38,182 bases of DNA. Source: Chloroflexota bacterium. GTDB taxonomy: Bacteria; Chloroflexota; Anaerolineae; Caldilineales; Caldilineaceae. Of the stretch, positions 1 to 38,182 are shown one piece after another. The stretch's first letter is position 1. Every line of letters begins with the position of its first letter. The position numbers and the translations under genes are program-made. The notes beneath the pieces were generated by a model, which worked only from the letters and a program-made list of their open reading frames with translations, did no database searches and had not been told where the DNA came from. Location: contig QEUW01000043.1 in NCBI GenBank assembly GCA_003577005.1, positions 1-38,182 of the forward strand, read 5' to 3'.

Positions 1-585
1 AACCAGTTCGTGCCGGCGTTTGCCAAACCCCAAAAAGAGCGCCAGCAACGTGACGCACACATAGAGCCAGGGGCTAAACTGTTGCACATCCACCGCCACC
101 CCGCCAGCGATGACCCGGAGCAAAAATCCCAGCGACAAGACCATGACATCGATGATCACGATATGTTTCAAGTAAAAGCTGTAGGCCACATTCTGCGCCA
201 GATAAACAATACAGATAAAGCCTACCCAGCGATCAAGCCAGAACGCCGCGGCAAGACCTGCCAGCAGCAAGGCTACGGCGCCAAAGAGCGCTACGCCTGG
301 CTTCAAATCACCATTGGCCAACGGCCGGGTACGTTTTGCCGGGTGCTCTCGGTCTTTTTCGATATCGACCAGATCATTCATGATGTAAACGCCGCTTGAT
401 ATCAGGCAGAAGCAGGCAAACACGACGAGGGTTCTCAGCACGAGTTCTGGTTGGAGCAACTTGCCATCAAACACCACTGCAGCAAAGACCATGACATTTT
501 TTGTCCACTGCCAGGGGCGCATGGTCCTAAACAACCCAGCCAGGTTGGTATGCCAGATCACTTCTGCTGATCTCGTTGTTGCCAT
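1..585 (-). CDS. UbiA-family prenyltransferase, DPPR-synthase-like (3' end outside window)
   Basis: Integral-membrane prenyltransferase; only the first 195 codons are inside the window and the frame stays open to the left edge. The protein starts [11 protein letters not shown] at an ATG (583-585). It contains RPWQWTKN near residues 28-35, the first Asp-rich motif [13 protein letters not shown] near residues 69-81, and later FGKRRHEL. Hydrophobic segments separate these motifs. NDxxDxxxD is the polyprenyl-diphosphate/Mg binding motif of UbiA enzymes. The RPWQWTKN and GKRRHEL motifs are typical of decaprenyl-phosphate phosphoribosyltransferase (DPPR synthase) relatives, which move phosphoribose to a lipid phosphate. 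The family call is firm; the exact acceptor and donor are inferred. A GGAGAGGA sequence lies about 10 nt upstream of the start. It is transcribed away from the EPS locus. Confidence 0.85.
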
Positions 586-840
586 CTAGAAGAGTCCTCT
601 CCCAAAGCTCAAATACACTCAATCACAGGAAATACTACGGATATCCCATGATTCAGAAATTGATCATACCAAAGGATGATAGCTGTCGCCAACCGCGGCA
701 GGCAAGCATACTCATTTCCATGATGGTTGAAACGGAAAGGTATGGAAGACGGTTCCTGGTGGCTGGACCCTTCATGCTCTTTAACAAAGTAGTGGGGTAA
801 GATGGGGGGAGTGGTAAACTTGGTTCCAGAAGGGAAACCG

Positions 841-1260
841 ATGGCAACAAGAAGCACACTAACCCTGACAAAAGCAGAAAAGGCAGAGTTGGAAGCAGCT
901 GCCCAGCACGCATCGAAGCCCTATCTACGCGAACGTGTGGCGATGTTACTGAAGATCGCCAGTGGGCGGTCGCAGCACTGGGTAGTGCGGCAGGGGTTGC
1001 TGGTGGTGCGGTCGCCGGATACGGTTTTCACCCAGACGTGCTGGCGACCTTACAGTCTCATCATGGCCTTTTCTACCGACGCTCCCAGCCAAGTCGTAAG
1101 GCACAGGCGGACAAGTTGGATGGACAAGGTGTCCGCCTGTTTACCTATTGCTTCCCGGCTCAACCACATCGAGAAACGCTGGCGCTGGCATCGCCAGGAT
1201 CAGGGGCATCGGCGACAGCGGCAGCGCAGAGATGTCCTGGCAGCGCTAAGACATCTTCGG
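841..1260 (+). pseudogene. Decayed IS630-type transposase remnant
   Basis: The N-terminal part, beginning MATRSTLTLTKAEKAEL at 841 and continuing YLRERVAMLLKIASG, then HWVVRQGLL and SPDTV, has the pattern of the winged-helix/HTH start of IS630-family transposases. About 150 bases further on, in the same frame, LNHIEKRWRW (near 1156-1185) matches the end of the DDE domain around the last acidic residue. The central catalytic domain between them is missing, and the full-length protein would be roughly 330-380 aa. The remnant is therefore internally deleted and non-functional. No clear terminal inverted repeats were recognised. An 11-bp perfect inverted repeat (1103-1113 with 1130-1140) sits at the deletion point. 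Confidence 0.7.
1103..1140. repeat. Perfect 11-bp inverted repeat inside the transposase remnant
   Basis: ACAGGCGGACA (1103-1113) is the exact reverse complement of TGTCCGCCTGT (1130-1140), with 16 bases between. It lies where the catalytic core of the IS630-like gene is missing. It may be a deletion scar or part of another small element. Confidence 0.7.
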
Positions 1261-1670
1261 TCAAACGCAGGGGGCCGAAGTGTGCAAAAGGGCCGGTTGG
1301 GAACACCTTAATAACAACCATAGAATCTGCGCGTGCAGATCCAGAGGACAAAAAAACGCCGCATCACCCGCGCGGTGAGCGTGAACCCCAATCAATCTCT
1401 GGATGAGGTACAGGATAAGCATGAGTTTTTGAAGATGCGAAGGATTTGCGCTATATGACCCGATAAATTTATAGGATGAAAGCATGATTTCGTCGACAAT
1501 GATTGAAAGATTTGCTGAGTGAGCCTGTTAAATAGTAGTGTGTCATCCAGGTAATGTTACCTGGGTAATGTTACTTGGTCAATGTCAAAGGGTCTATGGT
1601 GCTGGCAGTGACCTTTCATGCTGGCCACCGCATTATTGTCATCGAATGACCGTTGCCGAATCACTGCACG
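1261..1670. other. Non-coding stretch with a short tandem repeat
   Basis: No convincing gene. It holds the tail of the transposase debris and, at 1551-1578, two tandem 14-bp units GTAATGTTACCTGG and GTAATGTTACTTGG that differ at one base. No promoter could be called with confidence. Confidence 0.5.
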
Positions 1671-1671
1671 A

Positions 1672-1678
1672 GAAGGGA
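1672..1678 (+). promoter_or_regulatory. Ribosome binding site deciding a GTG start
   Basis: GAAGGGA lies 7 bases before the GTG at 1686. It supports that codon over the upstream in-frame TTG at 1653, whose extra residues do not resemble a GT2 N-terminus. Confidence 0.6.
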
Positions 1679-1685
1679 TACGCTT

Positions 1686-2576
1686 GTGGGCTACCAGTCG
1701 CCGAGAGTCAGCATCGGCCTACCTCTATTCAATGGGCAAAATTATCTGGCAACAGCGTTGGATTCTCTGCTTGCCCAAACCTATCAAGATTTTGAACTCA
1801 TTATCTCTGATAACGGCTCGACGGACAAGAGCAAGGAGATCTGCGAGACATACGCAGAGCAAGACCCGCGGATCCGCTACTATCGAAGTCAAGAAAATCG
1901 CGGCGCGACCTGGAATTACAATTATGTTTTTCAATTAGCCCAGGGCGAGTACTTCAAGTGGGCAGCCCATGATGATCTCTGCGCCCCAGAGTACCTGGCG
2001 CGTTGTGTGGAGGTGCTCGACCGTCAACCAGAAGTCGTTTTGTGCTTTCCTAAAACAGTCATCATTGATGAGGATGGATATCCAGTCGAAGAATATCCCA
2101 ATCGCCTCAACCTGCGTTCACCACAGCCCCATAGACGCCTACAAGCCTTCCTCCGTGGCCCTGGCTTGTGCAACCCAGTCTTTGGGTTGATGCGGATAAA
2201 GGCGCTGGCGACAACTTCGTTGATCGAAAGTTATGTGGATTCAGACCGGATCTTGCTCGCTCAATTAGCTCTGCGCGGCCAGTTCTATGAGGTGCCAGAG
2301 CCACTCTTTTTTCGCCGTTTACACCCCCAAACGTCCGTGAATGCAAATCTTGAGTATGGCAAGCGTGTTGCTTGGTTTGACCCGGCCAAGAGGAGGCGTA
2401 GTATCTATCTGCCACGCTGGCGGCGGGTCATCGAGTACATTGTATCTATTCATCGGGCGCCTTTGACACCAAGTGAACGAGCACTCTGCTACATTCACCT
2501 GGGGCGGCGGTACTTGCTACACCCGGGATGGATAGTACAGGATTTTCAAGTTGCAGTTCAACAATTTTTACACTAA
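1686..2576 (+). CDS. Family 2 glycosyltransferase
   Basis: Predicted cytoplasmic or membrane-associated glycosyltransferase with a GT-A fold, 296 aa from the chosen GTG start. The N-terminus reads VGYQSPRVSIGLPLFNGQNY. This is followed by the family pattern LDSLLAQTYQDFELIISDNG (residues about 26-45), STDKS, and a WAAHDD box near residue 98 at the place of the metal-binding DXD. The C-terminal third is basic and rich in Arg/Trp. The donor and acceptor cannot be deduced. It is separated from the main EPS cluster by the beta-helix gene and mobile-element debris, and converges with that gene. It may be a displaced member of the polysaccharide locus. Family confidence is high; function beyond glycosyl transfer is unknown. 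Confidence 0.9.
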   Translation: MGYQSPRVSIGLPLFNGQNYLATALDSLLAQTYQDFELIISDNGSTDKSKEICETYAEQDPRIRYYRSQENRGATWNYNYVFQLAQGEYFKWAAHDDLCAPEYLARCVEVLDRQPEVVLCFPKTVIIDEDGYPVEEYPNRLNLRSPQPHRRLQAFLRGPGLCNPVFGLMRIKALATTSLIESYVDSDRILLAQLALRGQFYEVPEPLFFRRLHPQTSVNANLEYGKRVAWFDPAKRRRSIYLPRWRRVIEYIVSIHRAPLTPSERALCYIHLGRRYLLHPGWIVQDFQVAVQQFLH

Positions 2577-2884
2577 CGTACCTCCATAGCAAAAGCACAT
2601 GGGATTCTAGGGTCGAGCAGCGAATGCTCTCTTGGGGGAGTCTGCCTTTGCTTAGCCAAAGGAAGTGGGGGCTCTGGCCACCTTCTCTGAGAATGTTTCC
2701 TGTCGTGTTGTGGTCACGGTAGTGGATAACACCATAGCTACCACGGACCCAATGGCGATCGGAAAGTCTTGAGTCGTGGTGGCTATGGCCACAACCGGCG
2801 CGTAACTTGGACGAAAGAAAGAAGAGGTTAACTACATGAACAGACAAGACTCTTCATAATTCGTGAAGGGCTGAAAGGTCGCGC
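2577..2884. other. Convergent intergenic region with an imperfect hairpin
   Basis: No gene is supported. CCATAGCTACCACG (2732-2745) pairs with CGTGGTGGCTATGG (2775-2788), 14 bases with a single T/G wobble position. This could end transcripts of the convergent GT2 and beta-helix genes, although no U-run follows. It could also be a leftover mobile-element end. Confidence 0.5.
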
Positions 2885-4744
2885 CTATCTAGTGATGAGC
2901 GGCAGGAACAGCCTGCTGCAGTTTTCCTCACCTTCAGCCTCCGGGGAACAAACTGGTAGTATGAATGTAAAAGCTCCGATCTCAGAGAATGAAGAGCGGG
3001 AGTGACCTCGGAGATCAGTGGCGACGCCAACCTGATTATCAACGCCAATATTCTTGCGTGAGCCTACAGCAGGGTCCCCTTTATTGATCAAAGGGCTGTT
3101 GACTTGAGGTAGAGTATTGGCAACGCAGACGGTGTCAGGGCTTGTGTGTTTTTTAACTGTAAAGCAGTAGCTGCCAGTCACAAATGAAGCTGATGTATCT
3201 GCGTCGGCTGTATTGGTGCTGTCCTGAAGGCCGAATGTCCTTGTTTCGGCGTTGAAAAAGCCGTTATAACCCATCTCTACCGTGTGATGAAAAGTGCTAT
3301 TACTGATTGTACCCATGCTCCCCACGTTTAAGAAGAGATTGTTTCGAACATCGATATCTCTGCTTTTTGCCCCTTGCACAATATACCATGTTAGGGCAAC
3401 ATTTTTCGAATTGTGAAAAGTATTATTGTATACCTCAACGGACGTCGATGCAAGACCAAGCATGAGATAGTACGTATTGCCAAGACCTGTTCCATCCTGA
3501 GGGAGTTTCCAATAATCGCCGATGTCAGTCAATAGGTTATTGCGAACGGTAACAAAATCAACCTCGTTGCCGATCATAATTCCCCGTGCACTGTCAAAAA
3601 GGGTGTTATTTTCAATCAGCACGTTGTCTGCCCCGGAATGGTGAAGGATTATCATCTCGCCATGACTCCCGGTACCCCCACAGGTAGAATGGGTCCTACG
3701 GAAGCCGTACACAATGTTATTGCGGATGGTGTTCAGATCCTCCAGGCTGCTAAGTTGGGATTTTGCCGGCGTCGCAATTTTAATGTCAATTGCGTTTTCG
3801 GCACATGCACAATACCCCGAACGCGTAAGACTTGCATTTGGATTAAGGTTGTCACAGTCGGCATATAGATCGGGAGTCACATAGATTTCGTTGCCCTCGA
3901 TCAAGAATCCGACTGGCGGGTCCCCATTAGGCGGATTGGATTGAATACCGTCGCCAGCACAGTTGTATATCTCATTGTTGAGAATTTTCACATATTTGGC
4001 AGCTATTAGCCGAATGCAGTTGGAGTCGCCTGGTTCTAACAATTGCCCTTGGGAATCAGTGCGCCCACCAAAAGTGGAGGGAACAATTGCCCCTTTATGA
4101 GCTCGATAAGGCTCTCTCAGGACACTATTCTGTAAAATATGATGAGTCCCACCCCTGAAAGTAACCAGATCAATCCCCTGTTCTGCAAGAATGTTATTAA
4201 GAGTGATATAGGCGGAGTTGTCAATCATCTGGACGAGATGATGCCCATTAGAGGAATCATTAGCGACAGGCAAATCCCGGAATACTACGCTATCAATGAG
4301 CCAATGCTTTGCCTTGATGGTAAGGCCCTGAATGACTACTTGGTCTGCAGAGGTGAGCATCCAGGGTGATCCGAGAAGACGGCTAGGGCGGATGACGCGA
4401 GGATTATTGCTGGTGCCAGACTCGGTGAGTGTAAGGGACCCATAGGCACCCGGTTCCAAACAAAATATTCGCTTCTGAGCAGAGTTGACCTCTTTTCGCC
4501 ATTGGCTGTCATCAGCAATGATCACTACTTCAGGGTTCGAGACATCACAAGGTGGCAACAAACCTGCTTCATAGTGGACGTGAACAGACGTGTCTTGGAG
4601 AATAGCTTCAGGATGAGGGAGGTAGGCGCTGATGACCAACGCGGCGGCCATCTTAGTGTGCCAAACAGTCACTGAAGTCGAAATTGCACCAAACAGGACG
4701 ATCAAACCCAGCAGGCGCGCAAAAAGAAGACGTTGTGATCGCAT
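2885..4744 (-). CDS. Secreted right-handed parallel beta-helix protein
   Basis: 619 aa. The N-terminus has two basic residues followed by a hydrophobic stretch (LLGLIVLFGAISTSVTVW, about residues 11-28), consistent with a signal peptide or anchor. From about residue 90 to 560 the sequence is built of short repeated turns of the PbH1 type, for example ITLNNILAEQ, VKILNNEIYN, FLIEGNEIY, VLIENNTLFD, VTVRNNLLTD, VEVYNNTFHN and IDVRNNLFLN. These are typical of pectate-lyase-like or carbohydrate-binding beta-helices. Several cysteines are present. The C-terminus ends SRLFLPLITR, a short LPxI-R tail also seen in the other large secreted protein here. Polysaccharide binding or cleavage is a family-based inference; no catalytic residues could be assigned. 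It sits alone between a GT2 gene and repeat-rich DNA. Confidence 0.8.
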   Translation of the reverse strand: MRSQRLLFARLLGLIVLFGAISTSVTVWHTKMAAALVISAYLPHPEAILQDTSVHVHYEAGLLPPCDVSNPEVVIIADDSQWRKEVNSAQKRIFCLEPGAYGSLTLTESGTSNNPRVIRPSRLLGSPWMLTSADQVVIQGLTIKAKHWLIDSVVFRDLPVANDSSNGHHLVQMIDNSAYITLNNILAEQGIDLVTFRGGTHHILQNSVLREPYRAHKGAIVPSTFGGRTDSQGQLLEPGDSNCIRLIAAKYVKILNNEIYNCAGDGIQSNPPNGDPPVGFLIEGNEIYVTPDLYADCDNLNPNASLTRSGYCACAENAIDIKIATPAKSQLSSLEDLNTIRNNIVYGFRRTHSTCGGTGSHGEMIILHHSGADNVLIENNTLFDSARGIMIGNEVDFVTVRNNLLTDIGDYWKLPQDGTGLGNTYYLMLGLASTSVEVYNNTFHNSKNVALTWYIVQGAKSRDIDVRNNLFLNVGSMGTISNSTFHHTVEMGYNGFFNAETRTFGLQDSTNTADADTSASFVTGSYCFTVKKHTSPDTVCVANTLPQVNSPLINKGDPAVGSRKNIGVDNQVGVATDLRGHSRSSFSEIGAFTFILPVCSPEAEGEENCSRLFLPLITR

Positions 4745-5057
4745 TGAGTCCGTTTATCCCCCGGTAATGCTTGCCGACTCGAGTTGAGAAGTGGCGCTTT
4801 CCACTCGTCAGGAAATAACATACGCAAGCGGCGGCAAGGTAGCCATCTTCTCTTTAGGAAGAAGGCTAACAGTACGCGCGTATAGTGATTATTACGCTGG
4901 CCATTCCTGGCCTATGGATAACATCAGAGATGCCATGAGTTATGCCAGTATGTGCTCACGGCACTTATAGTATAGGGATCTTCCCCTTATGACATCAGTC
5001 GATGGAGTGGAAAGATCTACGACAAAGTAACACTTTTGATCTGTACAAATATAACAA

Positions 5058-5118
5058 TAGGAGTTACGCAGTTGGGAGCGCCGCCAGGCTGGTGGCGCTC
5101 CCAACTGCGTAACTCCTA
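5058..5118. repeat. Long perfect inverted repeat (25-bp arms)
   Basis: The arm 5058-5082 begins TAGGAGTTACGCAGTTGGGA and is the exact reverse complement of 5094-5118. The loop 5083-5093 can add two G-C pairs and one G-U pair, leaving a 5-base loop. The 17-base sequence CAACTGCGTAGCTTCTA at 5724-5740 differs from the end of the right arm at two positions, so the unit is probably repeated in the genome. It resembles a REP/MITE-type palindromic element. Confidence 0.85.
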
Positions 5119-5584
5119 CAGTAAATCAGTTTGGGATTTGCACAGGTACAGTTTCATATCGCACGCTTTTCTCAACTGGTTCTCGAATTCGCCAACGGTA
5201 TCGTGGTTTGCGTTCAGAAATGACAGAGAGAAAAGACAAAAAGCCGATCGGCGTCCTCGACAGCTGATACGAGAGGCGCGCCAATCACGTGAATCACGCT
5301 CTGTCGGGTTGACTGAAAACAGACGGCTAAAGTATAGTTGAGGAAGCCGCGTCTCGCTCTGTGCTGGTCGTATGGTAGCCCTTCGACCTCTGTACTATCC
5401 TGTCCGTATGAAAGGTGTATAGCAGTCAAGTAGCACGTATAAATGAAATTATGTGAACGCACTCCTAAACGAGGAGCTAGTGCAAAACTCGCGCAATAAT
5501 GGAGCGCTTTCACGCAGAAAGTGCAAAGCTCAATCGTTTCCCGCCCATCGGCCGCTTACAGAATTTTCAGCTTGATAATGGTTA

Positions 5585-5674
5585 GGTTCTGTTGACATTT
5601 CGGTTCAGACTAGAGGTGCAACGCACTCTTCAACTGCAACGCACCTGAGTAAATTCGCCAAATGTCAACAGAAC
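5585..5674. mobile_element. MITE-like element with 15-bp terminal inverted repeats
   Basis: GTTCTGTTGACATTT at 5586-5600 is the exact reverse complement of 5660-5674, giving a 90-base unit. It carries no coding capacity. Inside it are two direct copies of TGCAACGCAC. The same 16-base end, GGTTCTGTTGACATTT, recurs at 5896-5911 in direct orientation. The ends look like IS terminal repeats, but the parent IS family was not identified and no target-site duplication was clear. Confidence 0.6.
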
Positions 5675-5895
5675 TCAGAAGGTATGCAGTCGAAGCTGCT
5701 GTCTAAAGGCGTCACGCACTGAGCAACTGCGTAGCTTCTAAACGGATCAAAAATACAGTGAAAGTTAAACGAAGGATTCTTTGGAAGGTTACGATAAATA
5801 GTACGACAAACAGTATAACGCGATCGGAGTATGAGCCAACTGTGTCAAACGTGAGAATTTTCAATTTTCCCCCCAAGGTGTACATTGAGTTGTTC

Positions 5896-5911
5896 GGTTC
5901 TGTTGACATTT
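5896..5911 (+). repeat. Solo copy of the MITE-like terminal repeat
   Basis: GGTTCTGTTGACATTT is identical to 5585-5600. It may be the end of a second, eroded element or the outer end of a composite structure starting at 5660. Confidence 0.65.
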
Positions 5912-5980
5912 ACTCGCACCAGAGAGAAGCTAGGTTTTTATTACACTGTTCGCACTATCTTCGCGAGAGCAAAAGCCTCT

Positions 5981-6001
5981 CTTCTGGCGAAACGCCAGAA
6001 G
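5981..6001. repeat. Perfect 9-bp hairpin with AAA loop
   Basis: CTTCTGGCG (5981-5989) pairs with CGCCAGAAG (5993-6001). On the minus strand it is followed after a few bases by GGCTTTTGC, so a weak minus-strand terminator is possible. No gene is seen that would need one. Confidence 0.5.
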
Positions 6002-6138
6002 AACCAAGTATTTGACTACAAACCATCTTGGCGGCGCGTTTGATTCGCTGCTCATGCATCCACTGGGATTGTGTGTATCATTTGGGGCAGTAGCTCAGCA
6101 GATCGTAGCAGGGTCACCAGCATAACAGGTAGGAAAAG

Positions 6139-6927
6139 ATGACGCAGACTCCTGTAGTTAGTGTATTTATGACGGTCTACAACGGGGAACGGTATCTAAC
6201 AGAAGCTATCGCGAGCATTCAACAACAGACGTTGCAAGATTTCGAGCTTATCATTGTGAATGACGGCTCAACTGATCGCACCCAGGAGATTTTATTTGTG
6301 GCTCAGACCGACCCCCGAATCAAAGTCGTTTCCACGCCACGTCTAGGTCGAGCACGAGCGCTCAACATAGCTTGGCGGGAAACCCGCGGTAAATACGTGG
6401 CGAATCTGGACGCCGATGATCGCTCTGAACCTATGCGACTCGAAAAACAAGTCGCTTTTCTAGAACGACACCCGGAAGTTGGCATGCTTAGCACTGACAG
6501 TATATTGTATTATGAGGATACAGGTGAACAGAAAGAAGCGCGGTTACCATGCACTAGTGCCGAACTGAGGCATGAACTTGTGCGATACTGTCGTATCGTC
6601 CATAGCTCAGTAATGATGTCTCGGCACGCCTTACAAGACGTTGGGGGATATAACGAGGCTTTTCGTGTGGCAATAGACCATGAATTGTGGGTACGTATCG
6701 CCAGACGGTTTGAATTAGCCAACTTACCCCACATATTGACCGTGCGACGTATGCACCGGCAGCGCTACTTCCGCAATGAAATCACCACCTGGGATCGTAT
6801 CCTGGCTGTGATGAAAGTGCGTAGCCGTGCCTGGTGGAGCTTCTCTCGAGAAATACCAGAGTTACGATTCGTAGTGATTGACCCAATTGTGAAGTTTTCC
6901 TACAGGGGTCTGAGATTTGGGCGTTAA
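6139..6927 (+). CDS. Family 2 glycosyltransferase
   Basis: 262-aa GT-A fold enzyme and first gene of the plus-strand EPS arm. It begins MTQTPVVSVFMTVYNGERYL, then IASIQQQTLQDFELIIVNDG (residues about 24-43), STDRT, and NLDADDRSEP near residues 93-102 with the metal-binding DxDD. HSSVMMSRHALQDVGGYNE and DHELWVRIARR in the second half are typical of GT2 EPS transferases. The start is supported by AGGAAAAG a few bases upstream. The sugar is unknown. A strong inverted-repeat structure follows its stop codon before the next gene. Confidence 0.92.
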   Translation: MTQTPVVSVFMTVYNGERYLTEAIASIQQQTLQDFELIIVNDGSTDRTQEILFVAQTDPRIKVVSTPRLGRARALNIAWRETRGKYVANLDADDRSEPMRLEKQVAFLERHPEVGMLSTDSILYYEDTGEQKEARLPCTSAELRHELVRYCRIVHSSVMMSRHALQDVGGYNEAFRVAIDHELWVRIARRFELANLPHILTVRRMHRQRYFRNEITTWDRILAVMKVRSRAWWSFSREIPELRFVVIDPIVKFSYRGLRFGR

Positions 6928-6945
6928 GAGCGCCCGCCGCGAACT

Positions 6946-7051
6946 GACTGGCCACGCCCACAGAGACCGCTGAAGCGGCTCGCCCTGATACTTCGGTACA
7001 CCGGGCTGCTATTCCATCTTGTCCCTTGCTTCAGCGCTGGGCGGGTCAGTC
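6946..7051 (+). other. Candidate structured RNA or hairpin element between GT2 and sulfotransferase genes
   Basis: Nested complementary segments are present. GACTGGCCACGCCCA (6946-6960) pairs with TGGGCGGGTCAGTC (7038-7051) with one mismatch and one bulge. CGCTGAAGC (6968-6976) pairs exactly with GCTTCAGCG (7028-7036). At the tip TAC-TTCG-GTA (6989-6998) forms a C(UUCG)G tetraloop. A second CTGAAGC at 7057-7063 could compete for 7028-7034. Whether it acts as an RNA (attenuator, processing site) or is a mobile palindromic element is unknown. Confidence 0.5.
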
Positions 7052-7129
7052 TGGCACTGAAGCAGCCATTCTGTCCGGGAAGGAGAACCGTCTCTCAATG
7101 AGGCAAGTAGAGAGGTTAAGTAACCGATC

Positions 7130-7882
7130 ATGGACTCTACAAAGTTTACTGTTCTGAGTACACAGCGTAGCGGATCGACATGGTTAATCGACATCCTCAA
7201 CAAGCTAAATAACACCACCGTATACGGTGAACTCTTTTTACCGCAGGAGCGCATGTGGGATGCGGGTTCAATAGACTATCCGCGATTTGTTCAAGCCCCA
7301 GTCCAAAGACACGTTATCCGCCCTATTTCAGTTTTCTCTTACCTGAACACACTCTACAGCAGACCAGGAGCGGTTGGCTTTAAACTGATGTATTCCCAGC
7401 TACGAATCTATCCTGAGATCCTGGTCTATTTGCGTGTGCAGAACATTAAGACTATCCACCTTGTCCGCAAAAACCACCTGAATGTGCTTATCTCCAAAAA
7501 ACTGGTCCAGTCAAGAGGCCAGTTTCATGTACTTATCAATCAAGAAAACGAAGAGCAAGAAAATGAAGATGTGCAGAAAGTTTATCTGGAGCCAGAGAAG
7601 CTTATTCCAGAAATGACTAGGATGGCTCGGAGGATCAACTTGGTAGGTTCTATCTTACGTATGCTTCGTATTCCTCACTATGAGGTGATCTATGAAGAGT
7701 TAGCGGCTAACAAAGGCTGTTTTGAACCCATTCTTCGTTTCCTTAAGCTGGATTCGGAGGGTGTAGTGCCCCAGTCAAGTCTGCGGAAGATCGCCAACAA
7801 ACGGCACATTGATCTCATCAGTAACTACAATGAGGTAAAACGTGCACTTGCCACTTCAGAATTTCGTGACTTAATTGAGTAG
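7130..7882 (+). CDS. Sulfotransferase (PAPS-dependent, carbohydrate type)
   Basis: 250 aa. Such enzymes transfer sulfate from 3'-phosphoadenosine-5'-phosphosulfate (PAPS) to a hydroxyl, here probably on a polysaccharide precursor. The N-terminal STQRSGSTWLIDIL (residues 9-22) is the 5'-phosphosulfate loop. IHLVRKNHLNVLISKKL (about residues 108-124) corresponds to the 3'-phosphate-binding Arg region of the family. The rest resembles Stf0/NodH-like bacterial sulfotransferases. No signal peptide is seen, so action is cytoplasmic. Its coding DNA is visibly AT-richer than that of the metabolic genes at the right end (42% GC in one hand-counted 60-base line against 60% in one metK line). The next gene starts 7 bases after its stop. 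Acceptor unknown. Confidence 0.85.
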   Translation: MDSTKFTVLSTQRSGSTWLIDILNKLNNTTVYGELFLPQERMWDAGSIDYPRFVQAPVQRHVIRPISVFSYLNTLYSRPGAVGFKLMYSQLRIYPEILVYLRVQNIKTIHLVRKNHLNVLISKKLVQSRGQFHVLINQENEEQENEDVQKVYLEPEKLIPEMTRMARRINLVGSILRMLRIPHYEVIYEELAANKGCFEPILRFLKLDSEGVVPQSSLRKIANKRHIDLISNYNEVKRALATSEFRDLIE

Positions 7883-7889
7883 CGATCAT

Positions 7890-8996
7890 ATGGCTCAAGC
7901 AAAGCGTTTTGCAATTTTTCTACCAGATATGATAGGGGCTGGAGCTCAACGCGTTATGCTAAACCTAGCCAATGGCATGGCTGCGCGCAATTTCGCAATT
8001 GATCTGGTCTTAGTACAAGCAAAAGGCCCCTATTTAGAGCACGTATCTAAATCGGTGCGGATAATAGACTTAAAAGCCCCGCGCGTTTTGGCCAGCTTAC
8101 CGGCTTTGGTTCATTACCTACGTCATGAACGCCCCTGGGCAATGCTCTCTGGATTAGGTTCGGCGAACTGTGTGGCGCTCTGGGCACGACAGTTGGCAGG
8201 TAGTAATACACGTTTAGTGATTAGCGAGCATAACACACTTTCGATACACGCCGAACGCCCTCCGAACTGGCGGGCAAGACAGATGCCTAGGTTGGCTCGA
8301 TACTTTTACTCTTGGGCTGATGCTATTATTGCAGTCTCAAAGGGCGTAGCCGAAGATTTAGCGGCGGTTGCAAGGATACCACGTCAACGTATACAGGTGA
8401 TCTACAATCCGGTAATTACACCGGAGATGCGAGCAAAAGCCGCACTTCCTTTGGTACATGCCTGGTTTCAACCTGATCAACCCCCTGTAATTCTGGGGAT
8501 TGGGCGATTGACCCAACAGAAAGATTTTGCTACTCTCATTGAGGCATTTGCCCTTGTACGTAGTACTCGCAGGGTCCGGCTTGTGATCTTGGGGGACGGT
8601 GAAGAACGTCAGCGGCTAGAAGCTCTGGTTCAGCAATTGGAGATAGATCACGATGTTTGGATGCCGGGATTTGTAGAAAACCCTTACGCATTCATGACTC
8701 AGACTGACCTGTTTGTGTTATCATCCAAGTGGGAGGGCCTGCCTACCGTGTTGATTGAGGCCCTCTACTGTGGTTCCAAACTTGTGGCTACAGATTGTCC
8801 GAGTGGGCCACGCGAAATTTTGGCAAATGGGAAGTATGGCAAATTGGTACCCGTAGGCGATACCGCCGCACTGGCTCAGGCGATAGAGCACACATTGTTA
8901 AGCGAAGCCCCTAAACCTTGCAGCGAGAGTTGGTCAGCTTTTGAGCTAGAGACAGTACTCGATCAGTATCTTCAGGTACTATTGGACAGCCACTGA
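7890..8996 (+). CDS. Family 4 glycosyltransferase
   Basis: GT-B fold retaining glycosyltransferase, 368 aa from the ATG at 7890; an upstream TTG at 7875 would overlap the preceding stop and is less likely. The N-terminal Rossmann domain includes FLPDMIGAGAQRVMLNLANG (residues about 11-30). The C-terminal domain contains ILGIGRLTQQKDFATLIEAF and the nucleotide-sugar binding EX7E motif, EGLPTVLIEALYCG. These are typical of hexose or hexosamine transferases in capsule and O-antigen loci. The 3' end overlaps the polymerase gene by one base (TGATG), which implies translational coupling. Donor sugar not predictable. Confidence 0.92.
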   Translation: MAQAKRFAIFLPDMIGAGAQRVMLNLANGMAARNFAIDLVLVQAKGPYLEHVSKSVRIIDLKAPRVLASLPALVHYLRHERPWAMLSGLGSANCVALWARQLAGSNTRLVISEHNTLSIHAERPPNWRARQMPRLARYFYSWADAIIAVSKGVAEDLAAVARIPRQRIQVIYNPVITPEMRAKAALPLVHAWFQPDQPPVILGIGRLTQQKDFATLIEAFALVRSTRRVRLVILGDGEERQRLEALVQQLEIDHDVWMPGFVENPYAFMTQTDLFVLSSKWEGLPTVLIEALYCGSKLVATDCPSGPREILANGKYGKLVPVGDTAALAQAIEHTLLSEAPKPCSESWSAFELETVLDQYLQVLLDSH

Positions 8997-10237
8997 TGCG
9001 AACTTTGGTATTCCTCCTATCTCTCGTTCTGATTTTCACGATCCCCTGGGAGAATAGCATCGTCGTGGGCGATCTAGGCTCTATCTCCAGAGCGATAGGC
9101 CTGCTAGTCATGGGGGGGTGGATTTTAGCCGTCGCAGTGACAGACAAAATTCGTCAAATCCGTCCATTTCACTTGCTAGTGGCGCTTTTTGTGCTGTGGA
9201 ACGTGGCTAGTGTCTTGTGGAGCGTAGACATTGACGGGACACTAGTGCGTATTGGAACGTACTTTCAGAATGCACTTATGGTTTTAATCATCTGGGACAT
9301 TTATACTACACCAGCGACCTTAAGAGCTGGACTCCAGATCTACGTGGTTGGGGCGAGTGTATCGATTGTTGGTCTGGTGTTAAACTTCTTATCTCTTGAC
9401 TATGCAGGCTACCGCCGTTTTTCAGCCGCTAATCTCGATCCTAACGATTTGGGTATGAGATTGGTGATTGGGATAGTGATCGCCTGGTACCTTATCATTT
9501 CTACCACCAACTATCGCAGAACATGGATGCTATCTCTTTTCAATTATATTTATGTTGCTATAGGAATATTCGCTGTCATTCTTACAGCCAGCCGGACGGC
9601 ATTCGTTGGCCTGCTCCTGGCAAGCCTATATATTGTCCTCTCGTTTTCACAGTTTAAATTTATAACTCGAATCGTGTCATATTTCGCCTTGATTGGGATC
9701 CTGGTAATTTTGCTGTCTCTTGTTCCTCAATCATCCTGGGAGCGTCTAGGAGAGACCCAAGCTTCAATTTCTCAAGGAAACCTGACAGGGCGCGTTGATA
9801 TATGGACTGAAGGGTTGGTGCTCTTTGCCGAGCATCCCATTCTTGGCGTAGGCAGTGGTGCATTTCGTGCCGCGATTACGCTGAATCAGCCGCCTCACAA
9901 TGTGTTTATCTCTACTTTAACAGAAACTGGTATGATTGGATTGTTCTTGTTTGTTATGACGCTTGCTGCATCAGTTTACCAGATTCGGTTTCTCCCCAGA
10001 TTGGAAGCAAGATTGTGGCTGTTTCTCTTCCTGACTTGGGTCATAGGGGCGAGCACCTTGAATTGGGAGTACAAAAAGCACACGTGGCTGATCCTGAACC
10101 TAATTGTTGTGGCATCGGCCACAGTTACACAGGATTCTTTAATACAACGAAGTACCCAGTTTGGGAGCGTAGTCCCCCTTCCACGATGGAGTGACATCAC
10201 GAGCCGACATATTCAGCAGACAGTATCAGAAACGTGA
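8996..10237 (+). CDS. O-antigen ligase/polymerase (Wzy-like) membrane protein
   Basis: 413 aa with about ten or more hydrophobic segments and a large loop, the architecture of Wzy/WaaL proteins. The Wzy_C core is recognisable: LTASRTAFVGLLLASLY, then a soluble loop with GRVDIWTEGLVLFAEHPILG, VGSGAFRAA, and PPHNVFISTLTETGMIGLF. An earlier NLDPNDLGMRL is also typical. It would polymerise repeat units flipped by the Wzx protein encoded on the other arm. Start overlaps the stop of the GT4 gene. A polymerase role rather than ligase is inferred from locus content, since no lipid A core genes are present. Confidence 0.88.
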   Translation: MRTLVFLLSLVLIFTIPWENSIVVGDLGSISRAIGLLVMGGWILAVAVTDKIRQIRPFHLLVALFVLWNVASVLWSVDIDGTLVRIGTYFQNALMVLIIWDIYTTPATLRAGLQIYVVGASVSIVGLVLNFLSLDYAGYRRFSAANLDPNDLGMRLVIGIVIAWYLIISTTNYRRTWMLSLFNYIYVAIGIFAVILTASRTAFVGLLLASLYIVLSFSQFKFITRIVSYFALIGILVILLSLVPQSSWERLGETQASISQGNLTGRVDIWTEGLVLFAEHPILGVGSGAFRAAITLNQPPHNVFISTLTETGMIGLFLFVMTLAASVYQIRFLPRLEARLWLFLFLTWVIGASTLNWEYKKHTWLILNLIVVASATVTQDSLIQRSTQFGSVVPLPRWSDITSRHIQQTVSET

Positions 10238-10603
10238 TGGTTCCCATGATTACCACCAGTGTCCTCCCCCTAAAGCTTACCTTCACCCACGAGTCGGCGC
10301 CAGGGCGAGAAGGCGTACCCCGCGTGTGTGTTACCTAGCGAGACGCCTGGATGAACGGCTGGAACGCCGGCAGTACACGCACGGTCTCGCTCCTACACTG
10401 GTAAGCCACTGGGTGGGGCCGCTAAACCCACATCATGTGAAAGTGCCAGTTCCGCTGCCGCGCCCAGCTTTTTTCTGACTTGAGTTTTGTCAACCGCGAC
10501 GATGCCTTTCGTCCTTAGCGATCTTGGACAGCGAACGTGGACGCTGCCCAAATTGGAAAAGAATATTGACGATTGGATCCCTTTGAGAGAAAGAATCATT
10601 GTT
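10238..10603. other. Intergenic region with several inverted repeats, no clear gene
   Basis: No protein homology recognised in any frame. AGCGAGAC (10337-10344) pairs with GTCTCGCT (10384-10391). CGTGTGTGTTAC (10323-10334) is nearly complementary to GTACACGCACG (10373-10383). GTGGG (10413-10417) pairs with CCCAC (10427-10431). The first two pairings cross each other and so are probably alternatives. The DNA is GC-richer than its flanks. An in-frame open extension of the downstream GT4 gene reaches back to 10487 but has no family resemblance. Confidence 0.45.
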
Positions 10604-11734
10604 ATGAGTAGAGCCGAGCCGATTCAGCAATGTGAGGCACCAACCCTCTTGGTTGTTGGCCCCTTGCCACCTCCATTTGGAGGTACCACCGTAAGTTTTG
10701 AGGTTTTCTGTCAAGAAGTCACAGATCAACGCGCTGGCATATCTTTAGAAGTCGTAGACTCCTCACCTAAGAAGCTGAAGAAGCAACACGCAATCGTTTC
10801 CCAAGCGAATTTTTTTCAGGCTTGCCGAATTATGTGGCAGTTCTGTTGGCGTGTAAGGGCCGCAGATGTGGTGTTGATTTTCGGTTCTAATGGATTTCTG
10901 CTTGCTATGACACCTTTTCTGCTTACCCTTGCAAAGATAATGCACAAACCATGCTACATCCGTTCTTTTGGTGGCTCGTTAGATAACTTCTATTGCAACT
11001 TGAACTTGGGACTGCGCTGGGTACTACGTACGACCTTACGTCACGCAGATGGCCTGATTGTTGAAACTGAGTTACTACAAAGGTACTTCCGCGCGCTAGT
11101 AGGGGACCGGGTTCATCTAGTTCCTGGCTACCGGATTATGCCTGCAATTCATGTTGCGCGTTCGGATTGGCGCCTCCGGCCGGAGGCGCCGTTACGGTTG
11201 CTCTTTGTGGGACATGTTCGTGAAGAAAAAGGGCTGTTTGAATTGCTCAAGAGCCTGCAATTGATTAGCGCAGAGGGGAATATAACTGTCAAGTGTGACA
11301 TTTTTGGACCGATCTATGCCGCAATTGAAGAACGTTTCAATGATGAGCTTGCTCGCACTGAAAATGCTCATTATGGTGGTATTTTAAAACCGGACGACGT
11401 TGTGTCTACCATGGCACAGTATGATGCGCTCGTGTTCCCCACGTACTACCAAGGAGAGGGCCATCCAGGCGTGTTGATCGAAGCGATGATGGCCGGCATC
11501 CCGGTGATTTCCACCAACTTCCGCTCCATTCCTGAGCTAATTGAAGATGGAATCAACGGGCTGTTGGTTGATCCCAAAGACGCCGACCAACTGGCTGAAG
11601 CAATTCTGCGAATCTACCAGAATCGCTCGTTACAGCTCGAAATGGGTAGGCACAATGCAGAGAAGTCTGTACAGTATGACGCGCGCAGGGTGGTTCCACG
11701 CATGTTGCAGCTGGTAAACCTTTGTGTGGAGTAG
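10604..11734 (+). CDS. Family 4 glycosyltransferase
   Basis: 376 aa from the ATG at 10604, chosen because family similarity begins only at LLVVGPLPPPFGGTTVSFEV and GAGAGAAAG precedes the ATG. In-frame starts as far back as 10487 cannot be excluded. The C-terminal domain shows LRLLFVGHVREEKGLFELL and the EX7E motif EGHPGVLIEAMMAGIPVIST. The GPLPPPFGG opening is common in EPS GT4 enzymes. A perfect 22-bp palindrome lies within the gene at 11169-11190. Substrate unknown; part of the plus EPS arm. Confidence 0.9.
   Translation: MSRAEPIQQCEAPTLLVVGPLPPPFGGTTVSFEVFCQEVTDQRAGISLEVVDSSPKKLKKQHAIVSQANFFQACRIMWQFCWRVRAADVVLIFGSNGFLLAMTPFLLTLAKIMHKPCYIRSFGGSLDNFYCNLNLGLRWVLRTTLRHADGLIVETELLQRYFRALVGDRVHLVPGYRIMPAIHVARSDWRLRPEAPLRLLFVGHVREEKGLFELLKSLQLISAEGNITVKCDIFGPIYAAIEERFNDELARTENAHYGGILKPDDVVSTMAQYDALVFPTYYQGEGHPGVLIEAMMAGIPVISTNFRSIPELIEDGINGLLVDPKDADQLAEAILRIYQNRSLQLEMGRHNAEKSVQYDARRVVPRMLQLVNLCVE
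11169..11190. repeat. Perfect 22-bp palindrome inside a coding region
   Basis: Self-complementary sequence centred between 11179 and 11180; each half is GGCGCCTCCGG or its complement. It encodes part of a loop just before the GT4 C-terminal domain (WRLRPEAP). Confidence 0.8.
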
Positions 11735-11786
11735 ACGAATGAAAACCGTTGGTCGAACAGAGACCGTAACGTAAGGATATGCAGCA

Positions 11787-12761
11787 ATGGCTGAGAACAG
11801 AAATTTTATCTATATTGTCGGGCGCGGTCACAGTGGTAGCACCCTGCTGGCCGGCCTGCTTGGTCATGCCGACGATGTGGAAAGTGTGGGTGAATTGGTC
11901 TATCCTATGACTAAACTGTGTAGCTGTGGGCAACCGTTTGCCAGATGCGAGTTTTGGCAACAGGTCCGCGTCTATTTCGAGCAAGAATCGGGTCTTGGCT
12001 GGGAAGAGAGCATGAAGCTGATTCAGCAGCAGGCTCACATTCTCCAGTTCCCTCGCACGATGACCATGCGCAAATCTTCATCGACCGTACAAGAAATGAT
12101 CAAAATCAACCGGTCTCTGGCCGCAGCCATCGGTCATGTCGCCGGAAGAGGGCAGATTTTGGATGCATCTAAGCAACCTTCGCGCGCGCTCTTCTTGATC
12201 CGCCATCTACCGGAAACGAAGTTCATCCACATTGTCAGACAACCCGAAGAGTATTTGGCATCCTACTATTACCGGATCAAGCAGGGGGGGGTAAACTTCT
12301 TCCGGCGTGAATACCGGAGTGGTCCATTGGATATCGTCTTCCTGGCCGCCGTTGCGTTGAGTTGGACCGTAGCGAATTTGGCGGTCGAACTCATTCGTCT
12401 GCGCTACCCTGGGCGCGTGGTGCGCGTTCGTTACGAGGACCTTTGCAGAAATCCCAAAGCTGAACTCCTGCGCTTACAGTCGTTTCTTAAGCTTGATTTG
12501 AGTTCCGTAATCAAGGCTGTTGAGCAAAGAGAGACCATGCGGATCGGCCATATCGTGGGGGGCAATGCACACATGCGCTCGGGGGATGGCTTTGTCTTTG
12601 AGCCCAAGCTGGGGGTACGCCGTCCTATATCGGGAATTCACAAGATCATGGTGCAGCTCTTGTCGTGGCCATTGATGCTGCTATATAAGTACTCTCTGTT
12701 TGGTAGCACCGATGTCCTGCCATCTACTGTGGGCACGGCGGTGGACTCCAAAACCACATGA
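11787..12761 (+). CDS. Sulfotransferase family protein (second)
   Basis: 324 aa. The 5'-phosphosulfate loop is GRGHSGSTLLAGLLG (residues about 13-27). IHIVRQPEEYLASYYYRIKQ (about residues 151-170) matches the 3'-phosphate-binding Arg/Ser region. VRYEDLCRNPKAELLRLQSF near residue 215 is the conserved 'yEdL..dP...l..l..FL' element. CSCGQPFARCEFW after the first motif is a Cys pattern shared by a subgroup of these enzymes. It is only distantly like the sulfotransferase at 7130, so the two probably modify different positions or sugars. AAGGA about ten bases before the ATG supports the start. No signal peptide. Confidence 0.88.
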   Translation: MAENRNFIYIVGRGHSGSTLLAGLLGHADDVESVGELVYPMTKLCSCGQPFARCEFWQQVRVYFEQESGLGWEESMKLIQQQAHILQFPRTMTMRKSSSTVQEMIKINRSLAAAIGHVAGRGQILDASKQPSRALFLIRHLPETKFIHIVRQPEEYLASYYYRIKQGGVNFFRREYRSGPLDIVFLAAVALSWTVANLAVELIRLRYPGRVVRVRYEDLCRNPKAELLRLQSFLKLDLSSVIKAVEQRETMRIGHIVGGNAHMRSGDGFVFEPKLGVRRPISGIHKIMVQLLSWPLMLLYKYSLFGSTDVLPSTVGTAVDSKTT

Positions 12762-12829
12762 GGTTGACTCAGACCCTTCAGGTTCGCTTCAACCGATTGA
12801 TGAGCTTCGAATCTCTAAACTGCGGTTGC

Positions 12830-12884
12830 TTTGAAAACGCGAATGATGGTTGGCTGGATAAGCAAAAAATCTCGCGTTTTCAAA
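12830..12884. promoter_or_regulatory. 13-bp perfect inverted repeat upstream of the heparinase-algD pair
   Basis: TTTGAAAACGCGA (12830-12842) is the exact reverse complement of TCGCGTTTTCAAA (12872-12884). A TATATA lies at 12895-12900, then the start codon at 12964. This could be a bipartite operator, or a terminator for the preceding sulfotransferase gene, although no U-run follows. The role is inferred from position only. Confidence 0.4.
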
Positions 12885-12963
12885 CAGAGCAAAGTATATA
12901 AGGGTACCGTGGATCAAACTGGACAGGGTATTGTGCAACAAGAATGGGTTCATTAGGATCCAA

Positions 12964-14829
12964 ATGCAAAAGCTGGTCTTTCTGTTTCACTCTGTACGCT
13001 ATCTTAGACCGATTCAACTTTGGGGACGCCTGATGACAGTGATGCGACGCCAGGCGTTTGGGCGCTTGCCTTCGTATCAGCGCAAGTATCGATGTGACAA
13101 CTCAAAGATAGAGGTATACACACGACTTCATCTATCGAAAACTCTATCGCACACAGTCAGCCTGGAAGACCTCGAAGGAGGGACATTCACCTTTCTAAAC
13201 AGGCGCGTCAGCCTGGGCAATCCGGTGGATTGGTTCCCGCAACAGGAATCACAACTTTGGCGGTATAATCTTCATTATTTCGACTATGTGGAGTCGCTGG
13301 CAGCGTCTTACCACGAGACGGGAAATGTGCGACCCTATCAAATCTTTCGTCGTTTAGCGTGCGAATGGATTGATAGCTGCCCCCTTGCTACCCCGTTGGC
13401 CTGGGACCCATATCCGACTTCGCTGCGTATCAGCAACTGGATTAAGGCCTATACCTGGTTTGCGCCAGCTCTCTGTGAGGACAAACAATTTGCGACAGAG
13501 TTGCGCCAAAGTCTTTTTGTCCAGGCCCGTTTTCTCGAAGACAATCTGGAATATCATCTCCTTGGCAATCATCTGATCGAGAATGGTCGCGCCCTGCTGT
13601 TCGCCGGCCTTTTCTTCTCAGGCCCGGTGGCCAACCGTTGGCGGCGCAAAGGGGAGCAAATTCTTTGGCGCGAACTCCACGAGCAGGTTCTTGACGATGG
13701 CGGACATTATGAACGCAGTCCCATGTATCATCAGATGATGTTGAACCTGTATCAAGAAGTTGTCACCGTCCTAGAAGCTCGCGGGGATGCGCCGCCGGAG
13801 TATGTCCAGCGGAAAATAAAGGCAATGGGCGACTGGTTGCGCACACTCTTGCATCCGGACGGGGAGATCCCTTTGCTCAACGATGCGGCCCTTCGGCTTG
13901 CCGGCCCGTTGCATGATTTGCAGAGCCATCCTGGTACAGTTGAAGACGGCCTGTATGCTTTGCCAAAGAGCGGGTATTTTGTCCTGCGCGGCCAGAGGGC
14001 TGGAAATTTTTTGGTCTTCGACTGTGGCCCTTTGGGACCCGATTACCAGCCAGGGCATGGTCACTGTGATACCCTTAGCTTTGAGTTATCCCTCGCCGGC
14101 CAACGCTTTATCGTCGACTCGGGTGTCGGCAACTACTACGGCGACCTGGAGTGGCGGACTTATTACCGGAGCACACGCGCCCACAACACAGTTGTTGTAG
14201 ACGATGCCGAGCAGTCGGAGATCTGGGGGCGCTTCCGGGTGGGTCGGCGCGCCGCCCCGCTAGATGTCTGGTGGTTTGACGACAAAAAGAGATTGGCATA
14301 TGTAAGTGGGGGCCATGACGGCTATAGTCGTCTGGTAGGGAATGTATACCACCATCGCTGGCTCTGTTGGATTGATCGACGCTTTTGGTTGATCTGTGAC
14401 CGTATCACCGGCCAGGGCAGCCATCGGGTAGAAAGTCTATTACATTTTCACCCAGCAGTTCAGGTGATGCAGACGCCTCTTGCCAATGCGCAGACACCGC
14501 AGGGCACCGTCCAACGAGGAGTTGACCAGCTAACGGTTGTGCCCTGGGGTGTTCAGGATGTGGTTTCGTATCATGGGGTTGTGCATCCAATTCAGGGCTG
14601 GTATGCGCCAGAGTTTGGGTTGCAGAAGAAGAACACCGTCTGGGGGCTTCGCCGCGAGGGTGTGCTACCGCTCTGGTTAGGATATGGGCTCTGGCCCGGT
14701 CAGGCGAACGTGGCTATCCACTCTTCTTCGTACGACGAACATCATTGTACGGTTATCGTTCAGTGCGCCGAGGCCATATACAGCGTTACCTGCACCGTAG
14801 CTGAGGTCAGTGTGGAGAAGAAACCATGA
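12964..14829 (+). CDS. Heparinase II/III family protein (alginate-lyase-like)
   Basis: 621 aa from the ATG at 12964 (AGGA just upstream; an upstream TTG at 12931 would add 11 residues). Heparinase II/III-type proteins have an N-terminal alpha-helical toroid and a C-terminal beta-sandwich and cleave uronate-containing polysaccharides by beta-elimination. Here the alpha domain contains GNHLIENGRALLFAG (about 201-215) and DGGHYERSPMYHQMML (245-260), which include the conserved Asn-His and Tyr/His residues. The beta domain opens with HGHCDTLSFEL near 364-374 and DSGVGNYYGD. There is no signal peptide, so the protein may work in the cytoplasm on precursors or be exported in another way. The stop overlaps the start of the AlgD-like gene by 4 bases (ATGA). 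Confidence 0.88.
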   Translation: MQKLVFLFHSVRYLRPIQLWGRLMTVMRRQAFGRLPSYQRKYRCDNSKIEVYTRLHLSKTLSHTVSLEDLEGGTFTFLNRRVSLGNPVDWFPQQESQLWRYNLHYFDYVESLAASYHETGNVRPYQIFRRLACEWIDSCPLATPLAWDPYPTSLRISNWIKAYTWFAPALCEDKQFATELRQSLFVQARFLEDNLEYHLLGNHLIENGRALLFAGLFFSGPVANRWRRKGEQILWRELHEQVLDDGGHYERSPMYHQMMLNLYQEVVTVLEARGDAPPEYVQRKIKAMGDWLRTLLHPDGEIPLLNDAALRLAGPLHDLQSHPGTVEDGLYALPKSGYFVLRGQRAGNFLVFDCGPLGPDYQPGHGHCDTLSFELSLAGQRFIVDSGVGNYYGDLEWRTYYRSTRAHNTVVVDDAEQSEIWGRFRVGRRAAPLDVWWFDDKKRLAYVSGGHDGYSRLVGNVYHHRWLCWIDRRFWLICDRITGQGSHRVESLLHFHPAVQVMQTPLANAQTPQGTVQRGVDQLTVVPWGVQDVVSYHGVVHPIQGWYAPEFGLQKKNTVWGLRREGVLPLWLGYGLWPGQANVAIHSSSYDEHHCTVIVQCAEAIYSVTCTVAEVSVEKKP

Positions 14830-16142
14830 ATATTGCGGTACTAGGACTCGGATACGTTGGCTGCATTTCTGCGGCTTGTTTAGCACAACAGGATCATCGT
14901 GTCGTGGGCGTGGATATCAGCCCAGTCAAGGTGGACTTGATCAACCAGGGGAAGAGCCCGATCATCGAACATCAAATCGATGAAATCATCGCCGAGGTCA
15001 CCTCCACCGGGCGTCTGACAGCCACCACCGATGCTGTCGCAGCCATTGTCCACTCCGATATTTCACTGGTCTGTGTTGGCACCCCCAGCCAGGCCAATGG
15101 CAGTCTGGACCTTCAATACGTGCGCAATGTAGCACGCGAGATAGGGCGTGCACTGCGTCATCGGGAAGGCTATCATGTTGTCGCCGTTCGCAGTACTATG
15201 TTACCCGGCAGTGTGGAGTCTACTGTCATACCGCTGATCGAGGAGGAAGCGGCTAAGCGTGCTGGGCAGGATTTTGGCGTCTGTATCAATCCAGAATTCT
15301 TGCGTGAGGGTTCTGCGGTGAAAGATTACTACCACCCGGCCTTTACGCTCATTGGAGCTACGGACCAGCGCAGCGGCGACGTGATTGCAGCGCTCTATAA
15401 AGCAGTCAACGCTCCTATTCTGCGCACGGATATTCGTACGGCTGAAATGGTTAAGTACACCAGCAACGCCTTTCATGCACTCAAGGTCAGCTTTGCCAAC
15501 GAGATTGGGGTGTTGTGTAAGGCGTTGCAGATCGATAGCCACGCTGTGATGGACATTTTTACCCAAGATACGCAGCTCAACATCTCAGCCAAATATCTAC
15601 GACCAGGTTTTGCCTTTGGTGGTTCTTGTCTGCCAAAAGATGTCCGAGCCTTGGAATACTGTGCCCGCTCGCTTGACCTGGAACTTCCGGTGTTGCGTGC
15701 GATTCTGGCAAGCAACGAGCAGCACATCGACCACGCCTTCCGTCTGATCCAAGCGTACGGACGTAAGAAGGTGGGCATATTAGGCTTGAGCTTCAAGGCC
15801 GGCACCGATGATCTACGTGAAAGTCCAATGGTCGCGCTGGCAGAGAAGCTGTTGGGCAAGGGATATGACCTGCGGATCTATGACAACAACGTGTCCATGT
15901 CTCGTATTATTGGCGCCAACAAACGCTATATCGAGCAGGTGATTCCCCACATTTCGACGCTGTTGGTGGCCGACCTCCAGCAGGTTCTGAATCACGCTGA
16001 TATCCTGGTGCTTGGGAACAATACAGCAGAGTTTCGCAGCGCGCTGGCTCTGGTCAATGACGGCAAACAGGTGATCGACCTGGTGCGGCTCGAAAAAGAG
16101 ATCGCTCACCTCAACGGCAACTATCAAGGCATCTGCTGGTAG
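14826..16142 (+). CDS. algD: GDP-mannose 6-dehydrogenase-like nucleotide-sugar dehydrogenase
   Basis: 438 aa. NAD-dependent four-electron oxidation of a nucleotide sugar to a uronate. The Rossmann motif is GLGYVG (residues 7-12), and the catalytic cysteine lies in FAFGGSCLPKDVRALEYC at residue 268. Similarity to Pseudomonas AlgD runs end to end in features I can recall: INQGKSP, NPEFLREG, GLSFKAGTDDLRESP, and the C-terminal GICW. This favours GDP-mannose over UDP-glucose as substrate, giving GDP-mannuronate, but biochemical specificity is inferred. Translation is coupled to the heparinase-like gene by a 4-bp overlap. The next GT gene begins 12 bases after the stop, so the three form one operon. 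Confidence 0.9.
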   Translation: MNIAVLGLGYVGCISAACLAQQDHRVVGVDISPVKVDLINQGKSPIIEHQIDEIIAEVTSTGRLTATTDAVAAIVHSDISLVCVGTPSQANGSLDLQYVRNVAREIGRALRHREGYHVVAVRSTMLPGSVESTVIPLIEEEAAKRAGQDFGVCINPEFLREGSAVKDYYHPAFTLIGATDQRSGDVIAALYKAVNAPILRTDIRTAEMVKYTSNAFHALKVSFANEIGVLCKALQIDSHAVMDIFTQDTQLNISAKYLRPGFAFGGSCLPKDVRALEYCARSLDLELPVLRAILASNEQHIDHAFRLIQAYGRKKVGILGLSFKAGTDDLRESPMVALAEKLLGKGYDLRIYDNNVSMSRIIGANKRYIEQVIPHISTLLVADLQQVLNHADILVLGNNTAEFRSALALVNDGKQVIDLVRLEKEIAHLNGNYQGICW

Positions 16143-16146
16143 GAAG
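16141..16146 (+). promoter_or_regulatory. Ribosome binding site for a TTG start
   Basis: AGGAAG overlaps the algD stop codon and lies 8 bases before the TTG at 16155. It supports that non-ATG start. Confidence 0.6.
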
Positions 16147-16154
16147 AACAAACA

Positions 16155-17354
16155 TTGAACATTGTTGTGGTTGCACCGCGCTTCCCTTTTCCCTTGGATA
16201 AGGGCGATCGCCTGACCGTTTTTCATTTGTTGAAATATTTCTCACAACGGCATCAAGTCTCGCTGATCTGCTTTTTAGAAGCGGATCAGGACCCAGCTTG
16301 GGTCGAGAAGGTCGCACCGTTCTGTGCCCGGGTAGAAGTGATTCCGCTACGTAAGCTGCGGGCTTACGGCAATTGCGCCTTTGGTTTGTTGAGCCGAACA
16401 CCACTCCAAATCCAGTACTACGCCGACCCCAATGTAGCGCGGGCGGTACGCAGCGTAATCGATGAAATGAAACCCGATCTGCTCTATGCCCATACCATTC
16501 GCATGGGGCAGTATATCGAACCGTACCGTACCTACCCGCGTGTGCTAGCGATGCAGATCTCGATGACGCTCAATTATCGTCGTTTGGCTGAACGAGCGAG
16601 CAGTTGGCCAAGCAAATTTATGTTTGGCACCGAATACCGGAAAGTACGTGCGTTTGAGGCCGAGTTTGCCCGCCAATTCGACCGTGTGCTGTTGATTTCA
16701 AAACATGATCTGGCTGCCATTGACCAGGCGACGCCGCTCGATAACGTTTTCTTTAGCCCGCATGGAGTCGATTTCACCTATTTTGCACCGGATCCAGCCG
16801 TACAAAAAGAGCCCAATTCGCTGATCTTTACCGGCAACATGAATTATGCGCCCAACGTTGATGCTGCTCTCTACTTCTACTCTGAAATTTTCCCTTTTGT
16901 GCGGGAACAGCTACCGGTTGCTAAGTTGAAGATCGTCGGGGCTGATCCGGCTCCAGAAATTCTGGCCCTGAAACAAGACGCAGCCGTGCAAGTAACCGGG
17001 CGCGTGCCTGATCTGCGTGTCTACATGAAGCAAGCGTGCGTCGCCATCGACCCGCTGCGGGTGGGGGCCGGTTTGCAGAATAAGGTGCTCGAGGGAATGT
17101 CTATGGGGTTGCCGATGGTCATTACTTCGATCGCCAATGAAGGTATTCAGGCCGTTGACCAAGAAAATGTGTTCATCGCTGACTCACCTCGTGCGTTTGC
17201 CGATTGCGTTGTTACGCTGCTTACTGATCCTCGGCAACGCCAAATGCTCGGTGCGGCGGCGCGTGCTTTTATTCTCCAAAACTGGTCTTGGGAAAAGCAC
17301 TTCGCCGATCTGGAAGCGCTTTTTCACGACCTGGTAAATGCAAAGCACCACTAA
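16155..17354 (+). CDS. Family 4 glycosyltransferase, EpsH1/XrtA-system-like
   Basis: 399 aa, TTG start (N-terminus reads MNIVVVAPRFPFPLDKGDRL). The opening PFPLDKGDRL, the long N-terminal domain with QIYY-type segments and QISMTLNYRR, and the C-terminal GAGLQNKVLEGMSMGLPMVI followed by NEGI resemble the GT4 subgroup found with exosortase/PEP-CTERM EPS loci (TIGR03087-type). In that subgroup the EX7E motif is modified as here. It is last in the plus arm and is followed by a hairpin terminator shared with the convergent Wzz/BYK gene. Donor sugar unknown. No exosortase gene is seen in the window. Confidence 0.88.
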   Translation: MNIVVVAPRFPFPLDKGDRLTVFHLLKYFSQRHQVSLICFLEADQDPAWVEKVAPFCARVEVIPLRKLRAYGNCAFGLLSRTPLQIQYYADPNVARAVRSVIDEMKPDLLYAHTIRMGQYIEPYRTYPRVLAMQISMTLNYRRLAERASSWPSKFMFGTEYRKVRAFEAEFARQFDRVLLISKHDLAAIDQATPLDNVFFSPHGVDFTYFAPDPAVQKEPNSLIFTGNMNYAPNVDAALYFYSEIFPFVREQLPVAKLKIVGADPAPEILALKQDAAVQVTGRVPDLRVYMKQACVAIDPLRVGAGLQNKVLEGMSMGLPMVITSIANEGIQAVDQENVFIADSPRAFADCVVTLLTDPRQRQMLGAAARAFILQNWSWEKHFADLEALFHDLVNAKHH

Positions 17355-17362
17355 CCAAAGAG

Positions 17363-17393
17363 AAAGAGGGTAGACACCGTGTCCACCCTCTTT
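17363..17393. terminator. Bidirectional hairpin terminator between the convergent EPS arms
   Basis: AAAGAGGGTAGAC (17363-17375) pairs with GTCCACCCTCTTT (17381-17393), 13 positions with one mismatch and a 5-base loop. The A/T-rich ends give short U-runs on both strands. It sits 8 bases after one gene's stop and about 40 bases from the other's. Confidence 0.75.
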
Positions 17394-17432
17394 GATGTCT
17401 TGTAGTGAGCAACACTCAGGTCAAACAAAAGT

Positions 17433-19079
17433 CTATCCAATATGGGGCTTGGCGTAGGCTGGGTGCTGGGCAGGTTCCACGAGTGGGTCCGCAGCTGTCC
17501 GTTCGAACCGAGCAAAGAGCGCCAGCCGGTTCTTTGTTGATATTTTGTTAAGTACTGCCCCCAACATGTTGGCTTGGGTATCCTGCAAATTGACCACGGC
17601 TTGCCGAGCCACATCGCGGCGTGTCTGTCCTGCGGCCACCACCAAGAGGACGCCATCGACCCGGTTGGCTAAGACTGCGGCATCGGCTACCGTGACAGCC
17701 TGCGGTGTATCGATGAGGATCACATCTGCGAGTTCTGACAGCCCATCGAGTAACTGACCCATACGGCGGGAGCCCAGAAGCTCGGAGGGATTCATTGGCA
17801 GTGCCCCACTGACCAACACTTTCAGGTTTGGGATGAGCGTGTTACTCAAATAGGTCCGAAAATCCTGTTCTGGCCCCCGTAACACATAGGTCAGCAAATG
17901 AGTCAACCCGCCTTCATTGGGAAGCTGAAAGATATGCTGCTGCACCGGCTGTCGCAAGTTGGCGTCAACGATAATCGTTTTCAGCCCGGCTTGTGCCATG
18001 ACAAACCCTAGATTGGCAACGGTGATGCTCTTGCCGTCACCTACCATCGGGCTGGTGACCATGATGACCCGGCAGGATCGCTCTGTGGGCATAAACTGGA
18101 GTTTGCTGCGCAAGAGACGATAATCTTCTGAAGCGGGTGAAAAAGAGTCATGATTGACAAGCAGCAAATCCTGAAGGTCCTTGCCCTTAATCTGATGAAT
18201 AGCGCCTAGCGGCGCCAGCCCAAGCGTGCGGCTTAGTTCATCCGTTGTCTTGATCGTATTGTCCAGTAGTTCCAATACAACGACAAGGCCCAGTGCAAGA
18301 CAGAGACCGAGGAGCCCCGCAATCATCATGTTTAGCCCGACCCGTGGGCGCACGGGCGAAGAAGTTGCCTGGGCCGGCTCAACCACAGTCAGGTTGTTCA
18401 CTGCTTCCTGATTTTCAACCGTCTGTAGGAGTTGAGCGTAGTTTCCCTCCCACTCAGAGATAAGCCTATCAAGTGTGATGATTTGATTTTCGAGATCTCG
18501 GGTCTCGCTGACCGTAAGTTCGCCCAGCAGCCGGGTTTCTAGGGTATCAATTCGCTGCTGCCCAATCTCGATCTTGGATTGTAGGTTTTCAAGACGCTGC
18601 AAGACAAAGTTTCTGACCGCTTCACGCTCTTGGCTCTTGATTCCAGCCGGGCTGAGCAGGATCAACTGTTTGGCCACCTCGTCGGCGATCAAGCGAGCTT
18701 CTTCCGGCGAGCCAGCCTCTACTGTAATTTCAAGAAGTTGGGTCTCTCCTACTAGCCCAACACGCACACGACTCCGCAACTGCTGCCAAGATATGTCGAG
18801 ACCCAGGGCATCTATGGCACCCTGGAGAACCGGCTGACGCCGGGCTATATCCGCATAGGTCATAGCTAGTTGCTGGCTCGTTTGAATATCGGCTCTATTC
18901 AAGTTGGCAGCATGGATCGAGTGGCCGACCATCAGGCTAGCCTTTGCCGCATACACGGGGTCTTGCTGCTTGCTCAAGCCATAGCCGACCACAACCGCAG
19001 CCAGAGATAGCGCGACCAGGAGCCACCATCGCCTCAGGATAACGATCAGCAACGATCGCAACTCAACAAAATCACTCAC
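17433..19079 (-). CDS. Wzz-type polysaccharide co-polymerase fused to BY-kinase-like ATPase
   Basis: 548 aa, GTG start with AAGGAG 8 bases upstream. Membrane segments near residues 15-34 and 250-270 flank an external domain with heptad-like stretches (about 150-230), the Wzz layout. The cytoplasmic part has Walker A SPMVGDGKS (343-351), Walker A' IIVDANLRQP (369-378) and Walker B ILIDTP (454-459), as in CpsD/Wzc bacterial tyrosine kinases. The usual consensus is GEGKST and VDADLRRP, so two positions differ. The C-terminus lacks the normal tyrosine cluster; a single Tyr remains at 542. It probably controls chain length in the Wzx/Wzy pathway. Autokinase activity is doubtful. Last gene of the minus arm. 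Confidence 0.9.
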   Translation of the reverse strand: MSDFVELRSLLIVILRRWWLLVALSLAAVVVGYGLSKQQDPVYAAKASLMVGHSIHAANLNRADIQTSQQLAMTYADIARRQPVLQGAIDALGLDISWQQLRSRVRVGLVGETQLLEITVEAGSPEEARLIADEVAKQLILLSPAGIKSQEREAVRNFVLQRLENLQSKIEIGQQRIDTLETRLLGELTVSETRDLENQIITLDRLISEWEGNYAQLLQTVENQEAVNNLTVVEPAQATSSPVRPRVGLNMMIAGLLGLCLALGLVVVLELLDNTIKTTDELSRTLGLAPLGAIHQIKGKDLQDLLLVNHDSFSPASEDYRLLRSKLQFMPTERSCRVIMVTSPMVGDGKSITVANLGFVMAQAGLKTIIVDANLRQPVQQHIFQLPNEGGLTHLLTYVLRGPEQDFRTYLSNTLIPNLKVLVSGALPMNPSELLGSRRMGQLLDGLSELADVILIDTPQAVTVADAAVLANRVDGVLLVVAAGQTRRDVARQAVVNLQDTQANMLGAVLNKISTKNRLALFARFERTAADPLVEPAQHPAYAKPHIG

Positions 19080-19087
19080 GTTTACTT

Positions 19088-19093
19088 CTCCTT
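19088..19093 (-). promoter_or_regulatory. Strong ribosome binding site for the GTG start of wzz/BYK
   Basis: AAGGAG on the minus strand, 8 bases before the GTG at 19079. It decides the start of the gene. Confidence 0.65.
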
Positions 19094-19135
19094 ACGAGCG
19101 TGTAGTGCCCTTCCACAGCTCCGCTGGCTTTTACA

Positions 19136-20659
19136 TCAAGAACTGGCTCTCTTGGTCGAGAGACGGGGAACCGTCACCGCAGCAAATAAGTGAAGCAGTT
19201 CCATGATAAGTGCTCGACGTATCAAAAATGCGACACCGATGTAAATGATACCACCGAGCATGACCAATCCGCTAACAAAGACGAAGTCGGGTTGGCCAAG
19301 CATCATGTGACGCAAAGGTTGCTTTGCTGAAAATACCCCGAAGATCATTGCCGTGCCGGCCACGACAGCGGGAAGGATAGCGGGGACAACTTTGTGCGCC
19401 GTTCCAGGTAATAGTTGGTGGATTTGATAAATGTTGTAGATAAATCCGCAAATGTATGAGACAGTAACCGCAAGCGCCACTCCCTCGATGCCGTAAGGGA
19501 GCCACAGAAAGACCAAAGGCACCATCGTTACGGTTACTACCAATCCAACGCGCAAGTCAAACTCCGGCCGCCCGACTGCGCGGAACAGCGGTGAGGTTGT
19601 ACTTGCCATAGGGCGCACCAGAGCCATCAGTGTAAAAATCTGTAGCGTAGGGATCATCGGTATCCACTTCTCCCCCAGCAGCGTTGGGACCAGCTCTTGG
19701 GCAATGGCAAAGGTGCCCATCGCCAACGGGGCCATAATCAGGGCAGAGACGGCTATCCCCTTGATATATGCCCTTGACAGTCGCTCTGGATCGTCCTGAA
19801 TCTTGCGCAACGAAGGGAAGAGTACCGCACTGATAACTGTCGTGTTGATCCCACCGAGAATCCCGCGGGTGAGGCCGTAAGCTTTATCGTAAAAGCCAAG
19901 CGCCGTTGACCCTAGCACTCTGCCGACGAGCCAGTCGTCCCAGTTCGAGTTAAAGAAATTCATAAATCCGCCGCCCGTGCTCTTGAGCCCGTATTGCAGT
20001 AAGTCGCGTGCGACGCTCCAGTTCCAGGGTCGGGGAGTAAGCCAATCCCATCCTGGGCAGGTAAACCAAATGACAACCAACTGGGTGAAAGCACCGGCCA
20101 GCTTGCCGTAGACTAGACTCCATAGCCCAAAGCCGAAGAGAGCCAGAAACACGGCCACGACACTGTCCACGGCGTTAGAAATCAACATTGCCTTGCTGAT
20201 TTGGCCAAACTTCAACTCCTTTTTCAGGAGAGCCTCAGGCACCAAGGACAATCCATCGAGCACGATCAGCAGCGAAAGACCATGTAAAATAGGCGTGATG
20301 GTGGAGTTGCCCAAGAAGTTGGCAAAGAGGAGCGGTTGAACATTGACCAGGGTGAAGAAGGAGAGACTCGTAAACATACAAATTACAAATGCAGGGAATG
20401 CCACTTGATCACTGCCGAGCCTACTGTAAATGACCGACGATGTCATTCCCAAGTCTGTAAACAGCCGGGCTGTAGAAAACACAAGCATTGCCAACGCAAC
20501 AACGCCAAAGTCGCGTGGGTCAAGCAACCGTGCCAGAAAGACCATTCCGAGCATACTGACCAGGCGTACACCTATCGTGGCCACAGCCATGTAGATGCTG
20601 CTGAGTGCGGCCTGATTTTTTAAGTTCTGATTTGCAGGTTCAGCGGCCGGTGGCTTCAT
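19136..20659 (-). CDS. Wzx-like oligosaccharide flippase
   Basis: 507 aa from the ATG at 20657-20659. Longer readings upstream lie inside the asparagine-synthase-like gene and are rejected. The protein has 12-14 hydrophobic segments and the RfbX/MOP flippase pattern: LARLLDPRDFGVVALAMLVF near the N-terminus, LTDLGMTSSVIYSR-like text, GLWSLVYGKL, and LGSTALGFYDKAYGLTR in the middle. It would move undecaprenyl-linked repeat units across the membrane for the Wzy polymerase. Its ATG overlaps the stop of the upstream gene (ATGA), so the two are translationally coupled. It precedes wzz/BYK by 56 bases. Confidence 0.92.
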   Translation of the reverse strand: MKPPAAEPANQNLKNQAALSSIYMAVATIGVRLVSMLGMVFLARLLDPRDFGVVALAMLVFSTARLFTDLGMTSSVIYSRLGSDQVAFPAFVICMFTSLSFFTLVNVQPLLFANFLGNSTITPILHGLSLLIVLDGLSLVPEALLKKELKFGQISKAMLISNAVDSVVAVFLALFGFGLWSLVYGKLAGAFTQLVVIWFTCPGWDWLTPRPWNWSVARDLLQYGLKSTGGGFMNFFNSNWDDWLVGRVLGSTALGFYDKAYGLTRGILGGINTTVISAVLFPSLRKIQDDPERLSRAYIKGIAVSALIMAPLAMGTFAIAQELVPTLLGEKWIPMIPTLQIFTLMALVRPMASTTSPLFRAVGRPEFDLRVGLVVTVTMVPLVFLWLPYGIEGVALAVTVSYICGFIYNIYQIHQLLPGTAHKVVPAILPAVVAGTAMIFGVFSAKQPLRHMMLGQPDFVFVSGLVMLGGIIYIGVAFLIRRALIMELLHLFAAVTVPRLSTKRASS

Positions 20660-22506
20660 ATAGCAAACTGCTTTCTCCAGAGCGCAAATGTGACAATCGC
20701 GCAGATCTTTTGATAGTCGTTGCGTTTTCCTTCCCAATGATCTGCGACCAGACTGTCAACCTTTTCTACATTGAAGTAATCTTCCAGTAGTTCCTTTTGG
20801 TTCAGAATCTGCGCCACATACGACCGCGAACCGGTCCTAAGCCACTGATTGAAATCGAACGATGCTCTTTCATTGGGGAAGCTCAGCTTGGCCAAGTTTA
20901 GTCTTGAGAATAGCTGCTTGTTGAGACGCTTCTTTATGCGTACACTCAACTGCTGAAACCTGATATGGCGAGGCGAAGCATTCAATGGCAGCCCTGTTTT
21001 TGAATAAGGAACTGATGCAACCTGGGGCAGATGTTCTACAATCATCCTCTTGTAAAACCGTTGGTCAATCTTCAGCTCAGGCGGAACAGTGAGCGCAAAA
21101 TCTAACAATTGGTTCTCGGCAAAAGGATCTAGCACCCTCGAAAACTCTGATAGCACATTGATGTGTGTTGCAATAAAGCGTCGCTGCCGTTGGTGAAGGT
21201 CGCAATAGATCATTCGGTTGATCAGGCTACCTGTAGGGGCCGCTTCATACGTCCTACGGATGGAATTAAAGCTTTCGCCTTTTACGTTGCGGTAGATGGT
21301 GGGCTTTAGCAGCTTGGCCAGATCTTCTTCGCGAAAAATAGTTTGAAAAAAGCTTCGATGCAATACCTGTAGCGCCTGCGCCGTCGGAGCTTCTCGACAG
21401 AGGCTAGCAATCAGATTTGTGCCAGTAAGGGTGCCACCAAGAAATCCATTCATTGCATACTGAATCTTGTTCTCCTGCAAGAATGGGTCCAGGGCAAAGA
21501 TCCATGAGGTCGAACAATTGACAGAACCCTCCAAGCGCGCCACCGCCTCATCCGCGTACCTTGCCAGACAGTCTGAGCCGACGAAGAGAGCGGTATGGGT
21601 GTACCCTGCACTTTGTGCAATTGCTTTACCAGCCTCTATATCATTTGCCCCCGGCTCACCGATAGTCACCGCCCTCACACCTGAAGGTTGAACGGATTGG
21701 CTCAACACGCCGGCCAGGCAGCGAGAGTCCAGCCCGCCAGTCACCTGTAGCCCCATGTTCTCTCTGGCTTGTTTTCTGACCGCCTCCTGAACATGAAAAT
21801 AATACTGGTCCGCATAATCATCCTCACGCATAGCATTGCTTTGCTGTGAATGAAACGAATAGTCCCAGTAGCGGTGTAGCGAGACGCTTCCACTTTCGTA
21901 GGTAAGTACTGCCGCTTGTGGAATCACCTGGATACCCGCAAAAAGCGTGCGGTCATCAAGACAGTAATTTACCCCTAGAAAGTCAGCCAGGGCGACTTCA
22001 TTGATCGTTTTGTGAAAGGCAGGATGCCAGATAATGGCTTTACATTCCGACGCAAAGAGAAACTGGTCGCCGTTCATCCAATAATACAGCTTACCAAACC
22101 CGTACCGGTCATTGATGATCGTAAGCTTTTGCCCTGCATCTTCCCAGACAGCAATCACATAGATGCCATTGAGGTTGCATAAAGCACTGCATCCAAAGCG
22201 AAGATAGAGCCTCAGCAAGAGTTCGCCCAGTTTATACTGAGATGCGCTGGGGTCGCCGGCCTCCAAGAGCTTTGCACGCAGCTCCTCTCGACCATATATC
22301 TCACCAGTCGCAACAAGAATGGTGTTATCTTTTTCGGCAAAACCAACTTCATCATCAAGGGCAATGCAGCCGAAGGCAGCACGCTGCGTGACCCGTTTTT
22401 CCACCCGATACCACTCCTGGCGCCTTAACGGTTGGATCATGTTCCTGATCCAGGTCTCTAGCGTATCTTGCCGGTTTGGTGCAATGATGCCAACGACTCC
22501 AGGCAT
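20656..22506 (-). CDS. Asparagine-synthase-like amidotransferase lacking the catalytic Cys2
   Basis: 616 aa. The N-terminal Ntn-type glutaminase domain (about 1-210) shows GEIYGREEL, NDRYGFGKLYYW and FASECKAI, all typical of AsnB. The synthetase domain has the PP-loop variant TGGLDS at 256-261 (consensus SGGxDS). AsnB proteins start Met-Cys-Gly, where Cys is the glutaminase nucleophile. Here the start is MPGVVGIIAP, Pro at position 2. The start is fixed by AGGAG 5 bases upstream. Glutamine-dependent ammonia release should be lost; ATP-dependent amide formation could still use free ammonia or another partner. In EPS loci such proteins are thought to amidate uronic acids, which would fit the AlgD-like gene. 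Overlaps wzx by 4 bases. Confidence 0.87.
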   Translation of the reverse strand: MPGVVGIIAPNRQDTLETWIRNMIQPLRRQEWYRVEKRVTQRAAFGCIALDDEVGFAEKDNTILVATGEIYGREELRAKLLEAGDPSASQYKLGELLLRLYLRFGCSALCNLNGIYVIAVWEDAGQKLTIINDRYGFGKLYYWMNGDQFLFASECKAIIWHPAFHKTINEVALADFLGVNYCLDDRTLFAGIQVIPQAAVLTYESGSVSLHRYWDYSFHSQQSNAMREDDYADQYYFHVQEAVRKQARENMGLQVTGGLDSRCLAGVLSQSVQPSGVRAVTIGEPGANDIEAGKAIAQSAGYTHTALFVGSDCLARYADEAVARLEGSVNCSTSWIFALDPFLQENKIQYAMNGFLGGTLTGTNLIASLCREAPTAQALQVLHRSFFQTIFREEDLAKLLKPTIYRNVKGESFNSIRRTYEAAPTGSLINRMIYCDLHQRQRRFIATHINVLSEFSRVLDPFAENQLLDFALTVPPELKIDQRFYKRMIVEHLPQVASVPYSKTGLPLNASPRHIRFQQLSVRIKKRLNKQLFSRLNLAKLSFPNERASFDFNQWLRTGSRSYVAQILNQKELLEDYFNVEKVDSLVADHWEGKRNDYQKICAIVTFALWRKQFAI

Positions 22507-22511
22507 TCTAA

Positions 22512-22516
22512 CTCCT
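22512..22516 (-). promoter_or_regulatory. Ribosome binding site fixing the start of the AsnB-like gene
   Basis: AGGAG on the minus strand, 5 bases before the ATG at 22504-22506. It is important because it confirms that residue 2 is Pro rather than Cys. Confidence 0.7.
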
Positions 22517-22709
22517 ACAAAGAGACAGGGCAGCTCAAATGTAACTTACCTTGCAAGTGCAATGGACCCTGAGACCACTACGCCTCTGGCCAATGCACGC
22601 TTTTGCAATACCTGGGTGTAGATAAGTTGCTTCGGACGGATTCTAGCAGGTGCTCCAGCATTCAGGCTAACGCTGTGTGCGGTATAGCCTCAATGGACAG
22701 GATGGTTTT

Positions 22710-22742
22710 CCCCGCTGCGCCGCTACAAGCGGCGCAGCGGGG
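22710..22742. terminator. Perfect 15-bp GC-rich hairpin after the 954-aa protein gene
   Basis: CCCCGCTGCGCCGCT (22710-22724) pairs exactly with 22728-22742 across a 3-base loop. It lies about 20 bases beyond the stop of the minus-strand secreted protein. No U-run follows on the minus strand, so it is either an atypical terminator, an mRNA-stabilising 3' structure or a repeat unit. Confidence 0.6.
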
Positions 22743-22761
22743 CTTGACCATTCCCCCAAGC

Positions 22762-25626
22762 CTAAGAATTGCGTCGAATGACGGGCAAGTAAATCTGGTG
22801 GTCAGTTTGGGAGAAGTTAGCGGTGATCGTCGCATTGTCCGTCACCGTATACTCGATGGGGTTCTCGTCACCAGAGAGGTCACCGCTCCAGCCTGTGAAT
22901 TCCCAGCCAGCCTCTGGAGTAGCTGTCAAAGTCACCACCTGCCCGGGGGTATAGGGGCCGGGCGGGTCAACCGCAACGGCGCCCTGGCCGGTCTGTTCGA
23001 TTGTGAGCGCAAATTGCTGCTCCTGGCTGAAGGTGGCCGTCACAACCGCACCCATATCAAACGTAAAGCTAACCGGATTGGTTGCTCCGGTCACTGCCCC
23101 GCTCCAGCCGGCAAAGGACCAGCTATCCTCCGGCGTCGCAGTCAACGTAATCCGTTCTCCACACGTGTATGACTCTTGAGCGGGAACCCTTGCCACTGCC
23201 CCCGAACCAACCGTGTTGACTGTGAGCGAGTAAGGTTTCGAGTCTTCTGGTACAATCGGCGCGGCGGTGTTGAAGAAGTAGTCAACAATTGCCGTATGCG
23301 CCGGGAAGGCGCCCGCATTGCCCGCATAGACACCTACTGTGCCGGTGGTGAGCGTATGGGTAAAGCTCACACTCTCAGTCCAGTCTGTGCCGTCAAACGA
23401 GTATGACTGGGTCCACTGATTGCCAGCCCGTTCGACGCGCATGTACATGTCCGTGCCAAAGGGGGTAATCACTTGATTGATGCGCACGGTCGGGGTCGGT
23501 GTACTACTGCTCAGGATTGCGGCAAAGATGCGCACATCGGTCCCATCTGAGTAGAATTCAAAGCGTAGGAGATTGTTATCATCCTGTTCGACCACGATCC
23601 CCTGCATCTGGAAGCGCCGGTTGATCTCCGACTCAAACTTTGCCTCGACGACAAAATTCGTACTCGTTACCGGTTGGGTCATGCGTGGCGCAAAGTTCTT
23701 ATCCCTCCACAGGTCGTGGTCGGTGCCGGCCGGCACCGAGATCAGAAGTCGCCTGCCGGTCACTTCAAATGTGCTGTCGCCCTGCGGGTCGCGGAAGGTC
23801 CATAGATTATCGTTTAAGGCGCACTGATTGAAATCATCCGAATAAGGTGCCTGAGCCTGAACAAAGAGCGCCCCCACCGTCAGGTTGTCGTTGATGATGA
23901 CTTCCTGTGGATTTGTCTTCCCAAAAAGATCGCCGGTCCAGTTGGAGAGCATATACCCGGGATTAGGCACTGCGGTAAAGGTAAGGCGCTCTCCAAAAGC
24001 GTAGCCCTGTTTGTTCGGGTCAACCAGCACGCTTCCATTCTCAGAGGCGCTGATAGTCACCACGGGAGCGGGAGCTGAGCCAAAGGTTGCTGTTATTTCC
24101 GTATCTTGTGTGATGTTGAACTTGAGCGGATTTGCGGTACCCGAAACTGCGCCGCTCCAGCCCATCAGTTTTTGTCCGGTCTCGCCCACCGCAACAATTG
24201 TAACCTCTTGACCATAGCTGTAACTGGGCTGACTCGGAGTAATCTGTACTGCACCACCGCCCACGACGTTTACTGCCAGCTTGGGCGCAATGGCAGAGAG
24301 CGGCGTGACCGTCACTTTGCCGAAACTGGCGTCGACATGATGCGCCACTAGCAGCAATGAGCCAGTCGGCGGCTCACTCGAGCGCCCCGGTGTTTCCATG
24401 TCCCACCCAAACGGTTCGGGATCACTGGCCTTCCAGACCTTGAAGCGATAGTACGAGCGGTTGCTGGCGATAGCCTGAACGCTCATCTTCATGAGATAAG
24501 GGACTCCAAACTCAGGCTGTTTGTTGGCGTTGGCAGTCAGTTCGCCGCCACCCGTACCGACCATTTGCAGACCGCTGGAAATCTCCCCCGATGATCGCTT
24601 CCACCGGAACCAACCCAGCGCACCGAGCTGCTGCCAGCCGTTGTTTGGCTGTTCGCCCGCTTCGTTGTAGTGGCCTTGCCAGCGCAGCAAAACGCCAACA
24701 CCTGGCCCATTGCTTGGCGACTTGAACCCTTCCTCGTCGATACCGTGGATCACCAACGGCACCACCACCTCGTAATCCTTCCAACTGACATCGCCAATTG
24801 CCACAAGGCGATCATAGCCGAGCTCGACCGGGCGCAGGTTTGCTCCTTGCAGTGCCCACTTGCCATCCACCACATCGGCAAGCTGTTGGATGTTTGTAGC
24901 AGTGCCCCAATCGGCCTCATAGGATGCTGGCCAGGTGCGCCCCGCCACATAGTTGACTGTCACCGTCTGTACTGCCTGGTTAGTGAGCACATCGGTGGCT
25001 GTGATCACGATCTGATTCGAGCCAGAAATGAGCAGCGTCGTGCTAATTTCCGCATTAAAATCGCCAGCGGCCCCCAATCGTCTTGTGTTGGGGCCGAGCG
25101 AGAGCGGCTGCGGCGCACCACCGTTGAGCGAAAAGACGACCGAACTGACTGCATTGGAGCTGGTGATCTTCCCCAAAACACCCACAACTTTGGCTGGATT
25201 GCCGATATGACCAAAGGACTGGGTGCTACCGTACCAGACATCGATGACGGGCGCATTGACTGCGCTGGCGCTCGCCGGTTCGTCCACCTGACCACCGGCT
25301 TGCCCCCCTCCGGCATAGACCACATTGAGGGCTGGGCTGCCAACCGAAAGCAGGGGAAACTCACCTCCCAGAGCGGCAGCGTCTACCTCTGCTTCATCAT
25401 CGGTAGCCACTGGCAGCGTGTGCCAGGGCGGGTCTTCCTCTGTTCCACTGCTGGTCTGCGAAGCCGCTTGCAACGTATCCTCGTTGTTAACCTCATTTGT
25501 CGCCACACGCGCTGACACAGCTGCTGTATGGCGGCTCACACTCACCAACCCTGCGGTGAAAAGAACCAGCAGTGACAGCAGAAAGATCATGCTGTTGCGT
25601 AGAAAGGAAGATTGTCTTTGGCTCAT
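22762..25626 (-). CDS. Large secreted protein with InlB-type repeats and LamG/DUF1349-like domains
   Basis: 954 aa. The signal peptide is clear: basic SQRQSSFLRN then IFLLSLLVLFTAGLVSV (about 13-30). Next come a low-complexity segment, a cadherin/Ig-like strand region (VIDVWYGSTQSFGHIGNPAK, about 125-230), a beta-sandwich-like domain (about 235-450), two divergent InlB B-repeats (about 450-595; GWSGAVSGTANP and NWTGDLFGKTNP), a DUF1349-like concanavalin domain starting DDFNQCALNDNLW (about 595-795), and two more InlB repeats (about 797-940; GWSGAVTGATNP and GWSGDLSGDENP). The C-terminus is HQIYLPVIRRNS. Probably a cell-surface adhesion or carbohydrate-binding protein. It lies inside the minus EPS arm, so it may bind or organise the polymer. 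No catalytic site seen. Confidence 0.85.
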   Translation of the reverse strand: MSQRQSSFLRNSMIFLLSLLVLFTAGLVSVSRHTAAVSARVATNEVNNEDTLQAASQTSSGTEEDPPWHTLPVATDDEAEVDAAALGGEFPLLSVGSPALNVVYAGGGQAGGQVDEPASASAVNAPVIDVWYGSTQSFGHIGNPAKVVGVLGKITSSNAVSSVVFSLNGGAPQPLSLGPNTRRLGAAGDFNAEISTTLLISGSNQIVITATDVLTNQAVQTVTVNYVAGRTWPASYEADWGTATNIQQLADVVDGKWALQGANLRPVELGYDRLVAIGDVSWKDYEVVVPLVIHGIDEEGFKSPSNGPGVGVLLRWQGHYNEAGEQPNNGWQQLGALGWFRWKRSSGEISSGLQMVGTGGGELTANANKQPEFGVPYLMKMSVQAIASNRSYYRFKVWKASDPEPFGWDMETPGRSSEPPTGSLLLVAHHVDASFGKVTVTPLSAIAPKLAVNVVGGGAVQITPSQPSYSYGQEVTIVAVGETGQKLMGWSGAVSGTANPLKFNITQDTEITATFGSAPAPVVTISASENGSVLVDPNKQGYAFGERLTFTAVPNPGYMLSNWTGDLFGKTNPQEVIINDNLTVGALFVQAQAPYSDDFNQCALNDNLWTFRDPQGDSTFEVTGRRLLISVPAGTDHDLWRDKNFAPRMTQPVTSTNFVVEAKFESEINRRFQMQGIVVEQDDNNLLRFEFYSDGTDVRIFAAILSSSTPTPTVRINQVITPFGTDMYMRVERAGNQWTQSYSFDGTDWTESVSFTHTLTTGTVGVYAGNAGAFPAHTAIVDYFFNTAAPIVPEDSKPYSLTVNTVGSGAVARVPAQESYTCGERITLTATPEDSWSFAGWSGAVTGATNPVSFTFDMGAVVTATFSQEQQFALTIEQTGQGAVAVDPPGPYTPGQVVTLTATPEAGWEFTGWSGDLSGDENPIEYTVTDNATITANFSQTDHQIYLPVIRRNS

Positions 25627-25652
25627 CTCTTTGTTCCCGTTTCTCCAAAGCA

Positions 25653-25720
25653 GATCCTACCGATTGGCCCACGCAGCGGACTTGGCAAGGGGTAAAGTTG
25701 GCAGTCACTCAGGTAGGATC
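25653..25720. repeat. 9-bp inverted repeat in the leader of the 954-aa protein gene
   Basis: GATCCTACC (25653-25661) is the exact reverse complement of GGTAGGATC (25712-25720), 50 bases apart. It lies between the WbaP stop and the start of the secreted-protein gene. It could be an operator or a leader stem; no function shown. Confidence 0.4.
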
Positions 25721-25835
25721 TATGCGCCGCACAACCACTGATAACGACCAATTCTTAGCAAGGTCAATTGAACGCGCTGTGGTTTGACCGTGCGGAGGCA
25801 ATTGGCAACTATAAGGGCTGACCATGTAAACAGAT

Positions 25836-27338
25836 TTATGTGCCCTTGAACTGGATGACGGTACTCACCGTCCGGAATAGTATATATAAATCGAGCCATA
25901 GTGACCAGTAGCGCACATAGTAAAAATCATACTCCAGTTTCGTGCGTGCATCTTCGACACTGTTGCCATATTCATAGTTGATCTGCGCCCAACCGGTCAG
26001 CCCTGGTTTTACTGTCAACCGTGTCCGGTAGAAGGGGATCTCCTGTTCCAGCTTGGCAACGAACTCCGGGCGCTCTGGTCGTGGCCCGACAAAACTCATC
26101 TCCCCACTCAATATATTCAAGACCTGCGGCAGTTCATCCAGCCGGGTCTTGCGCAAAAAGCGGCCCACGCGCGTGATGCGTGCGTCATCTTTGCTAGCCC
26201 AACGAGCTTCGCCGTTCTGCTCGGCATTGACTACCATGGTGCGAAATTTGAAAATGGCGAACGGTTTTCCTCCACGCCCACAGCGGATTTGCCGGTAGAA
26301 GATGGAGCCGGGAGAGTCCAGACGGATGGCGAGAGCGAGCAAAGGCAGGATAAGAAGAAAGGCTGGAAAGGCGAGAACACATAACAGCAGGTCACATAGA
26401 CGCTTGGCGCTCTGTTGTAGGCGGCTGAAGATGGGCTTCTCTTGCATAGCGTGCAATCCCCAAGCCGGGTCTATATGTTCGATAGGAATCTTGCGGCAGA
26501 CCTTCTCGAATAAATCAGGCATCCACACAACTGCAACGCCATTGGCCTGGCATTCAACCAACAGATGAAAAAGATCGGTTTCCAGACTGCGTTCGATAGC
26601 AACCACAACCTGGTGAACGCGCTGTTCCCGCACCAAGCGCAACAGATCTGCCGCTTTGCCCAACACAGGCAATCCGCCCAGGTGTCTCCCAGCATCACTC
26701 TCGCTTGCTTCACCACCATCGCAATCAGCCAAATAGCCCAGCACCGTGTAATTTAGATGGCGCTCTTGCTGTAGCACTTGCGCTATCGCCTGCCCCCGTT
26801 TTCCCTGCCCCAAGATCAGGATACGGTGGGAAAAAGGGCGATAGATGTTGGAAAGCAAGGTGTAAGCATATCGCCATAAGGCGATCGCAGGCACAGCCAA
26901 TGCAAAGAAGTAGATCGATATCAGTTGGGATACCTGTACCTGGAACACCCACCAGGCCAGGTAAGACATGAGCAACCCCAGAACGCCGGCAGTTAATACC
27001 CGCTTTGCACTCAGATTTGCATCGTGCGCCGATGGAATGTGATAAAGGTCATTGAACCACGCCACCCCCCACCAGGCGCTAATCAGGAGAGGGAACCAAT
27101 ACCAATATGTAGCCACGATCGCCGTGTTCACGACGTCGTCGCTCGTCTGCCCCAGGAGGCGGATGGCTCCCCATGTCGCGCCAAAGATGAGCAATGCATC
27201 CATCACCATCAGCAGCGTCTTGCGCTCTGAAAACGGTGCCTGGAACCCCTGTAAGTCTGGCACAAGCAGCCTTTTAAGCTTGAGAGGGGCATCTTTGAAA
27301 CCGGCATTGAGTACCTCACTGTTGGCTCTGATTGACAT
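25836..27338 (-). CDS. Undecaprenyl-phosphate sugar-1-phosphate transferase (WbaP/CpsE type)
   Basis: 500 aa polyisoprenyl-phosphate phosphoglycosyltransferase that starts the repeat unit by loading a sugar-1-phosphate on the lipid carrier. It has four to five N-terminal membrane segments (residues about 40-165), a Rossmann-like CoA-binding domain with RILILGQGKRGQAIAQVLQQ (about 170-190), another membrane hairpin near 320-340, and the catalytic Bac_transf domain: FAIFKFRTMVVNAEQNGE, then RLDELPQVLNILSGEMSFVG, PRPERPEF, and KPGLTGWAQINYEYGNS. Ends ...STVIQFKGT as usual in the family. CAGGAG 8 bases before the ATG supports the start. It lies 27 bases after the methyltransferase gene. The sugar (Glc or Gal most often) is not predictable. 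Confidence 0.93.
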   Translation of the reverse strand: MSIRANSEVLNAGFKDAPLKLKRLLVPDLQGFQAPFSERKTLLMVMDALLIFGATWGAIRLLGQTSDDVVNTAIVATYWYWFPLLISAWWGVAWFNDLYHIPSAHDANLSAKRVLTAGVLGLLMSYLAWWVFQVQVSQLISIYFFALAVPAIALWRYAYTLLSNIYRPFSHRILILGQGKRGQAIAQVLQQERHLNYTVLGYLADCDGGEASESDAGRHLGGLPVLGKAADLLRLVREQRVHQVVVAIERSLETDLFHLLVECQANGVAVVWMPDLFEKVCRKIPIEHIDPAWGLHAMQEKPIFSRLQQSAKRLCDLLLCVLAFPAFLLILPLLALAIRLDSPGSIFYRQIRCGRGGKPFAIFKFRTMVVNAEQNGEARWASKDDARITRVGRFLRKTRLDELPQVLNILSGEMSFVGPRPERPEFVAKLEQEIPFYRTRLTVKPGLTGWAQINYEYGNSVEDARTKLEYDFYYVRYWSLWLDLYILFRTVSTVIQFKGT

Positions 27339-27365
27339 ACAGTTACTCCTGATGTGGCAAAGGGA

Positions 27366-28568
27366 TTAGGGTTCCAATGGCAGGAGTTGTGGGTGCAACC
27401 CCATCAATTCAAGCGTCTGTTGTATTTCATTACAGTAGAGTGGATTCATCACGATTACAATGTCTGGACAAATGGCGGTCAACGCATCCGGCCCGACAAT
27501 CTCTTGCCCGGTGCCCGCCATAAAGGTGCCGTGCCGGTAAGGGTTCACATCGACCGCATGGGTGATCACATCAGAACCGGCGAGCGTGGTCAAAAACGCC
27601 ACACCCTTGGAACCGGAACCCCAGATGACCACGCGCTTCCCCTGCAGCCGGAAGTCTTGCAGCTTGCTCTCCCACTGCCGTAAGACGGTGGGATAGGCTG
27701 CGACAAATGCACCAACCTTGCGCTTGATTTCGGCAATTGCCCGATTCGCCCTGGCGCCGGCGCCTGCCGGCGTCGTCGGCGCTGGTCGCGCCTCGATAGT
27801 GAGATATTGCTCGCCGTATTGTGTCGCCACGTCCAACACCTCAAAGCCGCACTGTTCGAATAGGTAGGCTAGCGATCCGACACTAAAATAGGAACAGTGC
27901 TCGTAATAGATATCCCAGAAAGCCACATCGCGCATGACATACTCGCCATTGGGCACCTGGAAAAAGACGATTGTCTCTCGGCGGTCGCCAATCGAGCGTC
28001 GCACAGTGCGTACAAACTCTGCTGTGTTTGGGATGTGTTCAAGCGTCATTTTGCAGCAGATAAAATCACCCTGCACTTCGCTATATTTCTCTGAATAAAA
28101 ATCCTGGACAAACTGAACCTGTGTCGGGTCGAAGCGGCGCGGGCGAGTGGGGTCGTAGGCCGGGTCAAACCCAACGCCCTGGTTGTTGCCTAGTTCGCAG
28201 AGCAGGATCAAAAATTCGCCCTGGCCACAGCCAATTTCGATAAGATGTTTGTTGCGGAGTTGATACCGGTCAATTAGTTGTTGCGCCAGTTGCGTGTGGA
28301 AGGTATTAAAGGTTGGGGAGTAACTCTGGGTCGCCTCATAACCCACCGCATATTCGTGTACCGATGAGTCAAAGGCTACATTGCTGATGAAACCGCAGGT
28401 ACCACAGAGGGCCAAACGGATCGCCCCGCGCCGATAGGTCACCGCCCGTTCGCGGGTCGGCATCAGCAGGACGCTATGGACGGGAACTCCCATTACTTCA
28501 TAAAAGACACTCAGCGAGTGAGTCCCACAATTAGGACACGGATCTGTATAGAACGGACGCACAATCAT
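27366..28568 (-). CDS. C-methyltransferase-like SAM-dependent methyltransferase
   Basis: 400 aa from the ATG at 28566-28568; in-frame starts at 28610 and 28628 are possible but add no conserved sequence. The N-terminal zinc-binding domain has C11-x2-C14 (CPNC) and C55-x2-C58 (CGTC). The SAM-binding domain contains HLIEIGCGQGEFLILL (about 127-142), and the C-terminal domain has KRVVIWGSGSKGVAFL. This three-part layout (Methyltransf_13, Methyltransf_23 and Methyltransf_14) belongs to the NovU/TylCIII sugar C-methyltransferase family. It probably methylates a nucleotide-linked deoxysugar or acts on an EPS precursor. First gene of the minus arm. A TATATATA just upstream on the minus strand could be part of a promoter. 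Confidence 0.87.
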   Translation of the reverse strand: MIVRPFYTDPCPNCGTHSLSVFYEVMGVPVHSVLLMPTRERAVTYRRGAIRLALCGTCGFISNVAFDSSVHEYAVGYEATQSYSPTFNTFHTQLAQQLIDRYQLRNKHLIEIGCGQGEFLILLCELGNNQGVGFDPAYDPTRPRRFDPTQVQFVQDFYSEKYSEVQGDFICCKMTLEHIPNTAEFVRTVRRSIGDRRETIVFFQVPNGEYVMRDVAFWDIYYEHCSYFSVGSLAYLFEQCGFEVLDVATQYGEQYLTIEARPAPTTPAGAGARANRAIAEIKRKVGAFVAAYPTVLRQWESKLQDFRLQGKRVVIWGSGSKGVAFLTTLAGSDVITHAVDVNPYRHGTFMAGTGQEIVGPDALTAICPDIVIVMNPLYCNEIQQTLELMGLHPQLLPLEP

Positions 28569-29125
28569 GACGTATATATAATCCTCTACGATGCGGTGTT
28601 GGCCCGTCATGGAGGCTTGTCGAACCAAAGACGGCCATCACAACCGATGACCATCATAACTATTATCGTATTTCTGACTTCTTTCCTTCGCGGGATATCA
28701 TCTAACTTATGTACTTGGCATCATCCTTTTGCTCACAACTGTGGTAGCGATGTCTACGTCAGGCGGATACAGTGCTACGACAGAAGCCTCATGTTATCCC
28801 TGAGTCTGCCGCGACTTTCGTCGTATTGCCCCCTCTACCGCAGTTTATCGCTATCCGTAAAGAAATCCTTCGCAGTTTTTGATCAGTTTAGAAAAGTGGG
28901 CAAACGACAGACGATCCCACTGCTATCACGAAGTTCGCAATCGCCCGGATGCTGCAATTTGACAGCGATGCGTCGAACGTGTTACCTTTTTTATGTTGAA
29001 CCATGTTCAATCCAATTGTTTATCTGTAGAGATCGCGTGATAGGCAAACGAGGATGCGTCGGCCTAACGCGGCAACCCGCCGGAGCCCCGGCATTCGGTT
29101 GTTCAGGTCGCCTTGCTCTCAATGT

Positions 29126-29217
29126 CCGGTGTATTTGCACCCTGGCAGCCAGGAGACCTACTAAACGAACACCGGTCAGGGCCCGATTCCGCTGGAGCAC
29201 TTGTTACTCGCCAGCGG
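29126..29217 (+). other. Candidate structured leader RNA upstream of mtnA
   Basis: Two outer stems of 7 bp and an inner 5-bp hairpin (positions in the preceding entry) occur directly before an intrinsic terminator, with no gene upstream on this strand. The arrangement resembles an attenuator or riboswitch leader for the SAM-cycle genes. It does not match the SAM-I, SAM-II, SAM-IV or SAH consensus patterns I know. Confidence 0.35.
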
Positions 29218-29240
29218 ACAACAGATAGCTGTGAGGATGC

Positions 29241-29275
29241 GCCCGCCCGGTTTTTCCTGGCGGGCTTTGTTTGTT
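29241..29275 (+). terminator. Intrinsic terminator upstream of mtnA
   Basis: GCCCGCC (29241-29247) pairs with GGCGGGC (29259-29265), with an inner GG/CC extension and TTTTT loop, followed by TTTGTTTGTT. This is a good Rho-independent terminator on the plus strand although no plus-strand gene precedes it. That makes it either an attenuator, the end of a small RNA, or the relic of a lost gene. Confidence 0.75.
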
Positions 29276-29411
29276 GGCAGCGTTAGGGGGTGTCGTCCCA
29301 ACAGAACCTCTCCCTGCGTAGTGCCTGTCAGAGGATGCAGCATACGCGGCCGGAGAAAAGTTGCGGACGGGCCTTCCACAGCGTAGGAAAGGCCTGCGGG
29401 ACTGCAGCGCC

Positions 29412-29450
29412 CCCGGATGAGATGCCCGGATGAGATGCCCGGATGAGATG
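29412..29450 (+). repeat. Three perfect 13-bp tandem repeats at the mtnA 5' end
   Basis: CCCGGATGAGATG occurs three times without a mismatch, 29412-29424, 29425-29437 and 29438-29450. The only available mtnA start codon is in the last unit. Because 13 is not a multiple of three, each copy shifts the frame, and the in-frame codon at 29431-29433 is TGA. Confidence 0.9.
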
Positions 29451-30459
29451 CTTTGACACAGTAGAGGGCGTCGCCCGCAGCATTCAAGAGATGTACGTGC
29501 GCGGGGCGCCCGCCATCGGCGCTACCGGAGCCTACGGTATGGCTCTGGCCGCCCAGATCAGCAGCGCCCGCGACCGCGCTGCCTTGCTCACTGACCTGCA
29601 CCAGGCTAAGCAAGTGCTTGATGCAGCCCGGCCTACGGCAGTCAACCTGAGTTGGGCCACTACGCGCCTGCTCGAACTAGCCAAATCACCGATGCTGACT
29701 ACCGTGGACGAAATTCGTCAGGCGCTTCTGGATGAGGCCGCCGCGCTCGCCGATGAAGATGTCGCCATCAATCGGCGGATGGGCTTTCATGGCGCGGAGG
29801 TGATTCCCGACGGCGCCAACATTCTGCACCACTGCAACACAGGCGCCCTGGCTACGGTCGATTTTGGCACGGCGTTGGGGGTTGTTTTTGCCTGCCAGGA
29901 GCAGGGCAAGCGGGTTCATGTCTGGGTGGATGAGACACGGCCACGGCTGCAAGGCGCACGCCTCACGGCCTGGGAACTCCTGCGCGCCGAGGTGCCCATG
30001 CATCTGATCGCCGACAACGCTGCCGGCCATCTCATGCGCACCGGCCAGGTGGATGTGGTCATTTTTGGCGCTGACCGGGTGGCGGCCAATGGAGATGTCG
30101 CCAACAAGATCGGCACCTACAAACTCGCCGTCGTCGCCCGGGAAAACGGCATCCCGGTCTATTGCGTGGCGCCGACCAGCACGGTAGACCTCAACCTGGC
30201 CCACGGCGACTTGATCCCCATCGAAGAACGCGGGGCAGACGAAGTACGCCTGGTTGGCAGCGAGTTAGTCGCCCCTGCTGACACGCCGGTCTACAACCCG
30301 GCCTTTGACGTGACACCTCATCGCTATCTCACCGGCATCGTTACCGAAGAGGGCATCTGCTACCCACCCTTCACCGTCAGCCTGCGCCGCGCCAAGCAGA
30401 GCGCCGAAGAACGCATCGACCAGGAGCGAACGGCGCGTCGTGTTGCGGCGACAATATAG
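29443..30459 (+). CDS. mtnA: Methylthioribose-1-phosphate isomerase lacking its N-terminus
   Basis: 338 aa. Converts 5-methylthioribose-1-phosphate to methylthioribulose-1-phosphate in methionine salvage. VRGAPAIG (19-26), the catalytic Cys131 in [11 protein letters not shown], and the catalytic Asp211 in [11 protein letters not shown] are present. They are 80 residues apart, as are Cys160 and Asp240 of the Bacillus enzyme. By that comparison about 29 N-terminal residues are missing. The ATG at 29443 lies in a 13-bp tandem repeat, has no Shine-Dalgarno sequence, and an in-frame TGA is 10 bases upstream. No frame further upstream resembles the missing part. The gene may be a recent pseudogene, a truncated but active form, or mis-assembled at the repeat. 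It leads the SAM-cycle cluster. Confidence 0.85.
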
Positions 30460-30567
30460 CACAAAATTTATCGAGAGGCTGCACAGCGTGTGCAAATAGA
30501 CCATCCGCGGCAATCCCGCCAACTTACCAGACCCGCGGTCGATCAGATCCAAAAAAGGAATTTCCGT

Positions 30568-31527
30568 ATGGCTTTTGTCATCACCGGCTCGGTTGCATAC
30601 GACTATCTGATGCGTTATCCCGGTCGCTTTCGCGACCAGATCTTGCCCGACCAGCTCGAGAACATCAGCCTGAGCTTTCTGGCCGATTCCATGCGCCGCG
30701 AGCGGGGTGGCGTGGCGGCGAACATTGCCTACACCATGAAGTTGCTGGGCAGCGACCCGGTCATCCTGGCGACGGTAGGCCATGATTTTGGTGATTACCG
30801 GCGCTGGTTGGAACAACAGGGCCTAAGTACTATGCAGATCATCGAGATCGAGCATGAGTTGACAGCGACTTTTTTTGTGAGCACCGACAGCGACCAAAAC
30901 CAGATCGCCAATTTCTACACCGGCGCCATGGCCCATGCCCGCGATTACACGCTGGCGGATCGCCAACTGACCAACGCATCGCTGGTGGTGATCAGCCCCA
31001 ACGACCCGGGCGCTATGCTCAGCTACGCCCAAGAATGCAAACAGCATGGCATTCCCTTTGCCTATGACCCGAGCCAACAACTCGCCCGGCTCAGCGGCGA
31101 AGAGCTGGCGCAGAGTATCCCCGGCGCGGGCTATCTGCTCTGCAACGAATACGAGATCGCCATGGTGCAAAAGAAGACAGGCTGGAGTCTGGCGCAGATC
31201 TGCGACCAGGTGGACGTGGTGGTCGTCACGCTGGGCAAAGAGGGCAGCGCCATCCATACGGGTGGTTCCGTAACGCACGTTCCGGCGGCAAAATTAAGCG
31301 AGATCGTCGAACCCACCGGCGCCGGCGACGCCTTCCGCGGTGGCTTTTTTGCGGCGATCGAGGCTGGTCTGCCGCTGGAAATCTGTGGCCGGGTTGGTTC
31401 GCTCTGTAGCGCCTACTCGTTGGAGAATCTGGGCCCAACGGCACACCGCTTTACTAAAGAGGAGTTTATGGGGCGATATGAAGAGAACTTTGGGCCGGAA
31501 CCGCAACTGAGCCTGTTGGGGCAGTGA
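30568..31527 (+). CDS. PfkB-family kinase, adenosine-kinase-like
   Basis: 319 aa from the ATG at 30568 (AAGGAA 7 bases before). ATP-dependent kinase of the ribokinase fold. Substrate-binding [16 protein letters not shown] lies around residues 50-65, and the anion-hole/catalytic motif is [16 protein letters not shown] near residues 248-263. [10 protein letters not shown] is typical of adenosine-kinase-like bacterial members. Position between mtnA and ahcY suggests that it phosphorylates the adenosine released by S-adenosylhomocysteine hydrolysis; a role on another nucleoside or sugar is possible. It is 108 bases after mtnA. Confidence 0.87.
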
Positions 31528-31591
31528 GCAGGAGACTTTAGGATTTGGGGAGATTTTAGAAAACCTTCAGTCTCTCAATTCACTACGAACA

Positions 31592-33681
<2,090 letters not shown>

Positions 33682-33683
<2 letters not shown>

Positions 33684-33763
33684 TTTTAGATTTGTGATTT
33701 TGGATTTTGGATTTTTGGCCGCCGTAGTACAATCCAAAGTCTGAAATCCAAAATCTAAAATTA
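33682..33763. repeat. Heptamer-type AT-rich inverted repeat between ahcY and metK
   Basis: Units of about 7 bases of the form ATTTTGG/ATTTTAG run from 33683 to about 33716, and their complements (AAATCCA, AAATCTA) run from 33731 to 33763, so the two halves can form an imperfect stem. It starts at the ahcY stop codon and ends 17 bases before metK. Could serve as a terminator or processing site, or simply be a dispersed heptanucleotide repeat. Confidence 0.75.
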
Positions 33764-33780
33764 AACAGGGAGAACAAAAT

Positions 33781-34995
33781 ATGTCAACCTTTATGACATC
33801 GCCAAGCTTGCTCTTTACGAGCGAGTCGGTGACGGAAGGGCACCCCGACAAAATGTGCGACCAGATCAGCGATGCGGTGCTGGATGCCCTCTTTACTCAG
33901 GACCCCATGTCGCGCGTGGCGTGCGAGACGGCCATCAAGACTGGTTTTGTCATGCTGTTGGGAGAAATAACAACGGCCGCGTCTGTCAACTATGATGAAC
34001 TGGTGCGCACTGTGGTGAAGGAGATCGGTTTTGACCATAGCGACAAGGGGTTTGATGGCAACACCTGCGGGGTACAGATCGCTATTGCCGCACAGAGCCC
34101 CGACATCGCTATGGGTGTGGACAAGGCGCTCGAGGCCAAGCTGGGCAACATGAACGACGACGACGCCCTCGAAGCGATCGGGGCCGGCGACCAGGGAATG
34201 ATGTTTGGCTTTGCCTGTGACGAGACACCCACGCTCATGCCCACGCCGATCTACCTGGCGCACAAGCTGGCCCGCCGGCTTACCGAAGTGCGCAAGAACG
34301 GTATCCTCCCCTGGCTCCGCCCCGACGGCAAGACGCAGGTGACAGTGGAGTATGCACTGGGCAAACCCAAGCGTATCCACACTGCCCTCATCAGCACCCA
34401 GCACTCTCCAGAGGTCGAGCAAAACGAAATACGCGAGGCGCTGATCGAAGATGTCATCGCCCCCGTGCTCCCTACCGAACTGGTGGACAGCCAGTTGCGC
34501 ATCTTTACCAACCCCACCGGGCGCTTTGTGGTTGGCGGCCCGATGGGGGACGCCGGGCTGACCGGTCGCAAGATCATCGTGGATACCTATGGCGGCATGG
34601 GGCGTCACGGTGGCGGCGCCTTTAGCGGCAAGGACTGCACCAAGGTGGACCGCAGCGCAGCCTACGCCGCCCGCTGGGTCGCCAAGAATATTGTAGCTGC
34701 CGGGCTGGCCACCCGCTGTGAACTCCAGGTCGCCTATGCGATCGGTGTGGCCAGACCGCTGAGCGTCAACGTCGAAACCTTTGGCACCGGTAAGATCGCC
34801 GACGAAAAGATCGCTGCCCTGGTCAACCGCCACTTCGACCTGCGCCCTGGCGCTATCATCCGCGACTTGAAATTGCGCCGGCCCATCTATCGCCAAACTG
34901 CGGCCTACGGCCATTTTGGCCGCGACGACATCGAGCTGCCATGGGAGGACACCAGCCGGGCCGCCGCGCTTCGGGATGACGCCGGGCTTCATTGA
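33781..34995 (+). CDS. metK: S-adenosylmethionine synthetase
   Basis: 404 aa, the usual family length. Makes SAM from methionine and ATP. The N-terminal domain has [20 protein letters not shown] (methionine/ATP binding), followed by [17 protein letters not shown] and later [20 protein letters not shown] and [16 protein letters not shown] (P-loop-like and metal-binding regions). GGGAGAA a few bases before the ATG is a good ribosome binding site. It follows ahcY within the SAM-cycle cluster. No SAM riboswitch was recognised in the 97-base gap. Confidence 0.98.
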
Positions 34996-35080
34996 GCAAG
35001 GCTTTCGATCTCGTAAAAGCACCTTCATCACCGCTTACTGAAGCGGATCTTTCGATAGTTAAGTTGAGAATGTAGCATCC

Positions 35081-35086
35081 AAGAGG
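35081..35086 (+). promoter_or_regulatory. Ribosome binding site for a TTG start
   Basis: AAGAGG, 5 bases before the TTG at 35092. The resulting protein has a correct lipoprotein signal peptide, which supports this start. Confidence 0.55.
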
Positions 35087-35091
35087 TACTC

Positions 35092-37107
35092 TTGCACTAT
35101 ATCAACCATCGCATCCTGGCCTTGCTGGCCGCCCTGCTCGTGTCGGTCAGCGCCGGATGTACCCGCCGCGTTGAGCCGGCGCCGAGTGTACCACCGGCCA
35201 CGCCTATCGAATGGCCTGCGCCCGCAGAGGCAAAAGCGGCGCCAGCCCTTGCGGCGCCAGCCCCGGCGGGCGCCCTGTCCGTGGCAGCCGATGCCCAACT
35301 GGTCGAGGCCATGATCCCGCCGCGCGACCTGCGCGACCTTGCTCTGCGTCTCCGCCCTGATGTAGACGAGGTTCCGCTGGTCGTACACGAACATGTGCCA
35401 GACTATCAGGTGGGTGAACAGGTGCCCTTCTGGGTGCATGATCTCCAGACCAGTGCCAATCATGAGATCACAGCTCAGTTGATCTACAAAACCGACCTCG
35501 CCTACGCTTGGGTCGAGATCGGCCAGCCGTATGACAGCAACGCAATCGTAGCAGCAGTCGATCGCTTTAGCAGCCAGAGCTATCCCGCCGCCGTAGCCTT
35601 TTTTGGCAGCGAATGGAATCCAGGTGTGGACAATGACCCCCGGCTGCACATCCTCCATACGACGAGCATTGGGCGAGGGCTGGCCGGCTACTACAGCAGC
35701 GCCGACCAGTACAGCCGGCTCGCCAACCCCTACTCGAACGAGAAGGAACTTTTTTATATCAACCTCGACTGGCTCAACACCAATCGCGATTATCGCTATT
35801 ACGAGACGGTCCTGACCCACGAACTGCAACACATGATCCACTGGCACAACGATAAAAATGAGTTTGCCTGGATCAACGAAGGATTGAGCGAGTTTGCCCA
35901 GGAGGTAGCCGGTTTTGGCACGGATACGGTCTTCGTCAGCGCCTTTGCCAGCCGTCCGGACACCCAGCTCAACAGTTGGGACCTGGATGGGGTGCGCCGG
36001 TCGGCACACTATGGCGCATCCTATCTCTTTATTCACTATCTCCACCAGCGTTTTGGCGCCGACCTGCTCAGGACGCTGGTCGCAGAGCCGGCCAACGGCA
36101 TCGATGGTGTCCAACGCGCATTGGCTGCGCATGGCGAAGATATCGGTTTCAACACGCTCTTCGCCGATTGGGTCGTCGCCAACTTTGCCGACCAGCCGGA
36201 TGCGCTTGGCCAATCCGGTCACTACGGCTACTTTCTTCTCGATTTCCCGCAGCCGGTCGCCGAGCAGGGTTTTGACCGTTATCCGGCTGGCCCTCATGCC
36301 GCTACCGTACATAACTATGGCGCCGACTACCTCCGGCTGGATGGCGCTGGCGACGTGACCATCCACTTTCACGGGCAGACGGAGACCACCCTTGCACCTA
36401 CTCAGCCTGCCAATGGGCGTATGGCCTGGTGGAGCAATCGGAGCGATAACTCTGACACAAGGCTGACACGCCAGTTCGACCTGACCGGGTTGGCCTCAGG
36501 CGAACCTGTGATTCTGCAAGCCAGCCTCTGGTGGGACATTGAAGAACACTACGACTATGGCTATGTCATGGTTAGCATTGACGGCGAAAAGTGGACGATC
36601 TTGCCCGGCCAACACACGACGACCGAGAACCCCTCTGGCAACAATTTCGGTGCGGGCTACACCGGAAAGAGCAACCCGACAGCCGATGGCTCCCCCCAAT
36701 GGGTAATCGAGCAGTTTGACCTCTCCTCTTTTGCCGGTCAAGAAGTGTGGATACGCTTTGAATATATCACCGACGACGCCGTCACCAGCACCGGCTGGCT
36801 GATCGACGACGTGCGAATCCCGGCGCTCGGTTACGGGACCGACTTTGAGCAGGGCGCCGATGGCTGGGAAAGCGAGGGGTGGCTCCATACCGACAACCGG
36901 CTGGGACAAGAATGGCTGATCCAGGTGCTGGAGTTTACCGGGGAGGAATTAACGGGTCTGCACCGATTTGAGGTGGATGAGAATGGGCAGGCAGTGTTTG
37001 CCGTGCCGGGGTTGGGAAATGGCCGGCGGGCAGTGCTCGCCATCAGCGCCCTGGCGCCGATCACCACTCAGCCGGCAGCGTACGAGGTGCGGGTTGAAGC
37101 ACAGTAA
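35092..37107 (+). CDS. Lipoprotein zinc metallopeptidase (immune-inhibitor-A-like)
   Basis: 671 aa, TTG start. The N-terminus HRILALLAALLVSVSAGC ends in a lipobox with Cys23, so the protein should be anchored outside the membrane, followed by a Pro/Ala-rich linker (about 25-65). The catalytic centre is HELQH (His243, Glu244, His247) with Glu263 in INEGLSEFAQ as likely third zinc ligand, a gluzincin arrangement. From about residue 440 there are beta-sandwich segments (ASLWWDIEEHYDYGYVMVSI and WVIEQFDLSSFAGQEVWIRF, ending in TGWLIDDVRIP) like the MAM-like domains of immune inhibitor A/M6 peptidases. Substrate unknown. It sits between metK and guaA with no obvious link to either. Confidence 0.87.
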   Translation: MHYINHRILALLAALLVSVSAGCTRRVEPAPSVPPATPIEWPAPAEAKAAPALAAPAPAGALSVAADAQLVEAMIPPRDLRDLALRLRPDVDEVPLVVHEHVPDYQVGEQVPFWVHDLQTSANHEITAQLIYKTDLAYAWVEIGQPYDSNAIVAAVDRFSSQSYPAAVAFFGSEWNPGVDNDPRLHILHTTSIGRGLAGYYSSADQYSRLANPYSNEKELFYINLDWLNTNRDYRYYETVLTHELQHMIHWHNDKNEFAWINEGLSEFAQEVAGFGTDTVFVSAFASRPDTQLNSWDLDGVRRSAHYGASYLFIHYLHQRFGADLLRTLVAEPANGIDGVQRALAAHGEDIGFNTLFADWVVANFADQPDALGQSGHYGYFLLDFPQPVAEQGFDRYPAGPHAATVHNYGADYLRLDGAGDVTIHFHGQTETTLAPTQPANGRMAWWSNRSDNSDTRLTRQFDLTGLASGEPVILQASLWWDIEEHYDYGYVMVSIDGEKWTILPGQHTTTENPSGNNFGAGYTGKSNPTADGSPQWVIEQFDLSSFAGQEVWIRFEYITDDAVTSTGWLIDDVRIPALGYGTDFEQGADGWESEGWLHTDNRLGQEWLIQVLEFTGEELTGLHRFEVDENGQAVFAVPGLGNGRRAVLAISALAPITTQPAAYEVRVEAQ

Positions 37108-37130
37108 AGTATGAGACAATCGAGTAAAAT

Positions 37131-38182
37131 ATGCAGCATCAACGAATTATAGTTATCGACTACGGCAGCCAGTACACCCAGCTGATCTGCCGCCGCGTGC
37201 GCGAGGCGCAGGTCTACGCCGAGATCATCCCGTGGGAGCGCGTCGATGAACTGTTGCCCGGTCTACGCCCGGCCGGAATCATCCTTTCGGGTGGGCCAAA
37301 CAGCGTCTACGACCCCGGTGCACCGACCTTGCCGCAAAGCATCCTGAACGCCGGCGTGCCTATGCTTGGCATCTGCTATGGTCTGCAACTTTTGGTTCAT
37401 ACGCTCGGCGGCGAGGTGGCGCGCGGTCTCGAACGCGAGTACGGTCCGGCCACGTTACAGATAGAGACTAGAGACCAGCAACTAGAGACCACTCCCCTCT
37501 TTGCCGGTCTGCCCGCATCGATGCCGGTGTGGATGAGCCACGGCGACCGTGTGGAGCGGCTGCCGGATGGGTTCACGCCGGTTGCTCACAGCGCCAACTC
37601 ACCGTTCGCCGCCATTGCCGATGAAGCGCAACGGCTCTATGGCATCCAGTTCCACCCGGAAGTGGTGCATACACCCCAGGGCAGCCAACTACTGGAAAAC
37701 TTTGTCAAACGCATCTGCGGCTGTGTGGGCGACTGGACACCCGGCAACTTTATCGAGGAGACCGAAGAGCGTATCCGTCTGATGGTCGGCCCCGATGGCC
37801 ATGTCATCTGCGGGCTCAGCGGTGGCGTGGACAGCGCGGTGGCCGCCGCGCTCGTCCATCGCGCCATCGGCGACCGGCTCACCTGTGTCTTTGTCGACCA
37901 CGGGTTGTTGCGCCAGGGCGAGGCGGCTCAGGTCATCGATACCTTTCAAAAGCATCAGGGGATGCGGCTGGTGGCAGTGGATGCCAAGGAAGAATTTCTC
38001 AGCGACCTGGCCGGCGTCACCGACCCGGAAGAAAAACGCAAACGCATCGGCGCCCGTTTTATCCGCACCTTTGAGGCCGAAGCCGCCCGGCTCGCCGTCG
38101 AATGGGGCGTCGATTCGCCCGCCTTTCTGGCCCAGGGGACGCTCTACCCCGATGTAATCGAGTCGGCCAGCGGCGACGACAC
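37131..38182 (+). CDS. guaA: GMP synthase, glutamine-hydrolysing (3' end outside window)
   Basis: First 350 codons. Converts XMP to GMP with glutamine and ATP. The class-I glutaminase domain starts [20 protein letters not shown], with the nucleophile Cys82 in [11 protein letters not shown] and the His/Glu pair in [11 protein letters not shown] (about 166-176). The ATP-pyrophosphatase domain shows the PP-loop [17 protein letters not shown] near residues 228-244. The open frame runs off the right edge; the dimerisation domain is not included. A short run of heptamer repeats (37462-37490) is embedded in the coding sequence and encodes a small insertion ([10 protein letters not shown]) before PLFAGLP. 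Confidence 0.97.
37462..37490 (+). repeat. Heptamer repeat inside guaA coding sequence
   Basis: TAGAGAC, TAGAGAC, CAGCAAC, TAGAGAC in exact 7-base register. It encodes ETRDQQLET between the conserved LQI and PLFAGLP segments, where family members usually have fewer residues. It keeps the reading frame. Confidence 0.75.

Follow-up and report, generated by a model that had tools for sequence, protein, structure and literature searches.

Sulfated bacterial polysaccharides have hitherto been regarded as almost confined to cyanobacteria, and surface polymers that combine acidic sugars with sulfate have been described mostly from that group. The xss (synechan) locus on pSYSM of Synechocystis sp. 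PCC 6803 (L096 in our numbering) encodes Wzx, Wzy, a co-polymerase and an initiating phosphoglycosyltransferase (PHPT), together with several glycosyltransferases (GTs) and two sulfotransferases from separate subfamilies, and its product is reported to be sulfated (PMC8205485). The cluster has its own regulators, its exporter gene is located elsewhere, and, according to the same paper, no other bacterial cluster was known to have the two-sulfotransferase arrangement (PMC8205485). A 2026 paper proposes this arrangement for actinomycetes: the wps-1 locus of the Gram-positive Actinoplanes missouriensis contains Wzx, Wzy and Wzz, a methyltransferase and two sulfotransferases that belong to different families, and its sulfation is predicted, not shown (PMC13390465). 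The Wzx/Wzy plus two-sulfotransferase architecture is thus already described outside the cyanobacteria. Neither of the two Chloroflexi genomes in a Shark Bay survey was found to carry a sulfotransferase (PMC9723792), and the statement of the first-pass annotation that no sulfated polymer is well described from Chloroflexota agrees with our search of the open-access literature.

The window, which is the whole stretch of 38,182 nucleotides analyzed here, is compatible with a Chloroflexota origin: its MetK is 86% identical to that of genomes of a class in which one genome is labeled Anaerolineae, and its PfkB has Caldilineaceae relatives at 70−74%. No RNA families or tRNAs were found in the window. 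From its gene content we consider it probable that the locus at 6139 to 28568 directs the synthesis of a sulfated, uronate-containing heteropolysaccharide, either surface-bound or released, by the Wzx/Wzy route. The locus is composed of two convergent arms separated by 78 bp. The plus arm (6139−17354) encodes, in order, GT2, ST1, GT4, Wzy, GT4, ST2, the heparinase II/III-type protein, the AlgD-type dehydrogenase and GT4; the minus arm (28568−17433) encodes the methyltransferase, whose ATG at position 28568 begins the last gene of the span, followed by the phosphoglycosyltransferase, the InlB-repeat surface protein, the asparagine-synthetase-like protein, Wzx and Wzz/BYK. The gene families named in the first-pass annotation, including its four GTs (one GT2 and three GT4), were confirmed at the position it gave, the WbaP label apart. 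These genes and two neighbors are as follows:

1653 to 2576, plus strand: GT2 glycosyltransferase just outside the span (PF00535, 113 bits)
2885 to 4744, minus strand: secreted beta-helix protein just outside the span (PF13229, 28 bits, cut-off 26)
6139 to 6927, plus strand: GT2 glycosyltransferase (PF00535, 112 bits, cut-off 23)
7130 to 7882, plus strand: ST1, Stf0-like sulfotransferase (P-loop RSGST at residue 13; relatives; predicted fold)
7875 to 8996, plus strand: GT4a, GT4 glycosyltransferase (PF00534, 121 bits)
8996 to 10237, plus strand: Wzy polymerase with O-antigen ligase domain (PF04932, 73 bits, cut-off 32; 10 TM-like segments)
10487 to 11734, plus strand: GT4b, GT4 glycosyltransferase (PF00534, 99 bits)
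11787 to 12761, plus strand: ST2, Sulfotransfer_3 family (PF13469, 59 bits, cut-off 27; PF00685, 34 bits, cut-off 22)
12931 to 14829, plus strand: heparinase II/III-type protein (PF07940, 184 bits; PF16889, 107 bits)
14826 to 16142, plus strand: AlgD-type GDP-mannose 6-dehydrogenase (1mfz, 523 bits; next 3vtf, UDP-glucose type, 274 bits)
16155 to 17354, plus strand: GT4c, GT4 glycosyltransferase (PF13692, 85 bits)
17433 to 19079, minus strand: Wzz/BY-kinase co-polymerase (TIGR01007, 162 bits, cut-off 108)
19136 to 20659, minus strand: Wzx flippase (PF13440, 245 bits, cut-off 23)
20656 to 22506, minus strand: asparagine-synthetase-like ligase (PF00733, 65 bits; PF13537, 64 bits)
22762 to 25626, minus strand: secreted InlB-repeat/ConA-like surface protein (PF18998, 154 bits; PF17851, 36 bits)
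25836 to 27338, minus strand: initiating phosphoglycosyltransferase, PHPT (TIGR03025, 412 bits, cut-off 296)
27366 to 28568, minus strand: sugar methyltransferase with a C-methyltransferase-type C-terminal domain (PF13489, 79 bits; PF08484, 44 bits)

The outer GT2 possibly belongs to the locus. A sequence search of the PDB to see whether the beta-helix protein resembles a solved epimerase or lyase gave no match at E values up to 1. A loose C-terminal motif of the secreted proteins was found at 13/1142 against 9/1142 in internal control stretches, which is no enrichment.

The complete Wzx/Wzy module claimed for this locus was confirmed, since the phosphoglycosyltransferase, Wzx, Wzy and the Wzz-type co-polymerase each passed a profile cut-off; PF02706, also used in testing membership of the module, gave 32 bits (cut-off 25.5). 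The initiator passes TIGR03025 and neither of the narrower cut-offs, WcaJ (345 bits, cut-off 411) or WbaP (250 bits, cut-off 403), so that "WbaP-type" is too specific; the label was dropped, WcaJ being the nearer of the two. Wzx was started at the ATG at 20659, giving a 4-bp overlap with the asparagine-synthetase-like gene, rather than at the TTG at 20737 of the mechanical ORF. BY-kinases typically carry a C-terminal tyrosine cluster; Wzz/BYK retains the Walker A motif and has a single Tyr within its last 60 residues, and the cluster is absent.

No outer-membrane exporter (OPX/Wza) was found among the 30 window ORFs scanned by profile. Chloroflexota are generally regarded as monoderm and, if that view holds here, the absence of Wza is unremarkable. 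The lack of an exporter in the window is also consistent with a glycan bound to a surface protein or lipid (an S-layer glycan or capsule-like anchor), as are the two secreted proteins in or beside the locus, of which the InlB-repeat or the beta-helix protein may be the carrier, and the inclusion of O-antigen ligases in Wzy_C. We regard such a bound glycan as possible, if on the unlikely side: Wzz/BYK, Wzx and the Wzy-like protein point instead to chain polymerization, and no oligosaccharyltransferase was found among the 30 ORFs scanned.

ST1 and ST2 represent different sulfotransferase subfamilies (Stf0-like and Sulfotransfer_3) in one Wzx/Wzy locus. ST1 falls below every Pfam and NCBIfam cut-off (PF13469, 17.6 against 27; PF09037, 15.9 against 22; NF047724, 18.7 against 400), and its assignment therefore stands on its relatives, a PDB profile match and the predicted fold. 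The PDB match was to a chain named "LPS sulfotransferase NodH" (E 3.5e-9), and the top 19 Foldseek rows and top 21 VIA rows for the predicted fold were all sulfotransferases, the nearest, by predicted structure, being a trehalose sulfotransferase. Both the sulfotransferase fold and the PAPS P-loop were found, and P-loop and Glu34 are kept across the ST1 family (Glu34 is invariant in 29 aligned relatives). The two sulfotransferases claimed earlier were thus upheld, ST2 by Pfam and ST1 by relatives and fold, and both families recur in polysaccharide loci. A search for plasmid relatives of ST1 gave no match. The gene for GT4a overlaps that of ST1 by 8 bp and that of Wzy by 1 bp, and GT4a matches at 48−55% the GT4s of loci L004, L005, L007 and L013, which likewise hold ST1.

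The gene content of 18 ST1-family loci from several phyla, spanning 3.4−20.7 kb, was compared with that of 20 random control regions, which were drawn from Anaerolineae genomes only and three of which were short (3.8−6.7 kb). GTs were present in 18/18 loci and 1/20 controls (Fisher p 1e-9), Wzx/Wzy/PHPT/PCP genes in 11/18 and 0/20 (3e-5), and a further sulfotransferase in 9/18 and 0/20 (3e-4). The models were seeded partly from the window and from L001, L004, L005, L011, L081, L082, L088, L092, L093 and L096; when the four ST1 loci that seeded them were removed, the counts were 14/14, 7/14 and 6/14, respectively (p 1e-8, 6e-4 and 2e-3). Because 26 control regions (the 20 random regions and six MetK flanks) contained one single GT4 and no other modeled gene, the gene set at this locus is more than a chance assembly. 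In relatives in several phyla, the ST1-type family adjoins wzy. The comparison of ST1-family loci therefore ties the sulfotransferases to polysaccharides. Within the class, ST2-family loci (one per genome, 20 genomes) held GTs in 14/20 and core genes in 9/20. APS kinase, of PAPS synthesis, was found in 18/20 near relatives, one match being weak, and in all six genomes tested with an ST1 relative, which took in six of the 18 ST1 loci.

An acidic Wzx/Wzy polysaccharide might instead owe its acidity to uronate alone, with the sulfotransferase-family proteins inactive or acting on a glycolipid, a protein or a small sugar. Consistent with this are the sub-threshold scores of ST1, its structural proximity to a trehalose sulfotransferase, the six of 20 ST2-family loci without a GT, and the fact that sulfotransferase acceptors are unreadable from sequence. 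The chain of overlaps from ST1 through GT4a to wzy, the GTs and second sulfotransferases of the ST1-family loci, and the retention of P-loop and Glu34 argue otherwise, and we judge a polymer of this kind unlikely.

The dehydrogenase is closest to AlgD among the solved dehydrogenases and retains K210, N214 and C268, which we take to be the catalytic residues. The "AlgD-type" label is thus correct, and a UDP-glucose dehydrogenase was rejected on the scores given above. An enzyme of the GDP-mannose dehydrogenase type would therefore supply a uronate (mannuronate) precursor. Its gene overlaps by 4 bp that of the heparinase II/III-type protein, whose earlier assignment was borne out by PF07940 and PF16889. 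With both domains and N213, Y266 and H376, presumably the catalytic Asn/Tyr/His, this protein is a putative lyase (PL12-like); the three residues were kept in 10/10 full-length relatives in an alignment that also included one truncated sequence, and the protein is without a hydrophobic N-terminal segment. The heparinase gene is directly beside AlgD in 6/22 AlgD loci, and these six pairs are not independent because L159, L160 and L161 look alike.

Much of the set recurs in two other genomes. L092, from an Anaerolineae genome (G406), holds a Cys2-less AsnB-like protein, heparinase, GT4, a sulfotransferase, AlgD (66%) and Wzy. L011, from the gammaproteobacterium Ca. Litorirhabdus, holds heparinase, AlgD (56%), GT4, three sulfotransferases, Wzx and a Wzy-like protein whose match is just under cut-off; the ligase was not found in the 20.7 kb examined. 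A conserved position beside mtnA−MetK was looked for and not found: the MetK flanks of six relatives held none of the locus genes, and the composition of the locus is mosaic across genomes. Such a pattern might be expected if the arms were unrelated neighbors, an assembly (minus) and a decoration (plus) arm from different loci joined in a low-GC island, and GC3 is indeed 0.46−0.51 in the first five plus-arm genes, 0.53−0.64 in the other locus genes and 0.70−0.82 in the right flank. We find this quite unlikely, as the arms are only 78 bp apart and neither is complete alone, Wzy and GTs being on the plus strand and PHPT, Wzx and Wzz on the minus.

A sulfated, uronate-containing polymer is favored as the best explanation because every step has a gene. 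The first-pass annotation had proposed such a product; the gene module, the uronate-precursor enzyme and the sulfotransferase families held up, and from these we infer the polymer composition, the acceptors, the order of steps and the roles of lyase and ligase. The phosphoglycosyltransferase would start the repeat unit on undecaprenyl phosphate, and four or five GTs would lengthen it. One of these GTs would add mannuronate, using the GDP-mannuronate that the AlgD-type enzyme supplies. While the repeat is lipid-linked and still in the cytoplasm, it would receive sulfate from PAPS through ST1 and ST2, and the methyltransferase would place a methyl group on one of its sugars. Wzx would then flip the unit, Wzy polymerize it and Wzz/BYK set the chain length. 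The heparinase-type protein may be a lyase that acts on uronates and is linked to the product of AlgD, which it would probably trim or proofread; retention of the polymer on the cell surface may fall to the secreted InlB-repeat and beta-helix proteins.

The asparagine-synthetase-like ligase begins MPGVVGI and retains the PP-loop TGGLDS. Cys2, which we take to be the nucleophile of the glutaminase domain in glutamine-dependent asparagine synthetase, is absent. Proteins of five further loci start MPG or MSG and three more distant ones start MCG, where L119 duplicates L141 and the start of L155 is unreadable. A literature search for heparinase with asparagine synthase in polysaccharide loci gave no paper on that pairing. 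The ligase could activate the uronate carboxyl by adenylation and couple it to an amine from a source other than glutamine, giving a sulfated mannuronate heteropolysaccharide with partly amide-capped carboxyls, whose lipid-linked repeats are proofread by an apparently cytoplasmic lyase and whose gene set is spreading. We offer this version as very unlikely; recurrence in L092 (ligase included) and L011 would make the set a spreading pathway and not a one-genome oddity.

In Anaerolineae, gene logic like that of xss is now found together with an AlgD/heparinase-type pair. If the predicted product is correct, cyanobacteria need not be the only source of the sulfated acidic polymers in mats, sludge and sediments, and the ST1 and ST2 families would provide a searchable marker and enzymes for new sulfated polymers.

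The capsule loci of Vibrio sp. KMM 8419 and Cobetia marina KMM 1449 also combine sulfotransferases with GTs, and a sulfated product has been characterized; they differ in using an ABC-transporter route and in holding PAPS-synthesis genes inside the locus (PMC11641403, PMC11766843). The wps-1 locus, likened here by description and not by sequence, has a GH26-like hydrolase, and the word "heparinase" is absent from the main text of its report (PMC13390465). Sinorhizobium pSymB (S. meliloti 1021, NC_003078, L097; S. medicae, CP140910, L098) has an ST2 relative at 29−33%. As in the window, the annotation of L098 lists a second sulfotransferase, Wzz-type and O-antigen-ligase-family proteins and GT4s; the AlgD and heparinase models found nothing in either Sinorhizobium locus. 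Alginate biosynthesis has the AlgD-type GDP-mannose dehydrogenase in common with the window. Alginate synthesis is synthase-dependent (Alg8/Alg44), whereas no Alg8/Alg44 domains were found among the 30 window ORFs scanned, and Wzx/Wzy are present instead. Against 14 xss-region proteins, AlgD, heparinase, the AsnB-like protein and ST1 gave no match, direct homology of ST1 to XssA or XssE thus finding no support there, and the ST2 profile matched XssE distantly (E 1e-13 in this small set). Judged by its genes, the locus is predicted to work like xss but with the addition of AlgD, a heparinase-type protein and a Cys2-less asparagine-synthetase-like ligase.

The locus comprises 15 genes between positions 6139 and 28568, which are arranged in two converging arms separated by a gap of 78 bp. 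The first-pass annotation had assigned to this region the parts of a Wzx/Wzy pathway, an AlgD-type dehydrogenase, a heparinase-type protein, two sulfotransferases, and four glycosyltransferases (GTs), and this observation was confirmed. The gene order is as follows:

6139-17354, plus strand: GT2; ST1, a Stf0-like sulfotransferase (7130-7882); GT4 (GT4a, 7875-8996); Wzy; GT4; ST2, a Sulfotransfer_3 family protein (11787-12761); heparinase II/III-type protein; AlgD-type dehydrogenase; GT4
28568-17433, minus strand: methyltransferase; initiating phosphoglycosyltransferase (PHPT); secreted InlB-repeat/ConA-like protein; asparagine-synthetase-like protein (20656-22506); Wzx; Wzz/BYK co-polymerase (PCP; 17433-19079)
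Right flank: mtnA; pfkB; GNAT; AHCY; metK

Overlaps were found for ST1/GT4a (8 bp), GT4a/wzy (1 bp), heparinase/algD (4 bp), and, provided that Wzx begins at its ATG, wzx/asnB-like (4 bp). The Wzz/BYK fusion retains the Walker A motif but, with one Tyr within its final 60 residues, lacks the cluster of Tyr residues usual at the C-terminus. The reading of the region as a locus for a sulfated, uronate-containing exopolysaccharide is partly supported.

A scan of genome contigs identified 18 ST1-family loci, whose sources, by record titles, are Chloroflexi, cyanobacteria, actinobacteria-type, proteobacterial, and Bacteroidota-type. Gene content was scored with local models, for which four of the ST1 loci were among the seeds. 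GTs were found in 18/18 of these loci versus 1/20 random Anaerolineae genome regions, Wzx/Wzy/PHPT/PCP genes in 11/18 versus 0/20, and an additional sulfotransferase in 9/18 versus 0/20. With the four seeding loci left out, the values were 14/14, 7/14, and 6/14, respectively. None of these three categories was detected by the same models in six MetK flanks. The cyanobacterial locus L004 has the order Wzx-ST1-GT4a-Wzy followed by three more sulfotransferases, and its GT4a is 55% identical to that of the window. ST1 is flanked by Wzx and Wzy in G176, a genome that ranks with the closest by MetK. In Chloroflexi MAG-38 (G005; L013 = L087), the ST1-GT4a pair is tandemly repeated, with two copies in a 5.2-kb contig (GT4a 48% identical to that of the window).

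Within the class, 14 of 20 ST2-family loci contain GTs, nine contain core genes, and six contain no GT. Both sulfotransferase families are sparse among 396 genomes (ST1 in 16, E <= 1e-15; ST2 in 20, E <= 1e-20). The ST1 relative P0120 and the ST2 relative P0005 may lie on one contig, since the longest contig is 5978 bases for both. APS kinase, for synthesis of the sulfate donor PAPS, was found in 18 of the 20 genomes closest by MetK (one match weak; absent from G333 and G378) and in 6/6 tested genomes having an ST1 relative. Its presence removes an objection but does not prove sulfation, because 11 of 14 control genomes have it too.

The dehydrogenase is closest to Pseudomonas AlgD (1mfz, 523 bits; runner-up 3vtf, 274 bits) and retains K210, N214, and C268. 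AlgD-like proteins occur in 21/396 genomes (E <= 1e-120). A heparinase-type gene immediately adjoins algD in 6 of 22 AlgD loci and lies anywhere in the retrieved stretch in 7; a sulfotransferase was detected in only 3. These counts make the AlgD product, rather than sulfation, the better candidate for what the heparinase-type protein is partnered with. Asn213, Tyr266, and His376 are conserved in it and in 10/10 full-length relatives. It has no hydrophobic segment at the N-terminus, and we infer that it works in the cytoplasm as a lyase of lipid-linked repeats.

The asparagine-synthetase-like protein starts MPGVVGI, without the glutaminase Cys2, and contains the PP-loop TGGLDS. It might plausibly couple an amine other than glutamine-derived ammonia to a uronate carboxyl. 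MPG or MSG starts were found in five further loci (L141, L092, L072, L074, and L075), and three remoter relatives start MCG. L141 has two such proteins, one on each side of an AlgD that is 62% identical to that of the window. L072, L074, and L075 were retrieved as ST1 matches, so their asparagine-synthetase-like genes lie <=1.5 kb from an ST1-like gene. This Cys2-less subfamily adjoins AlgD or ST1-like genes in Anaerolineae.

Comparison of gene order with relatives, as proposed in the first-pass annotation, showed that the gene combination recurs but that the overall order is not kept. L092, from Anaerolineae genome G406, encodes a Cys2-less AsnB-like protein, GT4s, heparinase, a sulfotransferase (36.5 bits, cut-off 22), AlgD (66% to the window's), and Wzy (61 bits, cut-off 32); G406 belongs to the same order as G333, whose MetK is 84% identical to that of the window. 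L011, from the gammaproteobacterium Candidatus Litorirhabdus singularis, encodes heparinase, AlgD (56%), GT4, three sulfotransferase-like proteins, Wzx, and a Wzy-like protein slightly below the cut-off (29.2 vs 31.7).

The GC content is 0.50-0.54 for the locus and left flank versus 0.60 for the right flank (third position, 0.46-0.64 versus 0.70-0.82), and the modelled locus genes are absent from the MetK flanks of six relatives. The locus has the character of a variable island. Proteins of the right flank assign the organism to Anaerolineae: MetK shows 86% identity to genomes from the class that includes a genome titled Anaerolineae, and the named relatives of PfkB at 70-74% are Caldilineaceae. 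A 133-aa ORF at 2446-2847 (minus strand), with a sub-threshold match to a TnpB/Cas12f-type zinc domain (18.3 bits, cut-off 26.3), is possibly a transposon remnant at the locus edge.

The window proteins 2885-4744 and 22762-25626 (both minus strand) carry a C-terminal tail resembling [LIV][FY]LP[LVI][VI]x[RK], as do L093:6224-8470, L095:12379-15072, L116:2396-6196, L143:5010-9128, and L144:1230-5414. These proteins are long, mostly with a signal peptide, and the tail is perhaps for sorting or anchoring. Overall, the loose pattern shows no enrichment (13/1142 versus 9/1142 in internal control stretches), and a literature search found no description of it.

In the open-access literature, we found no description of a sulfotransferase-polysaccharide locus from Chloroflexi/Chloroflexota. 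Sulfated capsules of Vibrio and Cobetia are reported to use an ABC transport route (PMC11641403, PMC11766843). Another two-sulfotransferase arrangement is found on Sinorhizobium pSymB (L097, L098), in a polysaccharide locus that also encodes Wzz-type and O-antigen-ligase-family proteins. In 74 Sinorhizobium plasmid records, an ST2 relative was found. In the xss locus of Synechocystis, two sulfotransferases are described inside a Wzx/Wzy locus (PMC8205485), and an xss-like gene logic was proposed for wps-1 of Actinoplanes (PMC13390465). The window locus works on the same lines as xss and has the PHPT, Wzx, co-polymerase, and GT families in common with it. However, among 14 proteins of the xss region, none matched ST1, AlgD, the heparinase-type protein, or the AsnB-like protein, and ST2 had only a distant match. 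To the two-sulfotransferase Wzx/Wzy logic known from xss, the window locus adds AlgD, the heparinase-type protein, and the AsnB-like protein.
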